IMG/VR virus record: IMGVR_UViG_3300046477_000451
Coordinates: 1 to 55,123 of that record
DNA: 55,123 nucleotides
Direction: 5' to 3' (one strand)
Source: a virus
A program made the position numbers and the translations under genes. Below, one piece after another: positions 1 to 55,123 of this stretch; the first letter of the stretch is position 1; every line of letters starts with the position of its first letter. The notes under the pieces are model-generated. The model was not told the DNA's origin. It saw nothing but the letters and a program-made list of their open reading frames with translations, and ran no database searches.

Positions 1-1247
1 TCAACGACTGGAACTACGTCAGGAGGATCAAGCCGGAGTGCATCGTCCTGGACGAGTGCACCGCGATCAAGACGTTCCGGGCCCAGCGCACGCGGAAGAT
101 CAAGAGGCTCACCGCGCCGTTCCGCTTCGGCATGACCGGCACCCCGGTGGAGAACGGGAAGCCCGAGGAACTGTTCTCGATCATGCAGTGGGTCGACGAC
201 CAGGTCCTGGGCCGGTTCGACCTGTTCGACAAGACGTACATCGTGCGCAACCGCTTCGGCGGGGTGCAGAACTACAGGAACCTGCCGGTGCTGCACGCCA
301 AGCTGGCCGAGGTCATGGTCCGCAAGACGCGGCTGGACGAGGACGTGCGGCCGTACCTGCCGGAGGTGCAGGAGTCCGTCATCCCGGTCGTCCTGGACGC
401 CAAGACGAAGAAGGCGTATCGGGCCATCGCGGCCGACCTGCTGGCCGAGCTGCGCGCGGCCGGGCCAACGATGGGTGACTTCGATCTGTTCGCGCACTAC
501 CACGGGGGAGAGGCCGCCAACGAGAACAGCCAGCAGGGCAAGATCATGAGCCGCATGCAGGCGCTCGACATGCTGCTGAACCACCCGGACCTGATCGTCA
601 TGTCCGGGCAGCAGTACGAGGAGAGCCAGGAGGCACGCTCGCGCGGCGCCGAGAAGAAGGTGTGGCCTGGCTCGAAGTACGCCTACGAGGTGTGGCAGTC
701 CGGCCTGCTCGATGACGTCACCACGGCTCCGAAACTGGACGCGGTGGCGGCAGCGGTCGAGGACATCATGGCGGTGCCCGGCAACAAGATCATCGTGTTC
801 AGCGTCAACCCCGACATGCTGGACCTGCTCGGTGACCGGCTGCCGGAGAACTCCTTCGTCACCTACACCGGCCGCATGTCGTCGGCAGCCAAGGCATATG
901 CCGCCCAGCGGTTCGAGACCGACGAACAGTGTCGGGTGTTCCTGTCCTCGCACGCGGGGGCGTTCGGCACCGACCTGTACATGGCGAACTATTTGATCAA
1001 CTACGACCTCGCCTGGTCGGCCGGGAAGCAGGACCAGATCAACGCCCGGCACAACCGAGCGAGCAGCCAGTTCAAGGACATCTACATCCTGAACGCCATC
1101 ACCTCGGGCACCACCGAGCCGCGCAAGCTGGCGATGCTGGCGCACAAGCGGAGGGTGGGCAGCGCCATCACAGACGGGCGCGGGGCTGATGCGAAGGGTC
1201 GGATCGAGAACGACGTCCAGACCCTGACGCAGTGCCTGGAGGCGTAA
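1..1247 (+). CDS. SNF2-type DNA helicase/translocase, C-terminal part (5' end outside window)
   Basis: The frame is open from base 3 and gives 414 residues; the start lies upstream of the window. A Walker B-like DECT (a DEAH variant, in VLDECTAIK) is followed by GMTGTPVEN, the usual SNF2 motif III context, about 25 residues later. Near the C-terminus QDQINARHNRASS matches the helicase motif VI region (Q..R..R) of helicase domain 2. This order is that of superfamily 2 SNF2-like ATPases, which move along duplex DNA using ATP. In phages such proteins usually sit with replication and recombination genes, as here. Which substrate it remodels cannot be told from sequence. Confidence 0.85.
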   Translation, partial: NDWNYVRRIKPECIVLDECTAIKTFRAQRTRKIKRLTAPFRFGMTGTPVENGKPEELFSIMQWVDDQVLGRFDLFDKTYIVRNRFGGVQNYRNLPVLHAKLAEVMVRKTRLDEDVRPYLPEVQESVIPVVLDAKTKKAYRAIAADLLAELRAAGPTMGDFDLFAHYHGGEAANENSQQGKIMSRMQALDMLLNHPDLIVMSGQQYEESQEARSRGAEKKVWPGSKYAYEVWQSGLLDDVTTAPKLDAVAAAVEDIMAVPGNKIIVFSVNPDMLDLLGDRLPENSFVTYTGRMSSAAKAYAAQRFETDEQCRVFLSSHAGAFGTDLYMANYLINYDLAWSAGKQDQINARHNRASSQFKDIYILNAITSGTTEPRKLAMLAHKRRVGSAITDGRGADAKGRIENDVQTLTQCLEA

Positions 1248-1268
1248 CTTCCAGGATCGCACGAGGGG

Positions 1269-1334
1269 CGTCGAGTGGTTCTAAAGCCGTAATCGCATGG
1301 CACCATCAAGGCATGCGAGAAGAACCACTCGACG
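1269..1334 (+). repeat. 14-bp inverted repeat around a small-gene start
   Basis: The arm at 1269-1282 (CGTCGAGTGGTTCT) is the exact reverse complement of 1321-1334, with a 38-nt loop. The loop holds a GCCGTAA element (1286-1292) and the ATG at 1313. As RNA it could hold that start codon in a hairpin loop; as DNA it could be an operator. Confidence 0.6.
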
Positions 1335-1447
1335 TCCTGCTCCGTGAGGGGATTGAGGACGTCATACGCCCACCGGAGGAGCGGGAGGACTGGGACCTGA
1401 CCCCCGTCCGCCTGGCGCTTCGTGGCGCCGTCGCTGACCTGTGGTGA
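1313..1447 (+). CDS. Small acidic hypothetical protein
   Basis: The frame encodes 44 residues (MREEPLDVLLREGIEDVIRP...) and ends TGA. It is rich in Glu and Asp and shows no recognisable domain. The Shine-Dalgarno sequence is weak (AAGG two bases before ATG). It sits alone between the helicase stop and the promoter at 1475, and its first codons form one arm of a 14-bp inverted repeat. It could be real or chance; its phase is open upstream to 1232. Confidence 0.4.
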   Translation: MREEPLDVLLREGIEDVIRPPEEREDWDLTPVRLALRGAVADLW

Positions 1448-1474
1448 TTTTGTAAAGCGGATGGCGCCAATCCG

Positions 1475-1503
1475 TTGACAACCGCATATGCCGAACGTAG
1501 AGT
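1475..1503 (+). promoter_or_regulatory. Sigma-70/HrdB-type promoter
   Basis: TTGACA (1475-1480), 17-bp spacer, TAGAGT (1498-1503). Transcription would start near 1510 and read the DUF4258-like gene at 1559. Confidence 0.7.
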
Positions 1504-1558
1504 CGTCCTCACGAAGAGCTAATCGAACGAAGGATCGAACAGCACGCAGGAGGACAGC

Positions 1559-1906
1559 ATGACCACCATCGCGGAAGCGCTCGGCATCGCCTGGGGCAGC
1601 AACAGCGTCACCGACGCCCCCGAGTACCGGCTGACCTACCACGCGCAGAAGCAGGCCGCCCTGAAGGGCTGGAGCAGCGCGCAGGTACTGGAGGCCGCCA
1701 ACCGCCCGCAGCACACCTCCCCATCCAGCCGGTTCCCCGGCCAGTGGCGCCACGTCCGAGGCGAGATAGTCGCCGTCGTCGACCCGGCAGACCACCGCGT
1801 GATCACCGTCTACCAGGACGTGGCGGAGACCGGACTCCGCACCGACCAGACCGACGCCGACGCCCAGCGCTACGCCAGGGGCCGCCACGGTCTCGGCTGC
1901 AAGTAA
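1559..1906 (+). CDS. DUF4258-like small protein
   Basis: This 115-residue protein starts at ATG behind a strong CAGGAGGA. The segment YRLTYHAQKQAALKGWSS followed by a Gly/Pro-rich loop and a strand with VITVYQ resembles DUF4258, a compact alpha-beta family distantly related to RelE/mRNA-interferase folds. No antitoxin-like partner is adjacent, so a toxin role is only a possibility. It has its own consensus promoter and is flanked downstream by another, so it forms a single-gene unit. The family call is from overall pattern, not a catalytic motif. Confidence 0.55.
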   Translation: MTTIAEALGIAWGSNSVTDAPEYRLTYHAQKQAALKGWSSAQVLEAANRPQHTSPSSRFPGQWRHVRGEIVAVVDPADHRVITVYQDVAETGLRTDQTDADAQRYARGRHGLGCK

Positions 1907-1932
1907 CGGCATCAAGAAGACGTAATCCGGTA

Positions 1933-1961
1933 TAGACAATCCTGAAGACGTAATGTAGAGT
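1933..1961 (+). promoter_or_regulatory. Sigma-70-type promoter
   Basis: TAGACA (1933-1938), 17-bp spacer, TAGAGT (1956-1961). A direct repeat GACGTAAT flanks it at 1919 and 1948. It would drive the replication gene run from 2011. Confidence 0.6.
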
Positions 1962-2010
1962 CGGACCTGCTCAACCGACCTACTACTCCGTAGAAAGAGA
2001 GCCCCGCTCT

Positions 2011-2487
2011 ATGGCTACCGTGCAGCGACGAGCGACCCAGCGCATCGAGCGCCCCATCTCCCTCAACCAGGCAGCGCCCTGGGAGAAGACCCGGCAGTTC
2101 CTGGCCCTGAAGTTCCAGGAGACCGAGATCGTCACCCGCAAGAACAAGTTGCGCGACGAGGTCAGCGTCCACGTGGACGCCAACGGCGAGGTCGACGAGA
2201 AGGGCAGCAAGTTCTGGAAGTTGGACCCGCCCATCGAGGTCAACGGCCAGAAGTTCACCGAGGTCAAGCGCGAGCGCCGCGTCTCCACCTCCCTGGACGC
2301 CGAGAAGGCCGAGGAACTGGCCGTCGCCAAGGGCATCCGTGACCGCCTCTTCAAGCAGGTCACCACCGAGGTCCTGGACCAGGACGAGTTGTACGTCCTC
2401 AACCAGGAGGGCGTCATCAGCGACGAGGAACTGGACGGTCTGTTCGTCGAGACCGAGTCCTTCGCCTTCAAGCCCATCCGCGCCTGA
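2011..2487 (+). CDS. Hypothetical protein, first gene of replication run
   Basis: This 158-residue charged protein starts ATG after GAAAGAGAG. It has a basic N-terminus (RRATQRIERPIS), a Lys-rich middle (TRKNKLRDEV) and an acidic C-terminus, and no motif I recognise. It is the first gene behind the promoter at 1933 and precedes a MerR-type protein, an ssDNA-binding protein and the DNA polymerase. A replication or recombination accessory role is therefore possible, but only by position. Confidence 0.75.
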   Translation: MATVQRRATQRIERPISLNQAAPWEKTRQFLALKFQETEIVTRKNKLRDEVSVHVDANGEVDEKGSKFWKLDPPIEVNGQKFTEVKRERRVSTSLDAEKAEELAVAKGIRDRLFKQVTTEVLDQDELYVLNQEGVISDEELDGLFVETESFAFKPIRA

Positions 2488-2502
2488 CAGGAGCCCCACC
2501 AC

Positions 2503-2973
2503 ATGAGCACACTCGCCAGCACCATCGACGACCAGTTCGCCGCCCTCGGTGAGCAGTACTACCCCGGCTCGACGCGCCCCCTGGTACGTCACCCCAACCG
2601 GCTTAATACCGAGGCCGCCCAGTCGGCGTCCGACCCCGGAGCATGGGACGCCAAGCCCCGCAAGTACGTCGTGGCCGGAGTCGAGACGGCGTTCTTCACC
2701 GTCGGCGACCTCGCCAAGGCGCTGGGACGGCAGCCCGTGACCATCCGGAAGTGGGAGCGCGAGGGAGTCATCCCCAAGTCCACCTACCAGTCGCCGGGCA
2801 AGGACGGGGACGTACGCGGCCGACGCCGCCTGTACACCCGCGAGCAGGTCGAGGGCATCGTCCGCATCGCCTACGAGGAAGGCGTCCTCGTCTCCCACCA
2901 GAAGCCGATCAAGGACACCCAGTTCAGCGCCCGCGTCATCGCGCTCTTCAAGGCCCTGGCGGGCGACGAGTGA
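2503..2973 (+). CDS. MerR-like helix-turn-helix protein
   Basis: This 156-residue protein has an N-terminal extension of about 60 residues and then a MerR/excisionase-type winged HTH: FTVGDLAKALGRQPVTIRKWEREGVIPKS, followed by the wing and RRRLYTREQVEGIVRIAYEEG. It should bind DNA, either as a regulator or as an origin-associated protein; the replication neighbours fit the second. The extension contains RLNTEAA, encoded by a copy of the repeated CTTAATACC motif at 2602-2610, outside the conserved fold. ATG follows GGAGCC. Confidence 0.75.
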   Translation: MSTLASTIDDQFAALGEQYYPGSTRPLVRHPNRLNTEAAQSASDPGAWDAKPRKYVVAGVETAFFTVGDLAKALGRQPVTIRKWEREGVIPKSTYQSPGKDGDVRGRRRLYTREQVEGIVRIAYEEGVLVSHQKPIKDTQFSARVIALFKALAGDE

Positions 2974-3206
2974 GGATCGTCAAGAGCCAGAAGCACCACG
3001 TGTCCATGGGCAACTTCGAGTGGGTGGAGTTCGGCTACGAGGTCGACATCTCCACCGACGACTTCCCCAAGGCGCGCACGCTCGACGACCTGGACAAGGT
3101 CGCGACCGACCAGATCGGCAAGGCCCTCGCGGCCGACATCGAGGAAGCCCGGCTGAACACGGGCGAAGCGTCCTCGTACATCCATCTCTACCAGCAGGAG
3201 AACTGA
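2970..3206 (+). CDS. Hypothetical protein
   Basis: A GTG start overlaps the preceding stop (GTGA), giving 78 residues. The protein is acidic with a likely beta-hairpin (FEWVEFGYEVDIS) followed by a helix (LDDLDKVATDQIGKALAADIEEA). No family is recognised. It is coupled on both sides, with the ssDNA-binding protein starting directly after its stop, which suggests co-expression. An internal ATG at 3006 is an alternative start. Confidence 0.65.
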   Translation: MRIVKSQKHHVSMGNFEWVEFGYEVDISTDDFPKARTLDDLDKVATDQIGKALAADIEEARLNTGEASSYIHLYQQEN

Positions 3207-4022
3207 ATGCCCCGCACCCTTACCCGCCGCCGCACCGCCCGCGACACCGAGGCGTACTCCCCGGCCGACGAGCCGGAAGAGGAGAAGGGCTACGAGGAGG
3301 AAGAGGACGAGCGTCCGGCCCGTGGCTCCCGCCGTGGCTCGCGCCGCCAGTCGCTTAATACCGAGGAGGCCGACACCTCCCGACGCTCGCGCCGCGCCTC
3401 CCGTGACGAGGACGACGACGAGGACGACGAGCCCGCGCCGAAGGTCGGCGGCCGTGGCTGGGGGTCGTACGAGAAGACCAAGCAGGCGTCCTCCGGCTTC
3501 CCGGACAACTTCAAGGCGGGCACCGAGTCCGTGATCGTGAAGTTCCTGGACGAGGAGCCGTTCCTGGTCTTCCTCCAGCACTGGATCGAGCGCTCCGGCA
3601 AGAAGTCCTTCACCTGCCTGGAGAGCAAGTGCCCGCTGTGCGACGACGCGGGTGACAAGCCCAGCCAGCAGGTCTCCTTCAACGTCATCGACTTCACCGA
3701 CCCCGACGACCCGCAGATCAAGGTCTGGCAGGTCGGCCCGATGGTCGCGGACATCCTGAAGAACTTCTCCAAGGACAAGAAGACGGCCCCGATCAACCGG
3801 GACGACCTGTACTTCTCCGTCCGCAAGGAGACCAAGAACCGCAAGACCAACTACTACATCACGCCGATCAAGGAGCGTGACCTCCTCGACGACTGGGACA
3901 TCGAGCCCCTGAGCGAGGAGGACCTGGAGGAGTTCGACGCCAAGGCGTACGACGAGGACATCCTCCAGGTGACCCGCCGCACCGAACTCAAGGGCATCGT
4001 CCGGGAGATCCTGAACGACTAG
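3207..4022 (+). CDS. Zinc-containing single-stranded DNA-binding protein (T4 gp32-like)
   Basis: The protein has 271 residues. The first 90 are disordered, with alternating Glu/Asp and Arg/Ser blocks. A conserved-looking core begins near GGRGWGSYEKTKQ and carries C137LESKCPLC, a zinc-knuckle arrangement seen in gp32-like phage SSBs, then beta-rich sequence to about residue 225 and an acidic tail (SEEDLEEFDAKAYDEDI). It would coat ssDNA at forks and sits next to the DNA polymerase. The disordered region holds SLNTEE from a copy of the 9-mer at 3354. The acidic tract at the N-terminus as well as the C-terminus is unusual. Confidence 0.7.
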   Translation: MPRTLTRRRTARDTEAYSPADEPEEEKGYEEEEDERPARGSRRGSRRQSLNTEEADTSRRSRRASRDEDDDEDDEPAPKVGGRGWGSYEKTKQASSGFPDNFKAGTESVIVKFLDEEPFLVFLQHWIERSGKKSFTCLESKCPLCDDAGDKPSQQVSFNVIDFTDPDDPQIKVWQVGPMVADILKNFSKDKKTAPINRDDLYFSVRKETKNRKTNYYITPIKERDLLDDWDIEPLSEEDLEEFDAKAYDEDILQVTRRTELKGIVREILND

Positions 4023-4080
4023 CGGCCTCCCACGGGGAGGTTCCAGCACCGCGCTGGGGCCTCCCCTCAGCTTTCCCATC
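4023..4080 (+). terminator. GC-rich hairpins between SSB and polymerase genes
   Basis: CCTCCC-ACGG-GGAGG and a longer GAGG..CCAGC / GCTGG..CCTC pairing can form alternative hairpins just after the SSB stop. No T-run follows, so it may be a partial terminator or mRNA stabiliser. Confidence 0.35.
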
Positions 4081-4100
4081 CACCACCACCGGAGCCCGCT

Positions 4101-6080
4101 GTGAAGATCCGCAACTCCGTCATCCTCACCCCCGACCGACTTAATACCGTGGTCGAGCGCTTCATGGAGCGTCCGGCCTTCTCCTTCGACATCGAGACCT
4201 TCGGCGCCAACCGAAACGTCCCGACGCAGAACGTCGCCAACTGGCTCTCGCTGGCCGCCGACGGCATGGCCTACGCCATCCCCTTCGGCCACCCCAACGG
4301 CGACGTCCTGCTGAGCAGGGCCACCAAGAAGAAGAACCGGCTCACTGGGAAGTTTGACGCCATCCCGGCCGTCTACGACGCCCCGCCGGAGCAGATGCTC
4401 CCCAGCGAGGTGTTCTCCATCCTCAAGCCGCTGTTCTTCGCCGAAGACAAGATCAAGATCGCGCATAACGCCACGTTCGACCTGATCTCCACGGCGAAGT
4501 ACTGGGGCGAGATCTGCCCGCCGGAGTACAGCGACACCATCGTCCTTCAGTGGCTCCTCGACGAGAACATGAAGCAAAAGGGCCTGAAGGAGTTGATCAA
4601 GCGCTACTACAAGGTCGACTACGACACCGAGAACGTCGGCAAGTGCGTCGAGGCCCACCCCTTCTCCAAGGTCGCGCACTACGCGTACATGGACGCGAAG
4701 TACACGTGGCTGCTGTGGAAGCGGTACCAGCGGCAGATCCAGGAGCAGAACCTGACCCACGTCAGGCGCCTGGAGGAAGACGTCCTGGGTGTGCTGCTCG
4801 ACATGGGCATCACCGGGGCGCCGGTCGACGAGGCTGCGATGCGCGAGCTGGTGACGGACATGTCCGCCCGGCTGGTCGACATCGAGGCGGACATCTACCG
4901 GGCCGCAGGCAAGCAGTTCAACCTCAACGCTCCGGCGCAGAAGGCCGAGGTGCTGTACTCCCCCAAGAGCGAGGGTGGCCAGGGCCTCAAGCCGATGAAG
5001 CCCACCGACGGCGGGAAGAAGAAGCGCGACGCGGGCCAGGCGCTGGAGTGGAAGGACTACTCCACCGACTCCGACAGCCTGGAGAAGCACGAGAGCAACA
5101 AGGTCGTCAAGAAGCTCCTGGAGTACGCGGAAGTCAGCAAGCTGCTCGACTACCCCATCGCGTACCTCGGAGTGGAGGGCGACCCGAAGAAGCCCTGCCG
5201 GATCTTCGACGGCCGGATCCACGCCGACTTCGTCCAGTACGGAACGGTGACCGGACGGTTCTCCTGCCGAGAACCCAACCTCCAGAACATCCCCCGGCCC
5301 GACACCGAACTCGGTAAGAAGATCCGTGGCCTGTTCATCGCGCCGCCCGGCTACAAGCTGGTCGTCGCGGACTACGGGCAGATCGAACTCGTCGTGCTCG
5401 CGCACTTCATCGGTCGTGGCGACCTCTACAAGGGGTTCCACAACGGAGTCGACCCGCACTCGGCGACGGCCGCCGCGCTCATGGGCGTGGACCCGCAGGA
5501 GTTCATGCGGCGGGTCAAGGAGGGCGACCGAACCTGCATCGACTTCCGTCAGGTCGCCAAGGGCATCAACTTCGCCGTCGTGTACGGCGCGGGCCCCGAC
5601 AAGGTCGCCTCGATGGCAGGCATCACCGTGAAGGAAGCCAAGCGCTTCATGGAGATGCACCAGAAGATGTTCCCGGAGGTCTATGCCTTCAAGGAGCAGG
5701 TCATCCGGGTCTGCCGGTCGCGGCGCCCCCCGCACATCCGCACCCTGCTCGGCCGCAAGCGGCGCCTGCCGCTCATCCTCAGCCAGAACAACGGCCTGCG
5801 GATGGGTGCCGAGCGCCAGGCGGTGAACTCCCTCATCCAGGGGAGCGCGGCCGACCTGATCAAGTTGGCCATGATCCGGCTGAACAGCGCCCTGCCGGAC
5901 GACATGCGCCTGATCCTCTCCGTGCACGACGAACTCGTGACGCTCGCGCCGGAGGACCGGGCCGAGGAATGCGCCGCGCTGGTGAAGGAAGCCATGCTCG
6001 GCGAAGGAATCCAGAAACTGCTCCGCGTCCCGCTCTCGTCGGACGTGAAAATCGTGGACCGCTGGTCGGAGGCAAAGTAA
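4101..6080 (+). CDS. polA: Family A DNA polymerase with 3'-5' exonuclease
   Basis: This 659-residue polymerase starts GTG behind GGAG. The exonuclease domain shows SFDIETFG (Exo I), IAHNATFDL (Exo II) and a YMDAKYT (Exo III) context, so proofreading is probably active. The polymerase domain has motif A VADYGQIELVVLAHF near residue 425, motif B around RQVAKGINFAVVYGAG (about 485-500) and motif C LSVHDELV near 608. No 5'-3' exonuclease domain is present. It should be the phage replicative polymerase. The 9-mer at 4140 encodes RLNT at residues 13-16, before the exonuclease core. Confidence 0.95.
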   Translation: MKIRNSVILTPDRLNTVVERFMERPAFSFDIETFGANRNVPTQNVANWLSLAADGMAYAIPFGHPNGDVLLSRATKKKNRLTGKFDAIPAVYDAPPEQMLPSEVFSILKPLFFAEDKIKIAHNATFDLISTAKYWGEICPPEYSDTIVLQWLLDENMKQKGLKELIKRYYKVDYDTENVGKCVEAHPFSKVAHYAYMDAKYTWLLWKRYQRQIQEQNLTHVRRLEEDVLGVLLDMGITGAPVDEAAMRELVTDMSARLVDIEADIYRAAGKQFNLNAPAQKAEVLYSPKSEGGQGLKPMKPTDGGKKKRDAGQALEWKDYSTDSDSLEKHESNKVVKKLLEYAEVSKLLDYPIAYLGVEGDPKKPCRIFDGRIHADFVQYGTVTGRFSCREPNLQNIPRPDTELGKKIRGLFIAPPGYKLVVADYGQIELVVLAHFIGRGDLYKGFHNGVDPHSATAAALMGVDPQEFMRRVKEGDRTCIDFRQVAKGINFAVVYGAGPDKVASMAGITVKEAKRFMEMHQKMFPEVYAFKEQVIRVCRSRRPPHIRTLLGRKRRLPLILSQNNGLRMGAERQAVNSLIQGSAADLIKLAMIRLNSALPDDMRLILSVHDELVTLAPEDRAEECAALVKEAMLGEGIQKLLRVPLSSDVKIVDRWSEAK

Positions 6081-6548
6081 ATGGGAATCTTCAGCAGGAA
6101 GAGGGACGACGAGTTCCCCGAGGAACTTAATACCGAGGAGGAAGACCTCCAGGTCGACCTCTACACTCCGCAAATGCTGACCAAGCGGCTGCTCTGGGAC
6201 ATTGTCCCGTGCGGTGAGGTCGAGGCGCTGATCCCGCTCATGAACCTCACTCCGGACAGCCCGGAAGTCTCCGAAATGGAGCACCAGGCCAGCCACGACC
6301 GGATAGACCAACTCACACCGCTGAGGGAAATGCTAGCGCTGCTCATCCCGCTAGTTTCTGGCATTACTGCCTCGGCTATGCTGGTTAACTCCGGCAATTC
6401 AGCGGACGCGGATACCGCAGCAGTTCTTCAGCGGCATCATTCCGTAGTCGTCCGCGCCGGAGTGGTGGCGATCATCGCCAATCTCCTCGACATGGGAATC
6501 ATCAGTTACGCGGATGGAGTGCAGTTCGGTGAGCAACTTCTGGGCTAA
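6081..6548 (+). CDS. Hypothetical protein with hydrophobic helices
   Basis: ATG directly follows the polymerase stop. The 155-residue protein has a charged N-terminus, then helices around residues 40-75, a hydrophobic stretch (LALLIPLVSGITASAMLV) and another (VVRAGVVAIIANLLDMGI). It could be helical bundle or membrane-associated. Codons in its second half are less GC-rich than those of its neighbours. The N-terminal ELNTEEED comes from a 9-mer copy at 6126. The function is unknown; translational coupling suggests it works with replication. Confidence 0.75.
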   Translation: MGIFSRKRDDEFPEELNTEEEDLQVDLYTPQMLTKRLLWDIVPCGEVEALIPLMNLTPDSPEVSEMEHQASHDRIDQLTPLREMLALLIPLVSGITASAMLVNSGNSADADTAAVLQRHHSVVVRAGVVAIIANLLDMGIISYADGVQFGEQLLG

Positions 6549-6981
6549 CAAGTTGGGGGCGGCCCGACCGGCCGCCCCGGCCCCCGCCCCCGCCCAGCCC
6601 CCGGCCTCGCAGCAGCAGGCCGGGGGCCCATGGTGGGCCACCCCGCAACAGCAGCCCTACCCCCCGCAGCAGCCGGTCCAGCAGACAGTGCCACAGCCCC
6701 AGCAGCAGGCCCCGGCCCGCGCGATGGTGGCCAAGCAGGACACGCACTGCCCGGACTGCGGAGGCTCGAACTACTTCCGACCGGTAGGCCAGCCCAACGC
6801 CATGGCTCAGTGCTACGAGTGCGGCTACAACCCGCGCTTCCAGCAGAGCACGGCTGGCCTTCCGTCGGGCAGCGGAGGAGACGGTCCCGCCACCCCAGCC
6901 AAGCAGGTCGCCTCGGGCGGTCTGGGAGGCCGGAGCAACTACAACCCGGGCGCCATCATCAAGGCCGACGGCTCGGTCTGA
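6529..6981 (+). CDS. Pro/Gln-rich zinc-ribbon protein
   Basis: GTG at 6529 follows GGAG by nine bases and overlaps the upstream gene; the protein starts VSNFWANKLG and has about 150 residues. A Pro/Ala/Gln-rich linker (about residues 15-70) leads to a zinc ribbon CPDCGGSNYF...CYECGYNPRF. Such ribbons bind nucleic acid or act as protein docking modules. It ends in a Gly-rich tail. Its position between polymerase and ribonucleotide reductase suggests a replication accessory, but the role is not defined. An ATG at 6514 is an alternative start. Confidence 0.75.
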   Translation: MSNFWANKLGAARPAAPAPAPAQPPASQQQAGGPWWATPQQQPYPPQQPVQQTVPQPQQQAPARAMVAKQDTHCPDCGGSNYFRPVGQPNAMAQCYECGYNPRFQQSTAGLPSGSGGDGPATPAKQVASGGLGGRSNYNPGAIIKADGSV

Positions 6982-7013
6982 GCGCCCTCTCCTCCCTGAC
7001 GCATCTCTACTGA

Positions 7014-8978
7014 ATGGAAACCCTGGTGACTTCCCTGCTCACCCCTGCCGGTGACATCGCCGACCCCTACCGCTCCTTCATCGCCAAGTCGCGATACAGC
7101 AGGTGGATCGAGGACGAGAACCGGCGCGAGACCTGGTCCGAGACCGTCGCCCGCTACGTGACGTTCATGCTGGCCCAGTTGAAGGACAAGCACGACTACA
7201 CCCCCGACCCCACCGTGGTCGACGAGGTCCATGCGGCCATCCTCAACCACGAGGTCATGCCGTCGATGCGCGCGGTCATGACGGCCGGTCCCGCCCTGGA
7301 CCGATCGAACATCGCGGGCTTCAACTGCTCGTACCTCCCGCTGAAGGACGCCCGCGCTCTGGACGAGCTGCTGTACGTCCTGATGAACGGCACTGGGGTC
7401 GGCTACTCGGTCGAGAGGAAGTACACCGACCAGTTGCCTGCCGTCCCCGAGGTCATCGAGTACGACGACCGCGTGTACATCCCCGTCGAGGACTCCAAGG
7501 AGGGCTGGGGCCTGGCCTACCGCGCGCTGCTGACCTCCCTGTGGAACGGCAAGCGCGTCGACTGGGACCTGTCCAAGGTGCGACCGGCTGGCGCACGTCT
7601 TAATACCTTCGGAGGGCGAGCCTCCGGCCCGGGTCCGCTGGACGACCTGTTCACCTTCACCGTCGAGAAGTTCCAGCAGGCCGCCGGGCGGAAGTTCCGT
7701 CCGATCGAGGTCCACGACATCGCATGCAAGATCGCGTCCGTCGTGGTCGTCGGCGGTGTCCGCCGGTCGGCGATGATCTCCCTGTCCGACCTGGACGACC
7801 GCGAGATGGCCGAGGCCAAGAGCGGGGAGTGGTGGGTCGAGCACCCCTACCGCGCCCTGGCGAACAACTCGGCCGTCTACACCGACGGCATGCGCTACGA
7901 GGAATTCCACACCGAGTGGGACTCCCTCGTAGCCAGCGGCTCGGGTGAGCGTGGCATCTTCCACCGTGGCGCAGCGCAGCGTCAGGCGGCGAAGTTCGGG
8001 CGCCGGGAGGAGGACACCGACTACGGGACCAACCCGTGCTCGGAGATCATTCTCCGGCCGTTCTCGTTCTGCAATCTCTCCGAGGTCGTCGTAAGGCCGG
8101 AGGACACCCCCGAGGACCTGTACCGCAAGGTGCGCCTGGCGTCCGTCCTGGGCACCTGGCAGTCGACGCTGACCGACTACCCCTACCTGCGCGAGGAGTG
8201 GCGTAAGAACGCGGAGGAGGAGCGCCTGCTGGGTGTCTCCCTCACCGGGGTCTACGGCAACCGCTGGACCAACGGCACGGTCAATCTGAAGACGACCGAG
8301 GTGCTGCTGGCGGACCTGCGCGGGAGTGTGGTGGAGGCCAACGCGGCCGAGGCTGCCCGCATCGGTATCCCGGCGTCGGCTGCGACCACCTGCGTCAAGC
8401 CGTCCGGCACGGTCTCCCAGTTGGTCGACTGTGAGTCCGGCCTGCACCAGAAGCACGCGAAGTTCTACAAGCGTCGGGTGCGGGTGGACAAGAAGGACCC
8501 GATCGCGTTCGTGCTCATCGACTCGGGCCTGCCCTACGAGGAGGACTCCTACAACTCCGCCGCGTGGGTGTTCACCTTCCCGCAGAAGGCTGGCGAGGAG
8601 GCCCTGGTACGGGACGACGTGAGCGCCATCGAGCACCTGGAACTGTGGCTGGCCTTCCAGAGGCACTGGTGCGAGCACAAGCCGTCGGTGACCATCAGCG
8701 TCCGCGAGCACGAGTGGGAGCAGGTCGGCGAGTGGGTGTGGGAGCACCTGGCCGAGATCTCCGGCGTCTCCTTCCTGCCCTTCAGCGAGCACACGTACGT
8801 CCAGGCGCCGTACGAGGAGATCACGCGGGAGGAGTACGAGGCGCTGGCGGCCACGAAGCACCGCGTGGAGTGGTCGGACCTGGCGTTCTACGAGACCTTC
8901 GACCAGACCGTGGGCTCCAGCACGCTGGCTTGCTCGGCGGACGGCGGCTGCGAGGACGTCGACCTCGTGACCACCTGA
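7014..8978 (+). CDS. nrdJ: Class II (adenosylcobalamin-dependent) ribonucleotide reductase
   Basis: The 654-residue protein matches the monomeric B12-dependent ribonucleotide reductase family, which makes deoxyribonucleotides from ribonucleotides with an adenosylcobalamin radical and needs no oxygen. Visible features are GFNCSYLPL (redox Cys near 105), VLMNGTGVGYSVER, the catalytic NPCSEI (residues 340-345, radical Cys and Glu), and a C-terminal CSADGGC pair that would re-reduce the active site. The 9-mer at 7599 encodes LNT at 196-198 in an Arg/Gly loop (RLNTFGGRASG). ATG at 7014 has a poor ribosome site; GTG at 7026 is possible. Confidence 0.93.
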   Translation: METLVTSLLTPAGDIADPYRSFIAKSRYSRWIEDENRRETWSETVARYVTFMLAQLKDKHDYTPDPTVVDEVHAAILNHEVMPSMRAVMTAGPALDRSNIAGFNCSYLPLKDARALDELLYVLMNGTGVGYSVERKYTDQLPAVPEVIEYDDRVYIPVEDSKEGWGLAYRALLTSLWNGKRVDWDLSKVRPAGARLNTFGGRASGPGPLDDLFTFTVEKFQQAAGRKFRPIEVHDIACKIASVVVVGGVRRSAMISLSDLDDREMAEAKSGEWWVEHPYRALANNSAVYTDGMRYEEFHTEWDSLVASGSGERGIFHRGAAQRQAAKFGRREEDTDYGTNPCSEIILRPFSFCNLSEVVVRPEDTPEDLYRKVRLASVLGTWQSTLTDYPYLREEWRKNAEEERLLGVSLTGVYGNRWTNGTVNLKTTEVLLADLRGSVVEANAAEAARIGIPASAATTCVKPSGTVSQLVDCESGLHQKHAKFYKRRVRVDKKDPIAFVLIDSGLPYEEDSYNSAAWVFTFPQKAGEEALVRDDVSAIEHLELWLAFQRHWCEHKPSVTISVREHEWEQVGEWVWEHLAEISGVSFLPFSEHTYVQAPYEEITREEYEALAATKHRVEWSDLAFYETFDQTVGSSTLACSADGGCEDVDLVTT

Positions 8979-9022
8979 AATTCATCAAAAGATCTTGCTC
9001 TGACTAGTTGATACATCGCTGG

Positions 9023-9063
9023 ACCGGTAGTCCCTCACCGATTACGGTATGGGGACTACCGGT
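9023..9063 (+). promoter_or_regulatory. 12-bp inverted repeat upstream of recA
   Basis: ACCGGTAGTCCC (9023-9034) is exactly complementary to 9052-9063, loop 17 nt with TTACGGT. It is followed by a second TTACGGC (9070-9076) and GCATTACGGG. It may terminate the reductase transcript or act as an operator for recA. Confidence 0.55.
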
Positions 9064-9109
9064 TCTGCGTTACGGCTTCGGCATTACGGGATTGGAAGAC
9101 ACCACACAC

Positions 9110-10312
9110 ATGTCACTTAATACCAGCGCGGGCGGCCCCGACAAGGAAGCCCTCGCGCTCATCGCAAAGATCAACAAGGAGCACCCGGGCGCGGTCTGTT
9201 TCGCCTCCGAGATGCGCATCCCCAAGCGGTTCACCTCCGGCTCCCTGTCCCTGGACATCGCCCTCGGCGGCGGCTGGCCGGGCAACCAGTGGGTCGAGGT
9301 CATCGGCCGCGAGTCCCACGGCAAGACCGCCATCGTCTACAAGACCCTCGCGGCCAACCAGAAGAAGGACCCGAACTTCACCTGCCTGTGGATCGCCGCA
9401 GAGCACTACGACGTCGACCAGGCAGAAGCCCTCGGCGTCGACAACGAGCGCGTCCTGGTCGTCCCCACCCAGGCCATGGAGTTCGCCTACCAGACCATGC
9501 TCGACTTCGCCGCCAGCCGGTCCGTCGACATGATCGTCCTCGACTCCTACCCGGCACTCATCGCCGACGAAGAGTCCGAGAAGGACATGGACGAGGCCGT
9601 CATGGCGCTCGGTGCCCGCCTCACCGGCAAGTTCTTCCGCAAGAGCGGGGCGGCCACCAAGCGATCCATGACGGACACCGACGACCGGCCCCTGCTCGGC
9701 ATCGTGATCAACCAGTACCGCGACGCCATCGGCAAGTTCTCCCCGCACGGCACCCCGACCACAACTCCCGGTGGAAATGCGAAGAATTACGCGTTCTATA
9801 CCAGGGTCGAGGTCCGGCGCGACGAGTGGATCCAGGAGGCCCGACCGGGCAAGGGCAAGGTCAACGTCGGCCAGGTCATCAAGGTCAAGACGATCAAGAA
9901 CAAGTCGGCCGCCCCGCAGCAGACCGCGACCATCGACTTCTACTTCCGCTCCGCCCCGTTCCTGAACTTCGCTCGCGGTGACTACGACACCGTGAAGGAG
10001 ATCATGATCATGGGCATCCTCTTCGACGTCATCCAGCGCAAGGGCGCCTACTTCCAGATCGACAACGGGGAGTACGACGACAAGGGCAAGCCGGTCCTGC
10101 GCTGGCAGGGCAAGGACCCCATGCTCGACCACGTCCGACAGGACCTGGACCTCCAGGAGTCCCTGTACGAGAAGATCCTCATCGCCTCCAAGAAGGTCGA
10201 CGAGCGGTCCATCTCCGAAGAGGACCTGGACGCCGCCGAGTCGGCCGGAACGAAGAAGGTCAGCCGACGGCCCAAGGCCGAGGACGAGGCGCTTAATACC
10301 GAGGCCGCCTGA
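9110..10312 (+). CDS. recA: RecA-like recombinase
   Basis: The start ATG follows GGAAG by eleven bases and gives 400 residues. The RecA ATPase core shows RFTSGSLSLDIALGGGWPGNQWVEVIGRESHGKTAI, with Walker A GRESHGKT where bacteria have GPESSGKT, then MIVLDSYPAL (Walker B) and VINQYR. It would drive strand exchange and recombination-dependent replication. Both ends carry the 9-mer peptide: MSLNTS at residues 1-6 and ALNTEAA just before the stop, both outside the core. The last 50 residues are charged and look disordered. Confidence 0.93.
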   Translation: MSLNTSAGGPDKEALALIAKINKEHPGAVCFASEMRIPKRFTSGSLSLDIALGGGWPGNQWVEVIGRESHGKTAIVYKTLAANQKKDPNFTCLWIAAEHYDVDQAEALGVDNERVLVVPTQAMEFAYQTMLDFAASRSVDMIVLDSYPALIADEESEKDMDEAVMALGARLTGKFFRKSGAATKRSMTDTDDRPLLGIVINQYRDAIGKFSPHGTPTTTPGGNAKNYAFYTRVEVRRDEWIQEARPGKGKVNVGQVIKVKTIKNKSAAPQQTATIDFYFRSAPFLNFARGDYDTVKEIMIMGILFDVIQRKGAYFQIDNGEYDDKGKPVLRWQGKDPMLDHVRQDLDLQESLYEKILIASKKVDERSISEEDLDAAESAGTKKVSRRPKAEDEALNTEAA

Positions 10313-10524
10313 TGGTGGCCCTGCTCTCCCTCCTGCTGGCCTTCGCGGCCGTCTACATCGTGGTCCTCGGCGCCCGGTACTCCCGGCGCCAGGGCCGCGC
10401 CCACCGCAAGTTCCTGATCCTCGCGAACCTCCTGGAGAAGTCCTATGGCGGACATGCTGAAGAAATCCCAGCGGCAGGAGAGGCGGGGAGCGGCACTTCT
10501 GGGCGGGACGGTGAACGCGGGTAG
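10312..10524 (+). CDS. Small single-pass membrane protein
   Basis: ATG overlaps the recA stop by one base (TGATG). The 70-residue protein has one N-terminal transmembrane helix (LLSLLLAFAAVYIVVLGA) and a basic, then Gly-rich tail. The next gene starts inside it at 10445 in another frame with a good Shine-Dalgarno site, an 80-nt overlap. The function is unknown; a membrane anchor is possible. Confidence 0.6.
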   Translation: MVALLSLLLAFAAVYIVVLGARYSRRQGRAHRKFLILANLLEKSYGGHAEEIPAAGEAGSGTSGRDGERG

Positions 10525-10789
10525 CGGAAACGGCTGGGTCCGTAAGAACGACGTCAGGACCCCCGAGTACTCCGTCGAGTACAAGGTCACCGGCAAGAAG
10601 CAGTACGCCATCAAAGACGCAGAACTCCAGACCGCAGAGAAACAGGCCCTCCTCGACGGCAGGGAAATGCTCTTCGGGATCCAGATGGAAAGCGGAAGGA
10701 ACTGGATCGTGATGTCCGAGGAGACCTTCCTCACGCTTAATACCAAGGCGTTCCCGGACGCCGACCCGGACGAGGTGCTGTCGTGGTAA
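10445..10789 (+). CDS. Putative PD-(D/E)XK Holliday-junction-resolvase-like nuclease
   Basis: The 114-residue protein starts ATG six bases after GGAGAAG. GSGNGWVRKNDVRTPEYSVEYKVTGKK has the G-S/N...D-V...E-x-K order found in small PD-(D/E)XK resolvases, and the size fits. Placement after recA would suit a junction-resolving or trimming enzyme. The assignment is motif-based only. The 9-mer at 10736 encodes TLNTKAF near the C-terminus. Confidence 0.5.
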   Translation: MADMLKKSQRQERRGAALLGGTVNAGSGNGWVRKNDVRTPEYSVEYKVTGKKQYAIKDAELQTAEKQALLDGREMLFGIQMESGRNWIVMSEETFLTLNTKAFPDADPDEVLSW

Positions 10790-11232
10790 TGCACCTGCGT
10801 CTCAACGCACCCGAATGGGACGGCGGGGGAAACCCGGCCAAGGAAGCGACCTGCCGGAAGTTCCGGCCGACCAGAGAGCACGACGACTTCTTCGGCGACG
10901 GCACGGGAGAGGAATCCGAGGCAAAGCACATCTGCAACGGCACCTATACCGACCGGGTGTGTCCGCTACGAGAACAGTGTCTCCAATTCGCTCTGGTCAA
11001 CAACGAGCACTACGGCGTCTGGGGCGGACTCACCGTCCTGGAGCGGGCCTACATCAGGAGGTTCGTCCCCAAGGAAGACTGGAGTTTCGAGAATGCCCCG
11101 ACCCGCGAAGACCTCCTCCGCGTCTGGCCGGACCGGGTCGCACCGGAAGACCTCGACGACGAAGACGAAGCCGACGGGGAAGATGGCGAACCTCGCGGAG
11201 ACGAGGAAGAACACCTCGCTGCTGCTGGGTGA
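10783..11232 (+). CDS. WhiB-family Fe-S transcription factor
   Basis: The 149-residue protein has four cysteines (C24, C51, C60, C66) and the diagnostic GVWGG turn at 78-82 followed by a basic RRF segment, all typical of Wbl proteins. These actinobacterial factors hold a 4Fe-4S cluster and bind the primary sigma factor. The middle pair is C-X8-C (CNGTYTDRVC) rather than the common C-X2-C. The tail is long and acidic. The phage copy could redirect host sigma or block a host Wbl. GTG 10783 fits the ribosome site; ATG 10789 is the alternative. Confidence 0.88.
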   Translation: MVMHLRLNAPEWDGGGNPAKEATCRKFRPTREHDDFFGDGTGEESEAKHICNGTYTDRVCPLREQCLQFALVNNEHYGVWGGLTVLERAYIRRFVPKEDWSFENAPTREDLLRVWPDRVAPEDLDDEDEADGEDGEPRGDEEEHLAAAG

Positions 11233-12361
11233 CGTACACAAGCACCTGCTCGATCAGCACGACAAGCCCACCGACCGGCGACAGGACATCATCCACCCCA
11301 GCGAGATGGCCAAGAGCGACTGGTGCCCCCGTCAGACCTACTACAGGCTGGCGGGGGTTTCCCCCGAGAAGGGCCGCAGTTTCTCCGCACAACTGGAGGC
11401 CGTCTTCGAGGAGGGCCACGGCATCCACGCGAAGTGGCAGAAGTGGCTCCAGCAGATGAACCGGCTGTGGGGCAAGTGGAAGTGCCCCGTCTGTGATTAC
11501 TGGGAGATGGGGACGGCCGGACGCATCGCCTGCCCGTCCTGCAAGAACCGCACCGACCTCTCGGGATACCCGGTCTACCTGGAGTACGCCGAGGTTCCTG
11601 TGCATGCAGAGTCCGAGTTCCTGATCGCCGGGCACGAGGACGGCGCCATCGAGGACCTGAACGCCCTGGTGGAGATCAAGTCCATCGGCATCGGCACCGT
11701 CCGCTTCGACCAGCCCGAGCTGCTGCGCGAGTACACGGTGAAGACCGAGGACGGCAAGACGGTCATCGACCTGGACGGCCTGTGGAAGGCGCTGCGGCGC
11801 CCCTTCGGCAGCCACATACGGCAGACGCAGATCTACCTCCGGCTGTGCAAGGAGATGGGCCTGCCGTTCGACAAGGTGATCTTCCTCTACGAGTACAAGG
11901 CGACGCAGGCCCACAAGGAGTTCGTCGTCCAGTACAACCCCGAGATCGTCGAGCCGCTGTTCGAGACCGCGCTCGACATCAAATACGCCCTGAAGAAGGG
12001 CAAGCCGCCACCACGGCCGGAGTTCACCGGCCCGGACAAGAAGGTCTGCAAGGACTGTCCGTTCATGTCGACCTGTTGGGAGACCACCACCGATGACGAA
12101 AGCGGTAGCGCGCAGGGGCTGGGAAGCCGTCCAGACCCCGAGCCAGAAGGCAGTACGGCGGCTGGAGCGGGACGACCTGTACCTGCCTCCGAAGCCGGAG
12201 GGAGACGCCCCCGAGTTGCCAGCGGATCCCACCGAACTCGACGACAGCGAACTGATGAGCCTGTTCGCCAGGACGACAGCGTGGGTGGAGTACACGGGCA
12301 GCCGACTGGCAGCGGCGGAGGTGGACGAAAAGTCGTGCGTCGACACACTCGAACAACATAA
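11183..12361 (+). CDS. RecB/Cas4-like exonuclease with Fe-S cysteines
   Basis: From ATG 11183 the frame gives 392 residues. IIHPSEMAKSDWCPRQTYYRL supplies the first cluster cysteine, CPVC and CPSC form a zinc insert, ESEFLIAGHEDGAIEDLNALVEIKSIG is the PD-(D/E)XK core (GHxDG, E-x-K), and VCKDCPFMSTCW gives three more cysteines. This is the Cas4/AddB-type nuclease layout used in DNA end processing. The natural end is near residue 305; the last 90 residues overlap the next gene and look like its shadow, so a frameshift is possible. A TGA at 12094 lies in the next phase. Confidence 0.75.
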   Translation: MANLAETRKNTSLLLGDVHKHLLDQHDKPTDRRQDIIHPSEMAKSDWCPRQTYYRLAGVSPEKGRSFSAQLEAVFEEGHGIHAKWQKWLQQMNRLWGKWKCPVCDYWEMGTAGRIACPSCKNRTDLSGYPVYLEYAEVPVHAESEFLIAGHEDGAIEDLNALVEIKSIGIGTVRFDQPELLREYTVKTEDGKTVIDLDGLWKALRRPFGSHIRQTQIYLRLCKEMGLPFDKVIFLYEYKATQAHKEFVVQYNPEIVEPLFETALDIKYALKKGKPPPRPEFTGPDKKVCKDCPFMSTCWETTTDDESGSAQGLGSRPDPEPEGSTAAGAGRPVPASEAGGRRPRVASGSHRTRRQRTDEPVRQDDSVGGVHGQPTGSGGGGRKVVRRHTRTT

Positions 12362-12602
12362 GGCCCTATCCGCCGTCCGCAATGCTGGCCAGAAGACAGT
12401 GACGCAGGCCAAGGCGAAGGCGTACGAGGACCCGGAGTACATCGAGGCCCAGGAGGCCAAGACGGCCGCCTACGCCTACCGCAAGATGGTCCAGGCCCTG
12501 CACTCCTCCGCCGAACTGCGCAACACCCTGCTGAGCCGCGAACTGACCCGCCGGGTCGGCCGTGGTGACCGCGAGGCCCGCGCCGGACGGATGCAGGCAT
12601 GA
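12093..12602 (+). CDS. Hypothetical helical protein
   Basis: This 169-residue protein starts ATG at an ATGA. It is mostly helical and charged: a basic start (WEAVQTPSQKAVRRLERDD), a Pro-rich linker, then long helices with heptad-like Ala/Leu spacing (LAAAEVDEKSCVDTLEQHKALSAVRN, TAAYAYRKMVQALHSSAELRNTLLSRELTRR). No family is recognised. It follows the nuclease and overlaps the next gene by ATGA, so it may be its partner. Confidence 0.7.
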   Translation: MTKAVARRGWEAVQTPSQKAVRRLERDDLYLPPKPEGDAPELPADPTELDDSELMSLFARTTAWVEYTGSRLAAAEVDEKSCVDTLEQHKALSAVRNAGQKTVTQAKAKAYEDPEYIEAQEAKTAAYAYRKMVQALHSSAELRNTLLSRELTRRVGRGDREARAGRMQA

Positions 12603-13024
12603 GGTACGTACGCCGCAAGGCGACGCGCATGGAGCAGCCCCGGCCGCCGTGGGAGTGGCGCAACCACTTCCGGGCCGGGGCTCCCCGCACGTGCCTGTCC
12701 TCCTACCGCGACCCGGTCTACATCCGCCGTGGCGAGCACGTCTTCAAGGTCGGCCAGTTCGACTGGATGCTGCGGCTGTACCAGCACGTCGGCGTCTCGG
12801 AGCAGTCCGTCCGGTGGGGCGAGTATGTCCTGTACGACCTCGATTACGAGATACCCGTAATCAGGTTGTCAACGGATTGGATCGAGTACGTTGACAACCG
12901 TCGGGAGATGGTGTTTCGTATCTCCAAGAAGGAAGCGCTGGCGGCCGGAGGAGAGATCGACACCCCCGACGGCCCCCGCTTCGGAGTCCCACTCAGTGCC
13001 TACTCATCCCACGAAGGGGAGTAA
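12599..13024 (+). CDS. Hypothetical protein
   Basis: The 141-residue protein starts with an ATGA overlap. The N-terminus is basic and Trp/Pro-rich (RPPWEWRNHFRAG); the middle looks like a beta-rich fold. No known domain was seen. Its coding sequence contains an 11-bp inverted repeat at 12864-12899 whose arms are GTTGACAAC, matching the -35 octamer used elsewhere in this genome. Confidence 0.7.
   Translation: MRYVRRKATRMEQPRPPWEWRNHFRAGAPRTCLSSYRDPVYIRRGEHVFKVGQFDWMLRLYQHVGVSEQSVRWGEYVLYDLDYEIPVIRLSTDWIEYVDNRREMVFRISKKEALAAGGEIDTPDGPRFGVPLSAYSSHEGE
12864..12899 (+). repeat. 11-bp inverted repeat inside a gene
   Basis: GGTTGTCAACG (12864-12874) and CGTTGACAACC (12889-12899) are exact complements with a 14-nt spacer. 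Each arm contains TTGACA pointing outward. No good -10 follows on the plus strand. Confidence 0.5.
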
Positions 13025-13032
13025 CCCACCAC

Positions 13033-13767
13033 ATGTCGCTTAATACCTCGGTCGCTCCGGCGGCCGTCACCTTCCGGTCCTCGATCACCGCGACGCTCGA
13101 CGCGGAGACTGTCGCCGGGTCCGACGCGAAGATCTGCAAGGCCGCTCGCGTCTCCACGGTCGGCACCGCTGCGGCGGAGACCAAGGAAGCCCGTGGCCTG
13201 ATCAACTACCTGATGAAGAACAAGCACGGCTCCCCGTTCGAGCACGCGCAGTTGTCCTTCCTCGTCGAGGCCCCGATCTTCGTCGCCCGCGAGTTCATGA
13301 GGCACAGGGTTGGCTGGAGTTATAACGAAACCAGCGGCAGATACCGGGAGTTGGAGCCGACCTTCTACATGCCTCCGGCGCACCGCCCGCTGGTCCAGGT
13401 CGGCAAGGCGGGGGAGTACCGCTTCGAGCACGGCACCGAGGAGCAGTACCTGTCCGTCGAGCACTCCTTCGGCGTCATCTACCGCGCCGCCTACAGCCAC
13501 TACCAGCAGATGCTGAAGGACGGAGTCGCCCGCGAGGTCGCCCGCAGCGTCCTGCCGGTCGGCACGTACACCTCCTTCTACGCCACCTGCAACCCGCGCT
13601 CGCTGATGCACTTCCTGGGCCTGCGGACGAAGAGTGAGTTCGCCACCTTCCCCTCCTTCCCGCAGGAGGAGATCGAGCGCGTGGCCATGGACATGGAAGC
13701 CGCGTTCGCCGAGCACTTCCCGCTCACCTGGGAAGCGTTCCTCGACAACGGAAGGGTCTGCCCGTGA
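13033..13767 (+). CDS. thyX: Flavin-dependent thymidylate synthase
   Basis: The 244-residue protein shows the ThyX signature RHRVGWSYNETSGRY and the flanking SPFEHAQLSFLVEAPIFVAREFMRH. ThyX makes dTMP from dUMP with FAD and methylene-tetrahydrofolate. It serves the same nucleotide supply as the ribonucleotide reductase and the dNMP kinase in this run. The first ten residues SLNTSVAPAAV lie outside the family core and are nearly identical at DNA level to the start of the gene at 45667. The 9-mer is at 13039, two codons after ATG. The next gene overlaps by GTGA. Confidence 0.95.
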   Translation: MSLNTSVAPAAVTFRSSITATLDAETVAGSDAKICKAARVSTVGTAAAETKEARGLINYLMKNKHGSPFEHAQLSFLVEAPIFVAREFMRHRVGWSYNETSGRYRELEPTFYMPPAHRPLVQVGKAGEYRFEHGTEEQYLSVEHSFGVIYRAAYSHYQQMLKDGVAREVARSVLPVGTYTSFYATCNPRSLMHFLGLRTKSEFATFPSFPQEEIERVAMDMEAAFAEHFPLTWEAFLDNGRVCP

Positions 13768-13925
13768 GTCGCCGCAACGACGACCGTCCCACCACCATCG
13801 TGGTGCTGACGCTCCTCGCCCTGATCATCTCTCTGTCCGCCTGGTGCTGGACGTCCGCCCCGTGCGGCCTGTGGAAGTTCGCCTCGGCCGGAGATACGCC
13901 CGCGCGGTGCCTGATGCACCGATGA
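13764..13925 (+). CDS. Small membrane protein
   Basis: GTG overlaps the thyX stop (GTGA) and encodes 53 residues with one transmembrane helix (TIVVLTLLALIISLSAWCW) and three downstream cysteines or tryptophans in CGLWKF. It ends at an ATGA shared with the next gene. The junctions on both sides make it a real gene. The function is unknown. Confidence 0.65.
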   Translation: MSRRNDDRPTTIVVLTLLALIISLSAWCWTSAPCGLWKFASAGDTPARCLMHR

Positions 13926-14275
13926 CCAACACCGCTGTCGTCATCACCATCGTCACGGTCTGGGTCGGCTGCATGATGTTCATGGCCTGGGCCCTGATCA
14001 ACCTCCGCACCCAACTCGACCAGCGCACCGACGAACTCGCCATGGAGCACAGGCGGCGCCAGAAGGTCGAGGAGCAGTCCCTGCGGCTGGTCGAGAAGGT
14101 CACCCCGCTCATCGAGCAGACCGACTGGATGACCGGCCGCTGGCACGGCCAGTTCCACCTCCTCCAGAAGAAGGAGTCCGACCGCAACGCGGCCGTCGTC
14201 TCCGCCCGCCGGGCCCTGTGGGACATCCCCCTGGTCGCTGACCACCTGAAGAAGAGCATCGGAGCGAGCAAGTGA
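13922..14275 (+). CDS. Membrane-anchored coiled-coil protein (spanin/anchor-like)
   Basis: The 117-residue protein starts ATG at ATGA. An N-terminal transmembrane helix (VVITIVTVWVGCMMFMAWALI) is followed by a coiled coil (LRTQLDQRTDELAMEHRRRQKVEEQSLRLVEKV) and a polar domain. The topology suggests an inner-membrane protein with a cytoplasmic or external helix. It sits between thyX and dNMP kinase genes and overlaps the latter by GTGA. The role is unknown. Confidence 0.65.
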   Translation: MTNTAVVITIVTVWVGCMMFMAWALINLRTQLDQRTDELAMEHRRRQKVEEQSLRLVEKVTPLIEQTDWMTGRWHGQFHLLQKKESDRNAAVVSARRALWDIPLVADHLKKSIGASK

Positions 14276-14874
14276 ACACCACCACCGCACCTGTCGACAA
14301 CGACACCGAGATCGTCGAGTCGTGGCTTCCGCAGTACATCGGCCTCCACGGATTCGCCGGGGCCGGTAAGGACGCCGTCGCCAAGATCCTCGCCAACTAC
14401 GGATACACCCGCGTCGCCTTCGCCGACGTCCTGCGCGAGGCCCTGTACGTACTGAACCCGGTCATCCTCTTCCACCCGTACGGCGAGGACCAGCGAGTCC
14501 AGGACCTGGTGGACCGCCACGGCTGGGACGAGGCCAAGCGCCAATACGAGGAGATCCGACGGATGCTCCAGGTCCTGGGCACCGAGGTCGGCCGGGAGAT
14601 GATCGACCAGAACGTGTGGGTCGACTCGGTGTTCAAGAAGTTGGAGGAGGGCAAGAAGTACGTCTTCACCGACGTCCGCTTCGTCAACGAGCACCAGGCG
14701 ATCGACTCCCGCATCGGCCTGCTGGTCAAGATCGACCGTCCCGGCTACGGCCCGGTCAACGCCCACAAGAGCGACAAGGGCCTGCCCGACGAGTGGTTCG
14801 ACGTCCGGATCAACAACGACGGCACGCTGGAGGACCTTAATACGAAGGTCCGCGAGATCCTGCGACTCGCGTGA
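14272..14874 (+). CDS. Deoxynucleoside monophosphate kinase
   Basis: The 200-residue protein starts GTG at GTGA. It has a P-loop GLHGFAGAGKDAVAKILANYGY and a lid/acceptor region YVFTDVRFVNEHQAI, the arrangement of T4 gp1-like dNMP kinases, which phosphorylate dNMPs to dNDPs. It completes a dNTP path with RNR and ThyX. The 9-mer variant at 14836 (ending CG) encodes DLNTKVREILRLA near the C-terminus. Confidence 0.82.
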   Translation: MNTTTAPVDNDTEIVESWLPQYIGLHGFAGAGKDAVAKILANYGYTRVAFADVLREALYVLNPVILFHPYGEDQRVQDLVDRHGWDEAKRQYEEIRRMLQVLGTEVGREMIDQNVWVDSVFKKLEEGKKYVFTDVRFVNEHQAIDSRIGLLVKIDRPGYGPVNAHKSDKGLPDEWFDVRINNDGTLEDLNTKVREILRLA

Positions 14875-15278
14875 CCGCCCCGAAAACCTGCAAGGACTGT
14901 GAGCCCGGGAGCAAACGCCCAGCGCCCAACCCCGGGCCACGGTGCGCCACCCACTGGCGCGAGGAGAAGAAGCGGCGCAGCAAGGCCGCCCACGAGAAGC
15001 GCGTCCAGACCACCTACGGACTCGGCGAAGGCGACTACGCCACCCTGTACGAGGCCCAGGGCGGGAAGTGCGCGATATGCCGACGGGCCACAGGAGCAAC
15101 CCGGCGCCTGTCCGTCGACCATGATCACAAGACGCTGCTCGTGAGAGGGCTTCTCTGCCGACCGTGTAACGACCTCCTGGGCCACGCCCGGGACGACCCG
15201 GAGTTTTTCTCCCGAGCCAAGGGGTACCTCGAAAAGCCACCAGCACAGGAACTAGGTCGCTGGTACGCCCCTGAGTAA
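14871..15278 (+). CDS. Recombination endonuclease VII (HNH family)
   Basis: The 135-residue protein starts GTG at GTGA. YGLGEGDYATLYEAQGGKCAIC, LSVDHDH and VRGLLCRPCNDLLGHARDD reproduce the endonuclease VII domain, with the zinc cysteines and the catalytic DHDH. T4 endonuclease VII resolves branched DNA before packaging. An additional N-terminal CKDCEPGSK...CATHW adds a possible second zinc site. It is the last gene before a terminator. Confidence 0.88.
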   Translation: MTAPKTCKDCEPGSKRPAPNPGPRCATHWREEKKRRSKAAHEKRVQTTYGLGEGDYATLYEAQGGKCAICRRATGATRRLSVDHDHKTLLVRGLLCRPCNDLLGHARDDPEFFSRAKGYLEKPPAQELGRWYAPE

Positions 15279-15293
15279 CAACTCGACACGCAG

Positions 15294-15327
15294 CAGGCCC
15301 CGGGTGAAGACGACGCCCCGGGGCCTG
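15294..15327 (+). terminator. Factor-independent terminator
   Basis: An 11-bp GC-rich stem (CAGGCCCCGGG at 15294-15304 with 15317-15327), 12-nt loop, followed by TTGTCATT. It closes the replication run. Confidence 0.7.
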
Positions 15328-15401
15328 TTGTCATTAACACAAGATTCCTGCGTCTCCGTATTCTCGAATTGTGATCAGAATCGGACACACAGGAGTCACC
15401 A

Positions 15402-15704
15402 ATGGGAGTTCAGTACGACGACGAGGGGCCCCCGAGTAACGAGGCCATCCTCCGCGTCAAGAGTTCTTCGTCCGCCGCCAGCCTGGCCAGCGCCATTTCC
15501 CACGCCGTCTACGACGGTAAGCGGGTCACACTGCGGGCCATCGGGGCCGGTGCGGTAAACCAGGCCATGAAGGCTATCGCCATCGCGAACAGTTTCGTGG
15601 CCCCCCGGGGAATCGTGCTCGACTGCCGACCCGGATTCACGACCGTCACCACGCAGGACGCCGGGGATATCTCGGCCCTGCTGCTGCGGATCTTCGTTCA
15701 CTGA
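15402..15704 (+). CDS. SpoVS-like nucleic-acid-binding protein
   Basis: The 100-residue protein matches the SpoVS family: ILRVKSSSSAASLASAISHAVYDGKRVTLRAIGAGAVNQAMKAIAIANSFVAP, including the signature AIGAGAVNQA. SpoVS is an Alba-superfamily regulator of sporulation in Gram-positive bacteria and should bind nucleic acid. ATG follows AGGAG, behind the terminator of the previous run. Carriage by a phage of a sporulating host suggests interference with or use of host development, which is inference. Confidence 0.8.
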   Translation: MGVQYDDEGPPSNEAILRVKSSSSAASLASAISHAVYDGKRVTLRAIGAGAVNQAMKAIAIANSFVAPRGIVLDCRPGFTTVTTQDAGDISALLLRIFVH

Positions 15705-15760
15705 GGTTCTAATCCGCTGCCTTTCCGTCTTTACACTGGGTTTGATCCAGTGGAGGCGAA

Positions 15761-16039
15761 ATGAATGGTGTTTCGGACGGGCGGACAGGCTCGTTTTCGA
15801 CGGGAGCAATGGAGACAAAGTACCCGTCAGCGCAGCCGGTCCGTACTCAGCGCTTTACCCCGACGTCCGTCTTTGACGAAACCCAGGTACGCGGCTCCGC
15901 GAACGGTCTGGGTTCCGAGGACTACGAACGAAAGCGCATCGGCGGAGGTTTCGCACCCTCGCTGAACGGCGCCTCGTCGCAGACCTATGACAGCCGGTTG
16001 TGGATCGACAAGAACCCGTACCGCACCCTCGGCGGCTAA
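15761..16039 (+). CDS. Hypothetical protein, possible virion-associated
   Basis: The 92-residue protein starts ATG after GGAGGCG. It is polar, rich in Ser, Gly and Arg, and likely disordered. A small inverted repeat CACTGG/CCAGTG lies just upstream. It begins a run of polar proteins (15.8-24.5 kb) that share this composition and run through the endolysin. No domain is recognised. Confidence 0.65.
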   Translation: MNGVSDGRTGSFSTGAMETKYPSAQPVRTQRFTPTSVFDETQVRGSANGLGSEDYERKRIGGGFAPSLNGASSQTYDSRLWIDKNPYRTLGG

Positions 16040-16053
16040 CCAAGGAGCCAGCA

Positions 16054-16392
16054 GTGGCGAAGAAGAAGGACAACATCGTGACGACGGACAACCCGTCGCT
16101 GCGTCCGACCATGGGCACCGACGCCTCCCGGCTGGGCAACGTGGCCAAGCCGATCAAGGGCCGTTCCGTCCCGAAGAAGAACCAGGCCAAGGGTGGCTTC
16201 CTGGAGTCCGCGACGGCCACACACCGGGCCAGCGTTCAGGAGCGGATGGGCGCGACCCTGCGGCCGACCGCGATCCTCTACCAGGCCAACGCGGCCGAGG
16301 CCGGGGTCGTCCAGCGCAACGTCGTCACCGTCCCCTCTGCCGTCGGCAACCGGGACTTCTACCTGCGTCGCCAGTACCGACAGGGCCTCTGA
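16054..16392 (+). CDS. Basic hypothetical protein
   Basis: GTG at 16054 follows AAGGAG and gives 112 residues starting VAKKKDNIVTTDNPSL. It is Lys/Arg-rich with low-complexity segments and a predicted helix-strand C-terminus (LYQANAAEAGVVQRNVVTVPSAVGNRDFYLRRQYR). No family is recognised. It lies in the polar run before the endolysin. Confidence 0.65.
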   Translation: MAKKKDNIVTTDNPSLRPTMGTDASRLGNVAKPIKGRSVPKKNQAKGGFLESATATHRASVQERMGATLRPTAILYQANAAEAGVVQRNVVTVPSAVGNRDFYLRRQYRQGL

Positions 16393-16402
16393 GTAGGCAG
16401 CC

Positions 16403-16960
16403 ATGTCCAGTAACTGGCAGTACGCAACGCCGTACGCCATCGGACAGCCGGGCGCTCCAGTGCGCGCGAACGGAGGAGCCGGAACAGATGCGCTCTCCTT
16501 CCGCGATGGTCTGGACGCCCGGCGCGCTGCTATGGGCGCTCGAACGCCTTCAGCGGAGTACCCCGACGGCTACCTCGGCACGATCAACGACAGACGACGC
16601 GACCGCGTCATGGAGGGCGTTCAGAAGCGCCTGACCGACCGCAGCTACCAGCGCGGTGTCCACAAGGGCGACGTGATCGACCGCAGTGACTACTTCTGGC
16701 CGGACGTCGGCGGGGTCAACCCGCAGGCCGGTCTGGTCTACGAGGCCCAGGGCCTGAAGTGGACGCAGAAGGGCGACGTCACCGAGCGGCTGGCCCACAT
16801 GGGCAAGAACCAGGCGCTCTCCCCGGCCGAGATGGGTGCCCTTCAGCAGAAGTACGGCATCTCCGAGGTCATGGCCGACATCGACCCGGTCCGCAGCGAG
16901 CGCATGAAGAAGCTGCTGCCGTCCGCGTCGCCGTACAACTCGCCGGACCAGTGGAGGTGA
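16403..16960 (+). CDS. Hypothetical protein
   Basis: This 185-residue protein starts ATG. It is polar, with a DGYLGTINDRRRDRVMEGVQKRLTDRSYQRGVHKGDVIDRSDYFW segment and a helical C-terminal half (RLAHMGKNQALSPAEMGALQQKYGISEVMADI). It has no recognised fold. It is followed at once by a 36-residue gene and probably co-transcribed with it. Confidence 0.7.
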   Translation: MSSNWQYATPYAIGQPGAPVRANGGAGTDALSFRDGLDARRAAMGARTPSAEYPDGYLGTINDRRRDRVMEGVQKRLTDRSYQRGVHKGDVIDRSDYFWPDVGGVNPQAGLVYEAQGLKWTQKGDVTERLAHMGKNQALSPAEMGALQQKYGISEVMADIDPVRSERMKKLLPSASPYNSPDQWR

Positions 16961-16962
16961 CC

Positions 16963-17073
16963 GTGCGCAGCCAGGAATTCCGGGGCCAGATCCAGGCGAT
17001 CAAGAAGGCCACTCCGAAGAACCCGATGCAGTCCATACGTGACGCACAGAAGACCCAGGGATGTGGCGGCTGA
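16963..17073 (+). CDS. 36-residue hypothetical protein
   Basis: GTG at 16963 lies four bases after GGAGG and encodes a short basic peptide (VRSQEFRGQIQAIKKATPKNPMQSIRDAQKTQGCGG). Its stop overlaps the next ATG (TGATG). The strong ribosome site and coupled junction support it despite its length. Confidence 0.5.
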   Translation: MRSQEFRGQIQAIKKATPKNPMQSIRDAQKTQGCGG

Positions 17074-18323
17074 TGGCTGGCAAGACCCCCGCACAGAAGA
17101 GTGCGGACACCCGTGCCTACAACAAGACCGTCAAGGAGGCCACCGCCAAGCGGGAGACCTTCGAGGCGGCCAACCCTGAGCGGTTCAAGACCATCCAGGA
17201 CCAGCCCGGTGCCGGTAGCTCGCCACGGCAGTCGTACTCCCTGATGGGCAACACCGACAAGGCGCCGAACCTGCACGGCCAGATGGAACTGGCGGGTCCG
17301 GAGGGCTCCGACCTCTGGCACGGCCAGCACACCATGGCCCCGGTCAAGGACATGATGCCGGTCAACAAGCGGTGGGAGGACTTCGCCCCGCACGAGCAGG
17401 CCCGCGTGCTTCGCTCGGCCGCCAAGTTCGGCGTCACCCCCGACTCGGCTCACCGCGCGCTGGCCTCCCAGGTCGACCGCGCCTACGACCATGAGGGCGG
17501 GCATCACGACTCGTTCTACAGCCCGGCCCAGGACCACACCCGTGACGGCTCCCTGTCGCCGCGTGCGCGCCTGAAGGTGTCGGCCAAGGAGAACGGCGTC
17601 CCCTTCGGCGTCCAGGCCGCTGCGAACGCGATCACGTCCCCGCAGAACGTCTTCGTGCGGCCGGACAAGGAGACCGGCAGGGCCGTCTACCCCAACGACG
17701 AGGCGGCCAGCCACGCCATCCAGTGGGCGAAGTCCGGGAAGACCGGCGCCGAGTACCAGCACCACCCTGACTACTACGTCCCGCGTGAGGACAAGGTCGA
17801 GAAGACCGTCACCCGCAAGAACGGCTCCAAGGCGACCGAACTGGTCAAGAAGGACGGCGACACCCGGGCGTACCCGGTCAACGGCTACCCCCGTAACCAC
17901 GCCCTCGCGATCGACGTGACCCACCAGGTCCTCAACGGCAAGCAGTTGTCGAACGCGTGGAAGCCCACGGCCGGTGAGAAGGTCTCGGCCTATCACAACT
18001 CCTGGGTCGACCCCCACGGCTCTTCGCAGTTCTGGGTGTCCGACACGCACTCCGGTGGTGGCGCCTTCGCTCCGCACCTGGAGGACAAGAAGGGCTCCGG
18101 CAGCCAGCAGGCGTACATGGGCATCAAGGGTATTCACGCCTTCCACGACCACGTCGCCCGGAACGTGATGTCCGAGCGGGGCCTGAATTCGCTGACCAAC
18201 ATGCAGTCCGCGCAGTGGAGCGAGGAGAAGCGGCGCCGAGGCGACAACCACGACGCGTCGCTTAATACCTACGGCAAGCACCTTAATACCGAGGTCCACC
18301 CGGGCCAGCAGAAGTTGTTCTGA
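17073..18323 (+). CDS. Large polar hypothetical protein
   Basis: The 416-residue protein starts ATG at TGATG. Residues 1-50 are a basic helix. The middle has FAPHEQARVLRSAAKFGVTPDSAHRALASQVDRAYDHEGGHHDSFYS and VPFGVQAAANAITSPQNVFVRP, and the C-terminal half contains a His-rich segment and SHAIQWAKSGKTG. It looks globular with histidines that could bind metal, but no family was recognised. Two 9-mer copies 21 bp apart (18261, 18282) encode SLNTYGKHLNTEVH at the C-terminal end, the only tandem pair in the window. Confidence 0.7.
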   Translation: MAGKTPAQKSADTRAYNKTVKEATAKRETFEAANPERFKTIQDQPGAGSSPRQSYSLMGNTDKAPNLHGQMELAGPEGSDLWHGQHTMAPVKDMMPVNKRWEDFAPHEQARVLRSAAKFGVTPDSAHRALASQVDRAYDHEGGHHDSFYSPAQDHTRDGSLSPRARLKVSAKENGVPFGVQAAANAITSPQNVFVRPDKETGRAVYPNDEAASHAIQWAKSGKTGAEYQHHPDYYVPREDKVEKTVTRKNGSKATELVKKDGDTRAYPVNGYPRNHALAIDVTHQVLNGKQLSNAWKPTAGEKVSAYHNSWVDPHGSSQFWVSDTHSGGGAFAPHLEDKKGSGSQQAYMGIKGIHAFHDHVARNVMSERGLNSLTNMQSAQWSEEKRRRGDNHDASLNTYGKHLNTEVHPGQQKLF

Positions 18324-18622
18324 TGCAGAACGCGGATTCCGTCTACGACAGGACGCATCCGTGGGACTCCCTCCCTGAGCGGATTCTCACGGATGCGCTT
18401 TCCGTCGCCAACATTCCGGGCGATGTACTCGCGCTCCAGAGTGCACCGCCCCCGGTCGTCCGGCCTCTTTTCCCTCCGAGGTTCGGATACAGAGACACGG
18501 CCCTCGGAATTGAGGACGTGCTCCAGGTAGACAAGGTGTATCCATCGCCCTCGACGAACTCCTATACGGGAACTCAGGGCGGATACTCTGGTAGTTCAAG
18601 GCCAACCATCGGGGGCTTTTAA
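18323..18622 (+). CDS. Hypothetical proline-rich protein
   Basis: The 99-residue protein starts ATG at TGATG and stops at TAATG. It is Pro/Ser/Tyr-rich with PPPVVRPLFPPRFGYRD and a C-terminal STNSYTGTQGGYSGSSRP tail. It appears disordered or partly extended, and no domain is recognised. Confidence 0.65.
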   Translation: MQNADSVYDRTHPWDSLPERILTDALSVANIPGDVLALQSAPPPVVRPLFPPRFGYRDTALGIEDVLQVDKVYPSPSTNSYTGTQGGYSGSSRPTIGGF

Positions 18623-18789
18623 TGTCCACCAAGCACAAGACACACCGTGCCGATGACAAGCGCCGCGCCGGAATGTCGGACAACGTGCGCTGGAAGGCAC
18701 AGGCAGGGTCGACCGGCTCGGCCAGGCCGCTGGCGATATTCAACGACCGGCGCGACGGCAAGAACGGCAACGGAAAGCGAGCGAAGTAA
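18622..18789 (+). CDS. Small basic protein
   Basis: ATG at TAATG; 55 residues, rich in Lys and Arg (STKHKTHRADDKRRAGM...KNGNGKRAK), ending at another TAATG. It is probably nucleic-acid-associated by charge alone. The two coupled junctions support it as a gene. Confidence 0.65.
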   Translation: MSTKHKTHRADDKRRAGMSDNVRWKAQAGSTGSARPLAIFNDRRDGKNGNGKRAK

Positions 18790-19037
18790 TGGCGTACGCA
18801 CCCTCGCGTTCGATGAACGCGGAACTGAATGAGGGCGCCACCGACGGCAAGTACAAGAAGATCGTCGTCGACCGTGGCGGCCTGGGTGTGGCGCAGTCGG
18901 ACACCGTCCGCCACCGCGTCGACCTCAACGACGTCTGGTACGGCCGTCACGAGGACGAGGTCAAGGTCCGCCCCGACGGCAAGGCCGTCCACACACCCAA
19001 CTACGTCTCCACCCCTCCGAGCCAGGCAGGATTCTGA
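18789..19037 (+). CDS. Hypothetical protein
   Basis: The 82-residue protein starts ATG at TAATG. The core YKKIVVDRGGLGVAQSDTVRHRVDLNDVWYGRHEDEVKVRPDG looks like a small beta fold. No family was found. It immediately precedes the endolysin gene. Confidence 0.7.
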   Translation: MAYAPSRSMNAELNEGATDGKYKKIVVDRGGLGVAQSDTVRHRVDLNDVWYGRHEDEVKVRPDGKAVHTPNYVSTPPSQAGF

Positions 19038-19042
19038 GTCTG

Positions 19043-20023
19043 ATGTCCCTCCACGGAGTCGACCTCTCCAACAACAACGACGCCGCGCACATCGCTGCGG
19101 CCATCGCCAGCAAGAACAACGCGTTCATCATCGCCAAGGCGTCCGAGGGCGAGCACACGGGCGACACGAAGCACGCAGGCATCGTCAAAGCGACCCGGGC
19201 GGCGAAGAAGGCCCTGGGCCACTACCACTTCGCCCACCCCACCCAGGACGCGACGACGGAGGCCAAGCACTTCCTGTCCGCTGCGGGCGCCCTGCCCGGT
19301 GAGGTCCTGGCGCTCGACCTGGAGGCTTCCGAAGGCTCCTGGAGCCAGCGTCTGCACTACGCACTGACGTGGCTCGCGTACGTCAAGGCGCAGACCAAGG
19401 CGGCGCCGTTCATCTACACGTACACCTCCTACCTCACCGGCCTGCTCGGTGTGGCTTCGGACGCGCAGAAGAAGGAACTGCGGTCCTACCCGCTGTGGGT
19501 GGCCGACCCGAACAACCCGGCCGGGCACCCGCTGACCGAGGGCTGGTCGACCTGGACCGTGCACCAGTACGGCATCGTCGGCAACGTCGACCAGAACCTG
19601 CTGAACGGGGACCTTAATACCTGGAAGGCCCTGGCCATCCCGGTGAAGGCGGCCCCCAAGCCGACCCCGGCTCCCGCTCCGGCGCCCAAGCCGACCCCCG
19701 CTCCTGCTCCTGCTCCAACCCCTGCGAAGGCGTACACGATGGTGATCTTCGGCGAGAACATCGACTCCATGACCGCTGCGGCGGCCACTGACGCGTTCCA
19801 GCCCAAGGGTGCCGTCGCTACCGGTCGCGTGGACGTCGCGAAGGCTGCTCTGGCTGCTGGTGACGTCGTCGTCGCGGTCGGCGGCCCGGCCAACGTGGCC
19901 CTGGGCTACACGCACGCGAAGTCCGGCACGGTCGCCATCTCCGGCAAGAAGGTCGCCGTCCAGGGCGCCACGGCCGGTGACTCCTACGTGCTGCTCGGCC
20001 GCTACCTGGCCACCGGCAAGTAA
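19043..20023 (+). CDS. GH25 endolysin with C-terminal wall-binding domain
   Basis: The 326-residue protein begins with a GH25 muramidase domain: GVDLSNNN (catalytic region Asp), FIIAKASEGEH, GHYHFAHP, LALDLEAS (catalytic D-x-E) and YPLWVADP...TVHQYG. These enzymes cleave the MurNAc-GlcNAc bond to release progeny. A Pro/Ala linker (KPTPAPAP repeats, about 203-225) leads to a domain of VFGENIDSMTAAAA..FQPKGAVATGRVDVAKAALAAGDVVVAVGGPA, resembling cell-wall-binding repeat 2. There is no signal peptide. The 9-mer at 19613 encodes DLNTWKA at the domain end before the linker. Confidence 0.92.
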   Translation: MSLHGVDLSNNNDAAHIAAAIASKNNAFIIAKASEGEHTGDTKHAGIVKATRAAKKALGHYHFAHPTQDATTEAKHFLSAAGALPGEVLALDLEASEGSWSQRLHYALTWLAYVKAQTKAAPFIYTYTSYLTGLLGVASDAQKKELRSYPLWVADPNNPAGHPLTEGWSTWTVHQYGIVGNVDQNLLNGDLNTWKALAIPVKAAPKPTPAPAPAPKPTPAPAPAPTPAKAYTMVIFGENIDSMTAAAATDAFQPKGAVATGRVDVAKAALAAGDVVVAVGGPANVALGYTHAKSGTVAISGKKVAVQGATAGDSYVLLGRYLATGK

Positions 20024-20037
20024 CCCACTTCGTTACG

Positions 20038-20082
20038 GCATCCCCATTACGTCTTCCAATGGCGTAATGGGGATGCTATGTT
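20038..20082 (+). promoter_or_regulatory. Promoter overlapped by 14-bp inverted repeat
   Basis: TTCCAA (20054-20059), 17-bp spacer, extended -10 TGC-TATGTT (20077-20082). GCATCCCCATTACG (20038-20051) is exactly repeated inverted at 20063-20076, covering the -35 and spacer. The same palindrome could terminate the endolysin transcript. A TTACGGC element is at 20033. Confidence 0.6.
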
Positions 20083-20115
20083 TGGTCCCTGAACAGCCCC
20101 TTGAGGAAGGACACC

Positions 20116-20601
20116 ATGGCCGAGCACGTACGGCTCCTGCTCTGTAAGACCTGCGGCAGCCTTGAAGAACTGCCCGACTACGAGGGTGACCCGAGCCGGG
20201 ACTTCCTCCTCGAAGCCCTGGTCCAGAAGCACCCCGACCACATTGCCCACCCGCTGATGCGCGTGGAGAAGAAGCACTGGGACAGCCCCTCCACCCGAGA
20301 CGCTGTCATCGCGAAGATCCGGGAGAACACGGGCCACACCGGCTTCGACCCGGCGTTCTACAACGCGAAGAACACCTTCCAGGAAGACGCCCACGCCTGC
20401 TGGACCAAGCACCTGCGCAACCCGGGCTGCAACGACTACAAGACCGCGTCCAAGCGGCTCACGCCGGACACAGCCGCCGAGCGCAAGGCGGCGGGCCTGC
20501 CTAAGTACCGCAGCGCCCAGGACCGCTACCTGTGCGAGTTCTGCCCGGTGCACACCCTCGTGGTCCAGGCGGCCCGCGAGAAGGCCGGACTCTACAAGTA
20601 A
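20116..20601 (+). CDS. Cys-rich putative zinc protein
   Basis: ATG follows GAGGAAGGA and gives 161 residues. N-terminal LLLCKTCGSLEEL and C-terminal RYLCEFCPVHTLV could form zinc sites; the middle is helical with a conserved-looking HACWTKHLRNPGCNDYKTASKRL. It has no identified family. It is the first gene behind the palindromic promoter at 20054. Confidence 0.7.
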   Translation: MAEHVRLLLCKTCGSLEELPDYEGDPSRDFLLEALVQKHPDHIAHPLMRVEKKHWDSPSTRDAVIAKIRENTGHTGFDPAFYNAKNTFQEDAHACWTKHLRNPGCNDYKTASKRLTPDTAAERKAAGLPKYRSAQDRYLCEFCPVHTLVVQAAREKAGLYK

Positions 20602-20630
20602 CCCCACCCGAACCAAACTTGGAGCACTAC

Positions 20631-21020
20631 ATGCCCAACGTCCCGATCCTCGGACAGACCAGCAGCGCCGACAAGCCGCTTAATACCGACGACCTCACGC
20701 CCGAGCAGCGTGAGGCACTGGCCAAGATGGCCGAGGAGAACCCGCCCGCCGAGGACGAGATCAGCACCCCCGTCACCACCGCGTTCATCGTCGCCATCGG
20801 GCTGGACGGTGCGGTCGTGGCCACCTCCGACCTCACCCAGCAGTACGCCCCCCGGCGCGGCGCCACCCCCGACGACATCTACGGCGCAGCCTCCGTCGTG
20901 CTGAAGGACCTCCAGGTCATGGAGACGGCCCAGAGGACCCAGCAGGCGATGATGATGATGGGCCAGGCCATGCAGCAGCAGGCCCAGGAGGCCGCCCTCC
21001 GCTCGCGCCTGAAACTCTGA
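20631..21020 (+). CDS. Hypothetical protein with Met/Gln-rich tail
   Basis: ATG follows TTGGAG and gives 129 residues. A globular core ISTPVTTAFIVAIGLDGAVVATSDL...RRGATPDDIYGAASVVLKDL is followed by a helical Met/Gln tail (QQAMMMMGQAMQQQAQE). The 9-mer at 20679 encodes PLNTDDL in the N-terminal extension. It may be a virion or scaffold-like protein, but this is only composition. Confidence 0.65.
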   Translation: MPNVPILGQTSSADKPLNTDDLTPEQREALAKMAEENPPAEDEISTPVTTAFIVAIGLDGAVVATSDLTQQYAPRRGATPDDIYGAASVVLKDLQVMETAQRTQQAMMMMGQAMQQQAQEAALRSRLKL

Positions 21021-21036
21021 CGGAAATAGCAACTAT

Positions 21037-21082
21037 AAAGCCCCCAGTCTCCCTCCATATCGGATTGGATTCTGGGGGCTTT
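21037..21082 (+). terminator. Factor-independent terminator
   Basis: AAAGCCCCCAG (21037-21047) pairs exactly with 21072-21082, ending in TTTCCCT. It separates the 20.1-21.0 kb pair from the next gene. Confidence 0.7.
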
Positions 21083-21107
21083 CCCTATTCCAGCTAGAAT
21101 CGAAACC

Positions 21108-22100
21108 ATGGCCGGATACGAGTTCTACCTCAATCGAGCAATCACCCAGGGAGAGCAGCCCGATATTCACTCGGGAGCCTCTGGGTATTTCAGCACGCCC
21201 CAGGCAGGGCTCGACCCGCACATCTTCGACGGGGACCACATCAAGCCGGACGTCCGGGACCACATCCTCGGCGTCCTTAATACCTACCTCGACGGTCGCT
21301 ACCAGGGGGTTCGTACCTGGCTGGCCGCCTGGCTGGCCGGGTCCGGCATCTCCTTCCAGTGGGCTGGGGACCGGGGTAACGGCGACCTCGACGTGCTGTT
21401 CGGAATTGACTTCCCGAAGTTCTACGAGATGAACCCCACCTACCAGGGCGTCTCCGAAGCCGAATTCTCCGACCTGATGAACTCGGACCTGAAGAAGAAC
21501 CTGTGGCCGCGCACCGCGACCACCGATTTCCACGGCCAGGTCTACGAGGTCACCTACTACCTGAACCCGGGCACCACGGCGAATTCCATCGCGGCCATCA
21601 ACCCGTACGCCGCCTACAACCTCACCCACGACCGCTGGGACATCCGGCCGCCGTCCCTGCCCGCCGACCCGCACAGCCTGTACCCGAAGCACTGGTGGGA
21701 CGCCGTGCAGACGGAGGAGGCCCACGCCCGCACGCTGGTCGAGCGCTACAACCACCTGCGCAAGACGGCCTCCAGCGCCTCCCCGAACTCCGCCACGTGG
21801 CAGAACTCCCTCGCCTCCCAGAAGATCGTCGTCCAGCAGGCCAAGGCCCTCTTCGACGACATCCACCTCGGCCGCCGACAGGCTTTCGGCCCTGGGGGAT
21901 CCGGCTACGGCGACTACTACAACTTCCGCTGGCAGGCACACAAGCAGCAGGGCACCGTACAGGCCCTGAACGCTCTCGCCACAGCGGACGTCGAGGCCCA
22001 CAAGGCGCAGGAGACCGACCTGTACGGGGCTCCGCTCGATGACGCCGCCACCGCGCTCGCGAAGGCGGCTCTTTGGAACACCCCTTACCGGAGGTCGTAA
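21108..22100 (+). CDS. Nucleotidyltransferase-fold-like protein
   Basis: The 330-residue protein starts ATG. WLAGSGISFQWAGDRGNGDLDVLFGIDFPKF resembles the G-S/D-x(n)-D-x-D core of the polbeta nucleotidyltransferase fold, and VYEVTYYLNPGT may be the third strand. The C-terminal 130 residues are helical. A transferase could modify nucleotides or RNA. The 9-mer at 21276 encodes VLNTYLDGR before the core. The family is suggested by pattern, not firm. Confidence 0.5.
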   Translation: MAGYEFYLNRAITQGEQPDIHSGASGYFSTPQAGLDPHIFDGDHIKPDVRDHILGVLNTYLDGRYQGVRTWLAAWLAGSGISFQWAGDRGNGDLDVLFGIDFPKFYEMNPTYQGVSEAEFSDLMNSDLKKNLWPRTATTDFHGQVYEVTYYLNPGTTANSIAAINPYAAYNLTHDRWDIRPPSLPADPHSLYPKHWWDAVQTEEAHARTLVERYNHLRKTASSASPNSATWQNSLASQKIVVQQAKALFDDIHLGRRQAFGPGGSGYGDYYNFRWQAHKQQGTVQALNALATADVEAHKAQETDLYGAPLDDAATALAKAALWNTPYRRS

Positions 22101-22949
22101 ATGGCCCTCTCCCAGCGAAAGCCTGTCGCCGGGCCGCAGTTCGAACAGACCGCCCTGCCTGTCCCACTCGACGGCAGGACGTCCCCGCAGGCGAAGAAGC
22201 AGACCGCACTGCGCGCCCAGTACCACCTGACGCGCGATACGCCGCTGCACCTTCAAACGCACTACAAGCCCGGCGCGCTTAATATCCCGCATCCCGCTCC
22301 CCACCCGGGCGGGATGCACACCAAGGTCACCACCATCGGCTCCCCGCGCGACCACGACCTGATCCACGACGAGGAGCGCACCAACTACCCCCAGTCCGAG
22401 GGGCAGATGGTCATGGGCCCGCCGCACAACCCGCAGCAGTTCGGGCACCTGGACGGCCACGGCAACGTCGTCGACCCCAAGGTCACCGACCGTTGGTACG
22501 AGAAGCACGGCCCGCAGATGAGCCACGGCAACGAGGCGTTCTGGAACAAGCACGCCACGGTGCAGCGCATCAGCACCAGCTCGGTGCTGCACACCGGCCA
22601 GACCGCGTTCGAGACCGGCTCCCACTCGTACATCACCGGCCCGCTCGACGCCGATCACCCGCACGTCAAGGTGGTCGTCCAGGGCGGCACGCCGTACGTC
22701 GCCGACGCGCACCACCGGCTGGCAGAAGCGCGCGGCCGGGGAGACACCCACGTCGGCGCCCACGTGCTCAACCTGGACCAGTTCAAGCCCGAGCAACTGC
22801 CGAAGATCAAGAAGAAGGCGGCCCCCGAGGACGTCGTCGAGCACCTGGTCAAGCACCACGGCTACAGCCCGAACATGAACGCCAAGAACGCCTTCCAGAC
22901 GCACGAGACCGAGCACCGCCTCGGCCTCCACGAGCACGAGCACGGGTGA
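22101..22949 (+). CDS. ParB/sulfiredoxin-like domain protein
   Basis: The 282-residue protein starts ATG right after the previous stop. The region HVKVVVQGGTPYVADAHHRLAEARGRGDTHVGAHVLNLDQF has the ParB-like pattern (G..YV.DAHHR..A), which binds DNA or cleaves nucleotides. The N-terminus is polar and Pro-rich. The C-terminal EHRLGLHEHEHG is His-rich. The 9-mer variant at 22278 (ending TC) encodes ALNIPHP. The function as partition, nuclease or scaffold is open. Confidence 0.55.
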   Translation: MALSQRKPVAGPQFEQTALPVPLDGRTSPQAKKQTALRAQYHLTRDTPLHLQTHYKPGALNIPHPAPHPGGMHTKVTTIGSPRDHDLIHDEERTNYPQSEGQMVMGPPHNPQQFGHLDGHGNVVDPKVTDRWYEKHGPQMSHGNEAFWNKHATVQRISTSSVLHTGQTAFETGSHSYITGPLDADHPHVKVVVQGGTPYVADAHHRLAEARGRGDTHVGAHVLNLDQFKPEQLPKIKKKAAPEDVVEHLVKHHGYSPNMNAKNAFQTHETEHRLGLHEHEHG

Positions 22950-22956
22950 CGGCGCC

Positions 22957-23451
22957 ATGACTGCAACCGTCGCCATCGTCATCGAAGGAGTGCTCTCCCG
23001 CGAGGTAGGAGACGCCGTCATCCACCAGGGCCAGCGCCTGTACTGGGGCCTGATGGAGTCCTACAAGGTCGCCCTGATCAGCGACAGCGAGGACGCCGAG
23101 TACATCCAGCACTGGCTGCGCGTCAACGGCTTCAACAAGCACCCCTACCTCACCCTCGCCCAGGCCCTGGACCCCGAGGATCCAGCCGAACGCAGGATGC
23201 GGCAGATCGCCCGGCTCCGGCAGGCCGGATGCAACGTCGAGCTGCTGATCGAGCCCAATCCCCAGATCGCTGCGCACGTCATGGCGTCCGGGATCGGGGT
23301 CCTGAACTACCTGCACCCCAACTACTCCTCCCCGCGCTTCCGGCCGGACTACCGCGACACCGTCACGCCCTGGTCCGCACTGGTCGGCGAGGTGGAGCGG
23401 CAACGAGCACTACGCGAAGAAGACCCGAGACCACACATGGAGATCCTGTGA
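22957..23451 (+). CDS. HAD-like hypothetical protein
   Basis: The 164-residue protein starts ATG. AIVIEGVLSREVGD recalls the HAD motif I site but lacks the DxD aspartates, and KVALISDSEDAEYIQHWLRVNGF may match motif II. Later segments (ELLIEPNPQIAAHVMASGIGVLNYLHP) resemble a Rossmann-like fold. If HAD-derived it is probably inactive. Its stop overlaps the next GTG. Confidence 0.5.
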   Translation: MTATVAIVIEGVLSREVGDAVIHQGQRLYWGLMESYKVALISDSEDAEYIQHWLRVNGFNKHPYLTLAQALDPEDPAERRMRQIARLRQAGCNVELLIEPNPQIAAHVMASGIGVLNYLHPNYSSPRFRPDYRDTVTPWSALVGEVERQRALREEDPRPHMEIL

Positions 23452-23738
23452 CCCTCACCCTGGTAATCGAGATCGCCCGCATGCTCAACGCCCTCGTCGG
23501 CGCCGCCTTCTCGGCCCTGCTGCTGCGGGCCACCCTCCCTGTCTGGCGCCAGCTCGGCGCCGCAGAGAAGTGGCTGTCGGCCGCTCTGTTCCTCTACAGC
23601 GCCAACGTCGCTGTCTTCTGCGCCGTCTTCTGGACCTCGCCCTCCTCCGGCCGGTCCTGGATCAACGTCGGCTTCCTCCTCTCCCTCCTCGCCGCGCACC
23701 GCTACCTCTACTTCGTCCGAAGGGACACACGACCATGA
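23448..23738 (+). CDS. Small membrane protein, holin candidate
   Basis: GTG at GTGA gives 96 residues with three predicted transmembrane helices (LVIEIARMLNALVGAAFSALLLRA, WLSAALFLYSANVAVFCAVFW, WINVGFLLSLLAAHRYLYF) and a basic C-terminus. Holins have such size and topology, and the endolysin is 3.4 kb upstream in the same direction. The link is by topology only; a membrane anchor or unrelated protein is possible. Confidence 0.55.
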   Translation: MTLTLVIEIARMLNALVGAAFSALLLRATLPVWRQLGAAEKWLSAALFLYSANVAVFCAVFWTSPSSGRSWINVGFLLSLLAAHRYLYFVRRDTRP

Positions 23739-24466
23739 GCGTCGAAGGCATCCACGCGATAACCAGCAAGTTCAAAGAGCGCTGGCTCAGCCCGCTCCAG
23801 TTCCCCGGCTCCAACCGCTCGGTCGATGAGCGGCTGGACGACCTGGAGAGCGGCCGGAGCGGTCAGCGGTCCGGCAACTCCCGCATGAAGATCCGTGTGC
23901 GCGGCCAGAAGAGCCAGGCCCCGCACAACGAGGCCAACCCGGTCGGCCAGCACCCCGTCGTCCAGCCGAAGCCGGGCACCGACGAACACTTCGACCACGT
24001 CATGGCCCGGTCGGCCGCCGCGCTGGACCGTACCTCCTACGCTGCGGGCAACGTCGAGGAAGCCTCCCACGCCGCCCGCATGAAGCGCTCCGGCGACATC
24101 CTCCAGAACATCCGCAACACGGCCGCTGAGCACCGCGACTGGAGCCCGCTGCCGGAGGAGCGCCACGAGCAGAACATGTCCCGCTCTGGCGCCCTGCTCG
24201 ACAGCATCCGGCAGTCCCAGGCCAAGCTCGGCTCCATCGAGCCCGACCGCCCGCTTAATACCTCGGCTCCGGCCGCCCCGAAGCCGCAGCGCGCCGTACA
24301 GCCCGGCCTCTTTGGCCCGAGCCAGGTCGCCCCGGTCCGCTCCCCGCAGCAGTTCGGCCTGGCTGCGAAGGCTGCTCCGGCGAAGTCCGGTCCGACCCAG
24401 ACCCGGAAGCCTCGCGTCACCCAGCCCGGCCTCTTCCCCAAGAGCGCCGTCAAGCCCCCGCAGTAA
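23735..24466 (+). CDS. Long polar, low-complexity protein
   Basis: The 243-residue protein starts ATG at ATGA. It is rich in Arg, Ser, Gln and Pro. VQPGLFGPSQ and VTQPGLFPKS form a repeat near the end, with LAAKAAPAKSGPT between. Helices near HAARMKRSGDILQNIRNTAAEHRDW and SRSGALLDSIRQSQAKLGS repeat a pattern, suggesting duplication. The 9-mer at 24254 encodes PLNTSAPAAP in the linker. A possible virion or scaffold protein. Confidence 0.65.
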   Translation: MSVEGIHAITSKFKERWLSPLQFPGSNRSVDERLDDLESGRSGQRSGNSRMKIRVRGQKSQAPHNEANPVGQHPVVQPKPGTDEHFDHVMARSAAALDRTSYAAGNVEEASHAARMKRSGDILQNIRNTAAEHRDWSPLPEERHEQNMSRSGALLDSIRQSQAKLGSIEPDRPLNTSAPAAPKPQRAVQPGLFGPSQVAPVRSPQQFGLAAKAAPAKSGPTQTRKPRVTQPGLFPKSAVKPPQ

Positions 24467-24493
24467 CCCAACCCAGATTCGGAGAAACAACCC

Positions 24494-26032
24494 GTGGAAC
24501 TGTACTTCGGCGGTTCAGAGATTCCTGGCTGGCGAAAGATGCTGGCCGAGGAAGGCGTCGAGAACGTCTCCCTGTCCTACATGGGGCTCAGGAGGAGGAC
24601 CAAGTTCTCCCGTCCGTGGCTCATCGCTGACCACTACCTGGAGGGCCAGAAGGTCTTCCTGGACTCCGGCGCCTACACCGTGAACAAGGCCGAGGACGAC
24701 AAGTACTCAATCGGCGAACTCAAGGAAATCGCCGCGCACTACGAAGCCTTCGTCCAGCAGAACATCGACTCGCTTAATATGGTGTCCGAGTTCGACGCTG
24801 TCGTTCTCGGACGGGAATGGATAGAGGCTCGGCGAGAGGATTTCTGGGAGGACCTGCCGGAGGACAAGTTCCTTCCCATCTGGCATTCGGAATGGGGCGT
24901 CGAAGAACTCGACCGCCTCGCCCAGCGCTATAAGCGCGTAGGAGTTCCGCAAACGGATTTGGACGGACGGAATCTCTCTCCGATTCTCAACGAGATCACC
25001 CGGAAATACGGAACCCTGCTGCACGGCGTCGCAATGACGAAGCCTGCTGAAATGGCGGCCGTGAACTGGGATTCCGTCGCATCCACCTCCTGGATTTCCC
25101 CCTCCCAGTACGGTGACACCATCGTCTGGACCGGCCGGGAATTGAAGCGGTACCCGAAGAAATACAAGGACCAGGCGCGAAAGCGGCACCGCACCCTTTT
25201 CCAGGAGGCGGGCTTCGATCCGGACAAGATCGAGGACGGCGACAACAACGAGGTGCTGCGGTTCACCATCTGGTCGTGGCAGCAACTCGCAGCCTCCATC
25301 GAGCAGCACCGCGCACCCGAGACCGATCCAGTTACTACTTCCCCTTCAGGGGTACTTTCGACTTTCTCTCAAATGCAGGGGGGCACAGTTGATACGACCA
25401 CCGGAGAAATGCTCAACGGCGTAACAACTCCCGCCCCTCGCAGGGACCGCCCGCGTACCAACTTGCCGGTCATCGGCGTGGTGCAGGAGAAGGAGGTCTA
25501 CACCGACCCCGACGACGGCGTGAACAAGGAGCGAGACGTTCCGCTGGTGACCGTCCGCTCGCAGTCCATGCGGGTGTGCTCGACGTGCTTCCTGGCCCAG
25601 AAGTGCCCGGCCTTCGACAAGGATGCCAACTGCGCATACGACATCCCGGTCGAAGTGAAGAGCAAGCAGCAGATGGCTTCGCTCCAGAATTCCCTCATCG
25701 AGATGCAGGCCCAGCGGGTCCTCTTTATGAAGATGGTGGAGGACATGACCGGCGGTTACGCGGATCCGAACCTCTCCGGCGAGATCGACCGGCTCCAGAA
25801 ACTGGTGAAGGTGAAGACCGAACTGGAGCAGGATTCCTTCTCCGTGAAACTGGAGGCTAAGGGGAATGGTGCCCAGGCCGGTATGATCAGTCGCCTGTTC
25901 GGAAAGGACGCCGGGGAGCAGATGACGGCCCTCGACCACCCCATCCCGGCTGACCGGATGATCGAGTCCGGCAGCGGATTCATCGACGCGGAAATCGTCG
26001 ATGTACCAACTTTCTACAACCAGGAAGGTTAG
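24494..26032 (+). CDS. TGT/DpdA-like protein with C-terminal cysteine cluster
   Basis: GTG nine bases after GGAG gives 512 residues. The N-terminal half resembles the tRNA-guanine transglycosylase barrel, as in DpdA: VFLDSGAYTVNKA, then LLHGVAMTKPAEMAAVNWDSVASTSWISPSQYG near residue 175, matching the G-hydrophobic-T and D-S-T-S-W elements. DpdA swaps guanine for a 7-deazaguanine in DNA. The C-terminal half has VCSTCFLAQKCPAFDKDANCAYDIPVEV, four cysteines, and a long helix, unlike plain TGTs. No preQ0 biosynthesis genes were seen in the window. The 9-mer variant at 24773 (ending TG) encodes SLNMVSE. Confidence 0.55.
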   Translation: MELYFGGSEIPGWRKMLAEEGVENVSLSYMGLRRRTKFSRPWLIADHYLEGQKVFLDSGAYTVNKAEDDKYSIGELKEIAAHYEAFVQQNIDSLNMVSEFDAVVLGREWIEARREDFWEDLPEDKFLPIWHSEWGVEELDRLAQRYKRVGVPQTDLDGRNLSPILNEITRKYGTLLHGVAMTKPAEMAAVNWDSVASTSWISPSQYGDTIVWTGRELKRYPKKYKDQARKRHRTLFQEAGFDPDKIEDGDNNEVLRFTIWSWQQLAASIEQHRAPETDPVTTSPSGVLSTFSQMQGGTVDTTTGEMLNGVTTPAPRRDRPRTNLPVIGVVQEKEVYTDPDDGVNKERDVPLVTVRSQSMRVCSTCFLAQKCPAFDKDANCAYDIPVEVKSKQQMASLQNSLIEMQAQRVLFMKMVEDMTGGYADPNLSGEIDRLQKLVKVKTELEQDSFSVKLEAKGNGAQAGMISRLFGKDAGEQMTALDHPIPADRMIESGSGFIDAEIVDVPTFYNQEG

Positions 26033-26044
26033 TTAGTACTTCTC

Positions 26045-26194
26045 ATGAGCGCGCACGTGCATGCAGTGTCTTTCGCCGAAAGCGGCGACGGCGTGGCAGA
26101 AGAGATCGAGTGCAAGCGGTGCTACGGCACGGGGGAGGACCGCGACGGAGCGGACTGTGTCCCCTGTGAGGGCTACGGTACGGTGCTGGTATGA
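26045..26194 (+). CDS. Small DnaJ-type zinc-finger protein
   Basis: The 49-residue protein starts ATG soon after the previous stop. Its two CxxCxGxG-like motifs, CKRCYGTGED and CVPCEGYGTV, are the DnaJ zinc-finger repeat. Such mini-fingers bind zinc and proteins. It overlaps the next gene by ATGA, so the two are translated together. Confidence 0.65.
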   Translation: MSAHVHAVSFAESGDGVAEEIECKRCYGTGEDRDGADCVPCEGYGTVLV

Positions 26195-26574
26195 ACAGAT
26201 TCCGCCGAATCAAGGCCGCCCTCATCGCAATCGGATTTCTCGCGATTCCCGCGATCGGAATTTCCGTGATCCCCGAGCAGCATTCCACCGGGCTTAATAC
26301 CGGAGTTTCCCAGTCGGATTCTTCCAGAACCGAAGGGGATTCCAATCCCTGGCCCGTTCCCACGGTTACCCGTTACGCGGAGGCACCCACCCCGGCGAAG
26401 GCCACGGGCACCTGCAAGGTGTCGATCGTGGTCGGGCCTTCGCCCGCAGTTACGCCCACGTCCACGGCTACGCCGTACGCGCCTGTATATGGGCTCGCAC
26501 ATACGCATTCCGTGCAGGTCAAGATTCCGTGCCCGGTGAAGACCGTCACAGGAACCCCAACGTCTACCAAGTAA
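26191..26574 (+). CDS. Secreted or membrane-anchored protein
   Basis: The 127-residue protein starts ATG at ATGA. A basic N-terminus (NRFRRIK) and hydrophobic stretch (AALIAIGFLAIPAIGISVI) form a signal peptide or anchor, then a Pro/Thr/Ser-rich exterior with two cysteines (CKVSIVV...KIPCPVK). The 9-mer at 26293 encodes GLNTGVS just after the hydrophobic segment. It is the last gene before a terminator. Role unknown; a surface or wall-exposed factor is possible. Confidence 0.65.
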   Translation: MNRFRRIKAALIAIGFLAIPAIGISVIPEQHSTGLNTGVSQSDSSRTEGDSNPWPVPTVTRYAEAPTPAKATGTCKVSIVVGPSPAVTPTSTATPYAPVYGLAHTHSVQVKIPCPVKTVTGTPTSTK

Positions 26575-26595
26575 TCCGCTTCCTGGTCAACCCCT

Positions 26596-26634
26596 GAAAG
26601 CCGTGAGCCGCATGTGATGCAGCTCACGGCTTTC
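26596..26634 (+). terminator. Strong factor-independent terminator
   Basis: GAAAGCCGTGAGC (26596-26608) pairs exactly with 26622-26634 (13 bp, 13-nt loop), ending in TTTCTTCGTT. It divides the 9-mer-bearing region from the AGGAGG-leader region. Confidence 0.8.
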
Positions 26635-26659
26635 TTCGTTACGTCTTGCAGATTACGGC

Positions 26660-26687
26660 TTGACGGTTACGTGATTCTGAGTAGTGT
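26660..26687 (+). promoter_or_regulatory. Sigma-70-type promoter
   Basis: TTGACG (26660-26665), 16-bp spacer, TAGTGT (26682-26687), preceded by TTACGGC at 26653. It drives the gene pair at 26730 and 27080. Confidence 0.65.
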
Positions 26688-26729
26688 TCTCCCTGCCAAC
26701 ACCAACCGGCCCCGAAACAGGAGGACCCC

Positions 26730-27083
26730 ATGGCCAAGGACAACAGCGTCCGCGAGTACCTGGCGCTCGAAGAGAAGTACAAGGCCGTCATCGACCTGGT
26801 CGGCCAGGGCGAGGACCTGAACATCGACGACCTGCGCCGCGCCCTCGACGACATCTACAACGCGGGCCGGGACAAGGGCCCCGCCATCACCCACCCGCGC
26901 CGCCCGCTGTCCTACGAGGTCAGCGACAACATCGTCCTGATCATGGGCGGCGGCACCTCCGAGAAGGGCGCCCGCCAGCACACCGAGAACCTGGTCAACG
27001 CGGCCAAGGAGCACGGCTTCAAGCTGGGCTACGCCGAGGCCAAGCGCAAGGTCCTGTTCGCCCTCACCGGTCGGGAGGCATGA
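26730..27083 (+). CDS. Hypothetical protein
   Basis: The 117-residue protein starts ATG after AACAGGAGGA in the shared leader. The N-terminal half is helical (REYLALEEKYKAVIDLVGQGEDLNIDDLRRALDDI), the middle has VSDNIVLIMGGGTSE, and the tail is a helix. No family recognised. It overlaps the metallohydrolase gene by ATGA. Confidence 0.75.
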   Translation: MAKDNSVREYLALEEKYKAVIDLVGQGEDLNIDDLRRALDDIYNAGRDKGPAITHPRRPLSYEVSDNIVLIMGGGTSEKGARQHTENLVNAAKEHGFKLGYAEAKRKVLFALTGREA

Positions 27084-27595
27084 GCATGCGCGACAACCAG
27101 AAGACCAAGGTCTACCGGGCCGAAGACCTCGTCATGGACGTGCTCAACCGGGTCGCCCGGACCGACGCCCGCACCTTCGACTTCTACGGCTCCCACCTGG
27201 TCATCCCCGACGAGCGCAAGTTCGGTGACATCGACGGAGTCCAGCGCTACGTCGATCAGGTGCTCGGACTGAACTGGGTGCGCAACACCTGGCCCAGCCT
27301 CGCCGCCCAGCCGGTCAAGGTCCGTGCCCGTAGGGGAGCGGCCCAGGCCGCCTACCGCCTCGGCGTCATCGCCGTACCCGACCACGAGCACGGCGGCACG
27401 TGGGCCATGCGGGAGATGGTCATCCTGCACGAGCTGGCCCACCACCTCGCCCGGGGCGGAGAGTCCCACGGCGTGCAGTTCGTCTCCACCTACCTGCACC
27501 TGGTCAAGGAACTGGTCGGCGACGAGGTCGGCCTGATCCTCACCGACGCCTTCGCCCAGCATGGTGTCGCCTTCGGTGCACTCGTCGCAGCCTGA
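27080..27595 (+). CDS. TIGR04338-like metallohydrolase
   Basis: The 171-residue protein starts ATG at ATGA. KVYRAEDLVMDVLNRVARTDARTFDFYGSHLVIPDERKFGDIDGVQRYVDQVLGL matches the actinobacterial family TIGR04338, and MVILHELAHHLARGGESHG supplies the zincin HExxH with a downstream His. It is probably a zinc protease or hydrolase acting on an unknown target. Phage copies of this host-lineage family are consistent with an actinobacterial host. Expressed from the promoter at 26660. Confidence 0.8.
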   Translation: MSMRDNQKTKVYRAEDLVMDVLNRVARTDARTFDFYGSHLVIPDERKFGDIDGVQRYVDQVLGLNWVRNTWPSLAAQPVKVRARRGAAQAAYRLGVIAVPDHEHGGTWAMREMVILHELAHHLARGGESHGVQFVSTYLHLVKELVGDEVGLILTDAFAQHGVAFGALVAA

Positions 27596-27605
27596 CAAGT
27601 AACTG

Positions 27606-27646
27606 CCCGGAAGTGCTTGACAACCACTTCCGGGAACCCGTAACGT
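27606..27646 (+). promoter_or_regulatory. Promoter with palindrome centred on -35
   Basis: TTGACA (27617-27622), 18-bp spacer, TAACGT (27641-27646). CCCGGAAGTG (27606-27615) repeats inverted at 27625-27634, bracketing the -35, as an operator would. Confidence 0.65.
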
Positions 27647-27687
27647 CTACCTCACACCAACCGCCCCCGTAACAGGAGGAGCCCACG

Positions 27688-28542
27688 ATGGCTGACCGCA
27701 TGCTCGACAAGCTGGCCAAGATCCTCGCCCAGGCCGAGAACGCCTCCACCCCCGAGGAGGCCGCGACCTACATGAAGAAGGCGCAGTCCCTGGCCACCCT
27801 CGGCAGCATCGACCTCGCCGTGGCACGGCAGCACACCGCGAAGAAGGAGCAGCGCGAGCAGCCGACCCACAAGCACATCACCATCGGCCAGCCGCGCAAG
27901 AACAACAACGCCCGCCTGGTCAACCTCTTCCTCGCCATCGCCGACAACAACGACGTCAAGTGCAACATCGCGATGAACTCCACCTTCGTCATCGCGTTCG
28001 GCATGCCCTCGGACATCGAGGTCGTCGAGGTCCTGTACGCCTCCCTGCTGTACCAGATGACCGAGTCCGCCAACGCCTGGCTGAAGACCGGCGAGTACAA
28101 GCAGGAGAAGGTCCTGCGCCAGGTCACCAAGCGCGACGCCTGGGGCAAGTACAAGGACCTGGAGGAGCGCCCTATGGACGGCCGCACCGCCCGCGCCAAC
28201 TTCTACGACGCCTTCACCCGGCGCATCTCCTCCCGTCTGTGGTCGGCCCGCCAGGAGGCCCTGGAGGCGGCCAAGGAGAACATCTACACCCTGCCCACCA
28301 CGGGTGAGAACGGCGTCGAGTACGAGATCGAGGTGACTGCCGAACTGGTCCTCTTCGACAAGAAGAAGGAGGTCGGCGCGTACTACGAGAAGGCGTCCAC
28401 CGCCAAGGGATCCTGGAAGGGTGCCAGCAGCACCTCCAACTACAGCAGCGCCGCTCGCACGGCCGGGGACAACGCCGGACGCTCCGCGAGGCTGAGCAGC
28501 GCCAAGGCCATCGGAGGCCAGCGCACCAGCCTCGCCGCGTGA
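27688..28542 (+). CDS. DUF2786-family protein
   Basis: The 284-residue protein starts ATG after AACAGGAGGAG. The N-terminal MLDKLAKILAQAENASTPEEAATYMKKAQSLATLGSIDLAVA is the DUF2786 signature, followed by a domain with NNNARLVNLFLAIADNNDVKCNI and a Ser/Ala-rich C-terminus. DUF2786 proteins occur in actinobacteria and their phages; their biochemical role is unknown. Own promoter at 27617, downstream hairpin at 28561. Confidence 0.85.
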   Translation: MADRMLDKLAKILAQAENASTPEEAATYMKKAQSLATLGSIDLAVARQHTAKKEQREQPTHKHITIGQPRKNNNARLVNLFLAIADNNDVKCNIAMNSTFVIAFGMPSDIEVVEVLYASLLYQMTESANAWLKTGEYKQEKVLRQVTKRDAWGKYKDLEERPMDGRTARANFYDAFTRRISSRLWSARQEALEAAKENIYTLPTTGENGVEYEIEVTAELVLFDKKKEVGAYYEKASTAKGSWKGASSTSNYSSAARTAGDNAGRSARLSSAKAIGGQRTSLAA

Positions 28543-28560
28543 TCCATACGCACCCCCTGC

Positions 28561-28603
28561 GTACGGGCCGTCCGACTCGACACCTGAGTTGGGCGGCCCG
28601 TAC
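28561..28603 (+). terminator. Hairpin, probable terminator
   Basis: GTACGGGCCG (28561-28570) pairs exactly with 28594-28603. ACTC/GAGT pairs inside the loop. It is followed by TGTTCC. It ends the DUF2786 transcript or attenuates the next gene. Confidence 0.5.
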
Positions 28604-28644
28604 TGTTCCACCGAATACCCGCCCCATACCAGGAGGAGCACAAC

Positions 28645-28983
28645 ATGCCCGCGCCCCGCCAGATGAGCCGCAGCGACTACGAGACCCTTTCCGCCGCCCT
28701 CTCGGAGTCCGTGGAAGACGTCGACATCAACGCCCGCCGTCACGTCGCCTTCGACATCGCCGACGCCCTCACCGGCACGTCCGACCGCTTCGACCCCATC
28801 CTCTGGCTGCGCCAGTGCGAGGTCGGGCAGATCTCCGCCAAGGACGTCGCCGACTGGACCAAGCGCCTTGACCTGCGCGTGAAGTCCATCGGCAAGAAGC
28901 GGCTGAACTCGAAGAACCTGGGCTACGAGATCGAGCAGTACATCGACGCAAGTGGTAACCCGATTACGCTTGACAACAAGTAA
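28645..28983 (+). CDS. Hypothetical protein
   Basis: The 112-residue protein starts ATG after ACCAGGAGGAG. It is helical with an N-terminal MSRSDYETLSAALSESVEDVDINARRHVAFDIADALTG and C-terminal KKRLNSKNLGYEIEQYIDASG. No family was recognised. Its last codons overlap the -35 of the next promoter (28970). Confidence 0.75.
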   Translation: MPAPRQMSRSDYETLSAALSESVEDVDINARRHVAFDIADALTGTSDRFDPILWLRQCEVGQISAKDVADWTKRLDLRVKSIGKKRLNSKNLGYEIEQYIDASGNPITLDNK

Positions 28984-28998
28984 GGGCCCGCGTAGCGT
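28970..28998 (+). promoter_or_regulatory. Sigma-70-type promoter
   Basis: TTGACA (28970-28975), 17-bp spacer, TAGCGT (28993-28998). The -35 lies inside the upstream gene. Drives the gene at 29040. Confidence 0.7.
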
Positions 28999-29039
28999 TC
29001 TACCTGTCAGCAACAACCGCCCCGAAACAGGAGGCACCG

Positions 29040-30053
29040 ATGGACCTCACCACCGCCACCCCGGTCGAGATCGACACCGAACTGTCGAGGCTCTGGAACC
29101 AGGAGGCGCAGGCCGAGTCCAACCGCCTCTCCCTGGTGGTCAGCCTGCACGCGCAGGTGGGAGACAAGGCCCGCCGAGTCCGTGGCGCGCGAGGACCGAT
29201 CTTCTCCCTGTCCTGGGAGAAGGTTCTGGAGCAGGCCATCATCAAGGCCCGCGCCCCCTACACCGAGCGCGAGAGCTACACCGCCCGCGAGATCGACCGC
29301 CTGCTGACCAACTGGGCCATGGCGTCCCGGAAGCTGGAGGATCTGGCGGCCGAGATCAAGGTCTACACCGACGAGTACCGGCGCCGAGGCGGCTGGAACC
29401 GCGTCTTCATGGCTCAGAGCGCCAATGGTCACGCCCACAACGGCACCGAGTGCTCCACCTGCCACAACGGTGAGGAGCGCACGCAGTTCGCATGGCTCGT
29501 CCGGTACTCCGGCAAGACCGAGGAAGAGATCGTCGCCGACGCTGGTGAGCGCGCTTGCACCACCTGCTACCCGACCGCCCCGGCCGACGCCAAGGGCACC
29601 AAGATGTTCACCCCGGACGAGGAGGAGGCCCAGCGGCGCCGCGAGGAGCGCGAGGCGGCTCGGGCCAAGAAGGCCGAGGAGGCGGCAGACAAGGGCATCA
29701 CCACCCCGGAGGGCCAGCCGCTGGACATCGGCAGCCACAACTTCCGGGACATCGCCAAGACCCTGCGCACCGCCGAGATCGCCGCCACGGACGCCCTGGT
29801 CAGCCTGCTCCAGGAGAAGCGCTACGCGGCCGACCCCACGCTGGCCTGGATGTACGAGAAGGGCGTCACCACCGAGAAGCGTCAGGCCGGGCACGCCCAC
29901 CTCGCCTGGCACATCCTGCGGGCCATCGCGGCGAAGAAGGGCCAGACCTTCGAGGAGACCTTCCAGGTCCACGAGAAGAAGGCCGAGGCCAAGCTGCGCA
30001 AGATGGACCGCGACTGGGCGAAGGACCCGCGCAACCCGAACCGCACCAAGTGA
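29040..30053 (+). CDS. Zinc-binding helical protein
   Basis: The 337-residue protein starts ATG after AACAGGAGG. Helical N-terminal half, then HAHNGTECSTCHNGEERTQFAWLVRYSGKTEEEIVADAGERACTTCYPTAP, with two CxxC pairs that could bind one zinc. The C-terminal half is charged coiled-coil-like (RREEREAARAKKAEEAADKG) plus a helical domain. No family is recognised. It is followed by a GCCGTAA element and a 12-bp hairpin. Confidence 0.75.
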   Translation: MDLTTATPVEIDTELSRLWNQEAQAESNRLSLVVSLHAQVGDKARRVRGARGPIFSLSWEKVLEQAIIKARAPYTERESYTAREIDRLLTNWAMASRKLEDLAAEIKVYTDEYRRRGGWNRVFMAQSANGHAHNGTECSTCHNGEERTQFAWLVRYSGKTEEEIVADAGERACTTCYPTAPADAKGTKMFTPDEEEAQRRREEREAARAKKAEEAADKGITTPEGQPLDIGSHNFRDIAKTLRTAEIAATDALVSLLQEKRYAADPTLAWMYEKGVTTEKRQAGHAHLAWHILRAIAAKKGQTFEETFQVHEKKAEAKLRKMDRDWAKDPRNPNRTK

Positions 30054-30072
30054 TCTGAGCCGTAACTCGGAA

Positions 30073-30113
30073 GCCGTAGGGAAGAACCAATAACCTGGAA
30101 TCTTCCCTACGGC
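30073..30113 (+). terminator. 12-bp hairpin before a GTG gene
   Basis: GCCGTAGGGAAG (30073-30084) pairs exactly with 30102-30113, loop 17 nt. A GCCGTAA lies at 30059. It ends the 29040 transcript or controls the following GTG gene whose ribosome site begins six bases later. Confidence 0.5.
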
Positions 30114-30127
30114 CCCCGGAGGCACCC

Positions 30128-30274
30128 GTGAACGCCCAGCAGCAGACCCCCGAGCATGTCCGCGCCGTCCAGGAGCGTCGGCGCAGCGGAGCGGCCGGAG
30201 GACACGATTCCCGCCCCCGCAAGCAGCGAACCCGCAAGACTGCCAAGCACGCAGCGATACGAGACCAGGAGTAG
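30128..30274 (+). CDS. Small basic protein
   Basis: GTG after GGAGG gives 48 residues, strongly basic in its second half (RRRSGAAGGHDSRPRKQRTRKTAKH). It precedes the next ATG by three bases. Too short for a family, but codon position, ribosome site and spacing support it. Confidence 0.55.
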   Translation: MNAQQQTPEHVRAVQERRRSGAAGGHDSRPRKQRTRKTAKHAAIRDQE

Positions 30275-30277
30275 GGC

Positions 30278-30691
30278 ATGGACGCCAAGGCCACCGCGAA
30301 GTACCTGGAGCGCCGAATCAGTGACGCCGTCAAGGAGGCCAACCAGGTTCGGGCGGAGGCGGCCGAGGGCCTGGCCACGCCCCTGACCAAGGGCAGCCGT
30401 TCGACGTCGGCCCACACGCTGGACCGGCTCATCGACTTCGAGGCCGTCGCCGTCGCCTGGCTGGAGATCCACGAGACCGCCGGAGGCGACGTGGAGAAGG
30501 TCGGCCACGAGGAGTTCCTGGAGGCCGTTCGCAAGGTACGCGGAGAGATCCAGCAGTACCTGCGCACCTCCCGGCACGCCAATACCGGCACCTACGCGAC
30601 CCAGCAGATGGCCCAGCACAACGCGGCCACCAAGGTGCTGTCCGGCACCGACGTAATCGAGCTGATCGACGAGAACGAGGAGAAGAAGTAA
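30278..30691 (+). CDS. Hypothetical helical protein
   Basis: The 137-residue protein starts ATG after CAGGAG. It is all-helical: AKYLERRISDAVKEANQVRAEAAEG, HTLDRLIDFEAVAVAWLEIHETAGG and a C-terminal Glu/Lys tail. No family is recognised. It overlaps the next gene by TAATG. Confidence 0.75.
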   Translation: MDAKATAKYLERRISDAVKEANQVRAEAAEGLATPLTKGSRSTSAHTLDRLIDFEAVAVAWLEIHETAGGDVEKVGHEEFLEAVRKVRGEIQQYLRTSRHANTGTYATQQMAQHNAATKVLSGTDVIELIDENEEKK

Positions 30692-30924
30692 TGACCGACG
30701 AGCTGAAGTGCCTGGAGGAGCACACGGGCCAGTGCAGCGGTCCCGTCGAGTACCGCGACCCGCTGTCTGGCACGGGCCAGTCCTTCCCGCGCTGCGCTGT
30801 CCACTGGTCGGCGCGACTGAAGAAGCAGGAGGAGATCGTACGCAAGTACGCGCCCTTCTCCGACGTCCCTCCGAGCGGCTTCGACCCCACGTACGCGGGC
30901 GAGCGATGGGACGAGGACTACTGA
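30691..30924 (+). CDS. Small Cys-containing protein
   Basis: ATG at TAATG gives 77 residues. Three cysteines (CLEEHTGQC, PRCAVHW) might bind zinc. The middle is LSGTGQSFPRCAVHWSARLKKQEEIVRKY. Unknown role; coupled to the upstream gene. Confidence 0.75.
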   Translation: MTDELKCLEEHTGQCSGPVEYRDPLSGTGQSFPRCAVHWSARLKKQEEIVRKYAPFSDVPPSGFDPTYAGERWDEDY

Positions 30925-30925
30925 C

Positions 30926-31057
30926 ATGACCTGTAAGTGCGGTGCCCGCAGCTTCGACGGACACCTGAAGAAGGTCGAGCAGGACGGTTACCCGGCCCAC
31001 GTTTACAAGGGCCACTACTGGGCGCCCAAGGACGACGCAGCAACCCCCCAGCACTGA
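30926..31057 (+). CDS. 43-residue protein
   Basis: ATG two bases after the previous stop; encodes MTCKCGARSFDGHLKKVEQDGYPAHVYKGHYWAPKDDA... with CKCG at the N-terminus. It is polar, with His residues that could join a zinc site. Supported by position and a plausible stop, not homology. Confidence 0.5.
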   Translation: MTCKCGARSFDGHLKKVEQDGYPAHVYKGHYWAPKDDAATPQH

Positions 31058-31088
31058 CCACCCACCCCGCATCAGGAGGAGCACCACC

Positions 31089-31442
31089 ATGAAGATCGCC
31101 CCCACCAACTGGAGCACCCGCCGCGAGGTCTTCGTCCCCGTCGAGGACGGTCCGACCATCCCCACCGGGGCCTACTCGGGCAGGGCCAAGGACAAGGAGA
31201 TGAAGGTCGTCCGGTTCCACCTGACCTACTGGCCGAGCACCAACGGCGAGTGGACGACTGCGTCCCTGCCGGTCATCGGGGTCCTGCTGAAGCAGGACGG
31301 TACCCCGGGCCAGGTTGAGCACCTGACCTCCTTCTCCCTGGAGAACGACGACATCCCGCAGTGGGTGAGGGACGTCGTCGAGCACTTCCGGCCGAAGGAG
31401 CCCGCGCCGACCTCGCCTGACTCGCTGGTGATCGAGGTCTGA
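31089..31442 (+). CDS. Hypothetical protein
   Basis: The 117-residue protein starts ATG after ATCAGGAGGAG. It appears beta-rich: PVEDGPTIPTGAYSGRAKDKEMKVVRFHLTYWPSTNGEWTTASLPVIGVLL, with a C-terminal helix DIPQWVRDVVEHF. No family was recognised. Confidence 0.75.
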   Translation: MKIAPTNWSTRREVFVPVEDGPTIPTGAYSGRAKDKEMKVVRFHLTYWPSTNGEWTTASLPVIGVLLKQDGTPGQVEHLTSFSLENDDIPQWVRDVVEHFRPKEPAPTSPDSLVIEV

Positions 31443-31459
31443 GCCTGACAAGTAGTTTG

Positions 31460-31499
31460 AGGGGATCGCTTGACAACTGTCGAGCGGTCCCCTTAGTCT
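31460..31499 (+). promoter_or_regulatory. Promoter with palindrome centred on -35
   Basis: TTGACA (31470-31475), 18-bp spacer, TAGTCT (31494-31499). AGGGGATCGCT (31460-31470) and 31483-31493 are complementary with one mismatch, bracketing the -35. Confidence 0.6.
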
Positions 31500-31535
31500 T
31501 TTCCCTATCACCCGCCCCACACCAGGAGGCTTCCC

Positions 31536-31775
31536 GTGTCGAGCCCGTTCCGGTCCTTCCTGCTTGCCGAGCGCCAGAGCGCTGCTGAGACGCTGATCGA
31601 GCAGCGCGAGCAGGGCCTGAAGGTCCTGGAGGCCCAGTGGCGCACGGAGAGCAAGGCCGCCCGCCAGCGCTTCCTCCTCACCCGCATGCAGGCGACGCGG
31701 AACAGCATTGTCAGTTGGCAGGACTACATTGCGCAGGGCTGCCCCCGCGTCCCCAACGCCACCACCCGAGTCTGA
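31536..31775 (+). CDS. Small helical protein
   Basis: GTG after ACCAGGAGG gives 79 residues. It is one long helix by pattern (LLAERQSAAETLIEQREQGLKVLEAQWRTESKAARQRFLLTRMQATRNS). Ends TTRV-stop at the first copy of a repeated junction sequence (31761-31783). Role unknown. Confidence 0.7.
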   Translation: MSSPFRSFLLAERQSAAETLIEQREQGLKVLEAQWRTESKAARQRFLLTRMQATRNSIVSWQDYIAQGCPRVPNATTRV

Positions 31776-31788
31776 GCCGGAGCGAAAC

Positions 31789-32721
31789 GTGAGCACTGAC
31801 GACACCGTTTATGTTCTCGCCACCGATTCGGTACAGGCGTCCAAGTTGTTCGACCTGTACCGCAACGTTGCCGACGACGAGACCGCCCTCCAGATGCTCC
31901 GTAGCGGCATGATCAGCCCTGCCGAGGCGGAGGCGCACGAGCACCGGGCCCGCGCCGGTCGGGGACTGGTCTTTGCTGTCACTTACAAGGTCGTTGCATG
32001 CCCCCCGAACCGACCACCCGAGTCTGAGCAGGAGCACACCATGGCCACCCAGGAGATCCCCGCCCGCGAGCTGGTCGTCGGCGACATCATCGAGCAGGAC
32101 TACCGCACGTGGAAGGACCGCCGGATCGTCATCAACATCACCAAGACGTCCGCAGTCACCATCTCGTCCATCGGCACGAGCGGCCGGGTGCAGCTCACCC
32201 GCAAGGTAAAGGGCGAGCCCAAGGACGTCAGCGTGACCAAGATCGGCCACCGCGACCTGCGCCGTCAGGAGATCGACGGCCTGAAGAACTACGTGTCCAT
32301 GGGCGACTACAACCGCGCGATGTTCCGCCACGGCCGGTACTACGACCTGCCCCGCTTCGAGATCCTGTTCGGCTACGCGGAGGGCGAGGGCCCCTCCGGC
32401 TACGGCGACGACGGCGAGCTGGTGCGCACCATCACCAGCACCGAGTTCCCCGAGGGCGACAAGGTCGAGATCTCGCGGTGGATGCGCCCCGACTACTCCA
32501 CCAAGGAGCGCCCCGCCCCCGAGAAGGCGATGTACGGCGCCCGCGTGATCGAGGGGGAGCACGGCATCATGATTGGCTACGTGCGCGCCAACCTCGCCAG
32601 CGAGGAGGCCGCCGAACAGGCCGCCGACTTCTACCTCGGCAAGCGCTACTTCGACGGCTGGAGCGTCGAGCAGGCCCTCGGCCAGGCCCAGTACCTCGCT
32701 GACATCCTGCCCACCGCCTGA
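31789..32721 (+). CDS. Probable two-part fusion protein
   Basis: GTG at 31789 gives 310 residues. The first 70 (TDDTVYVLATDSVQASKLFDLYRNVADDETALQML...) look like a small folded domain, then a junk-like stretch ACPPNRPPESEQEHT leads to ATG 32041. That ATG has its own AGCAGGAGC ribosome site and encodes MATQEIPARELVVGDIIEQDYRTWKDRRIVINITKT... The junction repeats 31761-31783 almost exactly, so two genes may have fused by a frame change. The 226-residue C-terminal part may be made alone. Confidence 0.6.
   Translation: MSTDDTVYVLATDSVQASKLFDLYRNVADDETALQMLRSGMISPAEAEAHEHRARAGRGLVFAVTYKVVACPPNRPPESEQEHTMATQEIPARELVVGDIIEQDYRTWKDRRIVINITKTSAVTISSIGTSGRVQLTRKVKGEPKDVSVTKIGHRDLRRQEIDGLKNYVSMGDYNRAMFRHGRYYDLPRFEILFGYAEGEGPSGYGDDGELVRTITSTEFPEGDKVEISRWMRPDYSTKERPAPEKAMYGARVIEGEHGIMIGYVRANLASEEAAEQAADFYLGKRYFDGWSVEQALGQAQYLADILPTA
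32029..32043 (+). promoter_or_regulatory. Internal ribosome binding site and ATG
   Basis: CAGGAG lies before ATG 32041 inside the long frame. It matches the leaders of other genes here and decides whether 32041-32721 is a separate protein. Confidence 0.5.
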
Positions 32722-32735
32722 TCGGGAGCATCACC

Positions 32736-32945
32736 GTGGAGAACTTCAAGGTCCTGTACACCGCCGACGGCGTACGTCGGGTGACCGGCGTCAGCTACAG
32801 CCGGAGCGCTGCGGAGACGGCCGCCAAGCAGATGGGTGGCACGGTCGTCGGCCCCTTCAAGCCCGGCCAGGCGGTCGAGCCGGAGGACATCGAGCAGCCC
32901 CGCACCGGTCGCATCGTCCAGCGCAGGCACACCGCAGTCAAGTAA
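32736..32945 (+). CDS. Small hypothetical protein
   Basis: GTG after GGGAGC gives 69 residues. It looks like a small beta-alpha fold: FKVLYTADGVRRVTGVSYSRSAAETAAKQMGGTVVGPFKPG. No family is recognised. The next promoter begins 15 bp downstream. Confidence 0.65.
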   Translation: MENFKVLYTADGVRRVTGVSYSRSAAETAAKQMGGTVVGPFKPGQAVEPEDIEQPRTGRIVQRRHTAVK

Positions 32946-32959
32946 GTTCCTGAGAGCAC

Positions 32960-32989
32960 TTGACAACACGTAACAACGACGACTAGCTT
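32960..32989 (+). promoter_or_regulatory. Sigma-70-type promoter
   Basis: TTGACA (32960-32965), 18-bp spacer, TAGCTT (32984-32989). Drives the gene at 33031. Confidence 0.65.
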
Positions 32990-33030
32990 CGTCCTGTCAC
33001 CAACCACCCCGCCCGAATAAGGAGCGACGG

Positions 33031-33636
33031 ATGAATCTCCTCGGTCTTCGAAAGCTGATCGGCGACATGCTCTCCAGCCCGGCCCGCCCGAGCCTGCGCA
33101 CGGAGGACGTGCTGAACGTCGACTTCGTCAACCCCGAGACGACCGGCCCGTGGGCCCTGGACGTGCTCGTCAACGACGGCTCCGGCACCGACGCCACCCG
33201 CACCTACCGCGTCACCGTGGAGGAGAAGGCGGACGAGCCGACGTTCAACCTGCGGCTCACCCGCGCGCAGGTCTCCGCCCTGCTGATCGACGGCAATCGC
33301 GAGAAGTTCCCGACCCTGGACAGCGCCGACTCCACGGTCACTCTGTTCGAGGACGCGAAGCGCTGGTACCTGGACAACCCCGCGACCACCGCCCCGGCCC
33401 ACTGGGCGCAGATCAAGGACCGCCACGAGGGCGCGGGATGGCGCACGGTCGGCACCTCCGAGAAGAGCGGCCACGACGCCGCGTGGGGAACCCTGACCGA
33501 CGACATGCAGCGCCGGGGCCTTCGCTACGGCGAGCTGGCCGCGCACATCGCCGACATGGAGAACGGCGACGTCCTCACCGCCGAGGACGGCACCGAGTAC
33601 CGCATCCTCAAGCCGGGCCAGGAGATCGCCCAGTGA
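33031..33636 (+). CDS. Hypothetical protein
   Basis: The 201-residue protein starts ATG after AAGGAG. Mixed alpha-beta; VEEKADEPTFNLRLTRAQVSALL and WYLDNPATTAPAHWAQIKDRHEGAGW are its most regular parts. No family is recognised. It overlaps the following zinc-ribbon gene by GTGA. Confidence 0.7.
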   Translation: MNLLGLRKLIGDMLSSPARPSLRTEDVLNVDFVNPETTGPWALDVLVNDGSGTDATRTYRVTVEEKADEPTFNLRLTRAQVSALLIDGNREKFPTLDSADSTVTLFEDAKRWYLDNPATTAPAHWAQIKDRHEGAGWRTVGTSEKSGHDAAWGTLTDDMQRRGLRYGELAAHIADMENGDVLTAEDGTEYRILKPGQEIAQ

Positions 33637-34091
33637 GCACACCGCCCATGGTCTGTCAGGTCTGCAAGCGCCCCCTTGAGCGGAACGTCGCCAAGGGGAC
33701 GGGGGAGGAGACCTGGGAGCACCACGAGCAGGATTCCCTCTCCGGCCACAAGGCAATTCCCGTGGATCCCGAGACCGGAAAAGTCAAGGGCCGCTGCGAC
33801 TTCTGCAACCAGGACCTCGGGTCAGAAATGTTCGTCCTGCCGGTGTCGGATTTCCTGGCCGGACGGAACCCGGTGACCGGAAAGATGCAGGGCTACGAGG
33901 GCGACTGGATGGCCTGCGAAACCTGCGCACCGCTCATCGACGGCAACCAGTGGAACGCCCTGCTGCGCCGCGTCCAGGAAGCCTGGGAGAAGGACCACGG
34001 CATGGACGCCCCGGAGGACAAGAAGACCGCCTGGCGCGTCCTGTACCGCCTGCTCCGGCGCAACATCACCGGAGCGCTCCGCCCGGCCTAG
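33633..34091 (+). CDS. Zinc-ribbon-like protein
   Basis: GTG at GTGA gives 152 residues. It has CQVC, CDFC and CETC pairs (CQVCKRPL, RCDFCNQDLGS, MACETCAPLI), so probably one or two zinc sites. The C-terminus is helical (NQWNALLRRVQEAWEKD). Followed by a strong terminator. Unknown role. Confidence 0.75.
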   Translation: MSTPPMVCQVCKRPLERNVAKGTGEETWEHHEQDSLSGHKAIPVDPETGKVKGRCDFCNQDLGSEMFVLPVSDFLAGRNPVTGKMQGYEGDWMACETCAPLIDGNQWNALLRRVQEAWEKDHGMDAPEDKKTAWRVLYRLLRRNITGALRPA

Positions 34092-34109
34092 CAGGCCCGG
34101 GACATGACG

Positions 34110-34147
34110 AAGGCCCCCACCGAATCGAGCTGGCCGGTGGGGGCCTT
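34110..34147 (+). terminator. Terminator, first of a twin pair
   Basis: AAGGCCCCCACCG (34110-34122) pairs exactly with 34135-34147, ending in TTTCG. The same stem and downstream GTCCATGAGAACAC recur at 35974-36011. Confidence 0.8.
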
Positions 34148-34190
34148 TCGTCGTCCATGAGAACACGCGAAAGACGGATCCGCAAACAGC

Positions 34191-34219
34191 TAGACAACGG
34201 CTTCCAGAACCCGTAATGT
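34191..34219 (+). promoter_or_regulatory. Sigma-70-type promoter
   Basis: TAGACA (34191-34196), 17-bp spacer, TAATGT (34214-34219). Drives the gene at 34259. Confidence 0.65.
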
Positions 34220-34258
34220 CGTGCCCATCAACAACCGCTCCGCACCAGGAGGCACGAC

Positions 34259-35959
34259 ATGCCCGCTCGCATCGACCACTTCCAGCTCACCAACACGCTG
34301 GAGAAGATCGAGAAGATCAACGCCCGCGCGTCGAAGAAGGGCCTGACCGGCCGCCTGGACCTCAACGTCACCGAGGTCGAGGTCAAGAGCAAGGACGACA
34401 TGGGCTTCGAGGTCGTCGAGATCATGTACGACGTCGAGTTCTCCGGCGAGGCCCCCAAGCACAACGGCTGGACCTTCCTCGCGACCCTGGACTGGGACGA
34501 GAACGCGGGCCTGATCGTGCGCACCGCTCCGGGCGTCCACTCCGTCGACCGCGACGGCCTGCGCGAGGGCTGGTGCGACCACTGCCAGAAGAACCGCATC
34601 CGCCGTGAGACCTTCCTCGTCAAGAACGAGGAGACCGGCGAGGAGAAGCAGATCGGCCGCTCCTGCATCAAGGACTTCCTCGGCTGGGAGACCGGCATCT
34701 CCTGGCCGTCGACCCCGGCCGACGACGACGAGGAGCGCGAGTTCTACGGCTTCGGCGGGGGAGACCGCGACGTCTCCACTGACACCGTCCTCGCCTACGC
34801 CTGGGCCTGCGTCAAGGCGTTCGGGTTCGTCCGCTCCCAGGACTACCACGCCACGCCCACCGTGCAGCTCGTGCGCAACGCCATCAACCCCGGCAAGGGC
34901 CGCCGCGACAAGGAGTTCGCCGAGGCCATGCGCCCGCTCGCGGCCGAGGCCAAGGAGAAGGCCGCCGAGATCCGCGCGTTCATCCTCTCCGACGACTTCT
35001 CCGGCACCTCGGAGTACGTCCTCAACCTCAAGGCCATCGCGGCCGGTAAGCGTGCGTCCTCCCGCAACTTCGGCATCCTCGTCTCCGCCCCGCAGGCGTG
35101 GGCCCGCTTCAACGAGCAGACCCTCATCCGTAAGGCTCGCAGCGAGAAGCCGTCCGAGTGGATCGGCACCGCGCCCGACAAGGCCAAGGGCGTCAAGGGC
35201 TCCCGCATCACCTTCACCGGCATGATCGAGTCCATCCGGTACATCGACGGCCTGTACGGCGCCACCACCCTCTACCAGGTCCGCGACGAACTGTCCGGCG
35301 TGATCGTGAAGTGGTTCGCGTCCAACAACGCCCTCGGCGAGAACACGGGCGTGCGCGTCACCTTCCGTGGCACGGTCAAGGAGCACGACGAGTACAAGGG
35401 CATCAAGTCGACCGTCCTCACCCGCTGCACCCTCGTCGAGACCGCCGTGCCGGAGCCCAAGGCGTACGAGATCGACCCGGTCAAGAAGCCGCGTACGCCC
35501 CGCAAGACGGCCACCCCGGCCCCCGCGCCCGTCGAGGCTCCCGAGGTCGTCGAGGAGGCGCCCAGCGCCCCGGCCGAGCCGGTTGTCGTCGAGGAGGCGC
35601 AGCCGGAAATCGTGGAGGAGCCCGCGCCGGTTTCCCAGTCGGATTCTGTGGCGGACACCGCGCCGGAACCGGTTCGGAATCCGCTGCGGATGTTCGAGGG
35701 CGGCGCGGCCGGAATGGCCAAGCGATACGCCCCGGAAGGGCAGTCGGAATCCGACTCCCTCGCGCGACTGCGGGAGCTGCATGTATGGGTCCGCCTCGGT
35801 GACGACGTCGAGCGGATGAACATCGCCGATGGCTACGACCTGTTGGGCCAGGCGTACACCGAGGGCGCCGACTGGGTCGGTGGCAAGGGCTGGGCCGCTG
35901 CCGACTGGGGCGGCCTGCTGCTGGCCGTCGGCTGCGACAGCGTCGCGCCCTCCGTCTGA
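34259..35959 (+). CDS. Large zinc-finger protein with OB-like C-terminus
   Basis: The 566-residue protein starts ATG after ACCAGGAGG. WCDHCQKNRIRRETFLVKNEETGEEKQIGRSCIKDFLGWE is a zinc-ribbon segment known from plasmid and actinobacterial mobile elements. Residues about 310-400 (SRITFTGMIESIRYIDGLYGATTLYQVRDELSGVIVKWFAS) look like an OB-type beta domain, suggesting nucleic-acid binding. A Pro/Glu-rich linker precedes the last 90 residues. Has its own promoter and terminator. Confidence 0.7.
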   Translation: MPARIDHFQLTNTLEKIEKINARASKKGLTGRLDLNVTEVEVKSKDDMGFEVVEIMYDVEFSGEAPKHNGWTFLATLDWDENAGLIVRTAPGVHSVDRDGLREGWCDHCQKNRIRRETFLVKNEETGEEKQIGRSCIKDFLGWETGISWPSTPADDDEEREFYGFGGGDRDVSTDTVLAYAWACVKAFGFVRSQDYHATPTVQLVRNAINPGKGRRDKEFAEAMRPLAAEAKEKAAEIRAFILSDDFSGTSEYVLNLKAIAAGKRASSRNFGILVSAPQAWARFNEQTLIRKARSEKPSEWIGTAPDKAKGVKGSRITFTGMIESIRYIDGLYGATTLYQVRDELSGVIVKWFASNNALGENTGVRVTFRGTVKEHDEYKGIKSTVLTRCTLVETAVPEPKAYEIDPVKKPRTPRKTATPAPAPVEAPEVVEEAPSAPAEPVVVEEAQPEIVEEPAPVSQSDSVADTAPEPVRNPLRMFEGGAAGMAKRYAPEGQSESDSLARLRELHVWVRLGDDVERMNIADGYDLLGQAYTEGADWVGGKGWAAADWGGLLLAVGCDSVAPSV

Positions 35960-35973
35960 CCCCGGGCATGCAA

Positions 35974-36011
35974 AAGGCCCCCACCGCGTCCCGCTGGCCG
36001 GTGGGGGCCTT
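35974..36011 (+). terminator. Terminator, second of a twin pair
   Basis: AAGGCCCCCACCG (35974-35986) pairs with 35999-36011. Stem and the following GTCCATGAGAACAC match the unit at 34110, a local duplication. Confidence 0.8.
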
Positions 36012-36091
36012 CGGCGTCCATGAGAACACACCGCCCCGGCGGGGCTGGTCACAGCTTCATAACGCCTTGTAAAGCTAAGGGCTCAAAGGGC

Positions 36092-36120
36092 TTGACAAGG
36101 GGTGCCCCCTTCGGAAAGAT
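36092..36120 (+). promoter_or_regulatory. Sigma-70-type promoter
   Basis: TTGACA (36092-36097), 17-bp spacer, AAAGAT (36115-36120). A short GGGG-TG-CCCC palindrome fills the spacer. Drives the gene at 36155. Confidence 0.55.
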
Positions 36121-36154
36121 CGGCCCTCCCACCACACACGAAGGAGCGCACGAC

Positions 36155-37105
36155 ATGGACACGCAGCACGGATACCAGCTCGCACAGGTCGGCAAGGGCA
36201 AGGCGGTGCACTACAGCACCGGCAACGACGAAAGCGTCTGCGGTCGCCCCGTCGCCCGTTACCTCAGCTACGGGGACGCGGCCGAACGTGACTTCTGCAC
36301 CCGCTGCGTTCGCTACTCCGACACCCACGGCGACTACCAGGGTTACGACGACGAGAACGGCCGCCGCTGGCTGTCCATCACGAACCCGCGCCCGGCCCGC
36401 CCGGAGGACGCCACTTACTACCCCTCGGAGGCCGGTTGCCGTACCTGGCGCGAGGCGCAGGCCCGCCCGCTGTGGCTGGCCGGTGAGCGCGTCTCGGCCG
36501 TCGTCGAGGGCAACGGCACCCGCCTTTACGTCTTCCTGGGCGGAAAGATCATCTTTGAGGGCGACATGCCCACGGGCATCACGGGTAACGGCGACGTTGC
36601 CCCCTGGGTGCGTCAGTACGCCACCGGGTACGTGTGGGCCGCTGAGTACCGCACCCTTTGGAGCTACCGCGACCACGCCGGGCGCGTGTGGGGCCCGTAC
36701 GCCGATGCGGAGTTCCGCCACACCGACAGTTCGGCCGAACGGTACTGCCGGGGCATCGTCGACACGACCGGCGCCGGTGAGGTGATCCGTACGGACCGCA
36801 CCCCGGAGCACTTCGAGACGACCGGCCGCAACTGGACCGACGTGCGCACCGTCGTGCACGTGGCAGGCGCCCCGGAAGAGGCCGAGGAGGACGCCCCCGC
36901 GCACGGCCTGGAGATCGTGACCACGGAGGAGCTGCGCGCCCTCCTGGAGCCCGCCACGGCGCCCGTGACTGTCTGGGTGACCACGGGGAGCGGGGAGCGC
37001 ATCAACTACGCGCATGTGCCCAACGGTGACCCCGCCCGCGTCGCCGCGTTCATGGACGCCGCCCGCGCCGTGCCCCACTTCCGGGACGTCTCCACCGCCC
37101 GCTAG
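36155..37105 (+). CDS. Hypothetical protein with zinc-like cysteines
   Basis: ATG at 36155 follows AAGGAGCG, 316 residues. The N-terminus has SVCGRPVARY and FCTRCVRYSDTH, suggestive of a zinc site. The rest is Trp/Tyr-rich beta sequence with repeated RxW patterns and a helical C-terminus (LRALLEPA). No family was recognised. Confidence 0.7.
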   Translation: MDTQHGYQLAQVGKGKAVHYSTGNDESVCGRPVARYLSYGDAAERDFCTRCVRYSDTHGDYQGYDDENGRRWLSITNPRPARPEDATYYPSEAGCRTWREAQARPLWLAGERVSAVVEGNGTRLYVFLGGKIIFEGDMPTGITGNGDVAPWVRQYATGYVWAAEYRTLWSYRDHAGRVWGPYADAEFRHTDSSAERYCRGIVDTTGAGEVIRTDRTPEHFETTGRNWTDVRTVVHVAGAPEEAEEDAPAHGLEIVTTEELRALLEPATAPVTVWVTTGSGERINYAHVPNGDPARVAAFMDAARAVPHFRDVSTAR

Positions 37106-37154
37106 CCGTAGGTCACAGCTTTATAAAGACTTGTCCAGCGATCCCCGAAACTGG

Positions 37155-37182
37155 CTTTACAAGCCGTAATCGGGGGTACGTT
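37155..37182 (+). promoter_or_regulatory. Promoter with GCCGTAA in spacer
   Basis: TTTACA (37155-37160), 16-bp spacer, TACGTT (37177-37182). GCCGTAA at 37163. CCCCGA/TCGGGG arms surround it, another palindromic promoter. Confidence 0.5.
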
Positions 37183-37228
37183 GGTCACACAACAACACAC
37201 CAACCGCCCCACACCAGGAGGCCCCGCA

Positions 37229-37972
37229 ATGCGTACCGCCAACATCCCCGCCCTGTCCGTCTCGCCCGTCCGCGCCATCGTCGAGGGCTCGCGCACCTTC
37301 TGCGCTAAGGCCGGTCTGTCCACCCGCGACCACTGGGACTACTCCCGCGTGATCGTCGCCCCCTCGGCCGTCCAGAAGATCGCCGACGCGTACGCCGAAC
37401 TGCCGTTCATCGACAACGCCGCCCCGGCCGCGTGGCGTGCCATGGGCGAAGAGGTCAAGAGGCAGTTTGAGTTCATGACCGCTCCCGCGTCGCGTGGCGG
37501 CCTGGGCATCGCCGTGAGCGTCGAGGACGCTGACCCGTACGACATGAACAAGCAGGGCACCCGCGCTTTCTTCGAGGACGTCAAGGCGGGCCGCATGCGC
37601 ATCCTGTCGACGGCCAGCACGGGCGGGCACTTCTTCTTCGCCGACGACGTGAACGACATGTTCCGCGCCGTGCACGACGTGTTCGGCCACTGCGGCACCG
37701 GTCGCGGTGTCGACCGCCACGGCGAAGAGGCCGCGTTCCGTAAGCACTCCCTGATGTTCTCCCCGCTCGCCCGTAAGGCGCTGGCCACGGAGACCCGCGC
37801 GCAGAATCACGCGATGATCGCGGCCGGTGGCGTCTTCCAGACGCAGAAGGTCGCCGTTATGCCGCACTGGGCGCGGCAGTTCGAAGCCGTCCGCCCGTCC
37901 TCCCTCGCGGAGTACCGCGCCACGTTCAAGCAGGCCCAGAAGATGCACGCGGGCCAGGGTCTGGCCGAGTAG
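37229..37972 (+). CDS. Unknown protein with HDxFGH motif
   Basis: ATG after CAGGAGGCC gives 247 residues. FRAVHDVFGHCGTGRGVDRHGEEAAFRKHSLMFSPLARKALATETRAQNH has regularly spaced His, Asp and Glu, like a metal site: HDxFGH...H...E...H...E. Aromatic amino-acid hydroxylases use a broadly similar His-His-Glu arrangement, but overall similarity is not evident. It may be a metalloenzyme acting on host targets. Own promoter at 37155. Confidence 0.65.
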   Translation: MRTANIPALSVSPVRAIVEGSRTFCAKAGLSTRDHWDYSRVIVAPSAVQKIADAYAELPFIDNAAPAAWRAMGEEVKRQFEFMTAPASRGGLGIAVSVEDADPYDMNKQGTRAFFEDVKAGRMRILSTASTGGHFFFADDVNDMFRAVHDVFGHCGTGRGVDRHGEEAAFRKHSLMFSPLARKALATETRAQNHAMIAAGGVFQTQKVAVMPHWARQFEAVRPSSLAEYRATFKQAQKMHAGQGLAE

Positions 37973-38040
37973 CACCCGCCCCACACCACGGGGGCCGGGG
38001 AAACGCTCCGGCCCCCTCCCACCACAGGAGGACACAGACC

Positions 38041-38250
38041 ATGGCCAGCACCGCCCCCGCCCCCGCCCGCACCCCCGCCGCCCGTCTGCTGGACGTCTGG
38101 GAGCGCTGCGGCAGCACCACCCGCCGCCCGTCCGTGACGGTGCAACTCGCCGTAGTTCAGTACTGCGCCGACGTGCCCGGTACTCCCGTGCCCGCGCTGG
38201 ACGACGTGAACGCCGTTTACGCGCTAGTCGCATCGCTCCGCACCGCCTGA
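38041..38250 (+). CDS. Small hypothetical protein
   Basis: ATG after ACAGGAGGAC gives 69 residues: a Pro/Ala-rich start then a helical region (RLLDVWERCGSTTRR, VQLAVVQYCADV). No domain is recognised. It belongs to the AGGAGG-leader gene set. Confidence 0.65.
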   Translation: MASTAPAPARTPAARLLDVWERCGSTTRRPSVTVQLAVVQYCADVPGTPVPALDDVNAVYALVASLRTA

Positions 38251-38285
38251 CAACCAACCCACCCCACACCAGGAGGACACCCCAA

Positions 38286-38627
38286 ATGCGCGTAACCCAC
38301 ACCACCGCCGCCATGGTCGCCGCTCACCTCGGCGCCCTCACCCATGAGCGCGTGTCCGTCCAGGTCGGCACCGGCCGCGACGGGAAGGGGTACCGCGTCA
38401 CGGTCGCCCGCTCCCCGCTCGCGCGACAGCTCACGTGGGATTCCGCGCGGAACGAGGGACGGCAGGCGGTCGCGTACATGCTCGGCGCCGTGGACGCCTA
38501 CACCGACGGGGCCGCGTTCGACCGGCACGCGTTCCTGTCCGACCTGCGCCGCGCCCTGGCATGGCGCCCCGAACTGTCCGGCGCCCTGGCCATGGGCCAT
38601 GAGGACGGCACCGCCGCCCGCGCCTAG
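38286..38627 (+). CDS. Hypothetical protein
   Basis: ATG after ACCAGGAGGAC gives 113 residues with a beta-start (RVSVQVGTGRDGKGYRVTVARSPLARQ) and a helical end (HAFLSDLRRALAWRPELSGALAMG). No family is recognised; AGGAGG leader. Confidence 0.65.
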   Translation: MRVTHTTAAMVAAHLGALTHERVSVQVGTGRDGKGYRVTVARSPLARQLTWDSARNEGRQAVAYMLGAVDAYTDGAAFDRHAFLSDLRRALAWRPELSGALAMGHEDGTAARA

Positions 38628-38666
38628 CTCACCCCAACCAACCACCCCACACCAGGAGGTCACCCC

Positions 38667-39014
38667 ATGATCCGCACCGTCTACGGTTGCCCGGCCACCG
38701 CCCCGCACGCCCGCCACGACTGGACGTCTGCCCGCTTCGGCCGCGTCTCCTGTGACGGTCTCGACACGCCCCCCGCGCCCGCCGCGCCGCTCACCCCCTG
38801 GCAGCGCTCCGAGCGATTCGCCACCATGCGCGACGCGCAGCGGCAGGCGTGGGAGCGCCGCGAAGAGGCCGACTACATGGCCAGCGTCCGCCCGTCCATC
38901 ACCAGCCCCGTTCTGCGGGAGTTCAGCGCCGAGGACATCAGCACGCTTCGCGCGGAAGCGGCCCAGTGGGAGCACCTGGCCGCGTGGCTGAGCGCGTCTG
39001 TCCGCACCGCATAG
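38667..39014 (+). CDS. Hypothetical protein
   Basis: ATG after ACCAGGAGGTC gives 115 residues. GRVSCDGL precedes a helical second half (WQRSERFATMRDAQRQAWERREEADYMASVRP). No domain is recognised. It is the last gene before the terminator at 39034. Confidence 0.65.
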   Translation: MIRTVYGCPATAPHARHDWTSARFGRVSCDGLDTPPAPAAPLTPWQRSERFATMRDAQRQAWERREEADYMASVRPSITSPVLREFSAEDISTLRAEAAQWEHLAAWLSASVRTA

Positions 39015-39033
39015 GCCAGCACGCCCCCTGAGC

Positions 39034-39070
39034 AACCCCTCACCGCCCTAACTCGGGCCGGTGGGGGGTT
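39034..39070 (+). terminator. Terminator
   Basis: AACCCCTCACCG (39034-39045) pairs with CGGTGGGGGGTT (39059-39070) with one G-T pair, ending TTTCTTCG. Closes the AGGAGG-leader region. Confidence 0.7.
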
Positions 39071-39513
39071 TCTTCGTGTTCACCCCCACCACGGGGATAC
39101 AGGGCAACCCACGCCGTCCCGTGCTCCGCGTGCCACCGCTTCCCATGGCTCACCGCGTGCAGCCCCTCCGTGCACATGTCCACCCGCAGCACGTGCGCTG
39201 AATGCTTCAAAATGCAGCCCCGGAAGTCTGGGCCCATGCGGGCCAGGGAGCGCCGTACAGAGCGACACAGGGCCCGTGCGCACTCGTCCACGCTGGGATA
39301 CTCGCCCCATGCCTGGCCGACCCCCAACGCGCCCCACGACATGCCTACGCCCATACCTCCAGCCTGCCACCGTGCCGACAAAGGGGCCAGGGAATCCGGG
39401 GCCAGGGGAAGGCTCCCCACTGCTGACACCACAGAGAGACACAGCACCACGTCACCCCCTGCCATGCGGTCGCCAGGCTCACACCCAATACGCCGTAACT
39501 CCCTGGCCGCCAT
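39040..39513 (-). CDS. Possible minus-strand hypothetical protein
   Basis: The frame has 157 residues with a plausible helical Cys-rich part (VDECARALCRSVRRSLARMGPDFRGCILKHSAHVLRVDMC). It ends inside the terminator of the facing gene. The ribosome site is weak; an inner ATG at 39342 lies 13 bp after GGAGG. The composition is protein-like, but no family matches. The plus strand has a 141-residue frame here that looks less natural. Confidence 0.4.
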   Translation of the reverse strand: MAARELRRIGCEPGDRMAGGDVVLCLSVVSAVGSLPLAPDSLAPLSARWQAGGMGVGMSWGALGVGQAWGEYPSVDECARALCRSVRRSLARMGPDFRGCILKHSAHVLRVDMCTEGLHAVSHGKRWHAEHGTAWVALYPRGGGEHEETPHRPELGR

Positions 39514-39938
39514 GTTGTCGAGTTGCTACAGCGAACGCCACCCCTCCATATCTCGGGGCATATTTGCAGCAACGCAAATCGACGATTTGGGGTAGTGGCC
39601 TCATGAATAACGGCGAATTGGCATGCATAATATGCGTCGCGCGCAGGGGTTGACACCGCCCGGCTGGTGTGCCTGGCTGCTCCGTGTGGTGCAGGTCACG
39701 CCCTGGGCAAGGGTGCAGATACCGAAAGGAAGCGCGAGGCTTGATATTGCCTGGCTCAGGGGGTTGACGGGCGGCGTGTCAATAGTGTAGGGCCAATGAA
39801 TAAATATTCGACCCCCCTACCCTTAAATGCAAATTCGCAGAAGCAAAGGGCCTAGACAGCCGCGCAGCGCAACGGATGTGGGAACCGGACAGTGTCACAG
39901 TGCCAGGGGAATTCGGGGAATTGGGGGGATGGGGGGAC
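39514..39938. other. Non-coding, locally AT-rich interval
   Basis: No convincing gene. It holds AT-rich islands (GCATAATATGC near 39633, GAATAAATATTC near 39798), two TTGAC elements (39650, 39764), the second with a possible TAGGGC -10, and near-repeats of TGCAAAT/GCAAAT. It separates the two minus-strand frames. It could be a regulatory or origin-like region; nothing proves either. Confidence 0.4.
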
Positions 39939-40151
39939 TCACGAATCGGGGGAGTCGGCGCTGTTGTGGGGTTCGAGGAAGACGCCGTAAGGGGGTCCGT
40001 TGAAGGAGTACGTCGGAGTGGGCCTGCGGACGGTGCCACGCACCACGACGTCGTAACCCTTGCGGCGTGCAGCCGCCTTCAGCTTCTTGGCTTCGGCGAG
40101 CGCGGCGGCTCGGGTACCACGCCACAACAGGGCGTCGCGCAGGTTTCGCAT
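39939..40151 (-). CDS. Small minus-strand protein, leaderless
   Basis: The 70-residue protein is basic: MRNLRDALLWRGTRAAALAEAKKLKAAARRKGYDVVVRGTVRRPTPTYS... A helix of Ala/Lys/Arg precedes a beta hairpin, a DNA-binding-like charge pattern without a clear HTH. There is no ribosome site, but a promoter ends six bases upstream of ATG, so transcript and gene start together. It is divergent from the gene run at 40276. A repressor-like role is an inference. Confidence 0.65.
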   Translation of the reverse strand: MRNLRDALLWRGTRAAALAEAKKLKAAARRKGYDVVVRGTVRRPTPTYSFNGPPYGVFLEPHNSADSPDS

Positions 40152-40157
40152 GGATTG

Positions 40158-40186
40158 AACCTAAACGGACGAGGCGATTCCGGCAA
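40158..40186 (-). promoter_or_regulatory. Minus-strand promoter, leaderless
   Basis: Read on the minus strand: TTGCCG (40186-40181), 17-bp spacer, TAGGTT (40163-40158), then six bases to ATG at 40151. Transcription is predicted to begin at the A of ATG. Confidence 0.6.
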
Positions 40187-40209
40187 CGCAAGTGGGTTGG
40201 GGAAACAGG

Positions 40210-40244
40210 TTGACATGGGGGAGTGCAGCCCATAGGGTTAACCC
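40210..40244 (+). promoter_or_regulatory. Divergent plus-strand promoter
   Basis: TTGACA (40210-40215), 17-bp spacer, TAGGGT (40233-40238), partly over palindrome GGGTTAACCC (40235-40244). Drives the run from 40276. Confidence 0.7.
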
Positions 40245-40275
40245 GTAATTGAGGACCGCGAGAAGGGGCGTTGAG

Positions 40276-40467
40276 GTGGCTACGGCGTACGAGCAGTTGG
40301 TGCAGCGGATCAAGGTCGGGCACCCGCAGGACACGGCGGCCGAGATGATCCGGCTGCTGGACTCTGCGGTCCAGGATGGGCAGCGCCTGGTGCTCACGGA
40401 CGAGGACGCCAAGCGTGGTGTGCTCGCGGACCTGGGCCTCGGCTGGGAGCGAGTGTCCGAGCAGTGA
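40276..40467 (+). CDS. Small helical protein
   Basis: GTG after GAAGGGG gives 63 residues: VATAYEQLVQRIKVGHPQDTAAEMIRLLDSAVQDGQRLVLTDEDAKRG... Helical; no family is recognised. It is the first gene behind the divergent promoter at 40210 and overlaps the next by GTGA. Confidence 0.65.
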   Translation: MATAYEQLVQRIKVGHPQDTAAEMIRLLDSAVQDGQRLVLTDEDAKRGVLADLGLGWERVSEQ

Positions 40468-40676
40468 GTGACTCGGGGCAGGCGCGGAGCGCCGTGGACG
40501 TCGACTGGCGGACCATCGAGGACAAACTGCTGCGGCGGGCGGCCAAGTTCGAGCACTTCCGCGAGCTGTACAGCGGGGGGAGCGCGAAGCGCGTACCGGT
40601 GCAGTCGATCACCGGCAGAATGACCGTGACACCGCCGCCGTATCACCCGGTGCGTATGCGGGAGCTGGGCGATTAG
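40464..40676 (+). CDS. Small hypothetical protein
   Basis: GTG at GTGA gives 70 residues: helical middle (WRTIEDKLLRRAAKFEHFRELYSGG) and a Pro-rich end. No family recognised. Coupled to the upstream gene. Confidence 0.65.
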   Translation: MSDSGQARSAVDVDWRTIEDKLLRRAAKFEHFRELYSGGSAKRVPVQSITGRMTVTPPPYHPVRMRELGD

Positions 40677-40724
40677 GGCCCGGCCAATTTCCTAGATTTA
40701 ACTACGGCGGGGAGGGTTTGGAAG

Positions 40725-41555
40725 ATGGCTGGCAAGGTGCCCAAGGAGACGCATTGGGGGACGGCCTTCAAGGCGGCAGAGCAGCACCCGGAGGGCGAGT
40801 TGGTAAACGTCCACGGTGCGACGCTGCGCGCGATGGAGAGGGCCGATGCCGCGTACCGGAGAGACGGTAAGTGGTACATGGAGGGGAAGGGGCCGGGACC
40901 GGTGGAGGAGCCTGTGATCGAGGAGCCCGTCGAGCCGGAGCAGACGGCGGTGGGTATGGACGCGGAGATGCGCGAGGCGTTCGAGCGTGCGGTGCACACG
41001 ACGTCGGGTCACTTCTACGGTGTCCCGAAGGCGGTGCTGGCGCGGCTCGTCGACATGGGGATCGCCTACCAGGAGGTCGACGAGGAGGCCCACCAACTGA
41101 CGGACAAGGGGTGGGAGCTGGGCACGGTGCCGGATCCCGTGTCGCCCAAGGGCATCAAGTACCGCGTCGCGGACGCCGCCCGGTGGGAGATTCCCGTGGA
41201 GCTGGTTGACCCCGCTCCGGACACTCAGGCCCGTGGATTCCCCCTGGTGCGGCCGAAGTCCGTGACGATCTCCCTCACACCCAACCGGGCGGGGGTCTGG
41301 TGCGTGTCGAGCGTCGCCGTCTGGGGCCCCAAGGTCAAGGACGGGAAGGTCGCGACGTCCCGCGATTACTCCACCCTGTTCTCGGACCTGCTGAACGAGT
41401 TCACCGGGGCGCCGGAGTGGCTGATGGACATCTGCCAGGACTGGGCCGACCGCGCCAACGGATGGGCCTTGCTGTCGGGGCCGCCGAAGAAGTCGGCGAT
41501 GACCCTGGAGGAGCGGGTAGCGCGACTGGAGAAGCTGGCTGGAGTGGAGAACTGA
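40725..41555 (+). CDS. Hypothetical protein
   Basis: The 276-residue protein starts ATG. A Glu/Pro-rich linker (EEPVIEEPVEPEQ) separates an N-terminal domain from a C-terminal one with VTISLTPNRAGVWCVSSVAVWG and a final coiled-coil-like end (LEERVARLEKLAGVEN). No domain is recognised. An AT-rich TAGATTT lies at 40693, upstream. Confidence 0.7.
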   Translation: MAGKVPKETHWGTAFKAAEQHPEGELVNVHGATLRAMERADAAYRRDGKWYMEGKGPGPVEEPVIEEPVEPEQTAVGMDAEMREAFERAVHTTSGHFYGVPKAVLARLVDMGIAYQEVDEEAHQLTDKGWELGTVPDPVSPKGIKYRVADAARWEIPVELVDPAPDTQARGFPLVRPKSVTISLTPNRAGVWCVSSVAVWGPKVKDGKVATSRDYSTLFSDLLNEFTGAPEWLMDICQDWADRANGWALLSGPPKKSAMTLEERVARLEKLAGVEN

Positions 41556-41557
41556 AC

Positions 41558-41986
41558 ATGTGGCGGATGCGCTACTACCTGAAGAAGGACCCGGGGCAGA
41601 AGAAGTCCGAGAACTACGCCACGGACCTCGGATCGGCGCAGGAGGCCGCCCGCGCGGTGGAGAACTGTTTGCTGAACCCTTCGATCTCGCGCGTGGACAT
41701 CGTCTCGGAGGACTACGAGCCCGACCGTGCGCCGGTACTGGCGCAGAAGATCGAGTGGACCCAGGAGAAGCACCCGAAGGGTGAACTGTGGGTCGGTCGG
41801 ATCGGTGGCAAGAAGGTCGCCGAGGTCTTCGCGCCGCAGGGTGGCCGTACTCGCGCCGCGTGGTACAGCGTGCACCTCGGAGCGCTCGGGCCGGAGTACG
41901 TGGACGTGCTGAACATCGAGTCGGGGAAACGTGCGGCGCAGCGAGCGGTGAACAAGGTCGTGCAGGCGCTCGTGGGGGAGAACTGA
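41558..41986 (+). CDS. Hypothetical protein
   Basis: ATG two bases after the previous stop; 142 residues. Two similar halves: a charged helix (SAQEAARAVENCLL, KRAAQRAVNKVVQAL) each after a beta segment. It may be a duplicated alpha-beta fold. No family is recognised. Confidence 0.7.
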   Translation: MWRMRYYLKKDPGQKKSENYATDLGSAQEAARAVENCLLNPSISRVDIVSEDYEPDRAPVLAQKIEWTQEKHPKGELWVGRIGGKKVAEVFAPQGGRTRAAWYSVHLGALGPEYVDVLNIESGKRAAQRAVNKVVQALVGEN

Positions 41987-41999
41987 CGTGGGGGGCGAA

Positions 42000-42389
42000 A
42001 TGAACAAGAAGGCGTTGTTGACGGTTGCGGTGCTGGCGCTCGCGGTCACGGGATGCAGTGGGGGGGACGACTCGAAGGCGTCGGACAGCCCGAAGCCGAG
42101 TGCGTCCAAGGGGTACAGCAAGGAGGCGGCGACGTGCTTCTCCGGGGTCATCAAGGCGGTGGACAAGGCCCTGGAGGATTCGCAGGGCACACCGACCGAC
42201 GTCATGACCGACGCGGACTTCGCGGACTTCGAGGAGAGCGCTCGGGGTAAGCCGGTGGGGGACATCTACAAGGAGTACCGGGACATGGGTCTGAAGGACC
42301 TGGCCGACGGTACGCATGCGACACCCACCGATGCGCTGGCGGCGTACGCGCCCTCGGTGAAGCTGGAGTGCACGCAGCAGTACGGCTGA
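42000..42389 (+). CDS. Lipoprotein
   Basis: ATG 42000 after GGGGGCGAA gives 129 residues. MNKKALLTVAVLALAVTGCSGG is a signal peptide with lipobox VTGC, so the protein should be lipid-anchored outside the membrane. The mature part is Ser/Asp-rich then helical. In phages such lipoproteins can block superinfection; that role is not shown here. A GTG at 41988 would lengthen it. Confidence 0.8.
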   Translation: MNKKALLTVAVLALAVTGCSGGDDSKASDSPKPSASKGYSKEAATCFSGVIKAVDKALEDSQGTPTDVMTDADFADFEESARGKPVGDIYKEYRDMGLKDLADGTHATPTDALAAYAPSVKLECTQQYG

Positions 42390-42403
42390 TGTACAGCCGT
42401 AGG

Positions 42404-42435
42404 AGGCCCCTGCCTGGGAGACCGGGTGGGGGCCT
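42404..42435 (+). terminator. Terminator after lipoprotein
   Basis: AGGCCCC (42404-42410) pairs with GGGGCCT (42429-42435), then TCTTC. A TACGGCT/AGCCGTA hairpin spans the stop codon just before (42381-42401). Confidence 0.6.
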
Positions 42436-42469
42436 TCTTCATGCTTGGAAAGCTGTTGGCGGATAGGGC

Positions 42470-42498
42470 TTGACGAGACCTAGCAACTCCTATAGATT
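42470..42498 (+). promoter_or_regulatory. Sigma-70-type promoter
   Basis: TTGACG (42470-42475), 17-bp spacer, TAGATT (42493-42498). Two GCCGTAA elements follow at 42517 and 42531. Drives the run from 42557. Confidence 0.7.
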
Positions 42499-42556
42499 CT
42501 GATTACTGCTTCGGAAGCCGTAAGTACGAAGCCGTAAAGGAAGCGTGAGGGGTCAT

Positions 42557-43090
42557 GTGAGCGCCTACATGGTCGACGACGAGCACATCCACCTGCTGGT
42601 CAACGCGGGTCTGTCCTACTCGACCGGCGGCAGTCGGCTGCGGTGGCAGGTGCGCGAGCTGACCGTCGAGGAGCAGAACCGGGTGTACTCCAAGGGCCAG
42701 CCGTGGGGGCCGGAGGCGCAGATGATGTACGGCCGGGTGGTACGGCATCTGACCCGGGAGAACGCCGGTTACGTGGGCGCGATGCTCCTGGCGGAGAACC
42801 GGCGCTCGGTCGACCACCGGTACGCCGAGGAGGAGTGGGAGCAGCCCTACCTCTTCAAGATGCTGCCTGGCGTCCCGAACCCGGTCGCGGTGCTCAAGGC
42901 GATCGACGGCTTCGAGTACCAGGCGTGCGAGCACCCGGAGTGGGAGAAGTCCGAGGCGCACAACTTCTGCGACGCCCTGCGCCGGAAGGCGATCGACAAG
43001 CTGCCCGGCTACGAGGAGGACGAGCACTGGGGCGTCTCCTCGCGCAACATCCTGTCGGCGTACCGCTGGCCGGTCCGGGGGGAGCGATGA
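42557..43090 (+). CDS. Hypothetical protein
   Basis: GTG at 42557 follows GAGGGG; 177 residues. VSAYMVDDEHIHLLVNAGLSY begins an alpha-beta fold with several Trp and Tyr (QPWGPEAQMMYGRVVRHLTRENAGYVG, FKMLPGVPNPVAVLKAIDGFEYQACEHPEW). It is common in phage early regions but unassigned. ATG 42569 is an alternative. Overlaps next gene by ATGA. Confidence 0.7.
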   Translation: MSAYMVDDEHIHLLVNAGLSYSTGGSRLRWQVRELTVEEQNRVYSKGQPWGPEAQMMYGRVVRHLTRENAGYVGAMLLAENRRSVDHRYAEEEWEQPYLFKMLPGVPNPVAVLKAIDGFEYQACEHPEWEKSEAHNFCDALRRKAIDKLPGYEEDEHWGVSSRNILSAYRWPVRGER

Positions 43091-43449
43091 GCAAGCACTG
43101 CCCGACCGCCTACTGGGGCGACCTCGTCCGCTGGCGGGGAATGGTCGGCATCGTCGATCGCGAGTGGTCGGAGTACGACCCCACCGGGGAGCGCAAGGGC
43201 TGGCACCTCGTGCTGTTCGAGGGCGGCATCAAGAAGTGGGGGCCGCCGAACGAGATCGAACGCCTCTCGGCCGAGTTCTTGGGGATGCCGAACGAGAACC
43301 ACTTCCCCAACTACGGCGACCCGCTGACGCTCTGGCAGCAGATCCCGCACGGGTACGACGAGTACCTGACGTGGGACATGGACGCGGGCTGCATGTACTG
43401 CGGCCTCGCTGAGAGCAACGCAATCCATCTCTCCGAGGAGCCTGCCTGA
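43087..43449 (+). CDS. Hypothetical protein
   Basis: ATG at ATGA; 120 residues. YWGDLVRWRGMVGIVDREWSEYDPTGERKGWHLVLFEGG resembles an SH3-like beta barrel, and a C-terminal CMYCGLAESNAIH could bind zinc. No family is recognised. Its stop overlaps the next ATG. Confidence 0.7.
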   Translation: MSKHCPTAYWGDLVRWRGMVGIVDREWSEYDPTGERKGWHLVLFEGGIKKWGPPNEIERLSAEFLGMPNENHFPNYGDPLTLWQQIPHGYDEYLTWDMDAGCMYCGLAESNAIHLSEEPA

Positions 43450-43604
43450 TGTACGAGAACCCGGTCGACGAGTGGGTCCACGACGAGGGCCCGCTGGAAC
43501 TCGGTGAGCTGGGGGCCGGGGTCGGTATCGACCCGAGCCTGTGCGGGGACGGCTTCCCGCGCGAGGAGTGCCCGAACGGCGAGAAGTGCGCCGACAGGAG
43601 CTAG
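43449..43604 (+). CDS. Small acidic Cys-containing protein
   Basis: ATG at TGATG, 51 residues: acidic, with three cysteines near the end (LCGDGF, ECPNGEKCADRS). Possibly a metal-binding mini-protein. Supported by coupling only. Confidence 0.55.
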   Translation: MYENPVDEWVHDEGPLELGELGAGVGIDPSLCGDGFPREECPNGEKCADRS

Positions 43605-43664
43605 CTCAAGCCCCGGTCCGGTCCGTCGTCCAAATAGGGGGTCGACGGGCCGGGCCGGATCCGG

Positions 43665-43690
43665 TAGATTACGGCTTCCAAAGCCGTAAT
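43665..43690 (+). promoter_or_regulatory. Perfect GCCGTAA palindrome with TAGATT
   Basis: ATTACGGCTT (43668-43677) and its exact inverse (43681-43690) with a 3-nt spacer. It overlaps a possible -10 TAGATT (43665-43670). The clearest example of the GCCGTAA element acting as an operator-like site, before the lipoprotein at 43706. Confidence 0.6.
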
Positions 43691-43705
43691 GATGAAGGGG
43701 AACTC

Positions 43706-44035
43706 GTGAAGCGGCTTAATACCTACGCGGCTTCGGCCGCGCTCGCGGGGGCGCTCGTCCTCACCGGCTGTGGGTCGGACCTCGACCACGGCACGATCAC
43801 CGGCAAGCGGTACGTGCCCGAGGACACCTACACGTACATGCAGCCGGTCTACACCACGCAGTGCTCGGGATCGGGTTCGTCGCGGGTCTGCTACTCGACG
43901 ATCTCGATGTACATCCCCGTCTCGCAGACGGACCCGGAGTGCTGGCGCCTCGACCTTCGGGACGGCAAGAAGACCGGGCACGTGTGCGTGTCCAAGTCGG
44001 CCTGGGAGAAGGCCAAGAAGGGCGGTACCTGGTGA
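43706..44035 (+). CDS. Lipoprotein
   Basis: GTG after GAAGGGG gives 109 residues with lipobox LTGC: VKRLNTYAASAALAGALVLTGCGSD. The signal peptide begins with LNT from the 9-mer at 43715. The mature part has four cysteines and a Thr/Tyr-rich stretch. Membrane surface location is likely; role unknown. It overlaps the next gene by GTGA. Confidence 0.75.
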   Translation: MKRLNTYAASAALAGALVLTGCGSDLDHGTITGKRYVPEDTYTYMQPVYTTQCSGSGSSRVCYSTISMYIPVSQTDPECWRLDLRDGKKTGHVCVSKSAWEKAKKGGTW

Positions 44036-44394
44036 ACACACCGATGACGGAGGACCCGAGGTTCGAGCGCCTGCCGAAGTGGGTCAAGGACCGCGTCCGC
44101 GCGAAGGACGAGAAGATCGCGCGCCTGGAGCAGGAGCTGGCCACGGCCCGCGAGTTGCTGAACGAGGGCCCGGAGGACGCCGCTGTGGTCATCGACCCGT
44201 ACAGCGCGAACCGTCGGCACCTGCACGGCAACCCGACGATCGAGTTCCGGTGGAAGCGGGACGGCGAGAGGTTCTGGTCGTACTTCCTGGTGCGGCTGGA
44301 GGAGGACAGGCGGCTGGAGATCCACGCGAGCAGCAGTCTCGTGATCCACCCGTCCTCGGGCAACGCAGTACGAGCGGAGGTGGTCGGCCGCTGA
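44032..44394 (+). CDS. Coiled-coil hypothetical protein
   Basis: GTG at GTGA gives 120 residues. A coiled coil (VRAKDEKIARLEQELATARELLNEG) is followed by a beta domain (NPTIEFRWKRDGERFWSYFLVRLEEDRRLEIHASS). No family is recognised. ATG 44044 is an alternative start. Confidence 0.65.
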   Translation: MNTPMTEDPRFERLPKWVKDRVRAKDEKIARLEQELATARELLNEGPEDAAVVIDPYSANRRHLHGNPTIEFRWKRDGERFWSYFLVRLEEDRRLEIHASSSLVIHPSSGNAVRAEVVGR

Positions 44395-44418
44395 GCCTGA
44401 ACGACTTCGAGAGAAGAG

Positions 44419-44621
44419 TGATCAACCGATACCGGGAGCTGTCCCGGCCTGAGACAGAGAGGAGACGGAAGTGGTTCGGCTTAATACCTAACCCGGGTAT
44501 TCGGGTGCCCGGCAGGCGGCGAACCTACCGGGCACCTGTCCCACCACGAGAGGTGTCGTCTCTCCATGGGACTCCCCAAGCCTATCCAGAGCTGGCGCGA
44601 GAACCGCGCGAGCAAGACTGA
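44419..44621 (+). CDS. Alternative frame through the leader, with TTA codon
   Basis: From GTG 44419 the frame runs VINRYRELSRPETERRRKWFGLIPNPGIRV... and ends at 44621 inside the DUF2637-type gene. The 9-mer is read here as GGC TTA ATA, placing a TTA codon, which in Streptomyces needs the bldA tRNA. The ribosome site is directly against GTG. It competes with the six-codon leader explanation. Confidence 0.3.
44471..44491 (+). CDS. Candidate six-codon leader MVRLNT
   Basis: GTG GTT CGG CTT AAT ACC TAA follows GAGAGGAG by six bases. The last three codons are the 9-mer at 44480. A perfect 8-bp hairpin with a GTGCCCGG arm follows within 25 bases, before the DUF2637-type gene. It could be a translated leader whose translation controls the hairpin. 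The alternative is a longer frame through here with a TTA codon (44419-44621). Confidence 0.35.
   Translation: MVRLNT
44502..44532 (+). promoter_or_regulatory. Hairpin between leader and DUF2637-type gene
   Basis: GTGCCCGG pairs with CCGGGCAC around a loop holding GGCGGCG. It lies in the leader before ATG 44566 and could act as an attenuator or ribosome-site switch. Confidence 0.5.
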
Positions 44622-45252
44622 GACAGACCCTGTCTCACCCCCGTCTCAGCCGCTTAACGGCCTGCACGCGACCGGTCTGGTCATCGGGTTCACCATGATC
44701 CTGGTGGCGCTGGCGTTCGTGGCGCTGGTCGGTATGCGGGTGAGCTGGGTGCCCCTTCGAGACACCGCAGACGGCATCGGCCTGCACGAGGTCCGGGAGT
44801 TCTACCCCCTGGTCATCGACGGGCTGGACGGTCTGGGCGTGGTCGCCTCGCTGGCGTTGGTCGGCTCCCCGGGATACCGGTGGGCAATCGGCACGGTGGT
44901 CGGTCTCACCGCTGTCTCACTCGTTCTCAACGTCGCCCACGGATCTGCGTACGCGCATGTGACGGGGCAGTCCGCGAAGACGACGTGGGGGCACGTGATC
45001 CTGGCCTCGGCCGCTCCGACCATCTGTATCGCGCTGGGTACGCACCTGGCCGCACTCACCTTCCACCGGCTCGCCGGGGTGCTGAGACAGCGGCGAGACA
45101 GCGGTGAGGTCACCCTGGTCACCGCCAAGCAGTTGGCCGAGCTGCTTGAGGTGAAGCCGAGCACGATCAGCACGTGGGTCGACCGGGGCAAGCTCACCCC
45201 TGTCTCGAAGGACCCCGACGGCCGCAACCTGTTCGACCCTTCGTCTCTGTGA
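44566..45252 (+). CDS. DUF2637-like membrane protein with C-terminal HTH
   Basis: The 228-residue protein has about four transmembrane helices (LVIGFTMILVALAFVALVGM, FYPLVIDGLDGLGVVASLALV, WAIGTVVGLTAVSLVLNVAH, ILASAAPTICIALGTHLAAL), in a DUF2637 arrangement. The last 50 residues (TLVTAKQLAELLEVKPSTISTWVDRGKLTPVSKDPDGRNLF) are a helix-turn-helix. DUF2637 proteins occur in Streptomyces plasmids and phages, often near transfer and regulation genes. It could be a membrane-anchored DNA-binding protein. Seven GAGACAG sites lie in and just before the gene. Confidence 0.75.
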   Translation: MGLPKPIQSWRENRASKTETDPVSPPSQPLNGLHATGLVIGFTMILVALAFVALVGMRVSWVPLRDTADGIGLHEVREFYPLVIDGLDGLGVVASLALVGSPGYRWAIGTVVGLTAVSLVLNVAHGSAYAHVTGQSAKTTWGHVILASAAPTICIALGTHLAALTFHRLAGVLRQRRDSGEVTLVTAKQLAELLEVKPSTISTWVDRGKLTPVSKDPDGRNLFDPSSL

Positions 45253-45302
45253 CAGCTCGCGGGGCTCGGTTCGCCGGGCCCCGCCCCCACCCTGGAGGAC
45301 CT

Positions 45303-45539
45303 GTGTCCGACTCCATCGAGATACCCCTACCGCTGATCCAGGTCGTCACGACGGAGTCCTGGAAGAGCGCCGGATGGTCCGGCTACCGCGAGTTCACCTG
45401 CACCATCTCCATCGGCGACGTCGTCCTCCTGGAGCGCAAGGGAGACGACGAGGAGGACTACAACATGCACGAAGACCGGCTGCGCGAAGAGACCGTCAAC
45501 GAGTTCGGCAAGCGCCTGAAGGAGGTGCTGGGCCTGTGA
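45303..45539 (+). CDS. Small hypothetical protein
   Basis: GTG after GGAGGACC gives 78 residues with a beta-rich start (IEIPLPLIQVVTTESWKSAGWSGYREFTCTISIGDVVLLERKG) and a helical end. No family is recognised. It overlaps the next gene by GTGA. Confidence 0.65.
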   Translation: MSDSIEIPLPLIQVVTTESWKSAGWSGYREFTCTISIGDVVLLERKGDDEEDYNMHEDRLREETVNEFGKRLKEVLGL

Positions 45540-45655
45540 GCCTTCAGTCCCTGCTGGAGTACATGGGAATCGACACGGACCTGATCATCATCGACGAGAT
45601 CAACGACTTCACCACCGAGACCGCCGACATCGACCCCGAGTTCGACTGCTCCTGA
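45536..45655 (+). CDS. 39-residue acidic protein
   Basis: GTG at GTGA; VSLQSLLEYMGIDTDLIIIDEINDFTTETADIDPEFDCS. Short and acidic, and coupled to its neighbour. Role unknown. Confidence 0.55.
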   Translation: MSLQSLLEYMGIDTDLIIIDEINDFTTETADIDPEFDCS

Positions 45656-45666
45656 AAGGCACCACC

Positions 45667-46122
45667 ATGACGCTTAATACCTCGGTCGCCCCGGCGGCCG
45701 TAGAGATCACCCTGGACGAGGCGAAGACCCTCCTGGCCCGTGCGGTCGAGGAGCGGGGCGCCGACTACACGTACACGATGCTCACCATCGGCGGGTCGGC
45801 GCTGTGTGCGTACTTCGACCCCGAGACGAAGGCGCCGTCGTGCATCGTCGGCCAGGTGCTGTCGTACAAGGGCATCACCTTCGACGCCATGTCCGCCCAG
45901 GACAAGAACGTCTACGCGTCGGCGGGGACGCTGGTGGACACCAAGTTCATCAAGGCGGACAACGAGACGCGGGCGCTGCTGGAGATCGTGCAGTCCGAGC
46001 AGGACGCGGGTATGTCGTGGGGCCGGGCCGTGGAGGAGGCCCTGGAGACGTACGAGGAGGCTGCCGAGCGCTACGAGGAGGACGGCCGCGCTGACGACCC
46101 GTCCGAGGCGTACTGGTTCTGA
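45667..46122 (+). CDS. Hypothetical protein sharing the thyX 5' cassette
   Basis: The 151-residue protein starts ATG. Its first 12 codons share about 34 bp with thyX, differing at one base (TLNTSVAPAAV versus SLNTSVAPAAV). The rest (ITLDEAKTLLARAVEERGADYTYTMLTIGGSALCAYFDPET...) is an unrelated acidic alpha-beta protein. This makes the start a transferable cassette carrying the 9-mer at 45673. Stop overlaps the next gene by TGATG. Confidence 0.7.
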   Translation: MTLNTSVAPAAVEITLDEAKTLLARAVEERGADYTYTMLTIGGSALCAYFDPETKAPSCIVGQVLSYKGITFDAMSAQDKNVYASAGTLVDTKFIKADNETRALLEIVQSEQDAGMSWGRAVEEALETYEEAAERYEEDGRADDPSEAYWF

Positions 46123-46775
46123 TGGGGACGCCGAACATTCTGCTGAGCGGGGTCGTGGGCAGCACTGCCTTCGGCCTTGCTCGGCCCGGCTCGGACATCG
46201 ACCGGCTGGGCATCTTCATCCGTCCGACTCCGGAGTTCTTCCGCATTGGGGCCAGGCATCAGGACTCGCTGGTCACGAAGGACCCGGACGTCTCCCTGCA
46301 CGAGGTCGGCAAGTACGTGGGTCTCGCGCTGAAGTGCAACCCGACGATCATGGACCTGATGTACCTGGAGGAGTACCAGGAGCAGTCCTGGGAGGGGGAG
46401 TGGCTGGTCGACATCCGCGAGGACTTCCTCTCCGAGCCCTACGTGCGCTCCGCGTACGGCGGCTACGCCATGGGGCAGATCAAGCGGATCAAGCAGGAGC
46501 TGGCCAACGACGGCAGGCAGAAGCGGGTGGCCAAGCACGCCCGGCACTGCTTCCGGCTGCTGCGGCAGGGCCAGCAACTGCTGGAGTACGGCACGCTCAC
46601 CGTCCGCGTGCCGGACCCGGAGTTCTACTGGGCGTTCGACGACATGTCGGCCGACCAGATCGAGAAGGAGTTCTGGAAGGCGTTCGACGTCTTCAACGAC
46701 CGGGTCGGCATCCTCCCGGCGCAGCCGCGTACGGACCGGCTCCAGGACTTCATCAACTACGTAAGGAAGATCTGA
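46122..46775 (+). CDS. Nucleotidyltransferase
   Basis: ATG at TGATG gives 217 residues. LLSGVVGSTAFGLARPGSDIDRLGIFIRP is the polbeta-type nucleotidyltransferase core (GS...GSDIDRLG, with D-x-D). The remaining helical part is like phage NTases of the COG3541 kind. It might transfer nucleotides to RNA or protein. It precedes the RNA ligase and kinase-phosphatase, so it may belong to the RNA-repair set. Confidence 0.8.
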   Translation: MGTPNILLSGVVGSTAFGLARPGSDIDRLGIFIRPTPEFFRIGARHQDSLVTKDPDVSLHEVGKYVGLALKCNPTIMDLMYLEEYQEQSWEGEWLVDIREDFLSEPYVRSAYGGYAMGQIKRIKQELANDGRQKRVAKHARHCFRLLRQGQQLLEYGTLTVRVPDPEFYWAFDDMSADQIEKEFWKAFDVFNDRVGILPAQPRTDRLQDFINYVRKI

Positions 46776-46886
46776 GTGAAGTGGCTTCGAGACGTTCCTG
46801 ACGCCGTCTGGATCGCGGCTCTGACGCTGGACGCGGCTGCGGCCATCTACGTCGGACACGCCCTCCTGGTGGCGTCCGGACACTGA
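46776..46886 (+). CDS. 36-residue membrane protein
   Basis: GTG directly after the NTase stop gives VKWLRDVPDAVWIAALTLDAAAAIYVGHALLVASGH, a single hydrophobic helix. The frame ends before a terminator. Weak but plausible; small membrane peptides are common in phages. Confidence 0.45.
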   Translation: MKWLRDVPDAVWIAALTLDAAAAIYVGHALLVASGH

Positions 46887-46897
46887 CCTGACCTGCG

Positions 46898-46924
46898 AAG
46901 GCCCCTGCTACGGCGGGGGTCTTT
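46898..46924 (+). terminator. Terminator
   Basis: AGGCCCC pairs with GGGGTCT (one G-T pair) around TGCTACGGC, ending TTTTGC. It closes the run from 44.6 kb. Confidence 0.65.
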
Positions 46925-46999
46925 TGCATGTCCGCGCAACCACTCGAAAGTGTGACCCACGCCATACGGGTTCCCTTGAACAGATTCACGATTACGGGC

Positions 47000-47028
47000 T
47001 TGAGATTACGGCTTCTTCGTTATAGGTT
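47000..47028 (+). promoter_or_regulatory. Sigma-70-type promoter with TTACGGC
   Basis: TTGAGA (47000-47005), 17-bp spacer, TAGGTT (47023-47028). TTACGGC at 47006 overlaps the spacer. Drives the gene run from 47080. Confidence 0.6.
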
Positions 47029-47079
47029 TCTCTCTGTCGGGGTAACCCGAAGAACCGCCGCAGAGCCGAGGAGCACCGC

Positions 47080-47484
47080 ATGAGCACCGCCATCACCGAC
47101 GAGCAGCGCCGCCTCTACATCCGCGAGTTTCTGAACAACCAGGGCCACCACGGCCTCGGCGCGGTGCTCGCGGAGATCACCGACGGAGACGACAGCGACA
47201 GCTACCTGGACTTCGGGGCCACCCTCCAGATCCAGGACTGCACCCGCAGCGTGACGCTCGACTTCGGTGTCTACGGCGGGACGACCACCGAGCAGGACCG
47301 CGAACAGCTCCGCAAGGACCTGGAGAACGCTCGCGCGAAGGCGGACCGCCTCAAGGGCGCCGTCCTCCTCTTCGTCCAGAAGCTCGACGAGGCGCTGAGC
47401 GACGTCGAGACCGACCTCGACAAGCGTGACAAGAAGGCCGCCAAGAAGGCGAAGAAGGCCAAGAAGGCCGCGAAGAAGGGCTGA
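47080..47484 (+). CDS. Hypothetical protein with Lys-rich tail
   Basis: ATG after GAGGAGC gives 134 residues. N-terminal globular part (LYIREFLNNQGHHGLGAVLAEITDGDDSDSYLDFGATLQIQD), then a charged coiled coil and a strikingly Ala/Lys tail (KKAAKKAKKAKKAAKKG), as in nucleic-acid-binding tails. No family is recognised. Confidence 0.7.
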   Translation: MSTAITDEQRRLYIREFLNNQGHHGLGAVLAEITDGDDSDSYLDFGATLQIQDCTRSVTLDFGVYGGTTTEQDREQLRKDLENARAKADRLKGAVLLFVQKLDEALSDVETDLDKRDKKAAKKAKKAKKAAKKG

Positions 47485-47486
47485 AC

Positions 47487-47714
47487 ATGACCGCGAAGCA
47501 GGATGACCGCCCCCTCATGAACCTCGGCCACCTGGCCATCCCCCACGAGAGCGCCGCCCAGGACTGGCTGCGGCGCCAGGGAGAGAAGCGCCAGGAGGCC
47601 GTCGACATCGTCGTCCTTGAGGCCAAGAAGTGGTTCGCCATCGACCACCTGCCCGAGGAGTTCTACGAGACCTTCGCCAAGCGCGTCGTCGCGGCCCTCG
47701 ACCAGCGTCTCTGA
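47487..47714 (+). CDS. Small hypothetical protein
   Basis: ATG three bases after the previous stop gives 75 residues. Helical: LGHLAIPHESAAQDWLRRQGEKRQEAVDIVVLEAKKWF. No family is recognised. It is co-transcribed with the RNA ligase. Confidence 0.7.
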   Translation: MTAKQDDRPLMNLGHLAIPHESAAQDWLRRQGEKRQEAVDIVVLEAKKWFAIDHLPEEFYETFAKRVVAALDQRL

Positions 47715-47737
47715 CCCACCACACCCCGGAGGACACC

Positions 47738-48841
47738 TTGACGAACCTGCTCAGCATCATGTCGGCGAGCCTGCTCCAGGACATGCTCGACCAGGGCTAC
47801 GTCCGCAAGCAGAACCACCCCACCGAGCCGCTGACCATCTACAACTACACGAACAAGACCCAGTTCGACGGTCTGTGGAACGACGTCACCGAGCAGACGC
47901 GAGGACTGATCGTCAACAGCCACACCGGGGAGGTCGTCTCCCGGCCGTTCAGGAAGTTCTTCAACTGGGAGCAGGTCCCGCACCTGCACTCGACGCTGCT
48001 CCAGCAGCCGGTCGAGGGGTACATCAAGTGGGACGGCTCCCTGGGCATCCTGTACGGGCTTAATACCGGGGAGCACGCGATAGCGTCGCGTGGCTCCTTC
48101 ACCAGCCCCCAGGCCCAGCACGCCACGAAGGTCCTGCACGAGCGGTACCCGACCTTCGAGCCGATTCTGGGCCTGACCTATCTCTTCGAGATCATCTACC
48201 CGGAGAACCGGATCGTCGTCGACTACAAGGGGCGGGACGACCTGGTCCTGCTCGCGGTCATCGACACCACGACCGGCAAGACGCTGCCGTCCGCTTCCTA
48301 CGACTGGCAGGGCCCGGTGACCCGCCCGCTCTCCTTCCAGACGATGGTCGACGTCCTCGAAGCGATGCGGATTCAGGAGAAGAACCACGAGGGCTTCGTC
48401 GTCCGCTTCCCCTGGAGCGACCGCCGGGTGAAGTTCAAGTACGACGAGTACATCCGCCTGCACCGGATCCTGACGAACGTCTCCACCCTCTCCGTGTGGG
48501 ACGCGCTGGCCAACGGGCAGGGCATCGACTCCTGGATCGACCGCGTGCCGGACGAGTTCTACACGTGGGTTCATCAGCAGGTGCACCGGCTGGAGGGCGA
48601 CTACAAGCGGGCCTACGACGGCATCCAGGACGACTTCGACTGGATCACGCGCCGTCTGCGTCGGCCCGAGGTGGACGTGAAGAAGCGGCGCAAGGAGTTC
48701 GCGCTGCTGGCCCAGGAGACTCCGTACCCGGGCGTCCTGTTCCGTCTCTACGACGGCAAGGACATCACGGCCGACGTCTGGAAGCGGGTCCGGCCGACGT
48801 ACGAGAAGCCGTTCCAGACGCTCTCGGAGGACGCGGCCTGA
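47738..48841 (+). CDS. RNA ligase (T4 Rnl1-like)
   Basis: TTG at 47738 after GGAGGACACC gives 367 residues. KWDGSLGILY carries the lysine nucleotidyltransferase motif I (K97), NHEGFVVRF is motif IV and RVKFKYDEYIRL is motif V. T4 Rnl1 seals broken tRNAs, and this phage also has its kinase-phosphatase and tRNA genes. The 9-mer at 48059 encodes GLNTGEH just after motif I, in the loop leading to the next strand, the copy closest to an active site. ATG 47759 is an alternative start. Confidence 0.85.
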   Translation: MTNLLSIMSASLLQDMLDQGYVRKQNHPTEPLTIYNYTNKTQFDGLWNDVTEQTRGLIVNSHTGEVVSRPFRKFFNWEQVPHLHSTLLQQPVEGYIKWDGSLGILYGLNTGEHAIASRGSFTSPQAQHATKVLHERYPTFEPILGLTYLFEIIYPENRIVVDYKGRDDLVLLAVIDTTTGKTLPSASYDWQGPVTRPLSFQTMVDVLEAMRIQEKNHEGFVVRFPWSDRRVKFKYDEYIRLHRILTNVSTLSVWDALANGQGIDSWIDRVPDEFYTWVHQQVHRLEGDYKRAYDGIQDDFDWITRRLRRPEVDVKKRRKEFALLAQETPYPGVLFRLYDGKDITADVWKRVRPTYEKPFQTLSEDAA

Positions 48842-49140
48842 TGGAGCCCGACGACCTCGGCGGCTGGTTCGAGGCGGCGGAACTGGTGGGCGGGGAACGA
48901 CTCCTCGCCCACCCCCGCAAGGACTGCATCGGCCGCCACTGCTGCGTACACAACCCCTCCGATCACCACATGGCCGACTGGCCCCAGCACTTCCGTATGG
49001 ACCGCGCGCTGATGGAGCGGATGTGCCCCCACGGTGTCGGTCACCCCGACCCGGACGACCTCGACTACAAGCGGCTGATGCAGGGCGTGGACTACCACCC
49101 CTACGAGGGCCTGCACGGCTGCGACGGGTGCTGTCGATGA
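48841..49140 (+). CDS. Small His/Cys-rich protein
   Basis: ATG at TGATG gives 99 residues, rich in His and Cys (CIGRHCCVHNPSDHH, MERMCPHGVGHPDPDD, GLHGCDGCCR). A metal-binding mini-protein is likely. It lies between the RNA ligase and the polynucleotide kinase and overlaps the latter by ATGA, so it may belong to RNA repair. Confidence 0.7.
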   Translation: MEPDDLGGWFEAAELVGGERLLAHPRKDCIGRHCCVHNPSDHHMADWPQHFRMDRALMERMCPHGVGHPDPDDLDYKRLMQGVDYHPYEGLHGCDGCCR

Positions 49141-50060
49141 GCCTGCTGAAGTGCCAGTGCTGCGGACCGAAGAAGACCAAGGAGAAGCCCGTGACGACGC
49201 TGACCATGACCAAGGGCCTGCCGGGCTCGGGCAAGACGACGTGGGCCCGGGAGCAGGTGCTCAAGGCTGTCCCGGGCGGCGCCGTCGTCGTGTGCAAGGA
49301 CGACCTGCGGGCGATGCTGCACGCCGACCGATTCCACGGCAAGCACGAGCGCCAGGTCGTCAAGGCCCGCGACGCGCTGGTGAAGACGTTCCTGCTCCAG
49401 GGCGTCTCCGTGATCGTCGCCGACACCAACCTCAACCCGTTCCACGAGGAGCGGCTGGCGAAGATCGCGGAGGAGGAAGGTGCCCGGTTCTTCGTCAAGG
49501 ACTTCACCGACGTCCCGCTTAATACCTGCGTCCGCCGCGACCTGAAGCGGGAGAAGAGCGTCGGCGAGAAGGTCATCAGGGACATGTACGAGAAGTACCT
49601 GGCCCCGAAGCCCGCCGACCCGCCGGAGTACATCCAGGGCCGCCCTCACGCCGTTCTGGTGGACCTGGACGGGACGCTGGCCAAGATGGCCGACCGCAGT
49701 CCCTTCGACTGGGACCGCGTGGACGAGGACGAGGCACACCAGGACGTCGTCGACCTGGTGAACACGCTGCGGGACGCTGGCGCCGAGATCATCTTCGTCT
49801 CCGGCCGCGACGCGAGGGCCTACAAGAAGACCCGGGCCTGGCTGGTGCAGCACGTGGGGGACTGGACGTCCCTGTCGCCGCTGCTGATGCGCTCCGAGTA
49901 CGACATGCGCAAGGACTCGATCGTGAAGGAGGAGATCTACCGGCAGGAGATCCTGGGCCGGTACAACGTCTGGCTGGTCCTCGACGACCGCAACCAGGTG
50001 GTCGACATGTGGCGCAATCTCGGCTTGCGAGTCCTTCAGGTGGCGCCCGGAAACTTCTGA
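49137..50060 (+). CDS. Polynucleotide kinase-phosphatase (T4 Pnkp-like)
   Basis: ATG at ATGA gives 307 residues. MTKGLPGSGKTTWA is the kinase P-loop (near 27-35) and VLVDLDGTLAKM the HAD phosphatase motif (near 176-180), the T4 order of kinase then phosphatase. It makes ends ligatable: 5' phosphate added, 3' phosphate removed. With the RNA ligase it forms the system T4 uses to repair tRNA cut by host anticodon nucleases. The 9-mer at 49518 encodes PLNTCVR at 128-130, between the domains. Confidence 0.88.
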   Translation: MSLLKCQCCGPKKTKEKPVTTLTMTKGLPGSGKTTWAREQVLKAVPGGAVVVCKDDLRAMLHADRFHGKHERQVVKARDALVKTFLLQGVSVIVADTNLNPFHEERLAKIAEEEGARFFVKDFTDVPLNTCVRRDLKREKSVGEKVIRDMYEKYLAPKPADPPEYIQGRPHAVLVDLDGTLAKMADRSPFDWDRVDEDEAHQDVVDLVNTLRDAGAEIIFVSGRDARAYKKTRAWLVQHVGDWTSLSPLLMRSEYDMRKDSIVKEEIYRQEILGRYNVWLVLDDRNQVVDMWRNLGLRVLQVAPGNF

Positions 50061-50549
50061 GTTGCCTCTGAGGCAAATGACTTGACATAGACCGGCGCCT
50101 GACCCCATTACGGTAAATCCGTGATGGGGTCAAGTTGTGTCCGGCCGATGCTTGACGATAATGATCTACAACCCGGCCGAATGCCCAGAATTGACTGTGT
50201 GACGTGCCTCACAGCAGCAGGTTGTCTAGGTGTCTACTTTGCGCTGATTGCTGCGCAGTGGTCCGGCATCTGTTGAGGGTTTAAGTAAACGCAACCTGCC
50301 CGTACGGTCATGGGATGGTAAAGAAACTGAGTTGCGTAACTTGGCCGGGGGGTGTGCTCTCCGATCACTGGATGTTAGGTTCCATGCACTGGCCATCCAC
50401 CGTTTCTCCACATGCTGATCCCCGAGGTCTTTGCCTACCGCGAAGCACGAAACTCAGCGCCCAGGGTTGGGATTTGGCCAGGGCCATGTGTCTTCACGCG
50501 CCCCACAGCCATCGCGGGGGGCGCGTTGCTGGAGGGGTTTACAAGGGAC
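50061..50549. other. Non-coding interval with palindromes
   Basis: No convincing gene. It has TTGCC-TCTGA-GGCAA (50062), a TTGACA (50082) with no good -10, and a 13-bp inverted repeat GACCCCATTACGG/CCGTGATGGGGTC (50101-50131; one mismatch). An 87-residue plus frame at 50315 is possible but unsupported. Probably transcription control before the gene at 50550. Confidence 0.45.
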
Positions 50550-51413
50550 ATGAACACAATCAGGCGCGACGGACGTGACGACACCGGGGAGCAGGACGTC
50601 CGAGAGCTGCGTCACAGATTTGCGGGGGAGCCTCCCATGCCCCCAGAAGCGGCGAGCGAGCCGCACGTACGTCACAAGGAAGACGTGCCGCATGAGCACG
50701 CCATCCCCGACTTCTACGGCCTCCAGGAGCCCGACGAGGTCGACACCGAACTGATGGCCCTGGTCGATGAGGGCGTGCTGAACTTCGGATGGGATCCGGA
50801 GCAGCAGGAGTTCGTCTACTGGTTGCGCGAGGATGATCCCGCGCTGGTGAAGCAGCCTGACCCCGCCCCGAAGCCGCGTTCGCGCCGGGCGAAGAGGTCC
50901 CGTAGGCCCAAGCCCCTGTACCGGCGCACCATGCTCACGCTGGTCGCGTCCCTAGCCCCCTTTGTCGTTGGTATGACCACTGAAGCTGCCCTGGACCAGT
51001 GGGACCACCGCCACAAGCCCACGATGGACCAGCCGGACATAGCCAGCGACGACCTGCCCGTGCCGACGGCAGCCCCCACCCCCATCCACAACACCTTTCG
51101 GCCGACAAGATCCGCGTATCAGGACGCGGTCAGGCACGCGAAGGTGACCACCTCGCCGACGGTAGAGAAGCCCGGCTCCTACGTCGGCAAGCACCGGAAG
51201 GTGATCGGAAACCACCTTTCGAACCCTTCGGGGAAGCCCAAGAAGGACACGTCGAAGCCCAAGAACACGGCGCCAGCCTCGCCTACTCCGTCCGGGACAG
51301 TGGCGAAGACCACCCCGCTGCGCACGGCCCCTTCCGTACCCGATGAGGGCAGGGGCGCTGTTCAGGAGGTCGTTCACAACGTCCTGGCGCCGGTTGAAAC
51401 CCTTCTTAAATAG
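50550..51413 (+). CDS. Membrane protein, Pro-rich
   Basis: ATG 50550 lies twelve bases after GGAGGGG; 287 residues. N-terminal half is charged (ELRHRFAGEPPMPPEAA, LMALVDEGVLNFGWDPEQQEFVYWLREDDP), then a basic stretch, a single transmembrane helix (TMLTLVASLAPFVVGMTTEA) and a Pro/Thr/Lys-rich tail likely outside. No family is recognised. The topology suggests a cytoplasmic regulator with a wall-facing tail. Confidence 0.6.
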   Translation: MNTIRRDGRDDTGEQDVRELRHRFAGEPPMPPEAASEPHVRHKEDVPHEHAIPDFYGLQEPDEVDTELMALVDEGVLNFGWDPEQQEFVYWLREDDPALVKQPDPAPKPRSRRAKRSRRPKPLYRRTMLTLVASLAPFVVGMTTEAALDQWDHRHKPTMDQPDIASDDLPVPTAAPTPIHNTFRPTRSAYQDAVRHAKVTTSPTVEKPGSYVGKHRKVIGNHLSNPSGKPKKDTSKPKNTAPASPTPSGTVAKTTPLRTAPSVPDEGRGAVQEVVHNVLAPVETLLK

Positions 51414-51538
51414 GTGTTCCTGGAACGGCCTTGTCGAGCGTGTGACGGCAGTCGCTTGACAACAGCCTGGTCGATGACCAACATAGTCATCGTGCCGATC
51501 GCTGCGCCGACGGCGAGGCCGTTTAAGGAGTGGATCAC

Positions 51539-51913
51539 ATGGGTGAGCGAGTCAGCGTCGACAAGTTCTGCGACTTCAAGGTGAAGCGCGGTCGCAAGAT
51601 GGAGACCTGTGGCCAGGACGTGCCGGACAACGAGGCCACGGCCATCACGTACGGGACAACGAGGTATTTCATGGACCTATGCGAGGAGCATCAGCAGCTT
51701 CTCGTGGAGTCCCTGAACCCGTTCACCTCGATCGCGCACAACACCGAGAAGCGCGTGGGTACGCAGGTGCTCAAGGCCATCCGGGGCAAGGGTGGTCAGA
51801 CCTTCACCGCTGCCGACGTACGCCAGTGGCTGAAGGAGCAGGGCCGGGAGATCTCCTCCACGGGGCGGATCCCCAAGTCGTACATCCAGGAGTTCGAGGC
51901 CGCGCACAAGTAG
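51539..51913 (+). CDS. Lsr2-like nucleoid-associated protein
   Basis: ATG 51539 after AAGGAG gives 124 residues. ITYGTTRYFMDLCEEHQQLLVESLNPFTSIA matches the Lsr2 N-terminal dimerisation strand pair and helix; VRQWLKEQGREISSTGRIPKSYIQEFEAAHK matches its C-terminal DNA-binding domain. Lsr2 silences AT-rich foreign DNA in actinobacteria. The phage copy could block host Lsr2 or silence genes itself. A TTGACA (51456) lies upstream without a good -10. Two cysteines early on (CDFKVKRGRKMETC) are an oddity. Confidence 0.85.
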   Translation: MGERVSVDKFCDFKVKRGRKMETCGQDVPDNEATAITYGTTRYFMDLCEEHQQLLVESLNPFTSIAHNTEKRVGTQVLKAIRGKGGQTFTAADVRQWLKEQGREISSTGRIPKSYIQEFEAAHK

Positions 51914-51930
51914 CTTTCATCTGACACAGC

Positions 51931-51966
51931 AAGGGTCGGAGGGACAACGGCGTCCCCCGGCCCTTT
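51931..51966 (+). terminator. Terminator after Lsr2-like gene
   Basis: AAGGGTCGG pairs with CCGGCCCTT around GGGAC/GTCCC, with one mismatch, ending TTTTCG. Confidence 0.65.
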
Positions 51967-52030
51967 TCGCTGTCCAGGACAGTGCCCTACCCCCCCGCCT
52001 CACGCGAGGCGTCGGGGCAGTGGCCTCGGA

Positions 52031-52059
52031 TTACAAAGCCGTAACCGTGATCCTGTAAA
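52031..52059 (+). promoter_or_regulatory. Possible promoter with GCCGTAA
   Basis: TTACAA (52031-52036), 17-bp spacer with GCCGTAA (52038), TGTAAA (52054-52059). It may drive the small gene at 52068. Confidence 0.4.
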
Positions 52060-52067
52060 AAGGATGC

Positions 52068-52190
52068 ATGAACACGATGAGCGAGCGACGGCCGGGCCAG
52101 GGGAACCACCTCCCCTCCGGCAGCATGCCCGCGCTCATCCCGGCCTTGCAGGCGTTCTGCCTCGGCCGCTTCCTGTTCCCCGCCCGCTAG
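52068..52190 (+). CDS. 40-residue hypothetical protein
   Basis: ATG after AAAAAGG gives MNTMSERRPGQGNHLPSGSMPALIPALQAFCLGRFLFPAR. Half polar, half hydrophobic, possibly a small membrane peptide. Support is position and a plausible leader only. Confidence 0.4.
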   Translation: MNTMSERRPGQGNHLPSGSMPALIPALQAFCLGRFLFPAR

Positions 52191-52277
52191 GGCAGCCCCT
52201 TGGCCCGCTACCCCAAGCGAGGCGTAAGACCCGGCGGGGAACACTCTCTCCCAACGCAAGCTAGTTGCTCAATGGGG

Positions 52278-52308
52278 TTGACAAGCCCTATCCCTGATAC
52301 CGTAATGT
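52278..52308 (+). promoter_or_regulatory. Likely promoter for tRNA genes
   Basis: TTGACA (52278-52283), 19-bp spacer, TAATGT (52303-52308), ending 15 bp before the tRNA-Pro gene. The spacer is long, so confidence is modest. Confidence 0.4.
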
Positions 52309-52322
52309 GAAGCCATCAACTT

Positions 52323-52396
52323 CTGGACGTAGCGCAGCCCGGTAGCGCGCCTGATTTGGATTCAGGGGGTCGCAGGTTCGAATCCTGCCGTCCAGA
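52323..52396 (+). tRNA. tRNA-Pro (UGG)
   Basis: A 7-bp acceptor stem (CTGGACG/CGTCCAG), 4-bp D stem, 5-bp anticodon stem with loop TTTGGAT (anticodon TGG, Pro), T arm GCAGG-TTCGAAT-CCTGC, no encoded CCA. It reads CCA, and CCG by wobble. Confidence 0.93.
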
Positions 52397-52401
52397 CTCA
52401 A

Positions 52402-52474
52402 GGCCCTTTGGCAGAGGCAGTTAATGCGCCCGCCTGAAAAGCGGGAGATCTTGGTGCGATTCCAAGGGGGGCCA
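52402..52474 (+). tRNA. tRNA-Phe (GAA)
   Basis: GGCCCTT/GGGGGCC acceptor with two G-T pairs, 3-bp D stem, anticodon stem CCCGC/GCGGG with loop CTGAAAA (anticodon GAA), T arm CTTGG/CCAAG with loop TGCGATT. The D stem and T loop are weak by bacterial standards. Confidence 0.85.
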
Positions 52475-52475
52475 C

Positions 52476-52533
52476 TTTGTCCAGACGCCGAGCCCTGTTC
52501 CTGGACAAAAACTGCAATCAACCCTGAACAGGG
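52476..52533 (+). ncRNA. Candidate H-type pseudoknot
   Basis: Stem 1: TTTGTCCAG (52476-52484) with CTGGACAAA (52501-52509), 9 bp. Stem 2: CCCTGTTC (52493-52500), in the loop of stem 1, with GAACAGGG (52526-52533), 8 bp. Loop 1 is 8 nt, no gap between stems, loop 3 is 16 nt: a textbook H-type geometry. It follows tRNA-Phe by one base and precedes the LysM-NlpC/P60 gene by about 110 nt. Confidence 0.55.
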
Positions 52534-52642
52534 GCGGGAGACCGAAACGCAGTACTGGGGCGAATCCGCAGAACCATTTGTGGTAGGGAACAGCACTTAT
52601 CCCGAGCCCGTCACCTAATTTCGCAGGCGTGCGGAGTGCATC

Positions 52643-53266
52643 ATGAATAAGAGGATCGCTGGACTCGCTCTTGCGGGCGCACTGGCCATAACCCCGATCG
52701 CGGCTTCGGTCGCGGACGCGTCGGCCAGTTACGTGACCGTGAAGAGCGGACAAACCCTGAGCGGGATCGCATCAGCCCACAAGACGACGTATCAGCACCT
52801 CGCGTCCATCAACCACATATCCAACCCGAACAGGATCTACGTCGGCGAGAAGATCTACCTGACCGCCTCCACGTCCACCCCGAAGCCTCCTACGACCAGC
52901 AGCTCGACCTCGTCGGGCACGAAGATCGTCAACCAGGCCGCCAAGTACATCGGTACGCGGTACGTCTGGGGCGGCACCTCGCCGTCGGCGGGCTTCGACT
53001 GCTCCGGCCTGACCTACTACACGTTCAAGAAGCTGGGGAAGAGCATCCCCCGCGTCGCGGACGCGCAGTACCGCTCCAGCGCGAAGGTCTCGAAGCCCCA
53101 GAAGGGCGACCTGGTCTTCGTTCACGACTCCCACGGCAGCGTTTACCACGTGGCTATCTACGTCAATTCCACGACGTGGCTGGAGTCGGAGCGTCCCGGT
53201 AAGGGCGTGAACTACTACAAGCCGTGGACGCGGTCCGTTTACTACGGGCGCTACACGGTGAAGTAG
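52643..53266 (+). CDS. Secreted LysM-NlpC/P60 peptidoglycan hydrolase
   Basis: The 207-residue protein starts ATG after GGAG. A signal peptide ([27 protein letters not shown]) is followed by a LysM domain ([44 protein letters not shown]), a Ser/Thr/Pro linker and NlpC/P60: [25 protein letters not shown] (catalytic Cys) and VYHVAIYV (His). It cleaves stem peptides and is exported by the host signal pathway, unlike the GH25 endolysin. It lies between tRNA pairs. Confidence 0.92.
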
Positions 53267-53282
53267 GATTCACCAGTAGGAA

Positions 53283-53310
53283 AGTCCGGGACCGGTAAGA
53301 ACCCTGGACT
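53283..53310 (+). other. Bulged hairpin after lysin gene
   Basis: AGTCCGGG pairs with CCC-T-GGACT around ACCGGTAAGAA. It lies 17 bp after the stop codon and may end that transcript or help process the tRNA transcript. Confidence 0.35.
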
Positions 53311-53354
53311 GGAGTGCCCGTGCTAAACCGGATACAACAGTGCGGAGCACGTTC

Positions 53355-53434
53355 GGCCGAGTAGACGAATGGCACAGTCAGCCGCCTCAAAAGCGGCGCC
53401 GAAAGGCGTGTGGGTTCGAGTCCCACCTTGGCTA
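53355..53434 (+). tRNA. tRNA-Leu (CAA)
   Basis: Class II with a short variable arm (GCC-GAAA-GGC). Anticodon stem GCCGC/GCGGC, loop CTCAAAA (anticodon CAA, Leu UUG). Acceptor GGCCGAG/CTTGGCT with two G-T pairs; T arm GTGGG-TTCGAGT-CCCAC. Reads TTG, uncommon in GC-rich hosts. Confidence 0.92.
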
Positions 53435-53439
53435 CACAA

Positions 53440-53512
53440 TCCTCCATAGCTCAATTGGCAGAGCAGCGGACTGTTAATCCGCGAGTTCCTGGTTCGAGTC
53501 CAGGTGGGGGAG
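53440..53512 (+). tRNA. tRNA-Asn (GUU)
   Basis: Acceptor TCCTCCA/TGGGGGA, D stem GCTC/GAGC, anticodon stem GCGGA/TCCGC with loop CTGTTAA (anticodon GTT), T arm CCTGG-TTCGAGT-CCAGG. It decodes AAC and AAT, the codon fixed in every in-gene CTTAATACC copy. Confidence 0.95.
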
Positions 53513-53513
53513 C

Positions 53514-53540
53514 TAGGAGCGGATAGCGACCATGCTCCTA
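53514..53540 (+). terminator. Hairpin after tRNA-Asn
   Basis: TAGGAGC pairs with GCTCCTA, loop 13 nt. Possible end of the tRNA transcript or a processing signal. Confidence 0.45.
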
Positions 53541-53617
53541 TGAACAAATAGCTCGCTGATGGTTACCCGGCCCCATCTCAAAACGCCGGGTTCTCGTTTC
53601 CGTAAGAAAGGCACTAC

Positions 53618-53938
53618 ATGTCCTTCAAGCGACCTGACCTCCCGGTAGAGGCTGACACCACGCTCGACGGTGCGGGCACCTACACCGGGGAGTGGGTGGA
53701 CAGCAGCAGCATCCTGTCGGCCCGCATCGCTTTCGCCCTCTACGGCAGTGGGTCTGTCGGCATCGAGGAGTCGGTCGACGGCGTGAACCCGCTTGGGTTC
53801 GCTGATCTTCCGCTCTCCCCGATGTCCTCACTGTCGAACAACTCGGTGTTCAACCCGGCTGCGCGGTACTTCCGCGTCAAGGTCACCGGCGGTTCCGCGA
53901 ATGCGACCCTCCGAGTGTCCGTCCGTCGGATCGCGTAA
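53618..53938 (+). CDS. Small beta-rich protein, possible virion component
   Basis: The 106-residue protein starts ATG after GAAAGG. Alternating Ser/Thr/Gly and hydrophobics, a beta-sandwich pattern (SARIAFALYGSGSVGIEESVDG, YFRVKVTGGSANATLRVSVRR). No family is recognised. It faces two minus-strand genes across a bidirectional terminator. A decoration or tail protein is possible. Confidence 0.7.
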   Translation: MSFKRPDLPVEADTTLDGAGTYTGEWVDSSSILSARIAFALYGSGSVGIEESVDGVNPLGFADLPLSPMSSLSNNSVFNPAARYFRVKVTGGSANATLRVSVRRIA

Positions 53939-53950
53939 CACCTCCCTGCA

Positions 53951-53996
53951 CGACTGAACAGCCCCGGAACCCACGTGGTTACCCGGGGCTCAGTCG
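53951..53996. terminator. Bidirectional terminator
   Basis: CGACTGA/AGTCG and AGCCCCGG/CCGGGGCT form a long stem between the convergent genes at 53618 (plus) and 53990 (minus). Confidence 0.7.
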
Positions 53997-54274
53997 TCTG
54001 AGATGCCTGTCACCACGAACGTGAGCAGCGCAGAAACCGCTGATACCCCCAGCAGGGCCGGGAAGCGTGCGGACAGTAGCCCGAGCACAACCGTGATACC
54101 CCACGCCACGTGCTTCGTCGTCCAGACAGTGACCTCGTCCGGCTCATCCTCGGCGGCCGGTTCGGGAACGTAGCGGCCCCGGTGGGCGTCCAGGTGGTTC
54201 TGCTTGTCGACGGCCGCGTCCACCTCGGTGTCGGACGTGCCCCAGTCGTTGCATTCGTCGCAGTACCAGATCAT
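53990..54274 (-). CDS. Small membrane protein with zinc-like N-terminus
   Basis: The 94-residue protein starts ATG behind GGAAGGAAG. MIWYCDECNDWGTSDTEVDAAVDKQNHLDAH has a CxxC...H...H zinc-finger pattern; an acidic linker leads to a hydrophobic C-terminus (HVAWGITVVLGLLSARFPALLGVSAVSALLTFVVTG) of two helices. Minus strand, against most of the window. Role unknown. Confidence 0.8.
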   Translation of the reverse strand: MIWYCDECNDWGTSDTEVDAAVDKQNHLDAHRGRYVPEPAAEDEPDEVTVWTTKHVAWGITVVLGLLSARFPALLGVSAVSALLTFVVTGISDD

Positions 54275-54298
54275 GGGCTTCCTTCCATGGATACAACA

Positions 54299-54336
54299 AA
54301 CCCCCGGACCTCCGCGTGAACAGTGGCCCGGGGGTT
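54299..54336 (-). terminator. Terminator of minus gene 54348
   Basis: AACCCCCGG/CCGGGGGTT stem, read on the minus strand, followed by TTTGTTGT. It also marks the gap before the minus gene at 54274. Confidence 0.7.
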
Positions 54337-54347
54337 CGCCGTGGGGA

Positions 54348-54767
54348 TCAGAGCGTCTTGAAGACCAGCACGACGCCCGGGTTGGCGGCCGACGTGCCCA
54401 GGGTGTTGGTCAGCGAGACCGTGTCACCGGCCGCGAAGGTGGCCAGCGCAGCGACGTTGTTCACGCCGCCCTGGCTCGCGGTGAACTGGGTGCCGGACTG
54501 GTCGGTCCAGCCCGCCTGGTTGCCCGCGTTCACGCCGACGTACGGGTTGGAGATGACCTTGTTGCCCTTGGTCGCCGAGGCCGCCACGGTGGCGACCGCG
54601 CCGGAGACGGCCGAGCCGTTCTTGTTGACCTGGAACGTGGACTGCGTAGAGCCCGCCGTGCCGAGGTTCGCGTAGATGGAGACCAGTTCCGCACCGGCCG
54701 GGACCGGCTGGGCCACGGACAGGTCGTTGTTGGTCAAGATGTAGGTGAAACCACCGATACCGCTCAT
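54348..54767 (-). CDS. Beta-rich protein, possible tail or head fibre
   Basis: The 139-residue protein starts ATG after GAGGAG. Rich in Gly, Ser, Thr, Asn and Val: SIYANLGTAGSTQSTFQVNKNGSAVSGAVATVAASATKGNKV, FAAGDTVSLTNTLGTSAANPGVVLVFKTL, the pattern of phage surface or fibre beta folds. No signal peptide. It is the most virion-like protein in the window. A perfect 10-bp palindrome lies just upstream. Confidence 0.75.
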   Translation of the reverse strand: MSGIGGFTYILTNNDLSVAQPVPAGAELVSIYANLGTAGSTQSTFQVNKNGSAVSGAVATVAASATKGNKVISNPYVGVNAGNQAGWTDQSGTQFTASQGGVNNVAALATFAAGDTVSLTNTLGTSAANPGVVLVFKTL

Positions 54768-54781
54768 TAAAGCGACTCCTC

Positions 54782-54804
54782 ATTACTGGTTCAGAACCAG
54801 TAAT
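54782..54804. promoter_or_regulatory. Perfect palindrome between divergent genes
   Basis: ATTACTGGTT / AACCAGTAAT, 10-bp arms, 3-nt spacer. It lies upstream of the minus gene 54767, next to a possible minus-strand -10 (TATCCT, 54818-54823). Operator-like. Confidence 0.5.
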
Positions 54805-54883
54805 CAGGATAGTCTGCGCAGGTCAGGCGTCCGAGTGGGGCTGCTGACCCCGGGGTGGCGGAAGTTCACTCCTGGAGTGAGTG

Positions 54884-54911
54884 TTGACATGGAAGCCGTA
54901 ATGCCTATAAC
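54884..54911 (+). promoter_or_regulatory. Sigma-70-type promoter with GCCGTAA
   Basis: TTGACA (54884-54889), 16-bp spacer with GCCGTAA (54895), TATAAC (54906-54911). Drives the gene from 54970. Confidence 0.7.
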
Positions 54912-54969
54912 GTAATCCAGGTCGGGCCGGGAGGTCCGGCACCACCAACCCCCTGCGAGAGGAACCACC

Positions 54970-55123
54970 TTGAGCGCCCTTACCGAGTCCACTGATGTCG
55001 AGTGGGTCCGCGAGATCCTGATGGACCCCACCGTCGGCCACGAGGCCGCCGCTGCGGACCTCGTCTTCAACGGCATCGAGACGTCCGAGACGGCCGTCCG
55101 GCGCTGGCGCAAGGCCAACGGCT
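54970..55123 (+). CDS. HTH-like protein, 3' end outside window
   Basis: TTG after GAGAGG starts LSALTESTDVEWVREILMDPTVGHEAAAADLVFNGIETSETAVRRWRKANG. The helix-turn-helix pattern (AAAADLVFNGIETSETAVRRWRK) suggests a DNA-binding or nuclease-associated protein. The end is outside the window. Confidence 0.65.
   Translation, partial: MSALTESTDVEWVREILMDPTVGHEAAAADLVFNGIETSETAVRRWRKANG

Follow-up and report, generated by a model that had tools for sequence, protein, structure and literature searches.

What is the function of a 9-nucleotide word that recurs along a phage genome on one strand only and, inside genes, in a single codon phase? It was noticed in a viral record of 55,123 nucleotides (IMGVR_UViG_3300046477_000451), analysed here over its whole length and called the window. 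A sequence-only reading had placed selection at the nucleic-acid level and offered transcription, RNA processing, a protective nuclease mark, recombination or packaging as its purpose. The carriers of the element are soil phages, kin of known Streptomyces phages.

An in-frame 9-mer and the hairpin that follows it

Scanning the window for the core CTTAATA returned 24 copies on the plus strand and none on the minus strand, bearing out the plus-strand-only excess reported earlier: dinucleotide shuffles of the window predict 0.31 copies over both strands and an order-2 Markov model 0.046 for the plus strand. Among words with at least 8 copies, CTTAATA heads the 7-mer enrichment list and overlapping words head the 8- and 9-mer lists. 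The full word is exactly CTTAATACC in 21 of the 24 copies, with CTTAATACG, CTTAATATC and CTTAATATG once each (Table 1). The single codon phase was likewise confirmed, as 22 of the 24 copies lie in plus-strand genes called by a simple in-house caller, by which small genes are missed, and all 22 are in frame 0; the copy at 26293 is in frame 0 of an ORF (26191-26574), and that at 44480 in frame 0 of a 6-codon ORF (44471-44491) that has a ribosome-binding-like site and lies 74 nt ahead of the gene at 44566. The element is larger than the 9-mer: some 2 nt beyond CTT-AAT-ACC there is usually a G+C-rich hairpin, which control windows did not show. Neither this hairpin nor the clade switch described below figured among the sequence-only observations.

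Table 1. Positions of the element in the window (9-mer, downstream structure and gene context).
Positions	Strand	Feature	Context
2602..2630	+	9-mer 2602-2610, hairpin 2611-2630	gene 2503-2973, MerR/HTH-like (Pfam MerR_1); site common to clade C
3354..3380	+	9-mer, local hairpin GGAGG/CCTCC 3365-3380	gene 3207-4022; 40-nt fold favours longer alternative; counterpart CTTCATACC in clade C, GTTCATACC in G012
4140..4178	+	9-mer, hairpin 4151-4178	codons 14-16, DNA polymerase I gene 4101-6080
6126..6150	+	9-mer, local hairpin 6137-6150	gene 6081-6548; 40-nt fold gives longer alternative
7599..7627	+	9-mer, hairpin 7609-7627	ribonucleotide reductase gene 7014-8978
9116..9159	+	9-mer, hairpin 9125-9159	codon 3, UvsX/RecA-like gene 9110-10312
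10292..10320	+	9-mer, hairpin 10303-10320	hairpin spans UvsX/RecA-like stop codon
10736..10762	+	9-mer, hairpin 10747-10762	Holliday-junction-resolvase-like gene 10445-10789
13039..13066	+	9-mer, hairpin 13049-13066	codon 3, thymidylate synthase (ThyX-like) gene 13033-13767
14836..14876	+	CTTAATACG, hairpin 14847-14876	3' end, deoxynucleoside monophosphate kinase gene 14272-14874
18261..18306	+	tandem 9-mers 18261-18269 (without strong hairpin of its own) and 18282-18290, then hairpin 18293-18306	3' end, gene 17061-18323
19613..19658	+	9-mer, interrupted stem 19622-19658	endolysin gene 19043-20023; without perfect local stem
20679..20715	+	9-mer, 8-bp hairpin 20693-20715	ORF 20532-21020
21276..21296	+	9-mer, downstream stem weak only	gene 21108-22100
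22278..22317	+	CTTAATATC, 11-bp hairpin 22289-22317	gene 22101-22949
24254..24302	+	9-mer, interrupted stem 24266-24302	gene 23735-24466
24773..24813	+	CTTAATATG, hairpin 24783-24813	queuine tRNA-ribosyltransferase-like gene 24494-26032
26293..26339	+	9-mer, stem 26308-26339	frame 0 of ORF 26191-26574
43715..43741	+	9-mer, CGCGGC-TTCG-GCCGCG hairpin 43726-43741	codon 4, gene 43706-44035
44471..44512	+	upstream ORF GTG-GTT-CGG-CTT-AAT-ACC-TAA 44471-44491, element 44480-44488, hairpin 44493-44512	6 codons
45673..45700	+	9-mer, hairpin 45683-45700	codon 3, gene 45667-46122
48059..48098	+	9-mer, hairpin 48069-48098	RNA ligase gene 47630-48841
49518..49566	+	9-mer, weaker interrupted stem 49533-49566	polynucleotide kinase gene 49023-50060

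The folding energy of the 36 nt downstream was -13.8 kcal/mol in the window compared to -8.8 in controls (z -7.2), with z of -7.7 in G011, -9.3 in G007, -5.9 in G010 and only -2.2 in G012. Relative to shuffled sequence the mean z was -1.02 just downstream (p 4e-12; n 119, orthologous pairs included) and -0.07 to -0.16 elsewhere, and in orthologue comparisons the hairpin goes with the motif (mean -3.35 over 52 groups, Wilcoxon p 1.1e-5, leaving out places where the alignment has a gap at the site). Stems start most commonly at nt 12 (45 of 86 strong stems), 11 nt away from the C that opens CTT and 5 nt after MAT; a strong perfect stem is absent at 33 of 119 sites and, by a test of the same kind, at 18261, 19613 and 21276 in the window. 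Substitutions between relatives, counted after skipping 34 comparisons below 60% identity, do not clearly support conserved pairing: changes on both sides of a stem kept the pair in 11 of 24 cells (slid controls, 36 of 132), and single-side changes kept it in 25 of 148, below the 56-73 of 156-176 seen with slid controls, a deficit due in part to choosing a fully paired reference stem, with changes to G.U (19) not favoured over A.C (29). A search of the whole window against Rfam 15 (E<=1) placed no described cis-regulatory family at the element, its matches being four tRNAs, a c-di-AMP riboswitch and two sub-threshold hits antisense to tRNAs.

Relatives, codon frame and a clade-wide change of one base

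The strand bias recurs in the clade-A records (plus:minus 24:0, 30:1, 26:0, 24:0 and 37:1), and relatives at 84-90% polymerase identity (clade C) carry CTTCATACC in place of CTTAATACC. Across the 33 site groups common to both clades, base 4 is A in 114 clade-A copies and C in 109 clade-C copies, with no copy bearing the letter of the wrong clade; the motif was lost at 8 mapped places in these groups, 7 in clade C and 1 in clade A. Five CTTCATA copies in clade-A records (three CTTCATAAC, one CTTCATAAA and one CTTCATATT, the latter outside called genes in G003) were left out of the grouping, and the 114/109 count stands because none of them falls in a shared full-motif group. A relative at 69% has the form STTCATAC. 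Some clade-C sites are found in one genome only, and the phage behind L035/L036 has one A-form site amid C-form sites. An extra tRNA with a GTG anticodon, considered as a driver of the switch, is present in clade-C G005, G007, G008 and G009 and is not required, since clade-C G010 and G018 gave no match.

Among polymerase relatives at 47-65% identity (44 loci, including clade-C L113; 18 records) we found no comparably abundant element, STTMATAC occurring 0-4 times in the 18 records examined, G018 and G047 excepted. The few scattered CTTCATA or GTTCATA words of L114, L127, L129 and L130, of which some fall in long open frames, may be remnants or due to chance. In L115/G032 the word CTTCTAG occurs 15 times, in most cases read as CTT-CTA-G within a long open frame, and its hairpins are not unusual. 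A pattern search of a genome collection gave 14 matches, no relative among them.

Sense CTTCATA in called genes of four clade-C genomes is in frame 0 in 39/39, 38/38, 34/34 and 35/35 cases, and in-gene copies of the 69% relative in 8/8. A codon-likelihood test returned frame 0 at 247 of 275 plus-strand sites in eight records; among the 28 exceptions are 22 sites that no called gene covers, one that is in frame 0 of a called gene and five in G018, which was without gene calls. In four records, wherever the motif proper to the clade occurs on the minus strand within a gene, that gene too is on the minus strand and the copy is again in frame 0. Most copies are inside genes rather than upstream ORFs, and many non-genic sites follow the frame too: among 21 such sites (one per group and clade), start signals (a ribosome-binding-like site plus a start codon) within 14 codons upstream were in frame 0 in 11 cases and in frames 1 and 2 in none, with a control rate of 88/1995 (4.4%), and we take the 11 to represent about 6 independent loci, judged by place. 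To judge by the start signals, 14 of the 21 intergenic copies would be translated in a short ORF in cis before a gene, the other seven apparently lying in missed or cut genes or lacking a clear short ORF. Ten of these 14 overlap the next called start, three stop 74-77 nt ahead of it, and the place matching window site 9116 is such a coupled short upstream ORF in clade-C G007 and G010. The sequence-only reading had explained the phase by tolerance; we abandon that explanation because the other frames of the clade-C form are free of stops, yet hold no in-gene sense copies, and because intergenic copies lie in short ORFs with start signals.

In the better-scoring genes of four clade-A records, Leu-Asn-Thr is written 18-33 times each as CTTAATACC and 1-5 times with other codons, and orthologues without the motif often have unrelated residues at the site. 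Since the same residues are written differently in the two clades (at G007 sites 80028, 56700 and 81476, Leu-His-Thr is mostly CTGCACACC in clade A and CTTCATACC in at least one clade-C genome), it is the letters and not the residues that are selected, as had been supposed. Neither of the two outcomes named in advance as counting against that supposition, copies equally frequent on both strands and a tripeptide kept without the DNA motif, came about in the material examined. That phage proteins use the peptide Leu-Asn/His-Thr as a short linear motif, or are cleaved at it, would fit a word always in frame inside genes, with 30 of 99 counted in-gene positions in the first 7 codons of a gene or in its last 12. 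We nevertheless find this hardly credible, as synonymous spellings are seldom found alongside the motif, the three positions vary (Leu/Val, Asn/His and Thr/Ile/Met), and the upstream-ORF copies encode peptides of 6-31 residues.

DNA sites, RNA sites and a candidate factor

A polar DNA site (stoperator-like, Chi/KOPS-like, a primase, nicking or packaging signal) would account for many copies in one orientation, for a clade-specific consensus and for copies spaced rather evenly in clade A (CV 0.51 in the window, 0.62 in G011, with a simulated P of 0.0013 for both; 0.75 in G010, P 0.043; spacings <60 nt and >9000 nt left out). Spacing is not regular in clade-C G007 (P 0.59), however, and minus-strand copies in frame 0 of minus-strand genes, a one-sided hairpin and intergenic copies in short ORFs make such a site very improbable. 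Because strand and frame of the copies are those of the gene and an mRNA hairpin goes with them, replication sites are disfavoured, as are the recombination, packaging and protective-mark roles once proposed. Mycobacteriophage stoperators are akin to the element in being more than 20 asymmetric genome-wide sites oriented with transcription, whose recognition differs between related phages, but these 13-mers serve as DNA sites for a repressor and lie in promoters and in short spaces between genes (PMC9283540), whereas most element copies lie in coding sequence, in one codon frame and with an RNA-type hairpin.

A ribosome-independent site for an RNA-binding or processing activity (a regulator, an RNase or antitermination) would fit the strict nucleotide conservation, the hairpin and the clade-wide switch. 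Its codon phase would be a by-product of coding constraints, the other clade-A frames holding TAA or TTA and TTA being unused in the genes counted, or of a TAA-containing ancestral motif. Lambda-type nut sites similarly have a linear box (boxA) and then an mRNA hairpin (boxB), but are not frame dependent or scattered inside dozens of genes. We consider this explanation unlikely: CTTCATA also occurs in the 69% outgroup, which makes a TAA-containing ancestor improbable, the single-genome clade-C sites in called genes are also in frame 0, and the non-genic copies in start-signal ORFs (11 versus 0 and 0) are under no obvious protein constraint. A guide RNA was rejected: in the records scanned (four of clade A, three of clade C), most intergenic 7- and 8-mers complementary to the motif were the sites themselves read from the other strand, the rest being scattered matches.

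RNA processing, one of the earlier proposals, keeps a place, best in a translation-coupled form. The hairpin would stall the ribosome with its A site open and a RelE- or HicA-like endoribonuclease would cut at AAT/CAT, so that phage mRNAs are down-regulated or recycled, with the RNA ligase, polynucleotide kinase and an RlaP-like enzyme for RNA repair. This is quite unlikely in our estimation, although the sequence evidence is the same as for translation-coupled control, repair genes are present and a HicA-like protein has the largest gap between within- and between-clade identity in the table compared (75% within A, from a single pair, 73% within C and 38% between). Part of that low identity is due to a 14-residue insertion, G032 has the HicA-like gene and practically no element (a single STTMATAC), the benefit of cutting needed genes at some 40 sites is hard to see, and HicA is not known to depend on the ribosome.

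The element is probably read by a clade-specific factor, for which the HicA-like protein is one weak candidate. HicA mRNA interferases have a dsRBD-like alpha-beta-beta-beta-alpha fold with G-[SN]-H. The protein, encoded at L064:2903-3193, is predicted to have that order of elements (AF2 pLDDT 69.5), and Foldseek paired it with 1whz, presumably HicA kin (probability 0.90, E 0.17), and with the HicAB complex 6g26 (probability 0.69), with nothing at E<=0.001 and a list-best E of 0.15. It matched a PHROG toxin family (E 0.041), no Pfam family at E<=0.1 and no HicA among PDB sequences. PHROGs, Pfam and PADLOC disclosed no obvious factor among the proteins scanned. Gene presence and absence in element-free relatives left too many candidates to single one out.

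A proposed checkpoint on the elongating ribosome

Programmed frameshift signals have a stimulatory hairpin 5-9 nt after the A-site codon, and the element resembles them in its in-frame heptamer, its spacer of mostly 5 nt after MAT and a hairpin at the mRNA entry. We rejected a frameshift on direct reading, as CTT-AAT and CTT-CAT are not slippery, allowing no good tRNA re-pairing in -1 or +1, a clade-A -1 slip from CTT meets TAA at once, and a product of the second frame would leave the tens of copies in unrelated genes unexplained. Upstream-ORF attenuators and arrest-peptide leaders of the ErmCL, TnaC and SecM type share a pause site in a short ORF before or overlapping a gene start and a hairpin after the pause. 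The element differs in conserving nucleotides and not a nascent peptide, and in having about 40 sites, most inside genes; the information profile, with little conservation upstream of the 9-mer, disclosed no arresting peptide.

The reading that we favour, at a probability of roughly 0.55, is a translation-coupled mRNA control element made of the in-frame 9-mer STT-MAT-AYN and the hairpin, supported at the level of sequence by in-frame placement, gene-following strand, motif-linked hairpin, element-bearing upstream ORFs and the clade-wide base switch. The unpaired 9 nt (here CTT-AAT-ACC) would have to be read in frame, and as the hairpin about 2 nt beyond reached the mRNA entry the ribosome would pause, its P site holding CTT and its hindered A site AAT or CAT, a position suggested by the 11-nt hairpin distance, since hairpins that far away block the A site. 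Akin to this, a hairpin next to a codon obstructs the A site in translational bypass of T4 gene 60; hindrance of the A site is reported to depend little on codon identity (PMC7282821), so that a pause alone would not explain the strict 9-mer. Bypass itself, which takes matching take-off and landing codons around a stretch that the protein can spare, would delete part of a protein, since the hairpin sequence in ribonucleotide reductase encodes FGGRASGP, kept in clades A and C. A sequence-specific factor differing between clades, probably phage-encoded, would recognise the paused state or the bared 9-mer and decide whether translation of the gene, or of a coupled downstream gene, continues or stops, or whether the mRNA is cut. 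On this view the A/C switch would record a change in the specificity of that factor.

More tentatively, and at somewhat less than even odds, the lineage may have put a self-made translational checkpoint in some 40 places. Ribosomes would halt there on one particular pair of codons until, or unless, a factor specific to the lineage acts, and a change of one letter would have re-keyed this lock throughout. Dozens of codon-phased copies with their hairpins, and the letter changed throughout one branch, suggest a mode of translational control not described before; among the papers listed by our literature searches none dealt with an element of this kind. If correct, this would be a genome-wide phage code of translational control, read in frame by the ribosome and evolving in concert. 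Its scale would be comparable with that of stoperators, but it would act on ribosomes during elongation. A phased tag for pausing or cleavage would then be at hand, nature would have supplied an experiment on how a factor co-evolves with its dozens of sites, and the way in which phages tell their own mRNAs from those of the host could be tested.

The phage and its relatives

The window, a single IMG/VR virus record of 55,123 bases, encodes DNA polymerase I, ribonucleotide reductase, a UvsX/RecA-like protein, a Holliday-junction-resolvase-like protein, a Cas4-like exonuclease, thymidylate synthase and deoxynucleotide kinase, together with an endolysin, an RNA ligase, a polynucleotide kinase and an RlaP-like nucleotidyltransferase. 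This gene set and part of the gene order are similar to those of the Streptomyces phages BRock, Alone3 and pSt2308, with polymerase identity to the window of ~52%. Because BRock, described as a virulent myovirus (PMC7453282), has a genome of 112.5 kb, the window probably holds about half a genome. Relatives were collected from IMG/VR, 47 loci by polymerase search and more by alignment search.

Several further features were recorded along the way (see table). The genes for the RlaP-like nucleotidyltransferase, the T4-type RNA ligase and the polynucleotide kinase are near one another, as they might be in an RNA-repair cluster, and a c-di-AMP riboswitch, located between phage tRNAs, stands immediately 5' of a gene. 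A tyrosine recombinase/integrase-like gene near the left end of the related record G011 has clade-C orthologues (clades defined below). A tRNA with a His anticodon (GTG) and, on our reading, a long class-II-like variable arm is carried by four clade-C records (at L083, and also in G005, G007 and G008), with no match in G010 or G018. All 12 copies of AGCCGTAA/TTACGGCT in the window are outside called genes, 24-274 nt 5' of the next called gene in the 11 that have one, and are possibly start-associated or operator sites.

Coordinates of features in the window and in related records and loci
Feature	Record	Positions	Strand	Remark
Lone A-form copy, CTTAATACC	L035	16405-16413		among otherwise C-form copies
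Lone A-form copy, CTTAATACC	L036	16405-16413		among otherwise C-form copies
Hairpin sequence shared with L035 and L036	window	10303-10320
Short upstream ORF	window	44471-44491	+	contains motif copy at 44480
Motif-free stretch	window	26.3-43.7 kb
Motif-free stretch	G011	72.3-87.6 kb
RNA-repair-like cluster	window	46122-50060
c-di-AMP (ydaO/yuaA) riboswitch	window	52503-52643	+	58.3 bits
Gene 3' of riboswitch	window	52643-53266		tail/transglycosylase/endolysin-like matches
Tyrosine recombinase/integrase-like gene	L059	2452-3519		PF00589, E 4.7e-16
tRNA, GTG anticodon	L083	9573-9658	-	86 nt
AGCCGTAA/TTACGGCT	window	1285, 9070, 26653, 30058, 37162, 42516, 42530, 43669, 43682, 47006, 52037, 54894

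The motif and its clade-specific letter

CTTAATA occurs 24 times in the window, every time on the plus strand and in 21 cases within the exact 9-mer, against an expectation of 0.31 for both strands in dinucleotide shuffles, and of 0.046 for the plus strand under an order-2 Markov model. Its enrichment is ~500-fold, compared with up to ~16-fold for the next unrelated 7-mers. The coordinates and reading frame assigned to the 9-mer by the sequence-only reading were correct, and the observation itself is sound and stronger than originally stated. Motif-free stretches of the window and of G011 (table) are rich in small, variable genes by our reading of the identity table, and this gap may be nothing but gene turnover.

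The strand bias extends to the relatives: in clade A (polymerase 92-96% identical to the window's), CTTAATACC is present 24-38 times per record and nearly always on the same strand (24:0, 30:1, 26:0, 24:0, 37:1), and the same count gave zero in ten other records. Its sister, clade C, was counted in full in G007, G008, G009 and G010 (88-90% polymerase identity) and carries CTTCATACC instead (34:1, 31:0, 28:1 and 27:1, respectively). G018 (84%) has CTTCATA with C or T as the next base at 33:1, while G012 (69%) and its sister record G047 have STTCATAC nine and five times, never on the minus strand. When sites were matched across 11 records via protein alignment (99 groups), base 4 in the 33 groups common to both clades was A in 114 clade-A copies and C in 109 clade-C copies, the opposite letter being found in none; the motif was lost at 8 mapped places in these shared groups. 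This is a clade-wide concerted change of the element. L035 and L036, two loci that polymerase identity groups with clade C, each contain one CTTAATACC versus 14 and 11 CTTCATACC, respectively. The lone copy, read in frame 0 (CTT as a codon), is found where a 447-codon open frame ends and 5' of a hairpin sequence known from the window; it may have been acquired by recombination, the site possibly being a recombinant or an intermediate.

Element abundance of this order was not found in relatives at 47-65% polymerase identity, where a few scattered copies occur (L114, L127, L129, L130). One locus, L115 (G032), has CTTCTAG 15 times in 22 kb, chiefly as in-frame CTT-CTA-G; no unusual hairpins were seen at these copies.

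Conserved nucleotides, codon phase and hairpin

Selection at the nucleic-acid level, as the sequence-only reading had proposed, is borne out by codon usage and by alignment of orthologous proteins. In four clade-A records LNT is encoded by CTTAATACC 18-33 times each versus 1-5 times by other codons, and LHT shows the same bias in clade C. In three groups (G007 80028, 56700 and 81476) LHT is mostly CTGCACACC in clade A and CTTCATACC at the same residues in at least one clade-C genome, and element-free orthologues frequently have unrelated residues, such as polymerase CTGGAGGAG in G012. These comparisons argue that nucleotides, not residues, are conserved. The information profile consists of a sharp 9-mer, a weak preference for S, S, G at -3 to -1, and G at nt 12-13 (counted from the first base of CTT).

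The codon phase had been attributed to tolerance, and in clade A the alternative frames do require TAA or TTA. TTA is read by a rare host leucyl tRNA; the codon is unused in the genes counted in clade A and C genomes, as if to escape dependence on that tRNA. Tolerance fails in clade C, however, where CTTCATA has no stop in its alternative frames, yet every sense copy within a called gene is read in frame 0 (39/39, 38/38, 34/34 and 35/35 in the four genomes), as are 8/8 in-gene copies of G012. A codon-likelihood test made without gene calls placed 247 of 275 plus-strand sites from eight records in frame 0; the 28 exceptions comprise 22 outside called genes, where flanking genes set the score, one in a called gene yet in frame 0, and five in G018, which has no gene calls. 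In-gene minus-strand copies of a clade's own motif (G011, G002, G007, G009) are read in frame 0 of genes on that same strand; in G008 and G010, minus-strand copies fell in no called gene, apart from one in G010 that lies opposite a gene. The codon phase is real. Polymerase identity makes G012 an outgroup, and as its copies are of the C form, an ancestral motif containing TAA is unlikely.

The 36 nt 3' of the 9-mer fold more stably than those that follow randomly chosen codons in the same genome (window -13.8 vs -8.8, G011 -13.1 vs -8.8, G007 -13.3 vs -8.7, G010 -12.0 vs -8.8 and G012 -11.8 vs -9.3 kcal/mol, the last from 9 sites with z -2.2). The dinucleotide-shuffle mean z was -1.02 just downstream (n=119 with both clades' orthologous pairs counted, p 4e-12), as opposed to -0.07 to -0.16 in the three other segments compared, and motif-free orthologues were less structured at this place (mean difference across 52 groups -3.35, p 1.1e-5). 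A strong perfect stem is present at 86/119 sites, starting at nt 12 in 45 of the 86. Counting against the hairpin, stem changes between relatives showed no clear compensation: pairing was kept in 11/24 cells with both-sides changes vs 36/132 slid controls and in 25/148 with single-side changes vs 56-73 of 156-176, and G.U (19) was not favoured over A.C (29).

Of 21 sites outside called genes, with each group represented once per clade, 11 were preceded in frame 0, at most 14 codons upstream, by a start codon with a ribosome-binding-like site, and none was in frame 1 or 2; random intergenic positions had start signals at 88/1995. Several of these 11 represent a single place found in both clades, and we take them as ~6 independent loci. 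Fourteen short ORFs were picked from the 21 sites: ten share 1, 4 or 14 nt with the next called start, three end 74-77 nt 5' of it, and one lies 596 nt 5' of a called start. UvsX/RecA illustrates the equivalence of an in-gene element and a coupled short upstream ORF: the clade-A protein begins MSLNT or MPLNT, and in the clade-C records G007 and G010 a separate ORF (MRLHTYGGPC, MTLHTCGGCP) overlaps its start codon. Taken together, these patterns argue for an in-frame mRNA element linked to a hairpin, for which we found no described counterpart in Rfam or in the open-licence literature searched.

Possible action at the ribosome

Considered jointly, the codon frame, the hairpin and the short ORFs suggest action at the elongating ribosome. 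A stem that begins at nt 12 has its base 11 nt downstream of the first C of CTT, a spacing at which hairpins are reported to obstruct the A site (PMC7282821); the hairpin would thus meet a ribosome holding CTT in the P site and AAT or CAT in the A site, the clade-switched base being the first of the putative A-site codon. The strict 9-mer would then be recognised by an additional, clade-specific factor. When proteins with all three values were ranked by within-clade A, within-clade C and between-clade identity, the largest gap was that of a 97-aa protein encoded outside the window (75/73/38%, with a single pair behind the clade-A value), which is predicted to be alpha-beta-beta-beta-alpha and weakly matches HicA structures; this HicA-like gene is also present in G032, where STTMATAC occurs only once. 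Further candidates are a protein of 151 aa (92/89/68%), the Holliday-junction-resolvase-like protein (96/93/78%) and one of 96 aa (89/81/62%); none of the four is proven. The outcome at the element would be a pause, stop or cut, most plausibly affecting its own gene or a coupled downstream gene.
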